NCBI RefSeq assembly: GCF_900220975.1
Contig: NZ_OBQD01000002.1
Location: 432,558 to 479,667, forward strand
Direction: 5' to 3'
Length of the DNA stretch: 47,110 nucleotides
DNA from: Rhizobium subbaraonis
GTDB lineage: Bacteria; Pseudomonadota; Alphaproteobacteria; Rhizobiales; Rhizobiaceae
In this document: positions 1-47,110 of the stretch, in pieces
Layout: each line of letters starts with the position of its first letter
How positions within the stretch are numbered: position 1 is the first letter of the stretch
Notes under the pieces: generated by a model
Databases searched by the model: none
What the model was told of the DNA's origin: nothing
The model's input: the letters and a program-made list of their open reading frames with translations, nothing else
Made by a program: the position numbers and the translations under genes

Positions 1-309
1 ACCCAGCAAAACGCCGGCGCCTCGGAAGAAATGTCGGCAACGTCTGAAGAGCTCGCCGCCCAGGCAGAAGAGCTTCAGGCCTCGATCGCCTTCTTCCGGA
101 TCGACACCGCACACACGCGTCAGGCGCAGGCGGCGCCCGTCCGGCAGGCCGTGCGCCCTGCGGCCGCAACCAAGACGGCGCATGCTCCGGCACACAAGCC
201 CGCGGGCCACACCGTTGCCGCCCAGCAGGCCCGCGCCAAGGGCTTCGCGCTCGACATGTCGATGGGCGGCCCCGACAGCGAAGATTCCGACTTCCGGCAG
301 AGCGCATGA
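1..309 (+). CDS. Methyl-accepting chemotaxis protein, C-terminal end (5' partial)
   Basis: The window opens inside this gene. The first codons give the end of the receptor signalling bundle (QQNAGASEEMSATSEELA, a typical second methylation helix), followed by a long Ala/Pro/His-rich flexible tail to the TGA at 307-309. Receptors of this family sense ligands or internal state and control CheA through CheW. The sensor and any membrane segments lie outside the window. The stop overlaps the cheW start (ATG at 306), so it is probably co-transcribed with cheW, cheR and cheB. There is no CheR-tethering pentapeptide at the C-terminus. Family assignment is secure; ligand unknown. Confidence 0.9.
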   Translation, partial: TQQNAGASEEMSATSEELAAQAEELQASIAFFRIDTAHTRQAQAAPVRQAVRPAAATKTAHAPAHKPAGHTVAAQQARAKGFALDMSMGGPDSEDSDFRQSA

Positions 310-800
310 CCATGATCTCCAACGACGCTGAATCCCAGTTCGTGACGTTTGCGCTCGGCGACGAGGTATTCGCAGTGCCTGTCGGCGTGGTCCGGGAAAT
401 CCTGGACCACGAGGACGCCTTCAAGATCCCGCATGGGCCGAGCTACTTGCTCGGCCTACGCGACGTCCGCGGCCAGGGCGTTCCCATCGTCGATCTCCGG
501 CTGCGTCTGGGCATGCCGGCGACGGAGAAGACGCCGCACACCCGTGTCCTTGTCCTCGACATCCCGCTGGGACAGCGCATTCTCACCCTCGGTCTTGTCG
601 CGGACAAGGTCTTCGAGGTCACGCCGTTCCGGCAGGATGCGATCGAAAGCGCCCCCGACATCGGTGTGCGCTGGCGCTCCGAATATATCGAGGGCGTCGT
701 TCGTCGGCAGGGCGATTTCGTCGTCGTCATCAACCTCGCCCAGCTATTTTCCGACAGTGGGCCCGCTCTTGCTTCCGTAGCAAACAACGCGGCCGCCTGA
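306..800 (+). CDS. cheW: Chemotaxis adaptor protein CheW
   Basis: A 164-residue single-domain CheW, the usual length. It couples receptors to the CheA kinase in the cytoplasmic array. The fold signature is seen in [22 protein letters not shown] near the start, in [15 protein letters not shown] (the conserved R-G-x-x-x-P-v-D-L segment, about residues 55-70) and in [19 protein letters not shown] near the end. The ATG overlaps the receptor stop codon by 4 bases, which points to translational coupling. A second ATG two codons in is an alternative start. cheR follows after 14 bases. No cheA or cheY is in view; they are probably upstream. Confidence 0.93.
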
Positions 801-814
801 AGAGGCTCCACACA

Positions 815-1663
815 GTGTCTGCAGCAACCGCCTTGGCCTATCACGACCGCCTGAGTTCGCGGAACTTCAAGCGGCTGTCCACCTACATCTTCGACTACAG
901 CGGCATCAAGATGCCGCCCAGCAAGATCACGATGCTGGAGGGTCGCCTGCGCCGAAGGCTCCGGGCGACCGGCTTCAACACATTCGACCAGTATTGCGAC
1001 TTCCTGTTCGACAGGGACGGGCTCGCACGCGAGTCCATTTACCTCATCGACGTCGTCACCACCAACAAGACCGACTTCTTCCGCGAACCCAACCATTTCG
1101 ACTACCTTCGCGACGTGGCGCTGCCCGACCTGAAAAGCAAGGGCGTGCGGCGCATTCGCACCTGGAGTTCTGCCTGCTCGATCGGCGCAGAGCCCTACAC
1201 GATGGCGATGGTCTTGGAGGATTTCCGCCAGAACTCCGCCGGCCCGGACTATTCGATCCTGGCGACCGACCTTTCGACCGAGGTTCTCGACCGTGCCCGC
1301 CGCGGCATTTTTCCCTCCGAAATGGCAGAGCCCGTTCCGCAGGAAATGATGCGCCGCTACGTAATGGAAGCGAAGGATCCGAGCCGGCGTGTCGTACGCA
1401 TTGCACCGCATCTGCGCACCAAGGTGGGCTTCATGCGGCTCAACCTGATGGATCCGCTCTACAAGGTCGGCGAGCCCATGCACATGATCTTCTGCCGCAA
1501 CGTGCTCATCTACTTCGACAAGAAGACGCAGGTGCAGGTGTTGACGCGGCTGTGCGAGTGCCTGCTGCCCGGCGGCTATCTCTTCATCGGCCATTCCGAA
1601 TCGATCACGGCGATGGACCTGCCCGTCCGCCAGCTTGCAAACACCGTATTCATCAGGGAATGA
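815..1663 (+). CDS. cheR: Chemotaxis protein methyltransferase CheR
   Basis: A 282-residue SAM-dependent glutamate methyltransferase that adds methyl groups to receptors for adaptation. The SAM-binding segment [18 protein letters not shown] (canonical WSAGCSTGEEPY) and the motif [15 protein letters not shown] are clear. The N-terminal helical domain ([21 protein letters not shown]) is also typical. The start is GTG at 815, the only sensible start between cheW and the conserved N-terminus. The last codons overlap cheB (ATG at 1660, TGA at 1661-1663). Confidence 0.94.
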
Positions 1664-2763
1664 GCATAGTGACCGCCCGAAAAGTTCGTGTCCTCGTCAT
1701 TGACGATTCCGCCAGCGTCCGGCAGACGCTGACGTCCGTTCTCCAGTCCGATCCGGAAATCGAGGTGATCGGCACCGCCTCCGACCCGTTCATTGCGGCG
1801 AAGCGTATCCAGGAAGAAATTCCCGACGTCATTACCCTCGACGTCGAGATGCCGCGCATGGACGGCATCACCTTTCTTCGCAAGCTGATGTCGCAGAAGC
1901 CGATCCCCGTCGTCATGTGCTCCTCGCTTACCGAGCAGGGGACGGAGACACTGATGCAGGCGATGGAAGCCGGCGCGGTCGATGTCATCCTGAAGCCGAA
2001 GATTGCCGCCGCCGACCATCTCGCCGAGCAGGCGAGCCGCATCTGCGAGGTCGTCAAGAGCGCAGCCCAGGCCCGGCTGCGCCAGCGCCCGACGGGCACC
2101 GCCCGGTCCGCCTCGGCGTCGGGTCCCGCGCAAAAACTGACCGCCGACGTGATGCTGCCGCCGCCTTCCGGCAAAGCCATGGCCCGGACGACCGAAATGG
2201 TGGTCTGCGTCGGCGCATCGACCGGCGGTACGGAAGCGCTGCGGGAAATGCTGGAAAAGCTGCCGGCCAATTCGCCCGGCATCGTCATCGTTCAGCATAT
2301 GCCCGAACGGTTCACCGCCGCCTTCGCCCGCCGCCTCAATGATCTCTGCGAAGTCGAGATCAAGGAGGCTGCCGACGGCGACCCGGTGCTGCGCGGCCAT
2401 GTGCTGATCGCGCCTGGCGACCGCCACATGCTCCTCGAAAGGCAGGGAGCCCGCTATCACGTCTCGGTCCGCACGGGGCCGCTCGTCTCGCGCCATCGCC
2501 CGTCCGTGGACGTGCTGTTTCGCTCTGCCGCCCGCTCTGCCGGCTCAAACGCCATGGCAGTGATCATGACCGGCATGGGCGACGACGGCGCCCGCGGGAT
2601 GCTCGAGATGCACCAGGCCGGCGCCTATACGGTCGCACAGGACGAAGCGACATCCGTGGTGTTCGGCATGCCGAAGGAGGCGATTGCGCGCGGCGGCGTA
2701 GACCGCATCGTGCCACTTGGCCAGATCGCCCCGGAAATCCTTGCGGAAGACCGCAGACGCTAA
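1660..2763 (+). CDS. cheB: Chemotaxis response regulator / protein-glutamate methylesterase CheB
   Basis: A 367-residue two-domain protein. Residues about 8-125 are a receiver with acidic pair D15/D16, phospho-acceptor D61 ([10 protein letters not shown]) and K112. Residues about 180-365 are the esterase domain with the Ser-His-Asp triad S187 (VGASTGG), H213 (VQHMPERF) and D309 (MTGMGDDGA). The linker is long and Ala/Pro-rich. It removes methyl groups from, or deamidates, receptor glutamates when phosphorylated by CheA. An upstream in-frame extension to 994 exists but overlaps cheR and is not coding; the ATG overlapping the cheR stop is the natural start. It closes the che gene run seen here. 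Confidence 0.95.
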
Positions 2764-2882
2764 CGGCGAGGCGGCGGATTTACCGCCAGTTAACCATGTT
2801 GGCCGAATATCAGCCGGCACCATGGGGTAGGTGCTTCGATACGAGCGATGATTTGCTCTGCAGAACAGTGCGAGGTTCGCCG

Positions 2883-3593
2883 ATGCCCACCATCACATTC
2901 GCCAATACCAAGGGCGGCGCCGGCAAGACCACTGCCGTTCTTCTGCTCGCCACCGAACTGGTGCGTCGCGGCAACCGCGTCGCAATCGTCGATACCGACC
3001 CGCAACGCTGGATCTCCCGCTGGTTCGAAGGCGCAGAGCCGGTACAGAACCTGACCGTGGCAACCTACGTGTCGCTGACGGCACTGGCGCGAACGATCGC
3101 CGAGTACCGCCCGAAAAGCGACTATGTGATCGTCGATCTCCCCGGCGCACAGTCGCCGCTGCTCGCCACGGCTCTGGGACTTTCGGATTTCGTCATCATC
3201 CCGATCCAGGGCAGTTCGATGGACGCGCAGGGCGGAGCGCAGGTGCTCGAACTTCTCGGCTATCTCGACCGCAAGGCGCAGATCAGCATCCCGCACGCAG
3301 TCTTGCTGTCGCGCGTCAATTCACTTGTCACCACCCGCGCCCTGCAAGCTGTGAAACAGCTGCTTTCCGAGCGCCAGGTCCGCATGCTGGACACGCCGAT
3401 CATCGAGCGTTCGGCCTATCGCGACATGTTCGAGTACAAGACCTTCCTCCACCGGATGAACCCGGACAGGGTCAGCAACCTCGACAAGGCCATCCTCAAC
3501 GCCGAGCGCTATGCCGACGAGGTGGAGGCGCTGGTCGTCCCGCGCTTCGTGCCGATGCAGATGGCAGCCTTCGCCCACGCAAGCGCGGCTTAA
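2883..3593 (+). CDS. ParA/MinD-superfamily ATPase linked to the chemotaxis operon
   Basis: A 236-residue soluble ATPase. It has a deviant Walker A motif K10-GGAGKTT beginning with the signature lysine, Walker A' VDTDPQ, and Walker B-like VIVDLPGA. The sequence resembles short ParA proteins of the VirC1 type (no N-terminal HTH). The start ATG at 2883 gives the typical MPTITFANTKGGAGKT N-terminus; an in-frame extension to 2796 has no support. It lies 119 bases after cheB on the same strand. ParA-type ATPases that position chemotaxis arrays are known (PpfA of Rhodobacter sphaeroides, ParC of Vibrio), so a role in placing or segregating the chemosensory cluster is a reasonable inference. No parB gene or obvious parS site is seen. 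Confidence 0.85.
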   Translation: MPTITFANTKGGAGKTTAVLLLATELVRRGNRVAIVDTDPQRWISRWFEGAEPVQNLTVATYVSLTALARTIAEYRPKSDYVIVDLPGAQSPLLATALGLSDFVIIPIQGSSMDAQGGAQVLELLGYLDRKAQISIPHAVLLSRVNSLVTTRALQAVKQLLSERQVRMLDTPIIERSAYRDMFEYKTFLHRMNPDRVSNLDKAILNAERYADEVEALVVPRFVPMQMAAFAHASAA

Positions 3594-3605
3594 AGCGCTC
3601 CTGTC

Positions 3606-5339
3606 TCAAAAGAGGGCATCGTCGAAAAACTCTTCGTCGCTCTGCGTCGAACGCTCTTCGGACGGATCGGAGGTTTCCTGCCCGTCCGCGGGGAAGATCG
3701 CCGCATGGATGTTGCGCTCGTGGACCATCGTATAGATCGCATAGATCCGGTTGCTCAGGTCCGCGCTTGAAGGCGGCGGGGCAGGGGTGCCGGCATCCAT
3801 CGCCATTTCTCCGGCGATCGCGACGCATTCGTCGAGCACCTCGCCAAGGCTGTTTTCGAAGTCGAGCGAACGCACGGCCGCCGCAATGCGGCTGAAGACC
3901 GCATTTCCTTCTTCTCCGAGGGCTGCAAGGCTCTGCTCCATTTCGTCGGAGACGGCCGCAATCGCATCGCGCGCATTGGCCAGAGGCAGGCCGATGTCTT
4001 CAAGATGGCTGCCGGAGCCGGAGTTCAGCGCCTCGGCCGCCCTTTCCACACGATGCATCCGATCGACAACCTCGTCGGCGGGCGTCTCCAGCTTGGCAGC
4101 GAAGTTGCGCAGTTCGCCGCTGACGACGTTGACGGACCGGCCTTCATCGCCCAGGCGCGAACACCGCAGGTTGGAATTCAGCGCCATGTAGCTGATATCG
4201 GTCTTGATGCCGCGGATCGTCTCGATCGACGTGATGAGCGAGTGGACGGCTCCGACCACGGAACCCGCCAGCGCGGTCGACTGTGCGCTGCGTCCCTCGA
4301 CGCCGTGCACGAGCTCGCAAGCGTGGCCGAGATCGCGGTTCATCATCACGAGCACGCGCCCCCCCTCTGCAGAGCGAGATCCCGACAGGTCTTCGCGCAG
4401 CGCAAGGATTCGGGAAGCGTCGGAGCTGAAGGACGAGATTGTGGTAAAGATGCTTGCGCACTTCTCGCGGAATTCGGAAAGCGTCTCATCGAGCTGCGCA
4501 TAGGCCAGGTGGAAGACGGCCGCCTTGACGCCCACATGCTCCGCGTCGGAAAGTGCGCGTCCGTCATCGGTGTCCGCGTACTGGTCGAGCATCACGAAGC
4601 TCTGCTGTACATGTTCGATCCGCTGGCGCGTGATGTCGCCGATCTGCAAAGCCGAGAGGGCGGTTGCGATCTTGCGCTGCACCGCCTCGGCGACGCTGCG
4701 TGCCTCGGTGGCGATCTTGGCCATCTGTTCATGCTGTGTCCGCATGCGGCGGGCATTTTCGCCAAGATTGGCGACGATCTCCGGGATCGTCTTGCGGAAA
4801 TCGCCCAGGATGCCGGCAGCAAGGCCACGAGCATTCCCCAGCTCCGTCTGCATCTTCTCCAGTTCGACGGCAAAATGATTGATCTCGTCGGCGCCCGAAT
4901 GGATGCGGTCGCGGATTTCGTCGGCGAATTCGGCAAACTCGGAGATACCCGCGCCCGTGATCTTCACCGTCGTCGCAAAGACCTTCAGGTAGCGGAACGT
5001 CTCACGCATGTCCTCGACGTGGCGGAAGGCGTCGGCGCACAGCTGGGCGATCTCGTCGAAGGAATCATGCCGCGCAGCCGCAAGGTCAGGCAGCATCGCC
5101 AGCTCCGAAACGGTCCGCTCCAGGCCCGCGATGGTCGAGTCGGCCGTATCGGCATCGAGTGTCTGGGTGAATCGGTTCAGTGTCCCGATCAGGCCGGTGA
5201 CCATCTCCATGACCGACACCAGTGTCGATCCGCCCTCCAGAAATGCGGTCTCGATACGCTTGTGAGCGACCGAAAGCCGTTCGTCCAGCGAGTCGCTTAA
5301 CGAGACCGCATGCGAAGATGTCTTGAGTGCCAGTGCCAC
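3606..5339 (-). CDS. Soluble degenerate chemoreceptor-like coiled-coil protein
   Basis: A 577-residue, mostly helical protein without membrane segments. Residues about 375-417 align with the receptor signalling hairpin: MALNSNLRCSRLGDEGRS then VVSGELRNFA, against the canonical ALNAAxEAARAGExGRGFAVVAxEVRxLA. The pattern is kept, but the conserved glutamate of the hairpin tip is Arg (R392). A second recognisable motif is LQIGDITRQRIEH at 231-243. The start is GTG at 5339 with GGGCGGG upstream. The gene converges on parA with a 12-base gap. It may be a receptor-like partner of the ParA ATPase or a divergent chemotaxis signalling protein; the function is not established from sequence. Confidence 0.7.
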   Translation of the reverse strand: MALALKTSSHAVSLSDSLDERLSVAHKRIETAFLEGGSTLVSVMEMVTGLIGTLNRFTQTLDADTADSTIAGLERTVSELAMLPDLAAARHDSFDEIAQLCADAFRHVEDMRETFRYLKVFATTVKITGAGISEFAEFADEIRDRIHSGADEINHFAVELEKMQTELGNARGLAAGILGDFRKTIPEIVANLGENARRMRTQHEQMAKIATEARSVAEAVQRKIATALSALQIGDITRQRIEHVQQSFVMLDQYADTDDGRALSDAEHVGVKAAVFHLAYAQLDETLSEFREKCASIFTTISSFSSDASRILALREDLSGSRSAEGGRVLVMMNRDLGHACELVHGVEGRSAQSTALAGSVVGAVHSLITSIETIRGIKTDISYMALNSNLRCSRLGDEGRSVNVVSGELRNFAAKLETPADEVVDRMHRVERAAEALNSGSGSHLEDIGLPLANARDAIAAVSDEMEQSLAALGEEGNAVFSRIAAAVRSLDFENSLGEVLDECVAIAGEMAMDAGTPAPPPSSADLSNRIYAIYTMVHERNIHAAIFPADGQETSDPSEERSTQSDEEFFDDALF

Positions 5340-5451
5340 GTTCCCGCCCCGCCAATTTGTTACAATTGCAGATGTAGGGACAAAGGCGAAACGTCCGGTA
5401 AAGACGCAGCCTTAACAGTTTCCTGCGCTCCGCCCCCAAGCGTCTTACGGA

Positions 5452-5477
5452 CGGGGCCTGCGTAGGGAGAGGCCCCG
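5452..5477. other. Intergenic hairpin between the receptor-like gene and the sugar ABC operon
   Basis: Perfect arms CGGGGCC (5452-5458) and GGCCCCG (5471-5477) with a 12-base loop. A second inverted repeat, AAGACGC (5401-5407) with GCGTCTT (5440-5446), lies just to the left. On the minus strand, downstream of the ABC ATPase gene, no U-tract follows the stem. It could slow transcription at the end of that operon or be a regulatory element for the receptor-like gene; weak evidence. Confidence 0.35.
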
Positions 5478-5533
5478 CTGGTCGTTTTTCATTGAACTGC
5501 GAACGAGACCAACACTGTCTTCGCGTCTGCAAG

Positions 5534-6328
5534 TTATGCGGCGGCAGCACCGGTCATGATCGCGACGACGTCGTTCATCGAGTGGGACTGGGGCGTCACC
5601 ACCGCAGCACGGCGGCCGAGGCGCATGACGTGAATCCGGTCGGCGATCTCGAAAACGTTCGGCATGTTGTGGCTGATGAGGACGACGGGCAGGCCGCGCT
5701 CGCGAATCGACCGGATCAACTCCAGCACCTGCCCCGTCTCGCGCACACCCAGCGCTGCCGTCGGCTCGTCCATGATGACCAGCTTGCGGGCGAAAAGTGC
5801 GGCGCGGGCGACGGCGACGCCCTGCCTCTGTCCTCCCGAAAGCGCCTCGACCGCATTGCCGATGGAGGGCAGCCGGAACTTCAGCTCGCTCATTGCACGG
5901 CGGGCCTCCTCGCGCATCCGCTTCTTGTCCAGCCGGCGGAAGACGCTGCCCAAGACGCCCTGGCACCGCAGCTCACGGCCGAGAAACAGGTTGGACGCGA
6001 TGTCGAGTGCCGGCGCCATGGCGAGGTCCTGGTAGACCGTCTCGATGCCGGCGTGGCGCGCGTCGAGCGGCCCCTTGAAGTGTACCGGCGCGCCGTCCAG
6101 CAGGATTTCGCCGCTTGTGGGGTGAACGGCGCCGGTCAGCGCTTTGATCAGCGTGCTCTTGCCCGCGCCGTTGTCTCCGACCACGGCGAGGATTTCGCCC
6201 GCCCGCAACTCGAAGTCGACGCCGTCGAGCGCCGTCACGTGGCCGTAGGTCTTCACCACGTTTCGCGCTTCGAGAACGACGCGGGAAGTGGCGTCCGGGG
6301 CAACCCTGGTCAAGCTATCGGCGGACAT
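5534..6328 (-). CDS. frcA: Sugar ABC importer, ATP-binding protein (FrcA-like)
   Basis: A 264-residue single nucleotide-binding domain: Walker A GDNGAGKST, Q-loop, signature LSGGQRQ, Walker B LVIMDEP and H-loop SHN. Most carbohydrate (CUT2) ATPases are double-domain (about 500 residues); the single-domain form matches FrcA of the rhizobial fructose importer FrcBCA. It powers uptake by the permease encoded just upstream: its ATG shares one base with the permease stop (minus-strand TGATG at 6330-6326), so the two are translationally coupled. It is the last gene of the operon. Family assignment is strong; fructose as substrate is only inferred. Confidence 0.85.
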   Translation of the reverse strand: MSADSLTRVAPDATSRVVLEARNVVKTYGHVTALDGVDFELRAGEILAVVGDNGAGKSTLIKALTGAVHPTSGEILLDGAPVHFKGPLDARHAGIETVYQDLAMAPALDIASNLFLGRELRCQGVLGSVFRRLDKKRMREEARRAMSELKFRLPSIGNAVEALSGGQRQGVAVARAALFARKLVIMDEPTAALGVRETGQVLELIRSIRERGLPVVLISHNMPNVFEIADRIHVMRLGRRAAVVTPQSHSMNDVVAIMTGAAAA

Positions 6329-7314
6329 CAGCTTCTCCTCCGCGACATCTGGTCGAGCGCAACGGCAATGATGACGAGGATGCCCGTCACGAGGTCCTGC
6401 CAGAGCGGATCGATGCCCGCGAGCGTCAGTCCGTTGCGCAGCACGCCAACGATCAGGGCGCCGATCAGCGTCCCGATCAGGCCGCCCCGGCCGCCGAACA
6501 GGCTGGTGCCGCCGATGACGACGGCGGTGATGGAATCGAGGTTTGCCGTCTGCATCGCATTGGGATCGGCGTTGGGGATGCGGCCGAGCGCCAGCCAGGC
6601 AGCGACGCCGTAGATAAAGCCGGCGAGCAGATAGACGGAAAGCAGGTGGCGGCGAACCGGGATGCCGACGAGGCGCGCTGCCTCCGGATTATTGCCGATG
6701 GCATAGACATGCCGGCCCCATTTCGTCTGGTTCAGCAGGTACCAGACGAAGCCATAGAGGGCGAGCATGATGAGGATGCCATAGGTCAGCACAAAGCCGC
6801 CGACCTTCATCGTATTGCCCGTCCAGGCAAGGAAGGGGTCGCGGACCGGAAAGGCGCCGCCCTCCGAAATCAGGCGCAGGGCCGCCGTCAGAATGCCGAG
6901 GATGCCAAGCGTCACGATGAAGGGAGGCAGACGCAGGCCGGCGATGAGCGAGCCAGCCGCCAGTCCGGCACCGGTGCACAGCAGAACGGCGATACCCATC
7001 GACAAGACGGGATCATAGCCGAGATTGACCAGTTTCCCGGCGACGATGGTGCCCAGCACGCAGATCGCTCCGACGGCAAGGTCGATACCCGCGGTCAGGA
7101 TCACCAGCGTCTGCCCGATCGCGAGCGTGCCGATGATGACCGTCTGCTGCAGAATGATCGAGATGTTCTGGGTCGCCAGGAAGCGCGGATTGGTCAACGC
7201 GAAGATGACGCAGAACCCGACGAGAACCAGAAGTGGCCCGACGGAAGGCGTCCCCAGGATGCGGGCCTTGAGGCTCGGCGTGTCCTGCTGCGATGCAATG
7301 GTGGCTGTGCTCAT
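6328..7314 (-). CDS. frcC: Sugar ABC importer, permease (FrcC-like, CUT2/RbsC family)
   Basis: A 328-residue inner-membrane permease with many hydrophobic segments and the CUT2 signatures GQTLVILTAGIDLAVGA and GLIGTLIGALIVGVLRNGL. The start at 7314 (MSTATIASQQ, preceded by GAGGTTTTC) is preferred over an in-frame extension to 7374, which gives an Arg-rich non-conserved N-terminus. It forms the channel for the sugar delivered by the binding protein encoded upstream and works with the ATPase encoded downstream. A 233-base gap with a strong stem-loop separates it from the binding-protein gene. Confidence 0.88.
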   Translation of the reverse strand: MSTATIASQQDTPSLKARILGTPSVGPLLVLVGFCVIFALTNPRFLATQNISIILQQTVIIGTLAIGQTLVILTAGIDLAVGAICVLGTIVAGKLVNLGYDPVLSMGIAVLLCTGAGLAAGSLIAGLRLPPFIVTLGILGILTAALRLISEGGAFPVRDPFLAWTGNTMKVGGFVLTYGILIMLALYGFVWYLLNQTKWGRHVYAIGNNPEAARLVGIPVRRHLLSVYLLAGFIYGVAAWLALGRIPNADPNAMQTANLDSITAVVIGGTSLFGGRGGLIGTLIGALIVGVLRNGLTLAGIDPLWQDLVTGILVIIAVALDQMSRRRS

Positions 7315-7466
7315 GAAAACCTCATGCTTCACGGAAACCCTGCAGCCGGCCCGTTTCCGCCGGCCACATGGCATGCTGGAGGCAACCAGGCCCCGAAGCT
7401 CGGAAACCGACGGATCGGCCTAAAAACTCCGGAACACAGGGCCGCCCGATCAGTCGACACCCCGGT

Positions 7467-7531
7467 CGGGATCATGGCCCGCCGGATGCGATCCACGCTT
7501 TCGCAAGGACGCACCGGTGGCCATGATCCCG
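7467..7531 (-). other. Large intercistronic stem-loop between binding-protein and permease genes
   Basis: An inverted repeat with a perfect 13-bp outer stem (7467-7479 pairing 7519-7531, core GGGATCATGGCC/GGCCATGATCCC). It continues inward as CCGG/CCGG (7482-7485 with 7514-7517, next to a G-T pair) and TGCG/CGCA (7487-7490 with 7510-7513), with single-base bulges at 7480 and 7486 and a loop of 19 bases. In the minus-strand transcript it lies just after the binding-protein stop (7548). Such structures often protect the upstream message or attenuate read-through, giving more binding protein than permease. There is no U-tract, so it is not a classic terminator. Confidence 0.7.
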
Positions 7532-7547
7532 CTTGGGAGGCCGGCGA

Positions 7548-8549
7548 TCAGTCGCCCCAGCAGTTTTCGAGGCCCCATGCGGTGTCCTTGGATTCCAGTC
7601 CGTCCACCGGCTTGTCGGTGATCAGGAACGAACCGGTATTGACGAACCCGCTCGGCTTCTTGCCCGAAGACGCGTATTCGACCACGGCATCGACACCCAT
7701 CGAGGCCATCTTGTAGGGGAACTGCATGACCGTTGCGGCGATCTTGCCATCCTTGACATCCCGCACCCCGGCGCAACCGCCGTCGATCGAGGTCAGCATG
7801 ACGTCGCCTTCCTTGCCGAACGCCTTCAGCGCCGCATAGGCGCCGGCGGCCGCCGGTTCGTTGATCGTGTAGACGGCATTGATGTCGCCGTTCTTGGACA
7901 GCAGGTTCTCCATGCCGATCTGGCCCTTGTCCTGCGCCCCGTTGGTGATGGCAGCGCCGGCGATCGACGGATCGCCTTCGGCGATGCCGAAGCCTTTCAG
8001 GTAGCCGTCATGGCGGAAGGTATCGACCGTGCCGCCCGGCGTGCCGTCCAGCATCGCCACGACCGCCTTCTTGTCGCCCATCGCCTTGCGCGCATAGGCG
8101 CCCTGCTGCACCCCGGCTTCGAAATTGTCGGTTGCGAAGGTCGCGTCAACGGCCTCGGCGGGATCGGTAGCGGTATCAAGCGCGATAACGAGAACGCCAG
8201 CATCGCGGGCCTTCTTGATGACGTCGAGCATGCCCGACGAGTTGTTCGGCGTGACAAGGATCCCCTTGGCGCCAGCGCTGATCAGATCCTCGATGGCAGC
8301 AACCTGACCTTCATTGTCGCCGTCGAACTTGCCGGCGCGGGCGATCAGCTTGGCACCCTTTTCCTTCGCGCGGGCTTCTGCGGCCTGGCGCATCTTGACG
8401 AAGAACGGGTTCACCTCGGTCTTGGTGACGAGGCCGACGATGACCTCTTCCGCCGAAGCGGTCGATACGCCGAGCATGAGGCCAATCGCGCTGATGCCGG
8501 CAAACAAGCTATTGAAGCGCACGGGTGTGCGACTGCTGCGAAACGACAT
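7548..8549 (-). CDS. frcB: Periplasmic sugar-binding protein (FrcB-like)
   Basis: A 333-residue exported binding protein of the ribose/fructose type. An N-terminal signal peptide (about residues 1-33, ending STASA before EEVIVGL) precedes the type I periplasmic-binding fold. Stretches such as LVTKTEVNPFFVKMR, AAIEDLISAGAKGILVTP, YTINEPAAAGAYAALKAFG and SIDGGCAGVRDVKDG closely resemble the rhizobial fructose-binding protein FrcB as I remember it. The ribosome site GGGAGG precedes the ATG. It is transcribed ahead of the permease and ATPase genes, with a stem-loop after it. A ketose such as fructose, or a related pentulose, is the likely ligand. Confidence 0.85.
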   Translation of the reverse strand: MSFRSSRTPVRFNSLFAGISAIGLMLGVSTASAEEVIVGLVTKTEVNPFFVKMRQAAEARAKEKGAKLIARAGKFDGDNEGQVAAIEDLISAGAKGILVTPNNSSGMLDVIKKARDAGVLVIALDTATDPAEAVDATFATDNFEAGVQQGAYARKAMGDKKAVVAMLDGTPGGTVDTFRHDGYLKGFGIAEGDPSIAGAAITNGAQDKGQIGMENLLSKNGDINAVYTINEPAAAGAYAALKAFGKEGDVMLTSIDGGCAGVRDVKDGKIAATVMQFPYKMASMGVDAVVEYASSGKKPSGFVNTGSFLITDKPVDGLESKDTAWGLENCWGD

Positions 8550-8670
8550 GAAAACCTCCCAAATTCAACGATCCCGCACAGCTTTTCGCTCCGCGGCCCT
8601 AGCCTCTCCTCAAAGGCCGATTGGGATTAGCTCATCTCTTTTGGATAAAGTCAAATGATATAAAGATAGT

Positions 8671-8699
8671 TTTGTATATTTTTGTTCAAAATATACAAA
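8671..8699. promoter_or_regulatory. AT-rich 12-5-12 palindrome at the kinase/binding-protein junction
   Basis: Arms TTTGTATATTTT (8671-8682) and AAAATATACAAA (8688-8699) are perfect inverted repeats around a 5-base spacer (TGTTC). It ends one base before the kinase stop codon and lies 122-150 bases upstream of the frcB-like start, in the only AT-rich stretch of that gap. It fits an operator for the ROK regulator encoded nearby, which often bind AT-rich palindromes, controlling an internal promoter for the transporter genes. It could instead act as a hairpin at the end of the kinase message. Confidence 0.55.
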
Positions 8700-10268
8700 T
8701 CATCCCTGCGGTGCTGCGCGCAGACGCCGCAGGGCATGCATGCTTACCCGCAAGGCGCTCTGTCCACACAGATCGCGATAGATTTCGTAGCCGGACCTGT
8801 AGGCATCCGCGTGGGCCGGTCGCGGAAGCGTATGCGTCATCGCCCGGGCGCCGAAGCGCGACGCTCCTTCCGTGTAATCGGCGACGACACCGCCCGCCAC
8901 GGCGCCATGGATCGCCGCTCCAACCGCCGTCGCGTTCTCGATCTGTGGAATTTCAATCGGCTGCCGGAGAGTGTCGGCCATGATCTGGATCAGCAGGGGA
9001 TTGGCGCGCGCCAGACCGCTGGTCATCAGCACCCGATCCGGCGTCAGCCCGTTGTCCATGAAGAGGTCGAGCACACTTCGCGCTCCGAAGCACAGGGATT
9101 CGATCAGCGCCAGATAGATTTCGGCGGCTGTCGTCTCCCGCGTCATCCCGACCAATAGCCCGGCCAGATTGCCGTCCGCAAAGGGCACGCGATTGCCGCC
9201 CCACCAATCCAGCGCCACGAGGCGGCCCGCTGCAGGGCCAAGGTCGGCCGCCTCGCCATTGTAGGCTTCGAAACTCTCGGCCATGTTTGCGCCCCGCGGA
9301 AACGTCCTGACGAACCAGCCGAGCGTATCCCCGAAGCTGGCCTGGCCGGCCTCGTAGCACCACAGGTTCCGCATCGATCCGTCGAACGCCATGCCCTCGA
9401 TACCCCGAGGAAGCGGGGCAGGCTCGGCGCCGAGATAGAGATAGGCCGCAGACGTGCCGAGCGCCCCGACGAAACAGCCGGATGCAGTCGCGCCGATCGC
9501 CGGCAGAACGACATGGGAATCGATGACAGCGACAGCGACGATGGCGTTCCCCTGAATACCCGTTCGCGAACGCCACTCCTGCGAAAGCGGGCCAGCAGCA
9601 GATCCGACGGGCAGGGGCGCCGAAAGACGACTTTCCAGGCCATCGACCAGCCCCACCGGATAGCCTCTCGCCACGCTGTACTGCGCCTTGTAGGCGGCAA
9701 AGCCGAGGCCGCGCGCCTCCTTGCCAGTCAGTTGCCAGACGAGCCAGTCGCCGCCCTCGATGAAGCGCTCGGTCGCAGCCCAAATCTGCGGGGCTTCCGC
9801 CGCAATCTGGGCAGCCTTTGCCAGCAGCCATTCGCCGGAAACGCGTCCGCCGAAATTGTCGAGAAACGGCCCACCCCGGGCATTGATGGCGTCGGCATAG
9901 CACTGGGCATTGTGCTTCCAGAGCTTCACATAGGCATCTGGTTCATGGGGATAAAGCCGCGACAAGGGCGTTCCGTCCGAAAGCGCCGGCAGCGGGGAGC
10001 TTGCGGTAAAGCCGATGCCGATGCCTTCCACCAGCCTCCCGCGACCAAGTCGCGACAGGATTTCGACGGCCGCCTCCACATAGTCGTCGGCGTCCTGAAG
10101 CGCGAAGTTCGCAGGCAATGGCGTGCCGTCCCCCAGGCTGCGGGTCATGATGCCGCTTCGGTAGGCGTGGACGTGGCTACCGACCTGCGCACCCGTCGCG
10201 GTATCGATCAAGACGCCGCGCGCCGACTCCGAGCCGTAGTCCAGCCCGACGATGTACGACTTTGTCAT
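8700..10268 (-). CDS. FGGY-family carbohydrate kinase, ribulokinase (AraB)-like
   Basis: A 522-residue cytoplasmic sugar kinase. The N-terminal phosphate-binding motif is GLDYGSESARGVLID; KLWKHNAQ and ALDWWGGNRVPFAD are segments typical of AraB-type ribulokinases; the C-terminal ATP site includes MTSGLARANPLLIQIMADTL and the Gly-rich ENATAVGAAIHGAVAGG. The start at 10268 follows GGGAGGA, so the six-codon extension to 10286 is not used. It is the first gene of the kinase-transporter operon, divergent from the ROK regulator. It probably phosphorylates the imported ketose; the exact sugar cannot be read from sequence. Confidence 0.85.
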   Translation of the reverse strand: MTKSYIVGLDYGSESARGVLIDTATGAQVGSHVHAYRSGIMTRSLGDGTPLPANFALQDADDYVEAAVEILSRLGRGRLVEGIGIGFTASSPLPALSDGTPLSRLYPHEPDAYVKLWKHNAQCYADAINARGGPFLDNFGGRVSGEWLLAKAAQIAAEAPQIWAATERFIEGGDWLVWQLTGKEARGLGFAAYKAQYSVARGYPVGLVDGLESRLSAPLPVGSAAGPLSQEWRSRTGIQGNAIVAVAVIDSHVVLPAIGATASGCFVGALGTSAAYLYLGAEPAPLPRGIEGMAFDGSMRNLWCYEAGQASFGDTLGWFVRTFPRGANMAESFEAYNGEAADLGPAAGRLVALDWWGGNRVPFADGNLAGLLVGMTRETTAAEIYLALIESLCFGARSVLDLFMDNGLTPDRVLMTSGLARANPLLIQIMADTLRQPIEIPQIENATAVGAAIHGAVAGGVVADYTEGASRFGARAMTHTLPRPAHADAYRSGYEIYRDLCGQSALRVSMHALRRLRAAPQG

Positions 10269-10333
10269 GTCATTCCTCCCGCGCACACGGCGCGCAGTGC
10301 ATATCTATATAAAAGCGACCATATTTGTCTATC

Positions 10334-10355
10334 TTATGTAAGATTTTTTACATAA
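10334..10355. promoter_or_regulatory. Inverted repeat in the divergent kinase/ROK promoter region
   Basis: TTATGTAA (10334-10341) and TTACATAA (10348-10355) form a perfect 8-6-8 palindrome in an AT-rich zone between the divergent kinase and ROK genes. The size and placement suit a dimeric ROK or XylR-type repressor controlling both directions. No site was confirmed by comparison. Confidence 0.6.
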
Positions 10356-10432
10356 TAATTGTCCCACTCTGCAGGAATGCCTTTATCTCTGCACGCTTTG
10401 CCGCTAGAGCGGTCAATCAACGGAAGAGGTGA

Positions 10433-11665
10433 ATGGGAAAGATGCCAAACAGCGCAGATCTGGCGGCACTCGAGAATGCCGGAGGCATCCTGTCGCTGAT
10501 TGCGACCGGGGCGGCGTCCTCACGCGCCGAGCTGTTGCAGGCGTCCGGCCTATCCCGCGTGACCGTTACCCAACGCCTCAATGCATTGATGGCCTGCGGA
10601 CTCGTGCGCGAGACCGAACGGACGCTGCCGAGCGGCGGCCGCCCGACCCGGATGCTTGCAGTCAACGCCGCCGCCGGTTTCATGCTGGTCGCCAACATCG
10701 GCGAAACCCACATCCATTTAGCCGCGATGGATCTTACCCCCGCCGTCATCGTCGAGCGCACGCTGCCCTTCGATATCGAGAGCGGGCCGGAAGCCACGCT
10801 GGTTCAGATGGCAGAAGCGTTTGCCCTCCTGGCATCAGAAGCAGGGAAAAACGACGCCCCGCTTCTTGGAATAAGCCTGAGCCTGCCGACGCCGGTAGAC
10901 TTCAAGCGCGGTCGGGTCGTGGGGCCGTCGGTGCTGCCCGGCTGGGATGAGTTCGATATCATCGGCCGGCTCCACGATCGCTTCGTCGTCCCGGTTTATG
11001 TCGAAAACGACGTTAACCTGATGACCATCTATGAGTACCGGCGGAATTTCCCCGCGGCCGACGATATCCTGTTCGTCAAGATCGGCACGGGCATCGGTAG
11101 CGGCATGATTGCCGGCGGCCGCATCTTCCGTGGCGCACAGGGTGCCGCCGGCGATATCGGCCATATCCAGTTTCCCTCCCCGGACGCCCCGCTCTGTCGC
11201 TGCGGCAAATTCGGCTGCGTCGAGGCGCGCGCTGCGGGCTGGGCGATCGCCCGCGACCTTTCAGCCCGGGGTTTCGTGGCCGAGACGGCGCGCGACGTGA
11301 TCGATCTCGTCGAACAGCAGAAGCCGGAAGCGATCATGCTGCTGCGTGCCGCAGGGCGGACGATCGGCGAAGCCGTCTCGGACGCGGTCAGCATCCTCAA
11401 TCCGAGCCTGATCGTCGTCGGCGGCACACTTGCCCGCGGCGGCGATTTTCTGCTCTCCGGCATTCGCGAACTCGTCTACCAGCGCTGCCTGCCGCTTGCC
11501 ACGCGCGACCTGTCGATCGTGCTCTCCGGTTCGCGCGAAGACAGCGCGATCTTCGGTGCGGCCTATCTGCTGCTCGACGACGTCTTCTCGCCGGCCCGCA
11601 TCGAGGCGCTCATGAAGCGCTTCCTGAAGATGAAATCCGAACCGCGATATCTCGACGCGGGATGA
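10433..11665 (+). CDS. ROK-family transcriptional regulator of the sugar operon
   Basis: A 410-residue regulator. Residues about 15-75 are a winged helix-turn-helix (SRAELLQASGLSRVTVTQRLNALMACGLV), followed by a ROK sugar-kinase-like domain with IGTGIGSGMIAGGRIFRGAQGA and the zinc motif LCRCGKFGCVE (C-x-C-G-x-x-G-C). It probably senses a sugar or sugar phosphate and represses the divergent kinase-transporter operon, as XylR/NagC-type ROK repressors do and as the regulator beside rhizobial frc genes is thought to do. GGAAGAGG precedes the ATG at 10433. It converges on a DeoR gene with a 9-base gap. Confidence 0.88.
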   Translation: MGKMPNSADLAALENAGGILSLIATGAASSRAELLQASGLSRVTVTQRLNALMACGLVRETERTLPSGGRPTRMLAVNAAAGFMLVANIGETHIHLAAMDLTPAVIVERTLPFDIESGPEATLVQMAEAFALLASEAGKNDAPLLGISLSLPTPVDFKRGRVVGPSVLPGWDEFDIIGRLHDRFVVPVYVENDVNLMTIYEYRRNFPAADDILFVKIGTGIGSGMIAGGRIFRGAQGAAGDIGHIQFPSPDAPLCRCGKFGCVEARAAGWAIARDLSARGFVAETARDVIDLVEQQKPEAIMLLRAAGRTIGEAVSDAVSILNPSLIVVGGTLARGGDFLLSGIRELVYQRCLPLATRDLSIVLSGSREDSAIFGAAYLLLDDVFSPARIEALMKRFLKMKSEPRYLDAG

Positions 11666-11674
11666 AAGAGCATC

Positions 11675-12508
11675 TCAGCCGCCCAAGAGGGGCGCACCCG
11701 CCAGGCGGCGCGACGAAACGATCGTCACCTTGCGCTCGGCCGCCCGGAGCGATCCGAGCGCGTCCTGCGTGATGCCCTCGTCGGTAATGACCTCGTCGAT
11801 CTCGGAAATATCCGAGAGCGTGCAGAAGCCGGGCGCAGTGAATTTAGAGCTGTCCACAAGGAGGATGGTCTTGCGGGCAGAAGCAATCATTGCGCGCTTC
11901 AGCGAGGCGACCTCGAGCGACGTTTCCGTCAGAAGGGTACCGGTCACCGCAGACGCGCCGGTCATGCACAGATCGGCATGCAGTGTCTTGATGAAGCTCT
12001 CGCCAGGCTCGCCGGCCAGATGGCGATAGCCCGGGCGCACCGTGCCGCCGGGCAGGATGATTCGCCAGGATTTGATATCGGCGGCGAAGTCGGCGATCTC
12101 CAGACTGTTCGTAACCACGGTCAGCGGCAGGTCCCGCTCCGCCGCCGCCCGGACAGCCTCCATCACGGTGGAGGAACTGTCGAAGATCACGCTGTCGCGA
12201 GCGCTCAGCCTTTGCGCAGCCTCGCGGCCGATGGCAACCTTCTCGGGATGCTGCAGCGCCGCGTTGACGGTCATCTCGCGCTCGAAGGTCGCCCGCATCG
12301 GCTGCAGCAGATGGGCGCCACCATGGGTACGCTCGAGATAGCCGCGCTCCACCAGATGTTCCAGGTCGCGACGCACCGTCGACTGCGAACCACCGATCGT
12401 ATCGGCCAGTTCCTGGATACTGGCCGCGCCGTTGACGCGAAGGTGCTCCAGAATCAGTGCCCGGCGCTTTGCCGGGACGATGTCGACGCGCTTGCTGGGA
12501 GACTCCAT
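11675..12508 (-). CDS. DeoR/GlpR-family transcriptional repressor
   Basis: A 277-residue DeoR-type regulator: N-terminal HTH (RRALILEHLRVNGAASIQELADTIGGSQSTVRRDLEHLVERG, about residues 15-57, with the family STVRRDL motif) and a C-terminal sugar-phosphate sensing domain (VIFDSSSTVMEAV, TVVTNSLEIA, LPGGTVRPGYRHLAG, KTILLVDSSKF). It lies 115 bases downstream of the ADP-dependent-kinase gene on the same strand and is probably co-transcribed. It likely controls the kinase and the divergent aldolase-like gene in response to a phosphorylated intermediate. Confidence 0.88.
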   Translation of the reverse strand: MESPSKRVDIVPAKRRALILEHLRVNGAASIQELADTIGGSQSTVRRDLEHLVERGYLERTHGGAHLLQPMRATFEREMTVNAALQHPEKVAIGREAAQRLSARDSVIFDSSSTVMEAVRAAAERDLPLTVVTNSLEIADFAADIKSWRIILPGGTVRPGYRHLAGEPGESFIKTLHADLCMTGASAVTGTLLTETSLEVASLKRAMIASARKTILLVDSSKFTAPGFCTLSDISEIDEVITDEGITQDALGSLRAAERKVTIVSSRRLAGAPLLGG

Positions 12509-12623
12509 GCTTCACCTGGCTGGTGGACGGCCCTGCGGCCGGCCGATTGCGGATCAAATTCCGCCAATCTCTATCAAATTCCTTCGCCGCAATCTACCAT
12601 CGGGAGGCAGCGATCGAGCGCAT

Positions 12624-13892
12624 TCACGCCTGATGGAGTGCAGGGCGAACTGCGGCATTGCGATGTCGGCCGAGGATGAGCAGGCAGCCGGCGGTAAAGC
12701 TGTCGCCAAGGCCGAGCGTCGTGGCGGGCTTTTCCACATAGGGTGAAGCGCAGGCGACGAAAGTCCACCGACCCTTGCGAACGAAATTTTCGAACGGCAC
12801 CGGGTGGAATTCGGCTGCGGGATCGGTGGCGATCGTCCCGGCAGGCGCACCATGCGCCGCCCGGGCGCTGGCGATCGCGCAGCCCGCCATCAGCGCCAGT
12901 TCCTCTTCCTTCGGATCGTTGACCGTCACAGCGGCAGCCCAGGTGTCGGCATGGACACAGACCCGCTCCAGACCGAGCCGCTCACCGAGCTCCAGCAGCG
13001 CTTCCATCGGATGATGCGCCTCGGGGTCCATGGCGAGTAGCTCCGAGTGGCTCATGCCGAGCGATGTGATGGCGCCGCCCGCTTCCGCAAGCACGTCTTC
13101 GATCGCCTGCCGCGTCGCATAGCCGGCCAGCTCGAAGTGAATTGTTGCGAGGCCCGCCGCCTTCCAGTCGCGACTGAGAGCGAAGACATGGCGGCTGGAT
13201 GTCCGAACCTTATCCACGGCCACGTCGTTCAGCCCGGACAAGAGACCGGCCGCGGCCGAAGACGCCAGACGGCGGGACATCGCCTCGAATTCTGCATCAA
13301 GCTGGATGCCACGGTCGCAAAAGCGGACGATCACCCGTGAGGAGCGGATGGGCACGATGCCGCCGATCGGCCGGCCGGCAGTAAACTCGAATATGAAAAT
13401 CTCCGGTATGTGCGAGCCGCGAACGGATACGGTATCGGCGGTCTTCAAGGCGCCCTTCTCGGCGAGCAGGACGCCTTTCGGGATCTCGCGCAGCATGGCC
13501 GCGTGACGATCCTCGACGGCGACCAGCGACCGGACGCCGAGCTGTCCGAGAACCCAGGCCGCCTGCGGTCCAGTCCCGCCCAGGGCAAAACGGAGCTTGA
13601 GGCGCTCCCGGAGCCATGCCGGGCCGTCCGCCCAATCGAAGCGCACCTCGCCGCCGATGCCGCGTCCGGCGCGCGCAAGCAGCAGACTGGCAAGCTGCCC
13701 CGCCGGGCTCTCTGCGGGCGCGTCCAGAAGCGGCTGGATATCCTGCATGTCGACGCGTGCATCGATGCAGGCGCTTATGCCACAGAGAAAGAGCCCAGCC
13801 TCGGACAGGGCCGCCCTGCCGAGGGGACCGGTCTGCGGCTCGGACAGGGCGGCATAGCGGTCCGCCCACGCCCCGTTGAAGACGTCACCCAT
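12624..13892 (-). CDS. ADP-dependent phosphofructokinase/glucokinase-family sugar kinase
   Basis: A 422-residue protein of the ribokinase superfamily that reads as the ADP-PFK/GK family (about 450 residues in archaea). Evidence: the sugar-site glycine stretch LGGTGPQAAWVLGQLGV near residues 100-115, the core segment VSVRGSHIPEIFIFEF, and the C-terminal ATTLGLGDSFTAG with catalytic Asp at about 397 (GxGD motif). Archaeal members phosphorylate glucose or fructose-6-phosphate with ADP. The family is unusual in bacteria, and the phosphoryl donor of this copy cannot be told from sequence. GAGGAGG precedes the ATG. It is divergent from an aldolase-like gene, which suggests the pair phosphorylates and then cleaves a sugar. 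Confidence 0.72.
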   Translation of the reverse strand: MGDVFNGAWADRYAALSEPQTGPLGRAALSEAGLFLCGISACIDARVDMQDIQPLLDAPAESPAGQLASLLLARAGRGIGGEVRFDWADGPAWLRERLKLRFALGGTGPQAAWVLGQLGVRSLVAVEDRHAAMLREIPKGVLLAEKGALKTADTVSVRGSHIPEIFIFEFTAGRPIGGIVPIRSSRVIVRFCDRGIQLDAEFEAMSRRLASSAAAGLLSGLNDVAVDKVRTSSRHVFALSRDWKAAGLATIHFELAGYATRQAIEDVLAEAGGAITSLGMSHSELLAMDPEAHHPMEALLELGERLGLERVCVHADTWAAAVTVNDPKEEELALMAGCAIASARAAHGAPAGTIATDPAAEFHPVPFENFVRKGRWTFVACASPYVEKPATTLGLGDSFTAGCLLILGRHRNAAVRPALHQA

Positions 13893-14367
13893 TGCCGCGC
13901 ACTCCTCCTCACCCGGCTACGCCGTCAATTGCTATCATTCTCTTCCATATCGTCAATGCGGAATTCGCAATTGCGCGAATATTGCGCAGGAAACGCGAAG
14001 ATTCGCGCATCGAAAATGCTGTAAGCGGCGGATTCGGCCGACAACGGCACGACAGTCGACGCAATTCGACGGAGATTTCCGGCAGTGCTTCGACATTTCG
14101 GGCAGCAATTCGTGCAGATTCTCGAGGCGTTGACGCCACCGAGATGATTCCGGAATCTTCTCTATTTTATTGACCTAATTTAATTTTTTTCAGACATCCG
14201 CTCGGCCGCTGCGCATTGATGAAGACGGCAGGCCGCATCCAGCAACATCGCTTAGAGAGATATAGATAGTTATTGACAGATTATGGAAATTCTCTCCTTA
14301 TGGAGCAAGAAAGTGGGGACGGCCAACTCTCCACGCAGAACAAGACGATCCAAAGCGAGGAACACCG
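13893..14367. promoter_or_regulatory. Divergent promoter region between kinase and aldolase-like genes
   Basis: A 475-base gene-free stretch. The part near the kinase (13961-14010) is dense in GAATTCGC, GCGCGAAT, TTGCGC and ATTCGCGC elements, including a perfect palindrome CGCGAA-GA-TTCGCG at 13994-14007, a good candidate operator for the adjacent DeoR regulator. The part near the aldolase gene becomes AT-rich (14150-14195) and holds a perfect -35 hexamer TTGACA at 14273-14278 with a weak -10 (CCTTAT at 14296-14301). No conserved ORF was found here. Confidence 0.5.
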
Positions 14368-15384
14368 ATGCTCACGAGACTCGACAGGAAGCTGGCGAAC
14401 ATCCGCGCCGGTCGCTACAAGCCGACCGACTTCATCATTGCCGACGCCAAGGACAGCGATGTCGGCGCCGGCGTCACCGCGACGGGGTTCGACTATTCGG
14501 TCAAGCCGCCGCGCCGCCGCAGCCGCCAGGAATTCATTGCCCAGATCGAAGAGATCATCCAGCAGGATATCGTCGACATCATGCTGGTGTCGCAATCCAA
14601 TCTGGATCTTCTGGACGAACGTGGCGCCTTCCTCGGCAGCGAGGTGAAGCCCGCCATCCGCGGCAATCTGGAAACGATGTGCTGGGGCGCCGTCCGTCAC
14701 GGAACCTATACACAGACGCCGTCGATGCCATTCCGCGACGCAAACCTGGCGCGCGCGATCGCCAACTATCCGACGTCGGGGACGGATCTCGCGCTCTATT
14801 CGGTCTCGTTCAGCAATGACGTCGAGCGCGACGTCCGAACGCTGAACGCCTTTGCCGAATTCCGCGCCGAAGCCGCGCGCAACAATTTCAAGTATTTCTA
14901 CGAGGTCTTCAATCCGAGCGTCGACATCGGCCTTGACCGCGAGCAGATCGGCGAGTTCGTGAACGACCATATCATCAAGTCGCTCGCCAGCGTGCCGCGC
15001 GCGGATCGCCCGCTGTTCCTCAAGACGCCCTACAACGGGCCGAAGGCGCTGGAAGAGTTGGTGAACTTCGATTCCGAACTCATCGTCGGCGTGCTGGGCG
15101 GCGGCGCCGGCACCACCCGTGACACGTTCGAGCTCGTCGCCCAGTCCGAACGATACGGCGCGCGACTTGCGCTCTTTGGCCGCAAGATCAACCTCGCCGA
15201 GGCGCCTCTGCATCTGATCGTGCTGATGCGCGCCGTCGCCGACGGTACGCTCGGCCCGGAAGAAGCCGTTCGCGCCTATCACGGCGAGTTGCAGAAACTC
15301 GGCCTGACGCCGACACGCGCGCTCGTCGACGACCGGCAGATCACGGAGGACGTTCTGAAGGTCGCAGCCGCCAAGGCCGCCTGA
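14368..15384 (+). CDS. Class I aldolase-like TIM-barrel protein
   Basis: A 338-residue protein. Features fit the Schiff-base aldolases of the FbaB/DhnA/LacD group: YFYEVF (E179), LFLKTPYNG with K219 as the likely Schiff-base lysine, IVGVLGGGAGTTRDTFEL (about 239-256, the phosphate-binding glycine stretch) and ALFGRKINLAEAP (about 268-280, cf. the G-R-N/K-I motif). GAGGAACACCG precedes the ATG. It stands alone, divergent from the ADP-type kinase gene and ending at a hairpin. It probably cleaves a phosphorylated ketose into two trioses. The family call rests on motif shape, so a non-aldolase barrel remains possible. Confidence 0.6.
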   Translation: MLTRLDRKLANIRAGRYKPTDFIIADAKDSDVGAGVTATGFDYSVKPPRRRSRQEFIAQIEEIIQQDIVDIMLVSQSNLDLLDERGAFLGSEVKPAIRGNLETMCWGAVRHGTYTQTPSMPFRDANLARAIANYPTSGTDLALYSVSFSNDVERDVRTLNAFAEFRAEAARNNFKYFYEVFNPSVDIGLDREQIGEFVNDHIIKSLASVPRADRPLFLKTPYNGPKALEELVNFDSELIVGVLGGGAGTTRDTFELVAQSERYGARLALFGRKINLAEAPLHLIVLMRAVADGTLGPEEAVRAYHGELQKLGLTPTRALVDDRQITEDVLKVAAAKAA

Positions 15385-15393
15385 CCGTGGCCT

Positions 15394-15422
15394 GCCGGCC
15401 AACGCTCAAAAGCGTGGCCGGC
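15394..15422 (+). terminator. Hairpin after the aldolase-like gene
   Basis: GCCGGCC-A-ACGCT (15394-15406) pairs with AGCGTGGCCGGC (15411-15422) around a CAAA loop: a 12-bp stem with one bulged A, 10 bases past the stop codon. No U-tract follows, so it may be a Rho-assisted terminator or an mRNA 3' end stabiliser shared with the convergent gene at 15505. Confidence 0.55.
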
Positions 15423-15504
15423 ACCGTCCGCCTGCGAAAGCATGCCGCGTCAAAGAGGAGATCCACGCGACACGCTTCATTGGCCCGCTCTTGCGCGTCA
15501 CGCC

Positions 15505-16527
15505 TTATCGCCAGTCGAGCGCCGGTGCGACATGCTTCAGGATCACTTCGATGACGTGCGCGTTATACTCCACGCCGAGCTGGTTCGGAACGGTCAGAAG
15601 CAGGGTATCAGCCTCGGCGATCGCTTCGTCTTCCGCAAGCTGCCTGACGAGTGCTTCCGGCTCGGCCGCATACGAACGGCCGAAGATCGCCCGCGTGTTC
15701 TCATCGATGAAACCGATCGAGTCGCTCTCCTTGCCACCCTGTCCGAAAAAGGCACGGTCGCGATCGTCAGTGAGCGCAAAGATGCTGCGGCTGACGGAAA
15801 CGCGTGGCGGGCGCGTATGTCCCGCCTCTTTCCAGGCTTCGCGGTAGGCGCGGATCTGCGTGGCCTGCTGCACATGGAACGGCTCGCCCGTCTCGTCGTC
15901 CTTCAACGTCGAACTTTGCAGGTTCATGCCGAGCCTGGCGGCCCAGACGGCCGTGGCATTCGACCCGGCTCCCCACCAGATGCGCTCTCCCAAACCCTCC
16001 GAGTGAGGCTCGAGCCGCAACAGGCCCGGCGGATTGGGGAACATCGGGCGCGGATTGGGCTTTGCGAAGCCGTTCCCTTTCAGGGCCTCGAGAAACACTT
16101 CGGCATGGCTGCGGCCCATGTCGGCGTCGGTCTTCCCATCCTCGGGCTGGTATCCGAAATAGCGCCAGCCATCGATCACCTGCTCGGGCGAGCCCCGGCT
16201 GATACCCAGTTGCAGCCGTCCGCCGGCGATCAGGTCGGCCGCTCCCGCGTCCTCGGCCATGTAGAGGGGGTTCTCGTAGCGCATGTCGATGACCGCAGTG
16301 CCAATTTCTATTGTGCTTGTTTTCGCGCCGACGGCCGCAAGAAGAGGAAAAGGCGATGCCAGCTGCCGGGCAAAATGATGCACGCGGAAATAGGCGCCGT
16401 CCGCGCCGAGTTCCTCGGCGGCGACGGCGAGATCGATGGACTGTAGCAGCGCGTCCCCTGCGGAGCGGGTCTGCGACTGTGGCGAGGGGGACCAGTGGCC
16501 GAAGGAAAGGAAACCGATTTTCTTCAT
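15505..16527 (-). CDS. LLM-class (luciferase-like) flavin-dependent oxidoreductase
   Basis: A 340-residue monooxygenase-type TIM barrel. MKKIGFLSFGHW at the start, AAEELGADGAYFRVHHFARQLASPFPLL, GTAVIDMRYENPLYMAEDAGAADLIAGGRLQLGISRGSPEQ and IWWGAGSNATAVWAARLGMNLQ are typical of the flavin (FMN/F420) luciferase-like family. The start at 16527 is chosen because the family begins here; an in-frame ATG at 16551 adds eight residues. It is a single gene, convergent with the aldolase-like gene. Substrate unknown; members range from alkanal monooxygenases to reductases. Confidence 0.82.
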   Translation of the reverse strand: MKKIGFLSFGHWSPSPQSQTRSAGDALLQSIDLAVAAEELGADGAYFRVHHFARQLASPFPLLAAVGAKTSTIEIGTAVIDMRYENPLYMAEDAGAADLIAGGRLQLGISRGSPEQVIDGWRYFGYQPEDGKTDADMGRSHAEVFLEALKGNGFAKPNPRPMFPNPPGLLRLEPHSEGLGERIWWGAGSNATAVWAARLGMNLQSSTLKDDETGEPFHVQQATQIRAYREAWKEAGHTRPPRVSVSRSIFALTDDRDRAFFGQGGKESDSIGFIDENTRAIFGRSYAAEPEALVRQLAEDEAIAEADTLLLTVPNQLGVEYNAHVIEVILKHVAPALDWR

Positions 16528-16791
16528 GACGTTGCTGTCCGATCTTCTCATTGAGTGTTACGCGCATTGTTGCCACAAGCGGCGTAGGCGCAATAGTCGG
16601 GCAATGGCGAACGGACTGTTCAGCCAACAGCACCAGCGCCTGCAACTTCCCGCTGCGCATCACCCCGAGGGGGCATAACTTGCGCACATGCGCCGGACCG
16701 CATTCGTTACGCAAGTCACCCGCCCGTTAACCTTTTGTTAACCGTGAATCGCGTACCTATCGAGAACGAAAAATTAACGAAGATTTCCAAC

Positions 16792-17514
16792 GTGTTAACA
16801 GAAGCTCGCTCAATCCGGATCAAGGGTAGGTCGTTCCTTGCGCTGATGCTGTCGCCGGAACTGCCCCTCGACGACTGGCTCACCCGGCTCGACGATCTGG
16901 CCGGTCGTTCTGCGGGGTTCTTCCTGGAAAGGCCGATCGTGCTCGACGTCGCCGAGCTCGACATCGACCGGAGCCAGTTGAAGGACCTGCTCGCCGAGCT
17001 CGCAAACCGGAACGTGCGCATCATGGGCATCGAGGGCGGCCGCCCATCGATCATGGGCCCCGGAATGCCGCCGGCCATGCGCGGTGGCAGACCGGCCCCG
17101 GACGTCGAAGTGCCGGCGGCAGAACCCGCGCCGGCCGCGGAGAAGGCTGCCGCTGCTCTACCGGAGGCCCAACCGATACGGGCACCGGCATCGATGATCG
17201 TCAGGGAGCCGGTGCGCTCCGGACAGTCGATCATCTTTCCCGAGGGCGACGTCACGGTCATCGGATCGGTCGCCTCGGGCGCGGAGATTATCGCCGGCGG
17301 TTCGGTGCACATCTACGGCACCCTCAGGGGACGCGCGCTGGCGGGCTCGGTGGGCAATGCGGCAGCGCGGATCTTCTGCCGCAGGCTGGAAGCGGAACTG
17401 CTCGCAATCGACGGCGTCTACAAGACCGCCGAAGACATGGCGCCCGACCTGCGCGGCCAGTCGGTGCAGCTCTGGCTCGACGGCGATTCGATCAAGGCGG
17501 AAAGACTAAACTGA
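16792..17514 (+). CDS. minC: Septum-site determining protein MinC
   Basis: The FtsZ-polymerisation inhibitor. The N-terminal domain (EARSIRIKGRSFLALMLSPELPLDDWLTRL) is followed by a Pro/Ala-rich linker (about residues 85-135) and the C-terminal beta-helix domain (GQSIIFPEGDVTVIGSVASGAEIIAGGSVHIYGTLRGRALAG) that binds MinD. The true start is uncertain: GTG at 16792 gives MLTEARSIRIKG and matches the family N-terminus; in-frame GTG at 16744 and TTG at 16735 lie upstream. From 16792 the protein is 240 residues. It is the first gene of minCDE; MinD follows after 32 bases. Confidence 0.9.
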   Translation: MLTEARSIRIKGRSFLALMLSPELPLDDWLTRLDDLAGRSAGFFLERPIVLDVAELDIDRSQLKDLLAELANRNVRIMGIEGGRPSIMGPGMPPAMRGGRPAPDVEVPAAEPAPAAEKAAAALPEAQPIRAPASMIVREPVRSGQSIIFPEGDVTVIGSVASGAEIIAGGSVHIYGTLRGRALAGSVGNAAARIFCRRLEAELLAIDGVYKTAEDMAPDLRGQSVQLWLDGDSIKAERLN

Positions 17515-17546
17515 GCCGGCTGCCGGCCAGCAACAGGAGCGGGAAG

Positions 17547-18362
17547 ATGGCGAAAGTGGTTGTTGTTACATCGGGCAAGGGTGGCGTCGGCAAGACGACG
17601 TCCAGCGCTGCCCTCGGCGCTGCGCTTGCCCAGCGCGGCGAGAAGACCGTGGTGGTCGACTTCGACGTCGGCCTGCGGAACCTGGACCTGGTGATGGGTG
17701 CCGAGCGCCGGGTCGTCTACGACATCGTGAACGTGATCCAGGGCGATGCGAAGCTGCCGCAGGCCCTGATCCGCGACAAGCGTCTGGAAACGCTCTTCCT
17801 GCTGCCGGCCTCCCAGACCCGCGACAAGGACAGCCTGACTGCGGAAGGCGTCGAGCAGGTCATGAACGATCTGAAGCGGCACTTCGACTGGATCATCTGC
17901 GACAGCCCGGCTGGCATCGAACGCGGCGCGACGCTGGCCATGCGCCACGCCGACGTGGCTGTCGTCGTCACCAACCCGGAAGTCTCCTCGGTCCGCGATT
18001 CCGATCGCATCATCGGCCTTCTCGATTCCAAGACCGAAAAGGCGGAGCTGGGCGAGCGCATGGAGAAGCATCTGCTGCTCACGCGCTACGACGCCGTCCG
18101 CGCCGAACGCGGCGACATGCTGAAGGTCGACGATGTTCTTGAGATCCTGTCCATTCCGCTGCTCGGCATCGTGCCCGAAAGCATGGACGTATTGAAGGCG
18201 TCCAACATTGGTGCCCCGGTCACGCTGGCGGACAGCCGCAGCGCTCCGGCACTTGCCTATCTCGACGCCGCCCGCCGCCTTGCCGGCGAAACCGTCCCGA
18301 TGACCATTCCCGGCGAGAAGCGCGGGCTCCTGGGCAAGATTTTCGGACGGAGGGCAGCATGA
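17547..18362 (+). CDS. minD: Septum-site determining ATPase MinD
   Basis: A 271-residue ParA-type ATPase with deviant Walker A KGGVGKTT, Walker A' [15 protein letters not shown], Walker [12 protein letters not shown] and a C-terminal amphipathic membrane-targeting helix ([13 protein letters not shown]). It recruits MinC to the membrane and oscillates under MinE control to keep the Z-ring at midcell. Full length. The stop overlaps the minE start (ATG at 18359) by 4 bases. Confidence 0.97.
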
Positions 18363-18622
18363 GTATTTTCAGCCTCTTCCGCAAGCAGAACTCCGCTCCC
18401 ACGGCGCGCGAACGCTTGCAGGTCCTGCTGGCGCATGAGCGTGCATCGGTGGGCCAATCGGACCTCGTCGCCATCCTCAGGGAGGAAATCCTTGCGGTCA
18501 TCGCCAAGCATGTCGAGATCGACGACGAGAAGGTCAGCGTCAAGATGGAGCGCGGCGAGCACGTCACGACGCTCGAAGTCGATATCGAAATCCCCGTGAC
18601 CGTCACCGTTCGCGCTGCCTGA
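18359..18622 (+). CDS. minE: Cell division topological specificity factor MinE
   Basis: An 87-residue protein with the MinE layout: membrane-binding N-terminus [29 protein letters not shown], the MinD-contacting helix, and a C-terminal dimerisation sheet ending [22 protein letters not shown]. It stimulates MinD ATPase activity and drives oscillation. It is translationally coupled to minD and followed by a strong terminator. Confidence 0.96.
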
Positions 18623-18670
18623 GGCCGAAGACGGTCGGCATCCTTACGGCCAGTGAGTACCTGATCTCAA

Positions 18671-18726
18671 GGACGGCCACCGCAAAGCGCTTCGACAGCG
18701 TCTTGCGGTGGCCGCCCTTTTCGCGT
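18671..18726 (+). terminator. Rho-independent terminator of minCDE
   Basis: Perfect 11-bp stem GGCCACCGCAA (18675-18685) / TTGCGGTGGCC (18703-18713), extended outward by C-G and, past one mismatch, two G-C pairs. The loop is 17 bases. CCCTTTTCGCGTTTCCCC follows as a broken U-rich tail, about 50 bases past minE. Confidence 0.8.
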
Positions 18727-18808
18727 TTCCCCTTCCTCTCGGTGCCGCCCCGCGAGCTACCGCCATCCTCCGCATTGCATCCTCAAATTTTGCTGGACCG
18801 CATAACTA

Positions 18809-18841
18809 TTGATCTATATTCAATAGTGGAATGAAATTCAA
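18809..18841. promoter_or_regulatory. Tandem 15-bp palindromes upstream of the first shikimate-dehydrogenase-like gene
   Basis: TTGATCTATATTCAA (18809-18823) and TGGAATGAAATTCAA (18827-18841), starting exactly 18 bp apart, about 1.7 turns of DNA. Both fit T(T/G)GAATNNNATTC(C/A)A, a motif also found at 20471-20503, 25638-25652 and 41536-41568. The upstream site overlaps a plausible -10 (TATATT, 18815-18820). The 15-bp size and TGGA...TCCA ends resemble IclR-type operators. It is a predicted operator for the IclR regulator at 24830-25624. Confidence 0.68.
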
Positions 18842-18862
18842 TTTTCGTTGGAGGAGACGGAT

Positions 18863-19648
18863 ATGGAACTCAACGGTGCCCTGCGCCTACATTTCGTGAT
18901 TGGCGATCCGATCGCGCAGGTCAAGTCTCCGGCCGGCGTCACCGACATGCTCCAGGCCCGGGGTCTCAACGCCATCTGCATCCCTGGGCGCGTCGCGCCG
19001 GCGGACCTCGAAACATTCTGGGCCGGTGTCCGCACGCTTGAGAACCTCGACGGCGTCATCATCACCGTGCCGCACAAGATCGCGGCGATCGCCATGGCGG
19101 ACCGGCTCTCCGAGCGAGCTGCCTTCCTCGGCGCCGTCAACACGCTGCGCCGCACCGAGACCGGTTGGGAAGGGGACATGTTCGACGGTATCGGCCATGT
19201 CGCCGCCCTGCGGAAAGCCGGCTGCGTGCTGGAAGGCAAGCGGGCGCTGCTTGCCGGCGCCGGCGGTGCTGGCAGCGCGATCGCGCACGCACTCGTTCTC
19301 GCCGGCGTCGCCGAACTGGCCATACACGAAATGGATGACGCACGGCGCGGAAGCCTGATCGAGCGGCTGTCCTCGCTCGGCCTCGCAAAGATTACGGCGG
19401 GCAGCGCCGATCCGACCGGTTTTGATGTGGTGGTCAACGCGACGCCTGCCGGCATGAAGGAGGGCGACCCGCTGCCCTTCGATGCCGACAAGCTGACACC
19501 CGACATGTTCATTGGTGAAGTGATCACCAAGCCGGCGATCTCGCCCCTCGTCGCCAAAGCGCGCGCGATCGGCTGCAATGCCATTACCGGCACGGACATG
19601 TTCGTCGAAGTGCGCGATCTGATGGTCGACTATCTCTGCAGGACGTGA
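18863..19648 (+). CDS. Shikimate/quinate 5-dehydrogenase family protein (divergent)
   Basis: A 261-residue NAD(P)-dependent dehydrogenase. Family features: VIGDPIAQVKSP at the start (canonical GxPIxHSxSP, with the first serine of the substrate clamp replaced), TVPHK with the catalytic lysine, AVNTLRR, GDMFDGIG holding the catalytic Asp, AGAGGAGSA as nucleotide-binding loop, NATPAGM, and GTDMFVEVRDLM in place of the usual GxGMLVxQ. The altered clamp suggests a substrate other than shikimate, for example a quinate or ring-alcohol analogue. GGAGGAGACGG precedes ATG 18863. It heads a two-gene operon with the TIM-barrel gene and sits just behind tandem operators. Confidence 0.85.
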   Translation: MELNGALRLHFVIGDPIAQVKSPAGVTDMLQARGLNAICIPGRVAPADLETFWAGVRTLENLDGVIITVPHKIAAIAMADRLSERAAFLGAVNTLRRTETGWEGDMFDGIGHVAALRKAGCVLEGKRALLAGAGGAGSAIAHALVLAGVAELAIHEMDDARRGSLIERLSSLGLAKITAGSADPTGFDVVVNATPAGMKEGDPLPFDADKLTPDMFIGEVITKPAISPLVAKARAIGCNAITGTDMFVEVRDLMVDYLCRT

Positions 19649-19658
19649 GGATCCAATC

Positions 19659-20474
19659 ATGAGCCGCAGTTTCGCACTCGCCTTTCTGACCGTTCCCGAT
19701 CTCGGCCCGACCGAGGCGATCCGCGTCGCGGCCGAAACCGGATATGACAGCGTGGGCCTTCGGCTCCTGCCGGCAGCGGCGAGCGGCGAGGGGCCCTATC
19801 CCATTTTGACGGACGCCTCCGTGCTGGCCGAAGCGCGCGCCGCTTTAGACGATACCGGCATTCGCGTCGGCGACGTGGAGATCGTCCGGTTGAAACCGCA
19901 CACGAAGGTCGACGAATTCACAGGCTTTCTCGAATGTGCCGCCGCACTCGGCGCTGCAAACATACTCGTTGCCGGAGACGATCCCGAACCGGCGCGGTTG
20001 ACGCAGACCTTTGGCGCCTTTGCGCAACTGGCCGCACGCTATGGCCTCACCGCCGACCTCGAATTCATGCCCTGGACCGGAGTTCGCAACGCCGCGGAAG
20101 CCAAAGCGATCGTAGAGGGGGCCGGCCAGCCCAACGGCGGCGTGCTTGCGGACGCGCTGCATTGGGACCGTACCGGCGGCAAGGTCGAGGATCTGCAAAG
20201 CCTGCCTGCCAACCGCATTCACTACTTCCAACTCTGCGACGCGCCGGCCGAATACGATCGCAGTGACGCGGGGCTGATCAGCATCGCGCGCGGGGGAAGG
20301 CTGCTGCCGGGCGAGGGTGGCATAGACCTCCCCGCATTTGTTCGCGCCCTGCCTGCGGATGTACCGGTCAGCATCGAGATCGCATCTGCGGACCTCGTGC
20401 ACCGGCTGTCGCCCCGGGACAGGGCCACTCAGGCGCTCGCTGCCGCAAAGGCAACCATAGCGAATACTCTGTGA
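19659..20474 (+). CDS. Sugar-phosphate isomerase/epimerase-type TIM barrel, possible dehydroshikimate dehydratase
   Basis: A 271-residue xylose-isomerase-like (AP_endonuc_2) barrel. Probable metal ligands are in order: E135 (DLEFMPW), D165/H168 (LADALHWD), H188 or D194 (HYFQLCDAP) and E240 (VSIEIAS). This family includes 3-dehydroshikimate dehydratases that make protocatechuate, as well as sugar and inositol isomerases. It follows a shikimate-dehydrogenase-like gene by 10 bases and protocatechuate-pathway genes lie nearby, so dehydration or isomerisation of a ring ketone is the best inference. A hydroxypyruvate or inosose isomerase is the alternative. GAGGATCC precedes the ATG. Confidence 0.72.
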   Translation: MSRSFALAFLTVPDLGPTEAIRVAAETGYDSVGLRLLPAAASGEGPYPILTDASVLAEARAALDDTGIRVGDVEIVRLKPHTKVDEFTGFLECAAALGAANILVAGDDPEPARLTQTFGAFAQLAARYGLTADLEFMPWTGVRNAAEAKAIVEGAGQPNGGVLADALHWDRTGGKVEDLQSLPANRIHYFQLCDAPAEYDRSDAGLISIARGGRLLPGEGGIDLPAFVRALPADVPVSIEIASADLVHRLSPRDRATQALAAAKATIANTL

Positions 20475-20503
20475 ATGATATTCCGATATTGAATATTATT
20501 CCA
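20471..20503. promoter_or_regulatory. Tandem 15-bp palindromes upstream of the flavoprotein operon
   Basis: GTGAATGATATTCCG (20471-20485, overlapping the preceding stop codon) and TTGAATATTATTCCA (20489-20503), again starting 18 bp apart and matching T(T/G)GAATNNNATTC(C/A)A. They lie 127-159 bases upstream of the first flavoprotein start. They are predicted binding sites for the IclR regulator encoded at the end of this gene run. Confidence 0.72.
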
Positions 20504-20529
20504 TTTTGTGCATGATGAGCGGAGGCAAG

Positions 20530-20547
20530 TGCGTACCCGCGTACGCA
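20530..20547. promoter_or_regulatory. Perfect 7-4-7 palindrome in the flavoprotein leader
   Basis: TGCGTAC (20530-20536) and GTACGCA (20541-20547) around CCGC. A second perfect palindrome, AGGCAAGGCCTTGCCT, lies at 20598-20613 just before the ribosome site. Both are in the 155-base gap ahead of the flavoprotein genes, downstream of the tandem IclR-like sites. They could be a second operator or leader-RNA structure near the start codon. Confidence 0.45.
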
Positions 20548-20629
20548 GGAGGAGATACGCGCTTGGAGTTAGCGTCGTGTCGCGATGCTGGCAGAACAGG
20601 CAAGGCCTTGCCTCATGGAGGAGGCGGCA

Positions 20630-22411
20630 ATGAATGCAGTCCCTAAGGCTGGGAATACGGTTGCACCGGCCGCAGCGAACGAGAGCGTCACATGCGACGT
20701 GCTGGTGGTCGGCTCGGGTGCCGGCGGACTGTCCGCAGCCGTCGCGGCCGCGCATTTCGGGCTGAACGTCATCGTAGCCGAGAAGACCGAAATGTTCGGT
20801 GGCACGACGGCCTATTCCGGCGGCTGGCTATGGGTGCCGAACGCCCCGCATGCGCTCGCCGCAGGGAAGGGTGAAGACCCTGAGGGGCCAAAAGCCTATC
20901 TGCGTCACATTCTCGGCAACCGGTATGACGAAGCGATGATCGAAGGCTATCTGAGCGCCGCGCCGCGGATGCTGGACTTCTTCGAGCGCCATACGTGCGT
21001 GCATTTTCTGCCGGGCAGTGGCGTACCGGATTTTCATGGCAACGCGCCAGGTGCCGGAACAGGATGGCGATCCGTCGCCGCCGCCCCCTATGACGGTCGC
21101 AAGCTCGGCCGCCTCATCCAGAGCCTGCGCCCGCCCATCCCCGAGACGACGTTTCTCGGGATGGGCATAGCGTCGGGCGTCGACATGCGCATGTTTCTCA
21201 CCGCCATGCGTTCGCCGTCCGCGTTTGCCTATGTCACGCGACGCGTGCTGAAGCATGCACGCGACCTCCTCTTCCATCGCCGCGCGATGCAACTCGTCAA
21301 CGGTAATGCACTCGCCGCACGCCTGCTGCGTTCGGCAGCCGACAAGGGCGTGACGCTCTGGCCGAACGCGCCCGCCCGCGAACTGATCAGCGACGGCAGC
21401 GGGATAAAAGGGGCGGTGGTCGATACCCCCTCGGGTCGCGTTGCCGTCATTGCGGAACGCGGCGTGGTGCTGGCCACTGGCGGATTTCCTCATGATCCCG
21501 GTCGGCTGCATGATCTCCTGCCGCATGTGCGCGCCGGAACGCGGCATTGCTCTGCCGCGCCGGAGGCCAACACCGGTGACGGGCTGAGACTTGCGGAAAG
21601 CGCCGGCGGGCATGTGTCGGAACGGTTGAGCCACGCCGCAGCCTATGCGCCGGTCTCGCTCGTCCCGCGCCCGGACGGCACCGTCGGCCGCTTTCCGCAC
21701 CTCGTCGAGCGTGGCAAGCCGGGCATCATCGCGGTGATGGCAACAGGAAGGCGCTTCGTTGACGAAGGCGGCCCGTACCATGACTATGTCCGCGAGATGA
21801 TTGCCGCCACGCCAGCAGGCGAACCCGCCGTTTCCTGGCTGATCTGCGACCATCGGTTCCTGCGCCGCTACGGCCTGGGTGCAGTCAAGCCGGCACCGGT
21901 TCCCTTCGGACGCTGGCTGCGCAACGGATACCTGATCAAGGCAACATCCATCACGGCGTTGGCGAGACTCTGCGGCATCGATCCCGCCGGCCTGGAGCGG
22001 ACTGTCACGGACTTCAACCGTCATGCGATAAAGGGAGAGGATCCGCAGTTTCACCGCGGCACGACGCCCTACCAGCGCGCCCAGGGAGATCCCGACCACC
22101 GACCCAACCCCTGCATTGCGCCTATCGTGCGTGCGCCGTTCTATGCGGTGCGTGTCGTTCCGGGAAGCCTCGGCACTTTCGCCGGCGTCGAAACCGATAC
22201 TCGGGCCCGGGTGCTGGACGGCGCCGGTACACCGATCCCGGGGCTCTATGCGGCGGGAAACGATATGAACAGCATCATGTGTGGCAATTATCCGAGCGGC
22301 GGCATCACGCTCGGTCCGGCCATGACCTACGGATTCCTCGCCGCCGAAGCCATTGCAGGGCGCGATGCGGGCGAGACTGAAAGCCACGGGAGGAAAGAGA
22401 ATGTCGTCTGA
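20630..22411 (+). CDS. FAD-dependent dehydrogenase, 3-ketosteroid dehydrogenase/fumarate reductase type (copy 1)
   Basis: A 593-residue flavoprotein. Rossmann motif GSGAGG (28-33) with the acidic end at AEK (about 50-52), FAD loop GGTTAYSGGWLWVP (57-70), mid-protein RRFVDEGGPYHDYV, and C-terminal GLYAAGNDMNSIMCGNYPSGGITLGPAM. The YP-x-G-G segment near the C-terminus is where ketosteroid dehydrogenases carry catalytic Tyr and Gly. It probably introduces a double bond next to a ring ketone. The start at 20630 follows GGAGGAGG; in-frame starts upstream lack it. It overlaps the next flavoprotein gene by 11 bases and has a paralogue there and at 32245. Confidence 0.85.
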   Translation: MNAVPKAGNTVAPAAANESVTCDVLVVGSGAGGLSAAVAAAHFGLNVIVAEKTEMFGGTTAYSGGWLWVPNAPHALAAGKGEDPEGPKAYLRHILGNRYDEAMIEGYLSAAPRMLDFFERHTCVHFLPGSGVPDFHGNAPGAGTGWRSVAAAPYDGRKLGRLIQSLRPPIPETTFLGMGIASGVDMRMFLTAMRSPSAFAYVTRRVLKHARDLLFHRRAMQLVNGNALAARLLRSAADKGVTLWPNAPARELISDGSGIKGAVVDTPSGRVAVIAERGVVLATGGFPHDPGRLHDLLPHVRAGTRHCSAAPEANTGDGLRLAESAGGHVSERLSHAAAYAPVSLVPRPDGTVGRFPHLVERGKPGIIAVMATGRRFVDEGGPYHDYVREMIAATPAGEPAVSWLICDHRFLRRYGLGAVKPAPVPFGRWLRNGYLIKATSITALARLCGIDPAGLERTVTDFNRHAIKGEDPQFHRGTTPYQRAQGDPDHRPNPCIAPIVRAPFYAVRVVPGSLGTFAGVETDTRARVLDGAGTPIPGLYAAGNDMNSIMCGNYPSGGITLGPAMTYGFLAAEAIAGRDAGETESHGRKENVV

Positions 22412-24158
22412 CACTGAGCCGGGAACGATCGAGGAGGTCGACCTGCTGGTCTGCGGAGCGGGTGCAGGCGGCATGACGGCCGCGCTGGTGGCAGCTCTGG
22501 AGGGACTGAACGTCGTTCTCTGCGAAAAGACCGGCCAGGTGGGAGGTACGACATCCACCTCAGGCGGCACGACCTGGGTGCCCGGAACGCATCTGTCCGA
22601 ACTGGCCGGTGTGCCCGACAAAGTGGAGGATGCGCGGGCGTTCCTGGAATCCGTCGTTGCCAATCGCGGCGGCATCCGTCTTCGCGAGGCGTTTCTTGAC
22701 TCCGGCAGGCCGGCGATCGAGGAACTAGACCGCCGCACGGACGTGAAGTTCGTCGCAGCGACCGCCCATCCGGACTATCTCGACGGACCGGGCTCCGCCT
22801 ACGGCGGTAGGGCGCTGGCGCCCGTGATGTTCGACGGACGCCTGCTCGGGCGGGACGATTTCGCCCGTGTACGCCCGCCGCGCCCCGAATTCGTCGGCCT
22901 CGGCGGCATGATGGTCGGCCGGAACGAACTCGACGCGCTGCTTTCACCGCTGCGCTCGATCGGAAATTTCCGCAGTGCCGTGACGATCGTCGGCCGCTAT
23001 CTGCTGGATCGCCTCGGCTACCGGCGGGGAACGCGGCTGCTGATGGGCAATGCTCTGGTGGCGCGGCTGCTCCATAGTCTGCGCAAGGCGAAAGTGCCCA
23101 TCCTCTTCGAAACCGGCGTCACGGAACTGATCGTCGCAGACGGCCGCGTGGTCGGCGCGGTCATGGAAGGTCCGTCCGGCACGCGCCGCATCCGCGCCAG
23201 CAAGGGTGTCGTGCTGGCCACCGGCGGCGTCTGCTGGAACCGGACGATCCGTGAACGGCTCTTCCCCAAGGGCACGCGCGACTATTCGCTTGGCCCGGTC
23301 AGCAACACCGGCGACGGGGCGGACGTTGCAACAGCCGTCGGCGCGGGCTTCGATGACGGCGGCGATAGCCCGGCACTGTGGATGCCGTGCTCGTCCTACC
23401 GGCGCGCGGATGGTTCGCTGGCAGTGTGGCCGCATATCATCCTCGACCGTGCCAAGCCGGGCCTTCTGGCGGTTGACGCATCCGGCAGACGCTTCGTCAA
23501 TGAATCCGATTCCTATCACGACTTCGCGATGGGACAGATCAGAAACAACGCAATCCCCGCGCATCTGATCTGCGACAGTTCCTTCATCCGGCGATACGGG
23601 ATGGGGATGATCCTGCCGGGGGCGCGCAATCTGCGCGCGATGATCAAGGCAGGCTACGTCACCGAGGCAAAGACCCTTCGCGAGCTTGCGGAAAAAATCG
23701 GCTGCGAGGCGCCCGCACTTGCAGCCACGGTCGAAGCCTACAATCACTCGGCTGCGACGGGGGTAGACGAGGCGTTCGGACGCGGGCGCTCCGTCGTCAA
23801 CCGCTTCAACGGCGATCCGGCCATAGGCCCCAACCCCTGCATCGGGCCGATTGGAAACGGGCCGTACTATGCAATGGCAGTCCGCCCCTCCGACCTCGCC
23901 TCGAGCGCCGGCCTCTCCGGTGACGAATTCGGCCGGGTCCTCGACAGGGAAGGAGAGCCGATCGCCGGCCTCTACGCCTGCGGCAACGATCTCGCCTCGA
24001 TTTTTCGAGGCACCTACCCCGGACCGGGAACCACCATCGGCCCGGCGATAGTCTTCGGCTGGCGTGTCGCCAAGCATGCGGCCGGCAAGCTCAAGGACAC
24101 GCCCGACAACAGCGCCGGCGCAGGGACAGATGAAAGGAATTACCGTGCAACGCTATGA
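22401..24158 (+). CDS. FAD-dependent dehydrogenase, 3-ketosteroid dehydrogenase type (copy 2)
   Basis: A 585-residue paralogue of the preceding gene: VDLLVCGAGAGGMTAALVAA at the start, VGGTTSTSGGTTWVPG, GRRFVNESDSYHDF, and GLYACGNDLASIFRGTYPGPGTTIGPA at the end. The aromatic residue seen in the other copies' GGTTA-Y/F-SGG loop is Thr here, which may change substrate or reaction. The start at 22401 follows GGGAGGAAAGAG and lies inside the end of copy 1, so the two are translationally coupled. They may carry out successive desaturations of one ring or form a mixed complex. Confidence 0.85.
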   Translation: MSSDTEPGTIEEVDLLVCGAGAGGMTAALVAALEGLNVVLCEKTGQVGGTTSTSGGTTWVPGTHLSELAGVPDKVEDARAFLESVVANRGGIRLREAFLDSGRPAIEELDRRTDVKFVAATAHPDYLDGPGSAYGGRALAPVMFDGRLLGRDDFARVRPPRPEFVGLGGMMVGRNELDALLSPLRSIGNFRSAVTIVGRYLLDRLGYRRGTRLLMGNALVARLLHSLRKAKVPILFETGVTELIVADGRVVGAVMEGPSGTRRIRASKGVVLATGGVCWNRTIRERLFPKGTRDYSLGPVSNTGDGADVATAVGAGFDDGGDSPALWMPCSSYRRADGSLAVWPHIILDRAKPGLLAVDASGRRFVNESDSYHDFAMGQIRNNAIPAHLICDSSFIRRYGMGMILPGARNLRAMIKAGYVTEAKTLRELAEKIGCEAPALAATVEAYNHSAATGVDEAFGRGRSVVNRFNGDPAIGPNPCIGPIGNGPYYAMAVRPSDLASSAGLSGDEFGRVLDREGEPIAGLYACGNDLASIFRGTYPGPGTTIGPAIVFGWRVAKHAAGKLKDTPDNSAGAGTDERNYRATL

Positions 24159-24756
24159 AATTGCGACACTTTCGACCAGCATGGGGGCCGCACCTAAGGC
24201 CGCGCCCGCAATCGAGGCCTTTGCGAGCGAAGGAAAGGGACGCCTTCTCGGCATATTTTATGCCGACATCGGCGTACTCAACCGCGTGCTGGTCTTCCGC
24301 GGCTTCGAAACCGCAGCGGATTACGATGCGGAGCGCGAGCGCACATTGCGGGCTGCGAACCCCTTCGGCTCGGCCGAATGGCTGACCGGGCTGGAGCTTG
24401 AGGGCTACGCACCATTTCCTTTCCTGCCTCCGGTCGAGACCGGCAGCTTCGGTCCGGCCTACGAGTTTCGCACCTACGTGCTGAAGACCGGCGGACTGGA
24501 GCCGACAATCCGCGCCTGGGAAGCCGCTGTCCCGGCACGCACCGAACTGTCGAAGCTGGCGATCTGCATGTACGGCATCGACGGCAAACCGCGCATGACG
24601 CACATCTGGCCGTTTGCGTCCGTCAACGAGCGCGGCCAGATCCGCGCGGATTCCGTTGCCCAGGGCGTCTGGCCGCCAAAGGGCGGGCCGGACTGGCTGA
24701 CGACGGACATGCGCTCGACCATCGCGTTTCCGACGGCGAACTCCCCGTTGAAATAG
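24145..24756 (+). CDS. NIPSNAP family protein
   Basis: A 203-residue protein with two alpha/beta-barrel (NIPSNAP) repeats: QRYEIATLSTSMGAAPKAAPAIEAF in the first half and YEFRTYVLKTGGLEPTIRAWEAA in the second, ending GPDWLTTDMRSTIAFP. GTG at 24145 follows AAAGGA with good spacing; an in-frame ATG at 24130 is the alternative. It overlaps the flavoprotein stop, so it belongs to the same operon. The biochemical role of bacterial NIPSNAP proteins is mostly unknown; repeated pairing with flavoprotein dehydrogenases here suggests an accessory or isomerase-like role. Confidence 0.82.
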   Translation: MQRYEIATLSTSMGAAPKAAPAIEAFASEGKGRLLGIFYADIGVLNRVLVFRGFETAADYDAERERTLRAANPFGSAEWLTGLELEGYAPFPFLPPVETGSFGPAYEFRTYVLKTGGLEPTIRAWEAAVPARTELSKLAICMYGIDGKPRMTHIWPFASVNERGQIRADSVAQGVWPPKGGPDWLTTDMRSTIAFPTANSPLK

Positions 24757-24780
24757 AAAGCCGTAACTTCATGAAGCCAG

Positions 24781-24816
24781 AAAGCGGCCCGCCCGCAACA
24801 GGGGCGGGCCGTTTCT
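24781..24816. terminator. Bidirectional terminator between the flavoprotein operon and iclR
   Basis: Perfect stem CGGCCCGCCC (24785-24794) / GGGCGGGCCG (24802-24811), 7-base loop, flanked by AAAG on the left and TTTCTC on the right, so it can end transcripts from both the NIPSNAP gene and the convergent IclR gene. Confidence 0.85.
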
Positions 24817-24829
24817 CGTCTGGTGCCGT

Positions 24830-25624
24830 TCAGCCGTGCTTGTGCAGCCCGGGAAAGTATTTGGAGCCGTTGGCCGCGAGGCCGATCTCTTCGGCCGCGG
24901 CGGAAAGATGGGGCGCAAGCTCCGCCATCCGTTCGGGCGTCATGCGAACGGCAGGTGCTGCAATCGACAGGCAACTGATGACCTGTCCGCCGCTTCGCAC
25001 CGGCATTGCCATAGCAGCCATGCCAATGATGTAGCTGTCGACCGAGCGCGCATAGCCTCGCTTGCGCGTCTCGGCGAGAATTTCCAGAAGCTCGGCGATG
25101 GTGCGGGGCGCGCCCGGCCCCGACGGCTTGCTCGGATTGATCAATCCCTGGCGCGAGACCCTCTCCAGCGCCTCCTCATCGCTCATCGAGGCGAGCCATG
25201 CCTGCCCGCCGGCGCTGCTTGCGAGATGGACCACGACACCCTGTTCCTGGCCCGGATCGTAGCGCAAGCCACCCGTCGCCCCCTGTGCCACCGCAACCCA
25301 GATCAAATCGTCGCCGTCGATCACCGAAAGTCGAATCAGCTCGCCGCTCACCTGCGCCAGCCGGTCGAGAATCGGCTGCGCCACGTCGCCGACACCGGTT
25401 CGCCCGAGAAAGCCGACGCCGAGCGCGGCCAGCTTCATCGTCAGCGCATAGTCTCCCTGGTCCTGCACCTGGCGCACATAACCCAGTCTTATCAATTCGT
25501 TGAGCGTACGATGAACGCCGCTTGCCGGCTGGTTCACGCGTTGCGCAATATGGGAAACGGACAGGCCCGCCGGCCGCTCGGCCAGGAACTCGATGATATT
25601 CAGGGACTTCTCAAGGATGCTCAT
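24830..25624 (-). CDS. IclR-family transcriptional regulator of the catabolic island
   Basis: A 264-residue IclR protein: N-terminal winged helix (SILEKSLNIIEFLAERPAGLSVSHIAQRVNQPASGVHRTLNELIRLGYV) and a C-terminal GAF-like ligand domain (DPGQEQGVVVHLASSAGGQAWLA, IGMAAMAMPVRSGGQVISCLSIAAP). The start at 25624 (MSILEKS, with TTGGAACG upstream) is chosen over 25672. It converges on the flavoprotein/NIPSNAP operon. Its own promoter holds one copy of the 15-bp palindrome found in tandem at 18809, 20471 and 41536, which makes it the best candidate regulator of those promoters. The inducer is probably a hydroaromatic or aromatic acid. Confidence 0.9.
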   Translation of the reverse strand: MSILEKSLNIIEFLAERPAGLSVSHIAQRVNQPASGVHRTLNELIRLGYVRQVQDQGDYALTMKLAALGVGFLGRTGVGDVAQPILDRLAQVSGELIRLSVIDGDDLIWVAVAQGATGGLRYDPGQEQGVVVHLASSAGGQAWLASMSDEEALERVSRQGLINPSKPSGPGAPRTIAELLEILAETRKRGYARSVDSYIIGMAAMAMPVRSGGQVISCLSIAAPAVRMTPERMAELAPHLSAAAEEIGLAANGSKYFPGLHKHG

Positions 25625-25637
25625 GGGCGTTCCAATC

Positions 25638-25652
25638 TGGATTATCATTCCA
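25638..25652. promoter_or_regulatory. Predicted IclR autoregulatory site
   Basis: TGGATTATCATTCCA (perfect CTGGA-N7-TCCAG core at 25637-25653), 14 bases upstream of the iclR start. A matching right half (GTTCCA, 25629-25634) occurs 18 bp to the left with no matching left half, so the tandem arrangement is only partly present. Placement close to the start codon fits autorepression. Confidence 0.62.
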
Positions 25653-25714
25653 GTTTTGACACGCCCCCCCAAGCAGTCAAGCTATTTCGGCGGAGCGAGC
25701 ATGGTTACCGACGC

Positions 25715-25745
25715 AAAAGGCCGCACGCGCCAACCGCGTGCGGCC
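25715..25745 (-). terminator. Rho-independent terminator of pcaIJF
   Basis: Perfect 11-bp stem GGCCGCACGCG (25719-25729) / CGCGTGCGGCC (25735-25745) with a 5-base loop. In the minus-strand transcript it lies 30 bases past the pcaF stop and is followed by TTTTGCGTC. Confidence 0.88.
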
Positions 25746-25775
25746 GATGAAGGTTGTCAGCCGATAATCCCTGGT

Positions 25776-26981
25776 TCAAACGCGTTCGAGCGCCACAGCG
25801 ATACCCTGGCCGACACCGATGCACATGGTGGCCAGCGCACGCCGCTTCCCGCCCAGTGCCAGTTCCAGTGCCGCCGTACCGGCGATGCGCGCACCGGACA
25901 TGCCGAGCGGATGCCCGAGAGCGATTGCGCCGCCATTCGCGTTGGCGCGAGGATCGTCGTCCGCAATGCCAAGCTGGCGCAGCGTCGCAAGTCCCTGCGA
26001 GGCGAAGGCCTCATTAAGCTCGATCACATCGAGCTCATCCGCGCTCCAGCCGATCCGGTCGAGCAGCTTTCTGGAGGCCGGAGCCGGGCCGATACCCATG
26101 ACACGTGGCGGAACGCCAGCCGTCGCGCCGCCGACGATCCGGGCGATCGGGGTCAGGCCGTACTTCTTCGCCGCCGCTGCCGAGGCGACGATGAGGGCGG
26201 CTGCGCCATCGTTGACGCCGGAGGCGTTACCCGCCGTGACGGTAGCACCTTCCATCCGGTTGACCGGCTTCAGCTTGGCCAGTGCCTCGAGGCTCGTTGC
26301 GCGCGGATGCTCGTCCTGGCTTACTGCAACGGGATCGCCCTTCTTCTGCGGAACGAAGACGGGAACTATTTCCTTTGCAAGCCGGCCGTTCGCCTGGGCG
26401 CGGGCGGCCTTTTCCTGGCTGCGCACGGCAAAGGCGTCCTGGTCCTCACGCGAGACCTTGTAGTCGATCGCGACGTTGTCCCCGGTCTCCGGCATGGAAT
26501 CGACGCCGTACTGCGCCTTCATCAGCGGATTGACGAAACGCCAGCCGATGGTGGTGTCGTAGATCGCCGCACTGCGCGAGAACGCCGTCTCGGCCTTCGG
26601 CATCACGAAGGGCGCGCGGCTCATGCTTTCGACGCCGCCGGCGATCATCAGTTCCGCCTCGCCCGACTTGACGGCACGGGCGGCGGCGACAAGGGCATCC
26701 ATGCCCGAGCCGCACAGCCGGTTGATCGTGGTGCCTGTCACCGATACCGGCAGTCCCGCCAAAAGCAGCGACATGCGGGCAACGTTGCGGTTGTCTTCGC
26801 CCGCCTGGTTGGCGCAGCCGTAGATGACGTCGTCGACCGCCTCCCAGTCGACGCCGCCGTTGCGCTCCATCAGCGCTTTCAGTGGCACAGCACCCAGATC
26901 GTCGGCGCGGACGGATGAGAGGGAGCCGCCGTAGCGGCCGATCGGCGTACGGATGTAATCGCAAATGAAGGCTTCGGTCAT
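25776..26981 (-). CDS. pcaF: Beta-ketoadipyl-CoA thiolase PcaF
   Basis: A 401-residue thiolase that splits beta-ketoadipyl-CoA to succinyl-CoA and acetyl-CoA, the last step of the protocatechuate branch. TTINRLCGSGMDAL carries the acyl-accepting Cys, IELNEAFASQ the active-site Asn/Glu region, GGAIALGHPLGMSGAR the His, and CIGVGQGIA the second Cys. The N-terminus EAFICDYIRTPIGRYGGSL is typical of PcaF/PaaJ thiolases. It is last in the operon pcaI-pcaJ-pcaF, 10 bases after pcaJ, and followed by a strong terminator. Confidence 0.95.
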   Translation of the reverse strand: MTEAFICDYIRTPIGRYGGSLSSVRADDLGAVPLKALMERNGGVDWEAVDDVIYGCANQAGEDNRNVARMSLLLAGLPVSVTGTTINRLCGSGMDALVAAARAVKSGEAELMIAGGVESMSRAPFVMPKAETAFSRSAAIYDTTIGWRFVNPLMKAQYGVDSMPETGDNVAIDYKVSREDQDAFAVRSQEKAARAQANGRLAKEIVPVFVPQKKGDPVAVSQDEHPRATSLEALAKLKPVNRMEGATVTAGNASGVNDGAAALIVASAAAAKKYGLTPIARIVGGATAGVPPRVMGIGPAPASRKLLDRIGWSADELDVIELNEAFASQGLATLRQLGIADDDPRANANGGAIALGHPLGMSGARIAGTAALELALGGKRRALATMCIGVGQGIAVALERV

Positions 26982-26991
26982 GGGTTTTTCC

Positions 26992-27677
26992 TCACAGCGC
27001 CGGAGCGACGAGATCGGCCACCGGGCCCTCGATATGAAGCTCGCCGCCGGTCATTGCCTGCAGTTCCTCGACCGTCATGCCGGGCAGCTTTTCGCGCAGC
27101 ACGAAACGTCCGTCGACGATGTCGATGACGGCGTGGCTGGTATACACGCGGGTGATGCAGCCCACGCCGGTCAGCGGGAAGGTGCACTTCTCGACGAGCT
27201 TCGGCTCGCCGGTCTTGGTGACGTGCTCGGTGATGACGAAGACCTGCTTGGCGCCATGCACCAGATCCATCGCGCCGCCAACGGCAGGAACCCCCTTGGA
27301 GCCGACGCGCCAGTTCGCAAGATCACCGCTCTGCGCCACCTGGTAGGCGCCGAGAATGGCGACGTCGAGGTGACCGCCGCGGACCATGGCGAAGCTGTCG
27401 GCATGATTGAAGAAGGCGGCGCCCGGCTTCAGCGTCACCGCCTTCTTGCCGGCATTGATCAGGTCCCAGTCCTCTTCGCCGTCCGCAGGCGGCTCACCGA
27501 ATCCGAGCACGCCGTTTTCCGTATGGAAGGTGACGAAACGACCAGGCGACTGGTAGCGGGCAACCATTTCGGGAAAGCCGATGCCGAGGTTCACATAGGC
27601 GCCGTCCTTGATGTCCTGCGCAGCGCGCCAGGCAATCTGGGCGTTGGAGAGCTTGATGTCTTCGCGCGTATCGACGG

Positions 27678-27681
<4 letters not shown>
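26992..27681 (-). CDS. pcaJ: 3-oxoadipate CoA-transferase subunit B
   Basis: A 229-residue beta subunit of the succinyl-CoA:3-oxoadipate CoA-transferase. AYVNLGIGFPEMVARY, TENGVLGFGEPP with the catalytic glutamate, FFNHADSFAMVRGGHLDVAILGAYQV and VTKTGEPKLVEKCTFPLTG are family hallmarks. The start at 27681 overlaps the pcaI stop by 4 bases, which fits equal production of the two subunits. An in-frame extension to 27846 runs into pcaI and is rejected. Confidence 0.95.
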
Positions 27682-28385
<704 letters not shown>

Positions 28386-28479
28386 CCGAAAATCCTCCGT
28401 CCGGCGCGGTAGCCACGTCGCCCCGCCGCCGTTTCGAGGCGGAAATTACCCCCGGAAAGCCATCGACGGCAATCGATTT

Positions 28480-28512
28480 GTGCGTTATATGATTTTTGTT
28501 CGCATATCGCAC
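28480..28512. promoter_or_regulatory. Inverted repeats in the divergent pcaI/pcaR promoter
   Basis: GTGCG (28480-28484) and CGCAC (28508-28512) bracket an AT-rich core, and ATATG/CATAT repeat inside (TGCGTTATATG against CATATCGCA). It lies in the only AT-rich part of the 151-base gap between pcaI and the PcaR-type regulator. PcaR/PcaU regulators bind such repeats near pca promoters, so it is the likely site for control of pcaIJF and for autoregulation. Confidence 0.55.
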
Positions 28513-28536
28513 ATTATCTAACGCCGGAGCGATGCC

Positions 28537-29301
28537 ATGACGGTCAAGGAACGCGACATGATGGGCGGCCTTGCGAAGGGCCTTAGGGTCATCGAAGCCT
28601 TCAGCGCCGAGCATCCGCGCCTGTCGATTGCCGAGGCGGCCGAAATCGCCGGTCTCGACCGGGCGACGACGCGCCGTTGCCTGCTGACGCTGTCGGAGCT
28701 CGGCTATGCCGCCTATGACGGCAAATTCTTCACCGTCACGCCACGCATCCTCCGGCTCGGCACAGGGTGCCTCGCCACCATGCCGCTTCCGCGGATCGTG
28801 CAACCGATCCTGGACCGGCTCTCCGAAGAGATCGGCCAAAGCACCTCCGTCTCGATCCTGGACGAGACGGAGATCGTCTATGTCGCGCGTGCGGCCCAGC
28901 GGCGCGTCATGTCGATCGCACTGATGCCGGGATCGCGGCTGCCCGCCTACTGCACCTCCATGGGGCGAGTGCTGCTGGCAGCCCAAGATCGCGATCAGGT
29001 GCTCGCCGTCCTTGAGGCTTCGCCCCGGCTGGCCCGCACTGCGCACACGATCACCGATATCGATGCATTGATGGCGGAAATCGACGAGACGCGGTCGCGC
29101 GGCTATGCGCTGATCGACCAGGAAGTGGAAATCGGGCTTCGATCGATCGCCGTTCCGCTTAAGACCGTCCGCGGCCAAACCGTCGCAGCACTGAACGTGG
29201 GTCTGGCGGCCGTGACGGCCGAACCGGTCTCCGCGCTGGCCGAGCGCTATCTTGCGCCGCTGCTCGCCGTACAGAAGGAATTGGCGAGGATGCTGGTATA
29301 G
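28537..29301 (+). CDS. pcaR: IclR-family regulator, PcaR/PcaU type
   Basis: A 254-residue IclR regulator. The HTH (LAKGLRVIEAFSAEHPRLSIAEAAEIAGLDRATTRRCLLTLSELGYA, about residues 12-60) and ligand domain (STSVSILDETEIVYVARA, LPAYCTSMGRVLLAA, GYALIDQEVEIGLRSIAVPL) match the PcaR/PcaU/PobR group. It is divergent from pcaIJF, as in other Rhizobiaceae, where it activates these genes in response to beta-ketoadipate. An ATG eight codons later (MMGG) is an alternative start. Confidence 0.9.
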   Translation: MTVKERDMMGGLAKGLRVIEAFSAEHPRLSIAEAAEIAGLDRATTRRCLLTLSELGYAAYDGKFFTVTPRILRLGTGCLATMPLPRIVQPILDRLSEEIGQSTSVSILDETEIVYVARAAQRRVMSIALMPGSRLPAYCTSMGRVLLAAQDRDQVLAVLEASPRLARTAHTITDIDALMAEIDETRSRGYALIDQEVEIGLRSIAVPLKTVRGQTVAALNVGLAAVTAEPVSALAERYLAPLLAVQKELARMLV

Positions 29302-29381
29302 GCATCCTCGCGCACCTGGCGAAACGCCCCCCGAGTACGCGGATACTTTGGGTTCGCGTCGCTGCCGTCTGACCGATGGCG

Positions 29382-31132
<1,751 letters not shown>

Positions 31133-31227
31133 GTCGTCCTCCTCAAGCAAACAGTGGCCAAGGAAGACGTTTTCGGAAATGGACGGAGCGTCGGAAAGAT
31201 TGGACGATACCCGGACGCAGGCTTTCT

Positions 31228-32127
31228 TCACGCCTCCTGGTGCAGCTTCTGCTTCCGGAATGCGCCCGGCGACAGACCCACGCGCTGCGTGAAGAACCGG
31301 TTGAAATAGGCGGGGTCCTCAAAGCCGGACAGGTGTGCCACCTGCGCCACGCTGCTTTCAGTATAGACGAGGTATCGCTTGGCCTCGATGACGATCCGCT
31401 CGTACAGCAGGTCGGACGCGGTCTTGCCGGCGCGGGCCTTGCAGGCGGCGTTCAGCCGCGCCTGCGTGACGGCCAGATCGCCGGCATAGAAGGCGAGCGA
31501 GCGCTCGTTGCGGAAATGCTCCTCCAGCAGCGCGCGGTAGCGCACGAGCAGGTCGTAATCACGATCCGGTGCGGCGACGCCCGGATCCCCGGTGGTCACA
31601 TAGAGGCGGAGCACCACGACCAGAATCCGCATGTACTGCGCCACGATCGCCGTACGCCGCCCCGGCGCCGACCAGATGAACTCCCGATGCAACCATTCGA
31701 ATGTGTCGTTGACGGCGGGAATGCTGACGCCCGTGCCCGTCAGCGGATAGACGGCCGGGCGCGCCGCTGCCTCGGTCAGGCGCGCGTCGCCGGCTGCCGC
31801 GGCCTTCAGACAGCCCAAAGCTGCAGTGACGACGAAACCGTCGGTGCCGGGGTCGAAATCGATCTGGTGAACGATGCCCGCGGGCACCACGAGAACACCG
31901 GGAACCGGAATGGGCAGGATCTGTTCTTCCATGCGGATCGTTCCGCCGCCACCGCGTACGAACAGGACCTGCATGTGGTCGGGATGCGAATGGGGACGGA
32001 TTCTCCAGTCGTTGGGGCCGCTCCGGTCGCGGAGGGGCTCGATGTGCAGGAAGTCCAATTCGACGTCCGCGCCTTGATCGCCATAGAGATAGTAGTGCGG
32101 AATGCCGCCTCCGGCCACGTTCGCCAT
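31228..32127 (-). CDS. pobR: AraC-family regulator, PobR type
   Basis: A 299-residue regulator. The N-terminal cupin (IPHYYLYGDQ, PHSHPDHMQVLFVRGGGGTIRMEE, VVPAGIVHQIDFDPGTDG) matches the aromatic-acid-sensing AraC proteins beside pobA. The C-terminal double HTH is LAVTQARLNAACKARAGKTASDLLYERIVIEAKRYLVYTESSVAQVAHLSGFEDPAYFNRFFTQ in three contiguous parts. The start at 32127 follows CGGGAGGATTG. It is divergent from the third flavoprotein gene and precedes NIPSNAP-pobA on the same strand, so it probably activates pobA with 4-hydroxybenzoate and may also control the flavoprotein-SDR operon. Confidence 0.85.
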   Translation of the reverse strand: MANVAGGGIPHYYLYGDQGADVELDFLHIEPLRDRSGPNDWRIRPHSHPDHMQVLFVRGGGGTIRMEEQILPIPVPGVLVVPAGIVHQIDFDPGTDGFVVTAALGCLKAAAAGDARLTEAAARPAVYPLTGTGVSIPAVNDTFEWLHREFIWSAPGRRTAIVAQYMRILVVVLRLYVTTGDPGVAAPDRDYDLLVRYRALLEEHFRNERSLAFYAGDLAVTQARLNAACKARAGKTASDLLYERIVIEAKRYLVYTESSVAQVAHLSGFEDPAYFNRFFTQRVGLSPGAFRKQKLHQEA

Positions 32128-32153
32128 CAATCCTCCCGAATGCGTCCCGACCG

Positions 32154-32168
32154 AATTGTGCAACAATT
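32154..32168. promoter_or_regulatory. Palindrome in the divergent AraC/flavoprotein promoter
   Basis: AATTGT-GCA-ACAATT, a perfect 6-3-6 inverted repeat in the 117-base gap between the AraC regulator and flavoprotein copy 3. It differs from the T(T/G)GAAT palindromes, suggesting a second control system for this operon. It could be the AraC/PobR site, although AraC sites are more often direct repeats. Confidence 0.5.
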
Positions 32169-32244
32169 GCGCCGGTGCGTCCATTGGTCCGGTCGGGACC
32201 GTGCGGTAGCAAATCCTCATGTCATGCGCCACAGGGAGGAAGCG

Positions 32245-33954
32245 ATGGAGCGGTCGATCGAGGAGCGGCAGGTCTGCGACGTGCTTGTAATTGGTTCCGG
32301 CGCCGGCGGTCTCGCTACCGCCATCACCGCCAGGAAGCACGGGCTATCGGTGATCGTCATCGAGAAGGAGCCGGTATTCGGTGGAACGACTGCCTTCTCC
32401 GGCGGGGTACTGTGGATACCCGGAAACCGGCACGGCAAGACCAACAATCCGAGCGACACACGCGAAGCGGCAAGGCGCTACATGAAGGCCGAAACTGGAA
32501 ACTGGTTCGACGAGGGCGCGGTCGACGCCTTCCTCGAAGCCGGACCGAAGATGCTGGACTGGTTCGAGGCGGAGACCGACGTCCGCTTCGTCCCGACGCT
32601 CTATCCCGACTATCATCCTACCGTGGAGGGCGGCGCCGACATCGGCCGCTCCGTCCTTGCCGCCCCCTTCGATACGAGCGCGCTTGGCGACAATCTGAAG
32701 CGGCTGCAGCCGCCCCTTTCGACCATCACCTTCATGGGGATGATGTTCAATTCCTCCAATGCCGACATCAAGCACTTCTTCAACGCGACGAAGTCGCTGG
32801 CGTCGTTCGCCTATGTCCTGAAGCGGCTCGCCGCCCATGCCGGCGAAGTGGTCCGCTACGGTCGCGGCGTGCAGGTGACCAGTGGCAATGCGCTGGCAGC
32901 CCGGCTTGCCAAGAGCTGCTTCGACCTCGGCATACCGATCCTGACCGAAACGCCCGCATTGCGCCTGACGAAGGAGGGTGGCCGCCTGAGTGGCGCCGAA
33001 GTCGGCGGCAACGAGCCGCGCACGATCACGGCACGGCGCGGCGTCGTGCTCGCCTGCGGCGGCTATGCTCAGGATCTCGCCCGCCGCGCCGGCGTCTACG
33101 CGCACCTGAAAGCAGGGGCTGGACATTACTCGCCCGTGCCGGAGAGCAACACCGGCGACGGCATTCGACTGGGCGAGGAGGCCGGCGGTGCCTTCGAGGC
33201 CGAGTTCCCGCAGCCGGCAGCATGGATGCCGGTCAGCCGGGTGCCGGGGAAGGGCGTCTTCCCCCATCTCCTCGACCGCTACAAGCCGGGCATGATCGCG
33301 GTGCTCTCGAACGGAAAACGCTTCGTCAACGAGAGCGAAAGCTATCACGACGTCGGCGCGGCGATGGTCGCCGCCGGCGAGGCGTCCGCCTGGCTGATCT
33401 GCGACCATCGCACCATCCGCAAGTATGGGCTCGGCCACGCGAAACCTGCCCCGATGCCGCTTCTGCCCTGGATACGATCGGGCTATCTGAAAAAGGGCAA
33501 GACGCTCGCCGATCTCGGGCGTGTCTGCGGCATCGATGCTGCCGGCCTCGAAGCAACGGTTTCCGCCTTCAATCAAGGTGCGCGCGCAGGTCGGGATCCG
33601 GAATTTCATCGCGGTGAAACCTCGTTCAACCGCTATCTGGCCGACCCCGAGCAAAAGCCCAACCCGTGCGTCGCCCCGGTGGAGCAGGGGCCATTCTACG
33701 CCGTGAAGATGGAGATGGGCGATCTCGGCACGTTCGACGGCCTGAAGACCACCGTTCCGGGTGAAGTGATCGACAGGCAGGGGCGGCCCATCGCCGGTCT
33801 CTACGCCGTGGGCAACGACCGCGCATCGATCATGGGAGGAAACTACCCCGGTGCCGGCATCACACTCGGCCCGGCAATGACGTTCGGATGGATCACGGGA
33901 CGGCATCTGGCGGGCCTTGCACCCGAAATTGCAAAGAGGGAGGACGCTGCATGA
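32245..33954 (+). CDS. FAD-dependent dehydrogenase, 3-ketosteroid dehydrogenase type (copy 3)
   Basis: A 569-residue flavoprotein and a close relative of copy 1: CDVLVIGSGAGGLATAI, FGGTTAFSGGVLWIPGN, GKRFVNESESYHDVG, ASAWLICDHRTIRKYGLGHAKPAP, and GLYAVGNDRASIMGGNYPGAGITLGPAM. The order of motifs equals copies 1 and 2. The start at 32245 follows AGGGAGGAAGCG; the in-frame region upstream to 31240 is antisense to the AraC gene. The stop overlaps the start of an SDR gene (ATGA), which suggests the substrate passes between an alcohol dehydrogenase and this desaturase. Confidence 0.86.
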   Translation: MERSIEERQVCDVLVIGSGAGGLATAITARKHGLSVIVIEKEPVFGGTTAFSGGVLWIPGNRHGKTNNPSDTREAARRYMKAETGNWFDEGAVDAFLEAGPKMLDWFEAETDVRFVPTLYPDYHPTVEGGADIGRSVLAAPFDTSALGDNLKRLQPPLSTITFMGMMFNSSNADIKHFFNATKSLASFAYVLKRLAAHAGEVVRYGRGVQVTSGNALAARLAKSCFDLGIPILTETPALRLTKEGGRLSGAEVGGNEPRTITARRGVVLACGGYAQDLARRAGVYAHLKAGAGHYSPVPESNTGDGIRLGEEAGGAFEAEFPQPAAWMPVSRVPGKGVFPHLLDRYKPGMIAVLSNGKRFVNESESYHDVGAAMVAAGEASAWLICDHRTIRKYGLGHAKPAPMPLLPWIRSGYLKKGKTLADLGRVCGIDAAGLEATVSAFNQGARAGRDPEFHRGETSFNRYLADPEQKPNPCVAPVEQGPFYAVKMEMGDLGTFDGLKTTVPGEVIDRQGRPIAGLYAVGNDRASIMGGNYPGAGITLGPAMTFGWITGRHLAGLAPEIAKREDAA

Positions 33955-34730
33955 GCTGGCTGGGACTGGCAGGAAAGACGGTGGTGGTGACGGGCGCCGG
34001 CGGCGGCATCGGGCAGACGCTGGCCCGCGCCTTCGCCGAACAGGGCGCGCGCGTCGTCGCCCTCGATCGCGATACGGAGCGCACGGCGCCGCTCGTGGCC
34101 GACCTCGGCGGCGGTGCTTTCGCACTCGGCTGCGATCTTTCCCGGGCCGATGAAATCGCGGCGGCAGCAGAGAAGGTCGAAGCTGCGGGTGGAGCGGATA
34201 TTCTGGTCAACAATGCCGGCATTCTGCGTCCGGGTCTGCTGGAGAGCATCTCCGAGGTCGACTGGTCCGCGATGCTGGCTGTGAACCTTAACGGATATCT
34301 GGCGGCGGCACAGGCCTTCGGGCGCGGAATGATGGCGCGCGGTCAAGGCGCGCTGGTGCATGTGGCCAGCATTTCCGGCTCCCATCCCCAACCGGCGAGC
34401 GGCGCCTATTCCGCATCCAAGGCGGCGATCCTGATGCTGTCGCGCCAGCTGGCCTACGAATGGGGACCGATGGGCATCCGCTCGAACACACTCAGCCCCG
34501 GCCTCGTGCGCACGCCGATGTCCGAGCCCTTCTATCGGGATGCACAGGTGAAAGCACAGCGCGAACAGATGGTGCCGCTGCGCCGCATCGCCACGCCGCA
34601 GGATATGGCCGACGTGGCGTTGTTCCTGGCGTCGTCGCGTGCCTCTTACATCTCCGGCCAGGACATTGTCGTCGACGGCGGCCTGTCGCAATCGCTCATG
34701 GGGCTGGTGCCGAGGCCGGGCTATGCGTGA
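33951..34730 (+). CDS. Short-chain dehydrogenase/reductase (first of a tandem pair)
   Basis: A 259-residue classical SDR: TGAGGGIGQ nucleotide-binding loop, LNVNNAG-type motif (ILVNNAG), catalytic Ser and Tyr-x-x-x-Lys in HVASISGSHPQP followed by AYSASKAA, and SPGLVRTPMS. Likely NAD(P)-dependent oxidation of a ring alcohol, or the reverse. ATGA overlap with flavoprotein copy 3 and GGGAGGAC upstream. The next SDR starts 8 bases before its stop. Confidence 0.88.
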   Translation: MSWLGLAGKTVVVTGAGGGIGQTLARAFAEQGARVVALDRDTERTAPLVADLGGGAFALGCDLSRADEIAAAAEKVEAAGGADILVNNAGILRPGLLESISEVDWSAMLAVNLNGYLAAAQAFGRGMMARGQGALVHVASISGSHPQPASGAYSASKAAILMLSRQLAYEWGPMGIRSNTLSPGLVRTPMSEPFYRDAQVKAQREQMVPLRRIATPQDMADVALFLASSRASYISGQDIVVDGGLSQSLMGLVPRPGYA

Positions 34731-35466
34731 TGCGTTGGTGACGGGCGGGGCCGAGGGCATCGGCCTGGCAATAGCGCGGGCGCTGGCGCAGGCCGGTCAT
34801 CGCGTGACGATTGCCGATCTCGACGGCGCGAAAGCGACTAAGCGGGCGGCAGAACTCGGCACGGGGCATCGCGGCATCGCCTGCGACGTCACCGACGAGG
34901 CACAGACTGCAGCGGTTGCCGCAAGCGCTGCCTTCGACGTGCTGGTGAACAATGCCGGCATCGGCGACAGCCATCTGCCGACGCTGGAGCAGGACGTCAC
35001 CGCCTTTCGCAAGGTGCTCGACGTTCATCTCGCCGGCACGTTCCTGATGTCGCGCGAGGCGGCCAAAGGCATGGTCGCGCGCGGTTCCGGCGCCATCGTC
35101 AACCTCTCCTCCATCGCCGGCCTGACCGGCCTACCCAAGCGCAACGCCTATGGCGCCGCCAAGGCCGGCATCGTCGCCATGACCCGGGCGATGGCCTGCG
35201 AGTGGGCGGGACGCGGCGTGCGCGTCAATGCCGTGGCGCCGGCCTTCGTCGAGACGGCGCTCGTCCGGAAGCTTGCGGATGCGGGTCGCGTCGATCTACC
35301 CACACTGCGCCGGCGCACCCCCATCGGGCGGTTGATCCGGGCTGAGGAAGTGGCCGCCGCCGTCGCGTTTCTTGCCTCGCCGCTCGCCTCCGGCATCACC
35401 GGCGCGGTGCTACCGGTCGATGGAGGCTGGACGGCCTTCGGCGATTTCGGAGACGCTTCGACGTAA
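34723..35466 (+). CDS. Short-chain dehydrogenase/reductase (second of a tandem pair)
   Basis: A 247-residue classical SDR: DALVTGGAEGIGLAIA, CDVTDEAQT, VLVNNAG, NLSSIAGLTGLPKRNAYGAAKAG with Ser, Tyr and Lys of the active site, and the C-terminal GAVLPVDGGWTAFGD. The start at 34723 lies within the end of the previous SDR. Together with flavoprotein copy 3 it forms a compact three-gene operon ending at a strong terminator. The two SDRs may act on different hydroxyl groups or stereoisomers. Confidence 0.88.
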   Translation: MRDALVTGGAEGIGLAIARALAQAGHRVTIADLDGAKATKRAAELGTGHRGIACDVTDEAQTAAVAASAAFDVLVNNAGIGDSHLPTLEQDVTAFRKVLDVHLAGTFLMSREAAKGMVARGSGAIVNLSSIAGLTGLPKRNAYGAAKAGIVAMTRAMACEWAGRGVRVNAVAPAFVETALVRKLADAGRVDLPTLRRRTPIGRLIRAEEVAAAVAFLASPLASGITGAVLPVDGGWTAFGDFGDAST

Positions 35467-35490
35467 CACGACCCTGCAGAGAGCACCATA

Positions 35491-35530
35491 AAAGAGAAAC
35501 GCCCGGCGATTGTCGCCGGGCGTTTCTTTC
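35491..35530. terminator. Bidirectional terminator between the SDR operon and the liv-type operon
   Basis: Perfect 14-bp stem GAAACGCCCGGCGA (35496-35509) / TCGCCGGGCGTTTC (35513-35526) with a TTG loop, preceded by AAAAGA and followed by TTTC. It serves both the SDR operon (plus) and the livF-like gene (minus). Confidence 0.9.
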
Positions 35531-35549
35531 GTCCTGGGAGAATTTCAGA

Positions 35550-36272
35550 TCAGGCGGCGTCCTCGATATGGCCGCCGAGGAAGAGCTGGCCGACGCGCGG
35601 ATCCTTCAGCAGCTTGTCGGCCTTGTCGAACATCCGCGTCTGGCCGAGCTCGAGCACAAGCCCGTAGTCGGACATGGCAAGCGCCGCCTTGGCGTTCTGC
35701 TCGACCATCAGGATGGTGACACCCTGGTCGCGCAGGCGGATCAGCGTCTGGAAGACCTCCTGCACCAGATTCGGGGAAAGCCCGATGGAAGGCTCGTCGA
35801 TCAGGATGAGCTTGGGATCCAGCAGCAGTGCACGGGCAATCTCCAGCTGCTTCTGCTGGCCGCCGGAAAGCTCGATGGCCTTCTGGTCCTTTCGCTCGCG
35901 CAGCATCGGAAACTGATCCATTACCTCTTCCATGCGCCGCTTGACCTTTGCCTGGTCCTTCGACGTGATGCCGCCGAGCTCGAGATTGTGCAGCACCGAC
36001 AACTGCGGCACGACGTTGCGCCCCTGCGGGACATAGGTCACGCCGCGGGCGATCATCTGCGCCGGCGACTTGCGCGTCACCGTCTCGCCATCCAGCAGGA
36101 TCTCGCCGGAATGGATGCTGAGCAGGCCGAAAATGGCTTTGAAGACAGTCGACTTTCCCGCGCCGTTCGGCCCGATCACCGTGGTGATCGAAGCCTTCGG
36201 GATGGTGAAGGAGGTGCCGTTGAGGATCGTGATGCGGCCATAACCGCCGGTGATGTTCTTCAGCTCCAGCAT
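35550..36272 (-). CDS. livF: Branched-chain-type ABC importer, ATP-binding protein LivF
   Basis: A 240-residue nucleotide-binding domain with Walker A GPNGAGKST, signature LSGGQQKQLEIARALL, Walker B LILIDEPSIGLSP and VEQNAKAALAMSDYGLVLELG, characteristic of LivF rather than LivG. Last gene of the livK-H-M-G-F set. In this setting the importer more likely takes up an aromatic or hydroaromatic acid than branched-chain amino acids, as many HAAT-family importers in aromatic gene clusters do. Confidence 0.92.
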   Translation of the reverse strand: MLELKNITGGYGRITILNGTSFTIPKASITTVIGPNGAGKSTVFKAIFGLLSIHSGEILLDGETVTRKSPAQMIARGVTYVPQGRNVVPQLSVLHNLELGGITSKDQAKVKRRMEEVMDQFPMLRERKDQKAIELSGGQQKQLEIARALLLDPKLILIDEPSIGLSPNLVQEVFQTLIRLRDQGVTILMVEQNAKAALAMSDYGLVLELGQTRMFDKADKLLKDPRVGQLFLGGHIEDAA

Positions 36273-36273
36273 G

Positions 36274-37041
36274 TCAGCCTCCGAGATATGCGTCGATGAC
36301 CATCTGGTTCGACCGGATTTCGTCGGGCGTTCCCTCGGCGATGATCTCGCCCTGCGCCAGAACGATGATACGGGTGCAAAGCGACATCACGAACTCCATG
36401 TTGTGTTCGATGACGACGAAGGTCGTACCGTGCTCGCGATTATAGGTGATCAACCGCTCCTTCAGGTGCCCGAGCATGGTGAGGTTCACCCCGCCGGCCG
36501 GCTCGTCGAGCAGAACGATCCCCGGCCCCGCCATGAAGGCCATCGCGGCATCCACGAGCTTTTGCTGGCCGTAGGAGAGGGAACCGGCTGGCGTGTCGCG
36601 GTAAGGCGTCAGGCGAAAGAATTCGATCAGTTGTTCCGCCTTCTCGGTCAGCCCCGCGTCCGGCTTGCCCAGCAGGCGCGACAGCATCGAGCCCTGGTGC
36701 TCTTGGCCGGCGAGGATGACGTTGTCCAGCACGCTCATCTTCGGGAAGACCGAGAGCTGCTGGAAGGTGCGGCCAACCCCCATCAGCGAGAGGTCAGCCG
36801 GGCGCACGCCGTCGGTCGAGCGGCCGTTGATCTCGCAATGCCCCTCGGTCGGCTTGAGCTGGCCGAGGATGCAGTTGAAGAGGGTGGACTTGCCGGAGCC
36901 GTTCGGTCCGATCAGGCCCAGGATCTCGCCCTTCCGGACATCGAAGCTGACCCCGTTGACCGCCCGGATGCCGCCGAACTGCTTGGAGATGTTGCGTACC
37001 GAGAGGATGGGTGCATTGGTGGTATCGGCGCGCATGTTCAT
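36274..37041 (-). CDS. livG: Branched-chain-type ABC importer, ATP-binding protein LivG
   Basis: A 255-residue nucleotide-binding domain: GPNGSGKSTLFNCILG, GRTFQQLSVFPKMSVLDNVILAGQEH, LSYGQQKLVDAAMAFM, IVLLDEPAGGVN and VIEHNMEFVMSLCTRIIVLAQG, the LivG pattern. Its ATG overlaps the livM stop by 4 bases. The GMRT/Q-loop region is complete, so the protein looks functional. Confidence 0.92.
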   Translation of the reverse strand: MNMRADTTNAPILSVRNISKQFGGIRAVNGVSFDVRKGEILGLIGPNGSGKSTLFNCILGQLKPTEGHCEINGRSTDGVRPADLSLMGVGRTFQQLSVFPKMSVLDNVILAGQEHQGSMLSRLLGKPDAGLTEKAEQLIEFFRLTPYRDTPAGSLSYGQQKLVDAAMAFMAGPGIVLLDEPAGGVNLTMLGHLKERLITYNREHGTTFVVIEHNMEFVMSLCTRIIVLAQGEIIAEGTPDEIRSNQMVIDAYLGG

Positions 37042-38012
37042 AGCTGGACCCCTTCCTTCAGATCGCGGCGGGCTTCTTGCCGGGGCTTGATCTTCTCGGC
37101 GAGCTTCTGGCCGAGGCCGATCAGGCCGTTCGGCGAATAGACCATCAGCACGATCACAAGCGCCGAGTAGATGATCAGGTAATAGCCTTCGGTGAAACGC
37201 AGCATTTCAGGCAGCAGAATGACGACGGCAGCGCCGAGCATCGGGCCGAAGAAGAAGCCGGAGCCACCCACGACCACCATCAGCAGGAGCTTGAGCGAAT
37301 GGATGAGGGCAAAGCTGCTGGGCTCGATGAACTGCACGAGCGGCGTCTGCAGCGCGCCGGCAAGACCACCGAAAGCAGAGCCGATGGCAAAGGCGAGCAG
37401 CGTCTGGCGACGAATCTTGAGGCCAAGGCTCTCTGCGCGGATCGGGTTCTCGCGCAGCGCCTTGAAGGCCCGGCCCCACGGTGAGCGCAGGATCCACCAC
37501 ATGGCCGCTGCAGCCAGCAGGAAGCAGACCAGCGAGAAATAGTAGAAGGCCAGGTTGCTGTCCGTGCTGATGCCGAAGAAGGTGGGGCGTTCCATGCCGA
37601 CGAGGCCGAACGAACCGCCGGTGATCTCCTCTTCGTTGCGCAGGACCAGGAAGAGCAGCGTGTTGAAGGCGAGCGTCACGAAGGCCAGGAAGTGATGCTG
37701 CACGCGCAGCGCCGGATAGCCGAGCAGGAGACCGACGGCGAAGCTCGACAAGATCGAGATCAGCGCCGCGACGCTCCAGTGGATGCCGTTCAGCGTCATC
37801 AGCGCGGTGATGTAGGCGCCGATGCCCATGAAGCCGGCCTGGGCGAGGCTGACCTGGCCGGCATAGCCGAGCGTCAGGTTCAGGCCCATGGCCGCGATCG
37901 AGAACAAGAGCCAGGAGCAGAGCGTGTAGATGATGTAGTTGCCCTGGCCGATCGGCGCGAAGAGCAGTGCGGCGATGCCGAGTGCGATGAGAATGGGCTG
38001 GTAGCGGGTCAT
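37038..38012 (-). CDS. livM: Branched-chain-type ABC importer, permease LivM
   Basis: A 324-residue membrane protein with the LivM signature LTLGYAGQVSLAQAGFMGIGAYITALM, ALRENPIRAESLGLKI (the EAA-like loop contacting the ATPase) and GGLAGALQTPLVQFIEPSSF. Overlaps its neighbours by 4 bases on both sides, so livH, livM and livG are translationally coupled. Confidence 0.92.
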   Translation of the reverse strand: MTRYQPILIALGIAALLFAPIGQGNYIIYTLCSWLLFSIAAMGLNLTLGYAGQVSLAQAGFMGIGAYITALMTLNGIHWSVAALISILSSFAVGLLLGYPALRVQHHFLAFVTLAFNTLLFLVLRNEEEITGGSFGLVGMERPTFFGISTDSNLAFYYFSLVCFLLAAAAMWWILRSPWGRAFKALRENPIRAESLGLKIRRQTLLAFAIGSAFGGLAGALQTPLVQFIEPSSFALIHSLKLLLMVVVGGSGFFFGPMLGAAVVILLPEMLRFTEGYYLIIYSALVIVLMVYSPNGLIGLGQKLAEKIKPRQEARRDLKEGVQL

Positions 38013-38887
38013 ACGGTTCTCCCTTCCGGGGTGCCGAGCAGCCCCTGCGGGCGCAGCAGGATGATGGCGATAAGCAGCAGGAGCGGCATGGCGGAGCGAT
38101 ACTGGGCGGAGATGTAGACGGCCGAGAGGTTGTCGATCACGCCGATCAGCAGACCGCCGACAAGCGCGCCGCGGATCTGGTTGAAGCCGCCGACGATGGC
38201 GGCGATGAAGGCGACGAGGCCCAGCGTCTCACCGTTCGAAAACTTGGCGAGGTAGATCGGCGAGATCAGTACCGAGGCGATCGTGGCCAGGGCGGCGTTG
38301 ATAAGGAAGGTGTAGAGCACCATGCGCTTGACGTTGACGCCGAGAATTTCGGCCACGGCGGGGTTCTGGGCGCTGGCCTGCATGCAGCGGCCCGTCCGGG
38401 TGCGGTTCAGGAACAGCTGCAGGCCGCCGATCGCCAGCATCGAGACGACCAGATTGCAGATGTCCTGCACGGAAACGCTGGCGCCGGCGACATTGTAGAC
38501 GGTTTGCGGGAAGATCGCCGGAAAGGGCTGGGCCGTGGCGCCGTAGAACTCCTTCACGCTCTCCTTCAGAAGCAGGCCGAGTGCGATGGTGGCGATGACG
38601 AGCGGGAGGGTGCCGTGCGGCAGCATCGGCTCCACGATCAGCCGCTTGAACGCCACGCCAAGGATCAGCAGCGACAGCACCAGTGCCAGCAGGATGGATG
38701 TCCACATCGGCAGGCCGAGAACGGTCATGCCGATGAGCACGAAGAAGGCCGGGAGCATGACGAATTCGCCCTGGGCGAAGTTGATCGTTTGCGACGCCTG
38801 CCAAAGCAGCGTGAAGCCTACGGCGGCGAGCGCATAGATGGAACCGGCGGCGAGGCCGGAAACGAGAATCTGGATAAGCTCGGCCAT
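38009..38887 (-). CDS. livH: Branched-chain-type ABC importer, permease LivH
   Basis: A 292-residue membrane protein: GLAAGSIYALAAVGFTLLWQASQTINFAQGEFVMLPAFF is the LivH hallmark (two contiguous halves), followed by SAQNPAVAEILGVNVKRM and LVAFIAAIVGGFNQIRGALVGGLLIGVIDN. The start at 38887 follows AAGGACGAAACC; a five-codon extension to 38902 is less likely. It pairs with LivM as the translocation channel. Confidence 0.92.
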   Translation of the reverse strand: MAELIQILVSGLAAGSIYALAAVGFTLLWQASQTINFAQGEFVMLPAFFVLIGMTVLGLPMWTSILLALVLSLLILGVAFKRLIVEPMLPHGTLPLVIATIALGLLLKESVKEFYGATAQPFPAIFPQTVYNVAGASVSVQDICNLVVSMLAIGGLQLFLNRTRTGRCMQASAQNPAVAEILGVNVKRMVLYTFLINAALATIASVLISPIYLAKFSNGETLGLVAFIAAIVGGFNQIRGALVGGLLIGVIDNLSAVYISAQYRSAMPLLLLIAIILLRPQGLLGTPEGRTV

Positions 38888-38984
38888 GGTTTCGTCCTTC
38901 AAGGGCTGTTGGTCGGCTCTGCGAATAATGATGAATGGCGGCCGGCGGCGTCATCCGTCGCCGGCCTTGATTAGCGGATCGAGC

Positions 38985-40112
38985 TTAGTTCGGCGGCAGG
39001 ACTGCCTGCACGACCTGCTTGCCGTTTTCGACCTTCACGAAGAAGCTCTCGCGGGACATTTCGCCCGTCTCGTCCCAGCTGACGTCCATCAGCACGCCCG
39101 GGTACTCGGAAGCCTTGAGCGTTAGGCCGTGCAGCTTTTCGGCAATCGCCTTGCTATCCGGGCTGCCGACCATCTCGGTGACGTACTTCAACGTCCAGGC
39201 AGCGGTATAGCCTTTGATGGCGTTATGGTCGGGGGTGTAGTTGTACTTCGTCTTGAAGCGCTCCACCATTTCGGTGAGGGCAGGGATGTTGGCATCCGGG
39301 GTCAACCCGACATGCCCCATGGCGCCGTTGGCAGCATCGCCGGCCAGCTCGATCACCTTGTGCCCGATCAGCGTCGTTTCGCCGATCAGCGGCTTGTCGA
39401 TGCCCTGCTTGCGCGCTTCGCGGAGGAAGCGGGCACTCTCCTCTTCGGTGAAATAAACGAAGATGGCGTCGGCGTCGGAATTCTTCAGCTTCAAAACGTC
39501 GGCGGAGAAGTCGGCTTGCGCCTGCTCGGCCGGCACGTCGACGACGATCGGAATACCAGCCTTCTCCATCTCAGCGACGAATGCCTGATGGCCGCCCTTG
39601 CCGAATTCGGTATTCGCCCAGGCGACGCCCACCTTCTTCACGCCCATGTTCTCGACCATGTACTTGACCATCTTCGGCACGCCCTTCTGCGAGCCGAACG
39701 CGGTCCGGAAGATGTAGGGATTGCCCTTGGCGGTGATCGAAGGCGCCTCGGAGCCGGTGAACTGCGGGATGCCGTACTGCTTTGCAACCAGCATGTTCAC
39801 CACCGTGGACGACGAGAACACCGTGCCGGTGATCGCATAGACGCCATCGTCGATGGCCTTCTGCACCATGGCGCGCGAAACCTGCGGGTCGGTCTGGCTG
39901 TCGTATTCAAGGACCGACACCTGCTCCTTCAGGATGCCGCCCTGGGCATTGATCTCCTCGAAACCCATCTTCACGCCATCGCGGAAGTTCGTTCCGGCCG
40001 CCGCACCGGGGCCGGAGAGTTCGATGATGGAGCCGATCTTGAGTTCTGCGAGTGCGGGTGCGACGCCGAGCGCCATCACGATGGCGGCCGTCGAAAGAAG
40101 TCTTCTGATCAT
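38985..40112 (-). CDS. livK: Branched-chain-type periplasmic binding protein LivK
   Basis: A 375-residue exported binding protein. The signal peptide MIRRLLSTAAIVMALGVAPALA is cleaved before ELKIG. The type I fold shows GSIIELSGPGAAAGTNFRDGVKMGFEEINAQGG (in two parts), VYAITGTVFSSSTVVN, VGVAWANTEFGKGG and NAIKGYTAAWTLKYV. The start at 40112 follows GGGAGGAACGC; a 51-codon extension upstream is not conserved. First gene of the importer operon. It delivers the ligand, here inferred to be a carboxylated ring compound. Confidence 0.9.
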   Translation of the reverse strand: MIRRLLSTAAIVMALGVAPALAELKIGSIIELSGPGAAAGTNFRDGVKMGFEEINAQGGILKEQVSVLEYDSQTDPQVSRAMVQKAIDDGVYAITGTVFSSSTVVNMLVAKQYGIPQFTGSEAPSITAKGNPYIFRTAFGSQKGVPKMVKYMVENMGVKKVGVAWANTEFGKGGHQAFVAEMEKAGIPIVVDVPAEQAQADFSADVLKLKNSDADAIFVYFTEEESARFLREARKQGIDKPLIGETTLIGHKVIELAGDAANGAMGHVGLTPDANIPALTEMVERFKTKYNYTPDHNAIKGYTAAWTLKYVTEMVGSPDSKAIAEKLHGLTLKASEYPGVLMDVSWDETGEMSRESFFVKVENGKQVVQAVLPPN

Positions 40113-40474
40113 TGCGTTCCTCCCAATAATGATCATTGCTGACGATCCGATCGACAGGCCAACGGACTGCTCCTCGGAACGCGGCGACCTTGATCTCCTC
40201 CCGGCGCCGCGATTTCTTTTCAGTCGATACTCCCCACCATCTCCCAGATGGACAACTTGTGTCACTATATCCGCGTAGACGGCTTGTTGACGAATACCGA
40301 TTGGGCTATTTCCATAACATCATGTTAAGTGGCAGCCGCCAGTCCGGCATATCCACACATTGGCATCGAGGCTTCAGGTCTACGGAAATCCCGACCCGAA
40401 AAGCACTCGCCCTGCTCCTCCTTCGATCCTCGAAGAAATCACGCCGCCTGCATCCGGGAAATGGACGATGGTCG
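40113..40474. promoter_or_regulatory. Intergenic region upstream of the importer operon
   Basis: A 362-base gene-free stretch. It holds a perfect 6-3-6 palindrome CCATCT-CCC-AGATGG at 40237-40251 and a self-complementary AATGATCATT at 40128-40137 just upstream of the livK ribosome site. No copy of the T(T/G)GAAT palindrome was found, so the importer seems to have different control from the IclR-linked promoters. No conserved ORF is seen. Confidence 0.45.
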
Positions 40475-41374
40475 CTAAACATTGGACGATTCCTTGCCGG
40501 CAACCTGCCGCAATTCGGCGAGCGACCTTTCAATTCCGGCAGCGATGCCGGTCACGGGCTGGGAGCCCAGAAAACCGGGAACGGGATCGGAAGCAAGATC
40601 GGCGGGAATACGCAACGGATCGCCGCTGATGGTTACATCCGACCATCCGGTCTGACGGCGAAGTTCGGAGACGAAATCTGTCATGTCGGCCGTTTCACCC
40701 GCCATCGTCACGACGGTTGCGCCGGTCAGCGGCACAGACATTGCCGCAGCCAGCATATGCGCAACATCGTCCACGTGGACGAAGCCAACGCGGCCGGAGA
40801 AGCGGATTTCGGCCGGCTCCCTGCGCGCTGCCGCCGCGATGGCGATCGACGGACCGGCCGCGATTCCAGCGCTGATGCCGGGCCCATAGATGATGTACGG
40901 CCGCAAGCCGAGACTGGCAACGCCGTGATCGAGGTTGAAGGCGCGTGCAGCACCTTCGACCGCGAGCTTGGTCGCGCCGTAGATGGTCATCGGGTTCGGA
41001 TGGACCGGATCCTCCGGCCCGAAGACGCCGGCGGTGCTCAGATAGGCGATAGGAAGGCGACCTGCCTTTGCCGCTTCGAACACATTGAGGCTGCCGATCA
41101 GGTTGACGCGTGCTCCAAGCAGCGGATCCCTTGCGCAATCGGCGGTCATGAGGCCGGCGAGATGGACGATTCCGGTGCAACCGCTTGCCGCAGCGATAAC
41201 GGCCGCGGTGTCGGCAATGTCGCCGGTGACGACCTCGATGTCGGGGGACGGAGGAAGGCGATCGGGCTTCGGCGCCAGATCGAACACACGAACGGCGTTA
41301 CCGGCACGACGCAGCGCGGCAATGCTGCGAACGCCGACGAAACCGGTGCCGCCGGTGACGAGTATCCGCCTCAT
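40475..41374 (-). CDS. NAD-dependent epimerase/dehydratase family protein
   Basis: A 299-residue extended SDR: GGTGFVG nucleotide loop at residues 8-14, VHLAGLMTADCARDP, YLSTAGVFGPEDP with the active-site Ser/Thr, YGATKLAVE (Tyr-x-x-x-Lys), and LRPYIIYGPG. These enzymes act on nucleotide sugars or on small hydroxy-ketones. The start at 41374 (MRRILVTGG) is preferred to 41419. It is divergent from the Gfo/Idh gene, with the third tandem operator pair between them, so it is probably part of the same regulon. Substrate unknown. Confidence 0.82.
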   Translation of the reverse strand: MRRILVTGGTGFVGVRSIAALRRAGNAVRVFDLAPKPDRLPPSPDIEVVTGDIADTAAVIAAASGCTGIVHLAGLMTADCARDPLLGARVNLIGSLNVFEAAKAGRLPIAYLSTAGVFGPEDPVHPNPMTIYGATKLAVEGAARAFNLDHGVASLGLRPYIIYGPGISAGIAAGPSIAIAAAARREPAEIRFSGRVGFVHVDDVAHMLAAAMSVPLTGATVVTMAGETADMTDFVSELRRQTGWSDVTISGDPLRIPADLASDPVPGFLGSQPVTGIAAGIERSLAELRQVAGKESSNV

Positions 41375-41535
41375 GCCGGCCAATCCCCTTGCACACGTCC
41401 GGCCTGCATTGCGGCACAAGGCGAACTACGCGCGGCATGAAGTGCACATACCGTTTTCGCCCACACGGCTCCCATTCAGCATTCCTCCCAAAATGGCGCG
41501 GGCGTTCGGCCGGCGCGGATCAATATCGCAAAAAA

Positions 41536-41568
41536 TAGAATGTCATTCAACAATAAACTTTAGTTCCA
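41536..41568. promoter_or_regulatory. Tandem 15-bp palindromes in the epimerase/Gfo-Idh divergent promoter
   Basis: TAGAATGTCATTCAA (41536-41550, perfect GAATGTCATTC core apart from the centre) and the weaker TAAACTTTAGTTCCA (41554-41568), starting 18 bp apart as at 18809 and 20471. They lie 48-80 bases upstream of the Gfo/Idh start. Predicted binding sites for the IclR regulator about 16 kb away. Confidence 0.65.
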
Positions 41569-41615
41569 ATAATATCGCTGCTCTGGTAGCCTCAGGGCGG
41601 ATCAGGGAGGATATC

Positions 41616-42683
41616 ATGACTGGATCAATCGGTGTGGCAGTAATCGGCGCCGGCGCCATCGGACGCACACATATAGACACGCTGGCACGGATGGAGGGCC
41701 AGTACCTTGCGACAATCATCGATCCCGCGCCGCCGGGCGCGGCTCTGGCCCGATCGCTGGGCGTGCCCTGCCTGCCGGACGTAGCCACATTGATCGATGC
41801 GGGAATTGCCGATGCGGCCATTGTCGCCACGCCGAACGAAACCCATTTGCCGATCTCCGAAGCCCTGTTGCAAGCGGGAATCCCCGTGCTACTGGAGAAG
41901 CCGGTGGCCGAGAGCCTCGCTTCCGCCCTTCGGCTGATCGAAATCGCCGAGGAAGGCGGCAGGCCGCTTCTGGTCGGCCATCATCGTCGCCACAACCCGA
42001 TCATCCGCAAGGCGCACGAAGCCATACGAGCCGGCCGGATCGGCAATCTCGTGATGGCCACCGTCACCTGCTCGCTCGCCAAGCCGCCCTCCTATTTCGA
42101 GGCAGCCTGGCGCCGCACGCCGGGGGCAGGGGGGCCGCTACTGATCAACCTCGTCCACGAAATCGATCTGCTTCGGCATTTCTTCGGAGAAGTCGCCACG
42201 GTACAGGCGATCGCCAGCAACGGTCGGCGCGGCTTCGCCGTCGAGGACACCGCTGCCGTGGCGCTGACCTTTGCGAACGGCGGCCTGGCGACCCTGTGCA
42301 TATCGGATGCTGCTACGGGCCCGTGGGCCTGGGATCTGACTGCGGGCGAGAATCCCGTCCGCTTCCCGGCCCATCCGGTGACCGCCCACCACTACGCAGG
42401 AAGCCGGGCAGGGCTGTCCCTCCCGGACCTGACGCTGTGGGAACCGGAGGGCGAGCCGGACTGGACGCGCCGCTTGCAGCCGACGATTCTCGAAGTGGAG
42501 GCGGCTGATCCTTACGAGGAGCAACTCCGGCACTTCGGCAACCTGATCAGGGAAGGCGGAACGCCGCTGGTATCCGCGCGCGACGCAACGGCCAATCTGA
42601 TCGTGCTGGATGCCATTCGCGCGGCAGCCGAGAGCGGATGCGCCGTGGCTGTCGACCTCTCTCCGCTGGACCTGAAGGATTGA
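41616..42683 (+). CDS. Gfo/Idh/MocA-family NAD(P)-dependent oxidoreductase
   Basis: A 355-residue oxidoreductase: VAVIGAGAIGRTHIDTLAR nucleotide loop, VATPNETHLPI, EKPVAES with the catalytic Lys, GHHRRHNPIIR, and LINLVHEIDLLRHFFGE (H-x-x-D). Members oxidise hydroxyls of sugars, inositols and related cyclitols, so a polyhydroxy-cyclohexane substrate would suit the surrounding hydroaromatic genes. CAGGGAGG precedes ATG 41616. It is convergent with a shikimate dehydrogenase homologue (stop 42726). Confidence 0.85.
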   Translation: MTGSIGVAVIGAGAIGRTHIDTLARMEGQYLATIIDPAPPGAALARSLGVPCLPDVATLIDAGIADAAIVATPNETHLPISEALLQAGIPVLLEKPVAESLASALRLIEIAEEGGRPLLVGHHRRHNPIIRKAHEAIRAGRIGNLVMATVTCSLAKPPSYFEAAWRRTPGAGGPLLINLVHEIDLLRHFFGEVATVQAIASNGRRGFAVEDTAAVALTFANGGLATLCISDAATGPWAWDLTAGENPVRFPAHPVTAHHYAGSRAGLSLPDLTLWEPEGEPDWTRRLQPTILEVEAADPYEEQLRHFGNLIREGGTPLVSARDATANLIVLDAIRAAAESGCAVAVDLSPLDLKD

Positions 42684-42725
42684 GCATCTGCGCGGTGCGG
42701 GTGGCAAGCCACAATCAACAGCGCT

Positions 42726-43556
42726 TCAGCCAGCCATCGCCTCGCGCAGGCGCGCCTCATCGACGGGCAGGCCGGTGAAGATGCGCCAGGCGTCAACACC
42801 CTGACCGACAAAAAGTTCGTAGCCGGATATCACCTGCAGACCTTCCGCGGCCGCGTCCTGCAGGAACTGCGTCTCCGGCGGCGTGTACACCGCGTCGAAA
42901 GCCCATTGCGCGCCGACCATGGCGGCGCGCATAAGCGGCGTCCCCTCGTGCCCGACCATGCCGACCGGTGTGCAGTTGACCATCCCGGCCACGCCCCTGG
43001 CACGGACGGCCGCATCCGCGCCCGTTTCCGTCAGCAGAGCGGGACACGCAGCCTTCAGTGCCTGAGCGAGCCCGTCAGCTCGTGGCAGGTCACGATCGAC
43101 GATGCGAATTTCGCGCAGGCCGAGCGCGACAAGGGCAAACGCGATCGCCTTGCCGACCCCTCCCGCGCCGATCATCAGCACCGCACCGGGCAGCGCATCG
43201 CCTCGAATGCGTCGGTAGGCGGCAATGAAACCGGAATAGTCGGTGTTGAAGCCGTGCGGGCCACCCTCATCGAACAGCACAGTATTGACGGCGCCGATGG
43301 CGGCGACGAGCGGATCATCGATCTTGACCCGGGCGGCAGCATCTTCCTTGTAGGGGTAAGTGATGTTCACGCCCCGATAACCGCCAGCGGACACCTCGTT
43401 GAACAGCACGTCGAACGTCTTGCCGTGTTCAGCGGGCATCAGCCGGTCATAGACGACATGGCATCCGTTCTGCGCGGCAGCCAGCACATGCAGACGCGGA
43501 GAAAGCGACTTTGCAATATTGTCGCCCACCAGACCAAGGCGGATCGTTTCAGTCAT
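42726..43556 (-). CDS. Shikimate dehydrogenase (AroE-like, second homologue)
   Basis: A 276-residue protein with the canonical features: LGLVGDNIAKSLSPRLH (S-x-S substrate clamp intact), GVNITYPYK with the catalytic Lys, AVNTVLF, HGFNTDYSGF with the catalytic Asp, IGAGGVGKAIA, NCTPVGM and ISGYELFVGQGVDAWRIFTG. It should oxidise or reduce shikimate or quinate-like substrates. Its setting beside catabolic genes suggests a catabolic paralogue rather than the biosynthetic AroE, which cannot be proven here. The 298 bases upstream (43557-43854) contain no clear complete gene. Confidence 0.88.
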   Translation of the reverse strand: MTETIRLGLVGDNIAKSLSPRLHVLAAAQNGCHVVYDRLMPAEHGKTFDVLFNEVSAGGYRGVNITYPYKEDAAARVKIDDPLVAAIGAVNTVLFDEGGPHGFNTDYSGFIAAYRRIRGDALPGAVLMIGAGGVGKAIAFALVALGLREIRIVDRDLPRADGLAQALKAACPALLTETGADAAVRARGVAGMVNCTPVGMVGHEGTPLMRAAMVGAQWAFDAVYTPPETQFLQDAAAEGLQVISGYELFVGQGVDAWRIFTGLPVDEARLREAMAG

Positions 43557-43854
43557 GGCCTGCCCTTTCTTCCCCTATGCGTCAGGTCAGGGCGTTACCC
43601 GCCTGCAGGGTCGAAAGCAGCATTTCCGAATTGTCGTTTAACGGCAAATACCCAGTTCGCAGCAAACATAACATCAAGTTAGGGGCGACCGAGTTTGATG
43701 CGACGAACTGCTATGCCGATCGACGGCATCGCCGCGCTTTTTCCAGGCATGTCGGGCAAAAGTGTGCAGCGGTTTGTGACAACGACATGCGCAAAAAGCA
43801 CGCCGAAGCCTGTCTACCCGAGGAGCTCGACCTGCCGGAAGAGGAGGAGACGTT

Positions 43855-44817
43855 CTAGTCGCTGACGATATCCCACTCATCGTTCGGATTGAAGGTGCGG
43901 ATCCTCGATGCGATCTGCGCCGTGTTCTCGCCAAGATCGGCCTCGTAGATGATGCCGTTCTTGTTGACGAGGAACGTCTTCACGCCGGTGATCCCATAGT
44001 GGACCGGCCACGCGACAATGCCGTGGCCCGCGATCATATTGCCGTTGATGACGTAGTCGTATTTACCGCCGGCAATGTTATCGCCTTGGCCGGTGAGAAT
44101 CCGATAGCGATAGCCGTGATAGCCCTGGCCCGCCTTCGCCCGTTCGAACGCGTCTCCATCGGCAAGGGCCGGACCGGCTGGGCTTTCCCCGCCGTCACCC
44201 TGATCCGAAGGCCAGTAGAGCCCGTCACGCTGCCCCTCGGCGCTGATCACCTTTTGTGCGTATTCGAGCACGCCGTCGCCGTCCCGGTCTTCCGATGCAT
44301 AGTCCTCCTGAGCATCGACATAGGCCTTCAGCGTATCGATCGTCGCCAGCTCGTTCTCGCCGACATGCCGGTCGGCGATCTCGTCCAGCCCGGCATGGGT
44401 GTCGAAGGCCCATTTTCCGTCCTTTTCCACGAGGGGGAAGGGGAGCGGCCAGAGAATGTTTCCGATCTCGAGGACCTTGTCCGGTCCCTGGTCATCGAGC
44501 ACCACCTTCTCCTTCACGCCGGCCTGGATGTCGGCAAACGTGTCCATGGCGCCCGGGCTGGCCTTTGCCTTAGCCGGATCGAGGCCGAGAAGCTCCGCCA
44601 CCTTGTCGAAGTCGCTGTTGTTCACGGCCGCCTTGAATGCCTCGACGGCCTGCTCCGGCGTGGCAAACTCGGGCGGTTCCTGCGCCGAGATGAAGTCGTC
44701 AAGCGACAGGTCCTCTGCCGGCTCCGCCGCAAGAACCGCCGGCGAGAAGACCGTTCCGCCAAGAATGACCGCTCCGAACACCGACGATGCGATCCTGATA
44801 CGCGCATTTTTCAACAT
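43855..44817 (-). CDS. DUF2950 exported protein
   Basis: A 320-residue protein with an N-terminal signal peptide (about 1-30, ending VLAAEP) and the DUF2950 pattern: FATPEQAVEAFKAAVNNSDFDKVAELLG, WAFDTHAGLDEIADRHVGENELATIDTLKAYVDAQEDYAS (in parts), and GYHGYRYRILTGQGDNI. The start at 44817 follows AGGAGGCACAG, so the 32-codon Ala/Val-rich extension is rejected. It is 22 bases downstream of a DUF3300 gene; these two families are often adjacent. Function not established; envelope location inferred. Confidence 0.85.
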   Translation of the reverse strand: MLKNARIRIASSVFGAVILGGTVFSPAVLAAEPAEDLSLDDFISAQEPPEFATPEQAVEAFKAAVNNSDFDKVAELLGLDPAKAKASPGAMDTFADIQAGVKEKVVLDDQGPDKVLEIGNILWPLPFPLVEKDGKWAFDTHAGLDEIADRHVGENELATIDTLKAYVDAQEDYASEDRDGDGVLEYAQKVISAEGQRDGLYWPSDQGDGGESPAGPALADGDAFERAKAGQGYHGYRYRILTGQGDNIAGGKYDYVINGNMIAGHGIVAWPVHYGITGVKTFLVNKNGIIYEADLGENTAQIASRIRTFNPNDEWDIVSD

Positions 44818-44839
44818 CTGTGCCTCCTGATCGCTATCT

Positions 44840-46291
44840 TCAACGACGACCGCCGCCGCGACCGCCGCCGCCGCGTGAGGCCCGGGCGTGGCCACCGCCT
44901 CGACCGCCGCCACGGCTGGCCTGCGGCCTGCGATTACCGCCGCCGCTCAACGACTGGCGCCCACGATTGGACGAGACCTGCGTGTGCTTCTTGCTGCTGA
45001 CGTTGCCCATGGCCGAGGGGCGATTGCCCGAGCGCTTCTGCACCTGTCCTCCGGGCTTCGGCTTGGTGACCTTCCGGTTCGCACTCTTCTGCTTGGCGCC
45101 TGCACTGGCGCGATTGGCCACGTTTCCGCCGTCCCGACGGGCACTGGCCGCTTGGCCGTCCCGGCGCTGGGCATCCGCGCGGCGCTGGACGTCGCCACGG
45201 TCCGCGTTCCCCGCGCGCTGACGCGCCCGGTCGGCATCCACCTTGCTCTTGCGGATATCGTCGACGGAAACCTTGCCTGGACGATTGGCAATCTTGTCAC
45301 CGCCGCTGCGCCGCACATCCTTGGCCCGGTTGGCGATGTTGTTGTCGCGGTTGCCCTTGAACTCATTCTTGAACTTGTCGCGATCGACGTTGGCAAACTG
45401 GTTCTTGTCGAAGTTGATCTTGGACCGGTCGATGTTCTTCCAGTCGACATCGCCCATCTTGAACTTGTCGCGGTCGATATCGATGTCGTTGAAGCATTTG
45501 TCACAGTCGATATCGACGTCTCCGCCCCAATTGCCACCCCAGACACCCCAGTCGTCCCAGTCGACGGTCGCGGCCCAGATCGCGCCCCCCGCGATCGCAG
45601 CCGCGAAATAGGGCGCGGTCGGATAATAGTAGCTCGGATAAGGGTCGTCGTAGTAGGTGATCGGCGCCGGCGCATAACCGGGCTCGTAGAGCATTTGCGG
45701 CTCATACTGCGGAATGTAGATCTTTTCCGGATCCGCCGCTTGGATGACGACGTTGTCACCCTCGTTCACCACCTTCACCTTGTCGTCCGTCTTGATGACA
45801 CCATCTGCGACCGCCTTGTCGCGCAGGGTCTGGATCGCCATCAGCACGTCCTTCTGCTGATAGGCCAGCGCACTGCCGAGCGACTGGGTCCAGTCCAGAT
45901 CGTCGCTCATCATCTTGACGATCTCGGGATAGTTGAGCAGCGAGATGACACTGTCGTCCCAGCTTTCCTTGGGCTGGAGATCCTTGTTCGTCTTCTTCTG
46001 GTCGAGGAAGCGCTGGGCCTCGACGATCTGAAGAGGATAGAGGGATGCCGAACTGACCAGTGCGACCAGCTCGTCGGGGTAGAGCGCGATCCGCGCGACC
46101 AGGACTTCCAGTTCGTCCTCGGTGAGAAGGTCAGGCTCCTGTTCCTGTGCCTGATCTTGCGTCGCAGGGGTCGCTGCAGTTTGAGTTTGCGCGGACAGGG
46201 GATCGACCCAACCCAGGCTGGCCGTCCCCGCCAGCAGCATGCCGACGGCGAGGCCGGATCGAAATTGACGAGAAATTTTGTTGAAGCCCAT
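44840..46291 (-). CDS. DUF3300 exported protein with Asp/Asn repeats and Arg/Gly-rich tail
   Basis: A 483-residue protein: signal peptide (about 1-35), then the DUF3300 domain (LTEDELEVLVARIALYPDELVALV, SASLYPLQIVEAQRFL, WDDSVISLLNYPEIVKMM, about 55-210), a short hydrophobic stretch (YFAAAIAGGAIWAAT), a repeat zone of DIDxDRDKF-like units (about 255-330) and a low-complexity C-terminus rich in Arg, Gly, Ser and Asn ending GRGGGRR. GGAGGGCC precedes the ATG. Operon with DUF2950. The charged repeats suggest a surface or envelope polymer-binding role, but no activity is known to me. Confidence 0.85.
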   Translation of the reverse strand: MGFNKISRQFRSGLAVGMLLAGTASLGWVDPLSAQTQTAATPATQDQAQEQEPDLLTEDELEVLVARIALYPDELVALVSSASLYPLQIVEAQRFLDQKKTNKDLQPKESWDDSVISLLNYPEIVKMMSDDLDWTQSLGSALAYQQKDVLMAIQTLRDKAVADGVIKTDDKVKVVNEGDNVVIQAADPEKIYIPQYEPQMLYEPGYAPAPITYYDDPYPSYYYPTAPYFAAAIAGGAIWAATVDWDDWGVWGGNWGGDVDIDCDKCFNDIDIDRDKFKMGDVDWKNIDRSKINFDKNQFANVDRDKFKNEFKGNRDNNIANRAKDVRRSGGDKIANRPGKVSVDDIRKSKVDADRARQRAGNADRGDVQRRADAQRRDGQAASARRDGGNVANRASAGAKQKSANRKVTKPKPGGQVQKRSGNRPSAMGNVSSKKHTQVSSNRGRQSLSGGGNRRPQASRGGGRGGGHARASRGGGGRGGGRR

Positions 46292-46872
46292 GATCCTCGG
46301 CCCTCCATGCGTCAGTATCGGGGAATTCCACTGTCTCTGGCTGCAATGTAGGATTGGAGTGCACGCTCGGCCGGCGCCACTCTAGGCATAGTTCTCGCTC
46401 CGCAGGTGCGGCAGGCGATGCTCACGAAATAAATCAGCCCTCAAATTCATTATTCATCAACTAGGCGCGAAAAGATAGCGGAATCAACGATGCGCTGTGA
46501 CTGTAATATTAGCCCTCGCTTCTTGCTCGGCCGGCATCCGCACATGCTAGATGGATACGTCGCATGTTCATCCCACCGGTTGCACCCAGACCTTGGGGAG
46601 GCTTGGCGGTAGCCCGTCACCCATCGTCTTCACCGGCCCGCCGTGGTGGATCTCGAAGGCGGGCGACAAGCCTTCGGCAAGATCGCACTGGAAACGAGCG
46701 CGCGTCCCCTTCCAGTGCAGCAGGCTCAGTCGGCTGCAACCCATGACCCGATCATGGACGGCGGCAGGATGGCGCCCCATGCGCGGCAATTGGCGAAGCT
46801 GGCAGGTCGCGCATGTTGCAGCAGGCTGGTGGTCGCGACCATGCGCTCAGCGCGTTCGTCCCCGGTCGAGGC
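46292..46872. other. Gene-poor stretch with no convincing intact gene
   Basis: 46292-46560 holds the promoter side of the DUF3300 gene and AT-richer sequence (46420-46530). From 46568 to 46744 (minus) an open frame reads MGCSRLSLLHWKGTRARF and ends GLPPSLPKVWVQPVG; it may be a small gene or fragment but I do not recognise a family. Other frames look like chance openings. Together with the pseudogene to the right, this suggests a zone of gene decay. Confidence 0.4.
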
Positions 46873-47020
46873 CTATTGTGGAAACAGGAAGGTCACCACG
46901 AACCGGAAGCCAAGGCCCTCCTGGGCATTCTCCGGAGCGTCGGCCCAATAGCGCAGTCCAGCGGTGAAACTGACCGGCTGCTTGTCGAATTTCACCAGCT
47001 TGCCGACAGTAAAATTGATG
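46873..47020 (-). pseudogene. 3' remnant of a MetA-pathway/outer-membrane transporter-like gene (PF13557 type)
   Basis: In the frame ending at the TAG (46875-46873) the minus strand reads NFTVGKLVKFDKQPVSFT, then AGLRYWADAPENAQEGLGFRFVVTFLFPQ, the typical C-terminal two beta-strands of this barrel family, finishing with an aromatic-rich C-terminus as outer-membrane proteins do. Upstream of about 47020 the frame turns into unrelated Arg-rich codons and meets a stop, so only about 50 codons remain. No start codon or signal peptide is seen. Confidence 0.65.
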
Positions 47021-47094
47021 ATGTGGACGGCCCTCCGAACCCGTCGCGCGAGATGCTAAGATCATTCTGCGCAACTCAGAGAAGGAACCGTGTC

Positions 47095-47110
47095 ATGACT
47101 TTCGAGAAGA
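47095..47110 (+). CDS. Start of a gene leaving the window (3' partial)
   Basis: ATG at 47095 followed by codons MTFEK, with AGAAGGA placed eight bases upstream. Only five codons are in the window, so no family can be named. Confidence 0.45.

What the first reader, a model, noticed from the sequence alone, without database searches (positions are those of the whole stretch)
18863..43556. Candidate hydroaromatic-acid funnel into the beta-ketoadipate pathway
Seen: within 25 kb there are two shikimate-dehydrogenase homologues, a dehydroshikimate-dehydratase-type barrel, three ketosteroid-dehydrogenase-type flavoproteins, two SDRs, two NIPSNAP proteins, a Gfo/Idh enzyme, an epimerase, pobA, pcaIJF, three regulators and a complete importer. 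Known: 4-oxocyclohexanecarboxylate can be aromatised to 4-hydroxybenzoate by two flavin desaturases after an alcohol dehydrogenase step (cyclohexanecarboxylate route of Sinomonas/'Corynebacterium' cyclohexanicum), and quinate/shikimate can be turned into protocatechuate. Inferred: this island carries out such an oxidative aromatisation and hands 4-hydroxybenzoate and protocatechuate to PobA and the pca genes. The gene combination is not one I know as a described cluster in Rhizobiaceae.
Basis: partly seen in the sequence, partly recalled or inferred. Interest (0 to 1): 0.78.

Follow-up and report, generated by a model that had tools for sequence, protein, structure and literature searches.

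The report
Hydroaromatic acid aromatisation gene island
A conserved block of bacterial genes, with dehydrogenases related to the ones that open steroid rings to oxidation, probably turns partly reduced plant-type ring acids back into aromatic acids that the cell can then burn, although no substrate has been tested.

Summary
In detail: every gene class named is present, including two separate NIPSNAP genes. It is a real, conserved, rearranged cluster. The three flavoproteins fall into three clades of ring-ketone dehydrogenases that keep KstD's catalytic residues but lie apart from two steroid enzymes. Of 32 FAD1-clade rows, 28 have an AroE homologue within 10 kb and 31 the TIM barrel, against 1 and 1 of 33 related flavoproteins outside the clades. 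quiC, pca or pobA lies beside FAD1 in 14 of 32, in several unlike arrangements; two Shinella genomes read quiC-pcaBGHCD-module A-pcaFJI-pobA-NIPSNAP-AraC. All 17 FAD3-clade rows have NIPSNAP nearby. Best reading: module B (SDR1, SDR2, FAD3, NIPSNAP-B, pobA) oxidises 4-hydroxy/4-oxocyclohexanecarboxylate-type acids to 4-hydroxybenzoate; module A (aroE1, TIM, FAD1, FAD2, NIPSNAP-A) oxidises another hydroaromatic acid towards 3-dehydroshikimate/protocatechuate. Corrections: the TIM barrel is not QuiC (a QuiC homologue lies beside pcaHG elsewhere), aroE1 has an altered pocket, no flavoprotein or SDR passes a Chc cut-off, and pob/pca genes are not obligatory. Substrates are inferred. My searches of open-access text listed no description of it.

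The parts
18848..19648 (+). aroE1: divergent AroE-family dehydrogenase (module A)
   Evidence: Pfam Shikimate_dh_N; catalytic Lys/Asp kept, Ser17->Val and NTD->MFD relative to the quinate/shikimate dehydrogenase 3jyo
19659..20474 (+). TIM barrel (AP_endonuc_2) with QuiC-type metal ligands (module A)
   Evidence: E, D, H and E positions the same in 37 of 37 TIM rows and 7 of 7 QuiC rows
20585..22411 (+). FAD1: KstD-type ring-ketone dehydrogenase
   Evidence: NCBIfam PRK06134 827.7 bits over its 747 cut-off; tree
22401..24158 (+). FAD2: KstD-type ring-ketone dehydrogenase, overlaps FAD1
24130..24756 (+). NIPSNAP-A, tandem-domain protein, overlaps the end of FAD2
   Evidence: PF07978, two stretches; sequence
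24830..25672 (-). IclR-family regulator beside module A
   Evidence: IclR within 10 kb of FAD1 in 23 of 32 rows
25776..26981 (-). pcaF, 3-oxoadipyl-CoA thiolase
   Evidence: TIGR02430 684 bits over 597
26992..27681 (-). pcaJ
   Evidence: TIGR02428 310 over 243.6
27678..28385 (-). pcaI
   Evidence: TIGR02429 370 over 128.5
28537..29301 (+). pcaR/pobR-type IclR regulator
   Evidence: TIGR02431 322.5 over 284.8
29382..30548 (-). pobA, 4-hydroxybenzoate 3-monooxygenase; the only one in this genome over the cut-off
   Evidence: TIGR02360 613 bits (N-terminus trimmed) and 648.5 over 538.7; start read
30569..31132 (-). NIPSNAP-B, 20 bases upstream of pobA on the same strand
   Evidence: PF07978; start from the alignment, stop
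31228..32127 (-). AraC/HpaA-type regulator, divergent from FAD3
32245..33954 (+). FAD3: KstD-type ring-ketone dehydrogenase (module B)
33951..34730 (+). SDR1, overlaps the stop of FAD3
34738..35466 (+). SDR2; NCBIfam ChcB2 211 bits, under the 350 cut-off
35550..40265 (-). LIV-type ABC importer livFGMHK; binding protein 58% identical to the one beside the genome's pca/quiC genes
40475..41383 (-). epimerase-like NAD(P) enzyme
41634..42683 (+). Gfo/Idh/MocA dehydrogenase
42726..43556 (-). aroE2: AroE homologue with the catalytic and substrate residues of quinate/shikimate dehydrogenase
   Evidence: best solved relative 3jyo; residues

Best explanation
A two-module catabolic island that oxidises partly reduced hydroaromatic carboxylic acids to aromatic acids for the beta-ketoadipate pathway. 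Module B: the importer brings in the acid; SDR1 and SDR2 oxidise a ring hydroxyl (perhaps one per stereoisomer) to the ring ketone; FAD3 removes hydrogen next to that ketone, probably twice; NIPSNAP-B may assist the enone/dienone isomerisation to 4-hydroxybenzoate; PobA makes protocatechuate. Likely substrate type: 4-hydroxy- or 4-oxocyclohexanecarboxylate. Module A: aroE1 oxidises a ring hydroxyl of another hydroaromatic acid, FAD1 and FAD2 desaturate next to the ketone, and the TIM barrel dehydrates or epimerises, giving 3-dehydroshikimate or protocatechuate; dihydroshikimate-like acids would fit. aroE2, with the genome's QuiC homologue and possibly its second-cluster type II dehydroquinase, would handle quinate/shikimate itself. 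Shown: genes, families, catalytic residues, tree, conserved neighbourhoods. Inferred: substrates, order of steps, NIPSNAP role, transport and regulation.
For: (1) Neighbourhood: FAD1 clade, 32 rows (31 loci and the window): aroE within 10 kb in 28, TIM in 31, NIPSNAP in 26, quiC/pca/pobA in 14 (in one of these, L065, only a pcaF that heads a phenylacetate cluster; nine of the 14 share the window's layout or a close form of it); 33 flavoprotein rows outside the clades: 1, 1, 0 and 2. (2) Unlike arrangements: the window type; liv-aroE-(epimerase)-flavoprotein of the FAD2 sister group<>Gfo-IclR-FAD1-NIPSNAP-TIM (L011, L034, L035, L051); quiC-aroE2-TTT importer<>FAD1-TIM (L033, L066; L070 without quiC in the stretch); pcaDCHG-aroE1-TIM-Gfo-FAD1-FAD2-NIPSNAP (L054); pca genes-quiC-IclR-FAD1-TIM-MFS-aroE-AAHS importer (L067); quiC-pcaBGHCD-module A-pcaFJI-pcaR-pobA-NIPSNAP-B-AraC (L024, L030); all three flavoproteins with pobA, pca genes and quiC in one 37.6-kb stretch of Paracoccus sp. 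MA (L012). (3) FAD3 clade, 17 rows: NIPSNAP 17, SDR 14, AraC 14, pobA 6 within 10 kb (7 within 20 kb); Haematobacter repeats pobA-NIPSNAP-AraC<>FAD3; Salipiger has aliA-aliB-badI about 10 kb from FAD3. (4) Chemistry: equivalents of KstD Tyr318, Tyr487 and Gly491 in all 107 non-PDB rows; a His, a Lys and a His near Tyr318 in 74, 74 and 71 of 74 island-type rows. (5) Acid-type importers: AAHS-like MFS (318 and 336 bits, below the 418.6 cut-off), TTT, LIV. (6) pcaHG and a QuiC homologue elsewhere in the genome could complete the route.
Against: No enzyme passes a substrate-specific curated cut-off: ChcC2 504/395/548 of 900, ChcC1 314/300/301 of 1000, ChcB2 160/211 of 350. 18 of 32 FAD1 rows and all 7 rows of the FAD2 sister group have no quiC/pca/pobA within 10 kb; L011 and L051 have none in the stretch held. 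Four FAD1 rows have no AroE homologue in reach: L069 and L071 pair TIM-FAD1 with other ABC importers, L080 has NIPSNAP only, L032 lies at a contig end. The His/Lys/His are not special to the island: 24, 21 and 24 of the 33 rows outside have them too. pob/pca genes cluster with many catabolic genes, so neighbourhood alone cannot fix the product; one row outside the clades (L085) also lies beside pcaHG and an AroE homologue. FAD1-clade enzymes lack Tyr119 (F 26, T 5, M 1 of 32), so their chemistry may differ. NIPSNAP is widespread (35 of 48 genomes) and in most genomes not next to a FAD3-like gene. Rows are related by descent, and I chose the plasmid loci from hit lists that showed annotations, so counts are not independent or blind.
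Confidence: 0.62

Rival explanations
1. Cyclitol catabolism: the Gfo/Idh enzyme, TIM barrel, epimerase and AroE-type dehydrogenases degrade an inositol-like polyol, and the pob/pca genes are neighbours by chance.
For: Gfo/Idh resembles inositol 2-dehydrogenase (123 bits, below the 355 cut-off); a solved relative of the TIM barrel is IolI (E 2e-6).
Against: KstD-type desaturases are not part of inositol routes as I know them; quiC, pca or pobA lies beside FAD1 in several unlike arrangements; AAHS-like or TTT importers stand in place of the LIV importer in some loci; paralogues of TIM and Gfo in this genome sit beside a type II dehydroquinase.
Confidence: 0.13
2. Plain quinate/shikimate catabolism (aroE2, aroE1, TIM as dehydroshikimate dehydratase) plus an unrelated flavoprotein cluster.
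For: aroE2 has the residues of quinate/shikimate dehydrogenase; quiC sits with FAD1-TIM in L033, L066 and L067.
Against: A QuiC homologue (625 bits) sits elsewhere beside pcaHG while the island's TIM scores 35 bits; in L012, L024, L030, L033, L066 and L067 quiC and the TIM gene are both present; the flavoprotein-TIM-aroE link is tight (31 and 28 of 32); aroE1 lost Ser17 and the NTD motif.
Confidence: 0.12
3. Degradation of a steroid, terpenoid or other alicyclic ketone by 3-ketosteroid dehydrogenases.
For: The best solved relatives are 3-ketosteroid dehydrogenases 7p18, 8jbz and 4c3x; catalytic tyrosines conserved.
Against: The 97-row clan that holds the window's enzymes is separated from 7p18 and 8jbz by a branch with SH-aLRT 100 (quick tree; 8jbz is flagged as a long branch); apart from the steroid-dehydrogenase-like flavoproteins, weak 3-beta-HSD similarity of the epimerase and a SdmB-like weak hit, no steroid-degradation family was named among the 48 window proteins scanned with Pfam or the 20 scanned with NCBIfam.
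Confidence: 0.05
4. Cyclohexanecarboxylate aromatisation exactly as in Sinomonas (chc cluster).
For: Same general logic: alcohol dehydrogenase, desaturase, then 4-hydroxybenzoate to protocatechuate; the route is described in passages of PMC9795900.
Against: ChcC1, ChcC2 and ChcB2 cut-offs not met; no cytochrome P450 family among the 48 window proteins scanned with Pfam.
Confidence: 0.08

Closest known systems
Sinomonas cyclohexanicum chc pathway (cyclohexanecarboxylate to 4-hydroxybenzoate; Yamamoto et al. 2021, known here only through passages of PMC9795900 and NCBIfam model names)
   Same: Alcohol dehydrogenase step, flavin desaturation of a ring-keto acid, product 4-hydroxybenzoate for the protocatechuate branch
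   Different: Scores below the NCBIfam Chc cut-offs; no P450 found in the island; NIPSNAP proteins; extra AroE/TIM module linked to quiC
Quinate/shikimate catabolism (quinate/shikimate dehydrogenase, dehydroquinase, QuiC)
   Same: AroE-family dehydrogenases, TIM barrel with QuiC-type metal ligands, direct quiC neighbourhood in several genomes
   Different: Two or three flavin desaturases, divergent aroE1, NIPSNAP; quinate itself needs no desaturase (pathway knowledge, recalled)
3-ketosteroid delta-1-dehydrogenases (4c3x, 8jbz, 7p18)
   Same: Family and catalytic Tyr/Tyr/Gly; presumably dehydrogenation next to a ring ketone
   Different: Separate clades; the conserved His/Lys/His are not found together in the six steroid-side sequences compared; no steroid gene context seen
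Beta-ketoadipate pathway, pca/pob genes of Rhizobiaceae
   Same: pobA, pcaIJF and pcaR present and over their cut-offs
   Different: Here interleaved with the hydroaromatic modules; pcaHG and the QuiC homologue lie elsewhere in this genome but beside the island in two Shinella genomes

Membership tests
Chc cyclohexanecarboxylate aromatisation | ChcC1 4-oxocyclohexanecarboxylate 2-dehydrogenase (NF053676, cut-off 1000) | tested here: not met
   314, 300 and 301 bits for FAD1, FAD2, FAD3
Chc cyclohexanecarboxylate aromatisation | ChcC2 second desaturase (NF053677, cut-off 900) | tested here: not met
   504, 395 and 548 bits
Chc cyclohexanecarboxylate aromatisation | ChcB2 cis-4-hydroxycyclohexanecarboxylate dehydrogenase (NF053701, cut-off 350) | tested here: not met
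   160 and 211 bits for SDR1 and SDR2
Chc cyclohexanecarboxylate aromatisation | P450 ring hydroxylase in the cluster | tested here: not met
   No P450 family among the 48 window proteins scanned with Pfam; the rest of the genome was not searched for one
Quinate/shikimate pathway | QuiC-type 3-dehydroshikimate dehydratase in the island (NF042435, cut-off 1200) | tested here: not met
   TIM barrel 34.8 bits; a 625-bit QuiC homologue, also below this cut-off, is elsewhere in the genome
Quinate/shikimate pathway | Quinate/shikimate dehydrogenase residues (Ser, Thr/Ser, Lys, Asn, Asn-Thr-Asp, Gln) | tested here: met
   aroE2 keeps all, with Ser in place of Thr19; aroE1 keeps only Thr19 (as Ser), Lys73, Asn94 and Asp110; aroE2 is below the curated cut-offs shown
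3-ketosteroid dehydrogenase (mechanism) | Tyr318, Tyr487, Gly491 equivalents (roles recalled) | tested here: met
   All 107 non-PDB rows, the three window enzymes included
3-ketosteroid dehydrogenase (membership) | Groups with known steroid enzymes | tested here: not met
   Branch with SH-aLRT 100 separates them from 7p18 and 8jbz (quick tree, no bootstrap)
Beta-ketoadipate pathway | pobA, pcaI, pcaJ, pcaF over curated cut-offs | tested here: met
   pcaH elsewhere, 355 bits over 296
Hydroaromatic acid aromatisation (function) | Conversion of a ring-keto acid to an aromatic acid | not testable with these tools
   Needs enzyme assay or growth tests

The most novel reading that the evidence does not exclude
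An undescribed re-aromatisation route for reduced hydroaromatic acids (dihydroshikimate / dihydroxycyclohexanecarboxylate type): a neofunctionalised AroE oxidises the ring hydroxyl, a KstD-type flavoprotein restores the double bond, and NIPSNAP proteins act as ring-enone/dienone isomerases, which would give bacterial NIPSNAP proteins their first pathway role that I know of.
Probability: 0.25. Interest if true: 0.75.

Novelty: new variant of a known kind. Interest (0 to 1): 0.58.

Why it matters
It would show that soil and plant-associated bacteria carry a route, often on plasmids, to recover aromatic acids from hydroaromatic acids that have been partly reduced (for instance in fermented plant material), joining two known kinds of chemistry (steroid-type ring desaturation and quinate catabolism). 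It assigns a testable role to a large set of flavoproteins now annotated mostly as 'FAD-dependent oxidoreductase', to a divergent AroE subfamily annotated in several records as shikimate dehydrogenase or ThiF-family protein, and to NIPSNAP proteins.

Tried and rejected
Considered and set aside: (a) the TIM barrel as the genome's dehydroshikimate dehydratase, because a QuiC homologue lies beside pcaHG; (b) a general NIPSNAP-KstD partnership: PF07978 is in 35 of 48 genomes (27 chosen because they had a FAD3-like hit, 21 without) and, comparing coordinates by eye, lies within about 5 kb of a FAD3-like hit in only 7 of 28 genomes, so the link belongs to the island's clades; (c) steroid catabolism (tree); (d) RNA elements and tRNAs: none found in the window.

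Led nowhere: literature searches for the aerobic hydroaromatic route or bacterial NIPSNAP enzymes gave only background; I saw only the first 20 of 93 and 15 of 4,321 papers, as listings. One paper was looked into, passages only (PMC9795900). A structure model was planned and dropped.

How the rows were chosen: 20 loci came from the one genome-contig scan with FAD1; L038 among them is not in any of the three clades. From the plasmid hits I fetched 14 of 25 listed for FAD3 (157 records matched) and 8 of 25 listed for FAD1 (74 records matched), having seen the annotations in the list. Unnamed-genome stretches were taken around the hits. Some loci give two or three rows. The neighbour labels come from tblastn with bit-score floors that I set; pcaB, pcaC, pcaD and pcaG of the query set were named by eye from L046, with pcaH tested and the same genes annotated in L012 (the pcaB homologue there only as 'lyase family protein').

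Full report
Observation. The window lies at G000:C59:432558-479667 of a 6.58-Mb genome. Both NIPSNAP genes are real: one overlaps the end of FAD2 (24130-24756 +), the other (30569-31132 -) lies 20 bases upstream of pobA on the minus strand. pobA, pcaF, pcaI and pcaJ exceed their curated cut-offs, and this pobA is the only one in the genome over the cut-off.

What the flavoproteins are. All three match FAD_binding_2 over its full length. FAD1 exceeds the NCBIfam PRK06134 cut-off (827.7 of 747); FAD2 (PRK12843, 699 of 758) and FAD3 (PRK06134, 715 of 747) fall short. ChcC2, the second desaturase of cyclohexanecarboxylate aromatisation, scores 504, 395 and 548 against 900, and ChcC1 about 300 against 1000. 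In a quick maximum-likelihood tree of 109 rows FAD1, FAD2 and FAD3 fall into three clades (32, 18 and 17 rows) inside a clan of 97 rows that is divided from a 12-row group with the steroid enzymes 7p18 and 8jbz by a branch with SH-aLRT 100; 8jbz is flagged as a long branch. The residues aligned with Tyr318, Tyr487 and Gly491 of KstD are present in all 107 non-PDB rows; their roles in KstD are recalled, not looked up. The FAD1 clade alone lacks the Tyr119 equivalent (F 26, T 5, M 1 of 32; Tyr in the other 75 rows). A His, a Lys and another His close to Tyr318 (H341, K347, H368 in FAD3) occur in 74, 74 and 71 of 74 rows of the three clades and the FAD2 sister group; they also occur in 24, 21 and 24 of the 33 rows outside. 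Of six steroid-side sequences compared (two solved, four placed there by the tree) none has the Lys or the second His and two have the first His. I read them as a possible carboxylate clamp; this is inference.

Neighbourhoods. I compared 31 other FAD1-clade loci and the window, 17 FAD3-clade rows, 18 FAD2 rows and 7 rows of a sister group of FAD2, with 33 flavoprotein rows outside these clades as a comparison set. Within 10 kb, FAD1 rows have an AroE homologue in 28 of 32, the TIM barrel in 31, NIPSNAP in 26, IclR in 23, and quiC, pca or pobA genes in 14; one of the 14 (L065) has only a pcaF that heads a phenylacetate cluster. The comparison rows have 1, 1, 0, 0 and 2 of 33. FAD2 rows have AroE in 18 of 18 and quiC/pca/pobA in 11 of 18; the FAD2 sister group has AroE in 6 of 7 and quiC/pca/pobA in 0 of 7. 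FAD3 rows have NIPSNAP in 17 of 17, SDR in 14, AraC in 14, pobA in 6 (7 within 20 kb). A Fisher test for aroE, FAD1 against comparison rows, gives 5e-13, but rows are related by descent and the plasmid loci were picked by me, so this is descriptive. The mean flank searched was 18.6, 17.1 and 16.7 kb for FAD1, FAD3 and comparison rows. One comparison row (L085) does lie beside pcaHG and an AroE homologue, and another (L058) near pcaIJ-like genes in a locus with fahA and maiA.

The association survives rearrangement. Eleven of the 31 other FAD1 loci have the window's order aroE1-TIM-FAD1-FAD2-NIPSNAP-A-IclR, two of them (L023, L031) with an AAHS-like importer between TIM and FAD1; L064 has the same enzymes with an SDR inserted and IclR further off. 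L011, L034, L035 and L051 read liv-aroE-(epimerase)-flavoprotein of the FAD2 sister group<>Gfo-IclR-FAD1-NIPSNAP-TIM. Antarctobacter (L066) and a Roseivivax MAG (L033, importer named by eye) read quiC-aroE2-TTT importer-LysR<>FAD1-TIM, and Sagittula (L070) the same without quiC in the stretch. Paracoccus aminovorans has pca genes, quiC, IclR-FAD1-TIM, an MFS, an AroE homologue annotated ThiF, and an AAHS importer together. Two Shinella genomes (L024, L030) run quiC-pcaBGHCD-module A-pcaFJI-pcaR-pobA-NIPSNAP-B-AraC. Paracoccus sp. MA holds all three flavoproteins, both NIPSNAPs, pobA, pca genes and quiC within 37.6 kb (L012). L051 is a single 19.5-kb stretch with three flavoproteins, both NIPSNAPs, both SDRs, Gfo, TIM, the regulators and most of the importer but no pob or pca genes, so these are partners, not obligatory parts. 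Module B occurs without module A in the stretches held in, for example, Haematobacter (pobA-NIPSNAP-AraC<>FAD3), Salipiger (about 10 kb from aliA-aliB-badI) and Paraburkholderia (SDR-FAD3-NIPSNAP-SDR-AAHS importer). Ochrobactrum (L022) joins module A to another version of module B: AAHS-like importer, FAD3, a short NIPSNAP and pobA. Of the eight window-type loci that also hold pobA and tandem NIPSNAP-B (one a copy), five have pcaFJI-pcaR in between (L019, L020, L024, L030, L036) and three do not (L021, L025 and its copy L027).

Exceptions. Four FAD1 rows lack an AroE homologue in reach: L069 (Phyllobacterium) and L071 (Bosea) pair TIM and FAD1 with other ABC importers, L080 has only NIPSNAP, and L032 begins at a contig end. 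FAD1 may therefore serve more than one route.

AroE and TIM residues. aroE2 has the catalytic and substrate residues of the solved quinate/shikimate dehydrogenase 3jyo, with Ser for Thr19. All aroE1-type rows keep Lys73, Asn94 and Asp110, but Ser17 is Val (Phe in two rows), and in most window-type loci the Asn-Thr-Asp motif is Met-Phe-Asp and the C-terminal Gln is Val. This points to a substrate other than quinate or shikimate. The TIM barrel keeps the Glu, Asp, His and Glu ligand positions of QuiC in 37 of 37 rows (Gln in 33, His in 4), so a metal-dependent dehydratase or epimerase is likely, but its QuiC score is 34.8 bits. The genome's QuiC homologue (625 bits, itself below the 1200-bit cut-off) lies at C59:123162-125021, about 326 kb away, beside pcaH (355 over 296 bits), a pcaG homologue and genes that I read by eye as pcaD, pcaC and pcaB. 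A second cluster at C59:93000-112000 has paralogues of TIM (43%) and Gfo (44%) beside a type II dehydroquinase (178 bits over 170).

Mechanism. Module B: import, SDR oxidation of a ring hydroxyl, desaturation next to the ketone by FAD3, isomerisation to 4-hydroxybenzoate (perhaps helped by NIPSNAP-B, which by spacing shares an operon with pobA, as in Haematobacter), PobA, then the pca genes. Module A: aroE1 oxidation, desaturation by FAD1/FAD2, dehydration or epimerisation by TIM, entering at 3-dehydroshikimate or protocatechuate. Dihydroshikimate and dihydroxycyclohexanecarboxylate are attractive substrates because I recall that lactobacilli reduce quinate to such acids; I did not look this up. 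Families, residues and conservation are shown; substrates, order and the NIPSNAP role are inferred.

Known or new. The aerobic route cyclohexanecarboxylate -> 4-hydroxy -> 4-oxo -> 4-hydroxybenzoate by two desaturases is described in passages I read of PMC9795900, citing Yamamoto et al. 2021, which I did not read. The island works along similar lines but fails the Chc membership tests. Searches of the open-access library (listings only) showed no title or abstract describing this gene combination; subscription papers are mostly not held, so this is weak evidence of novelty. I rate it a new variant of a known kind.

Noticed in passing
L045 (G000:C59:93000-112000), 3046-11329: A paralogous cluster in the same genome: TIM (43%), Gfo (44%), type II dehydroquinase, and by eye an AKR, amino-acid-type ABC genes and a dimeric alpha/beta-barrel-like protein, with an epimerase (43%), an SDR and a third TIM barrel (35%).
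   Followed up: partly
L047 (G000:C52:52000-71500), 2545-18216: Another cluster with a NIPSNAP gene and, about 8.3 kb away, a KstD-like flavoprotein, together with a LIV importer and dehydrogenase-complex-like E1 and E2 genes (by eye).
   Followed up: no
L058 3481-4140 and L063 7800-8480: Near two FAD3-like flavoproteins outside the FAD3 clade, an EthD-annotated protein is found where the island has NIPSNAP.
   Followed up: partly
L016 16167-19746: In a Roseomonas plasmid, electron-transfer-flavoprotein-like genes lie directly upstream of a FAD3-clade gene: a hint at the electron acceptor.
   Followed up: no
L014 1491-16698: Salipiger plasmid carries aliA-aliB-badI (cyclohexanecarboxylate via CoA) about 10 kb from FAD3, so two routes for alicyclic acids may sit side by side.
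   Followed up: partly
window 16735-18622: minC, a MinD-like ATPase and minE lie directly upstream of the island.
   Followed up: no
window 20585-22411 and FAD1 clade: The FAD1 clade alone has lost the Tyr119 equivalent of KstD (0 of 32 Tyr; the other 75 rows all Tyr).
   Followed up: partly
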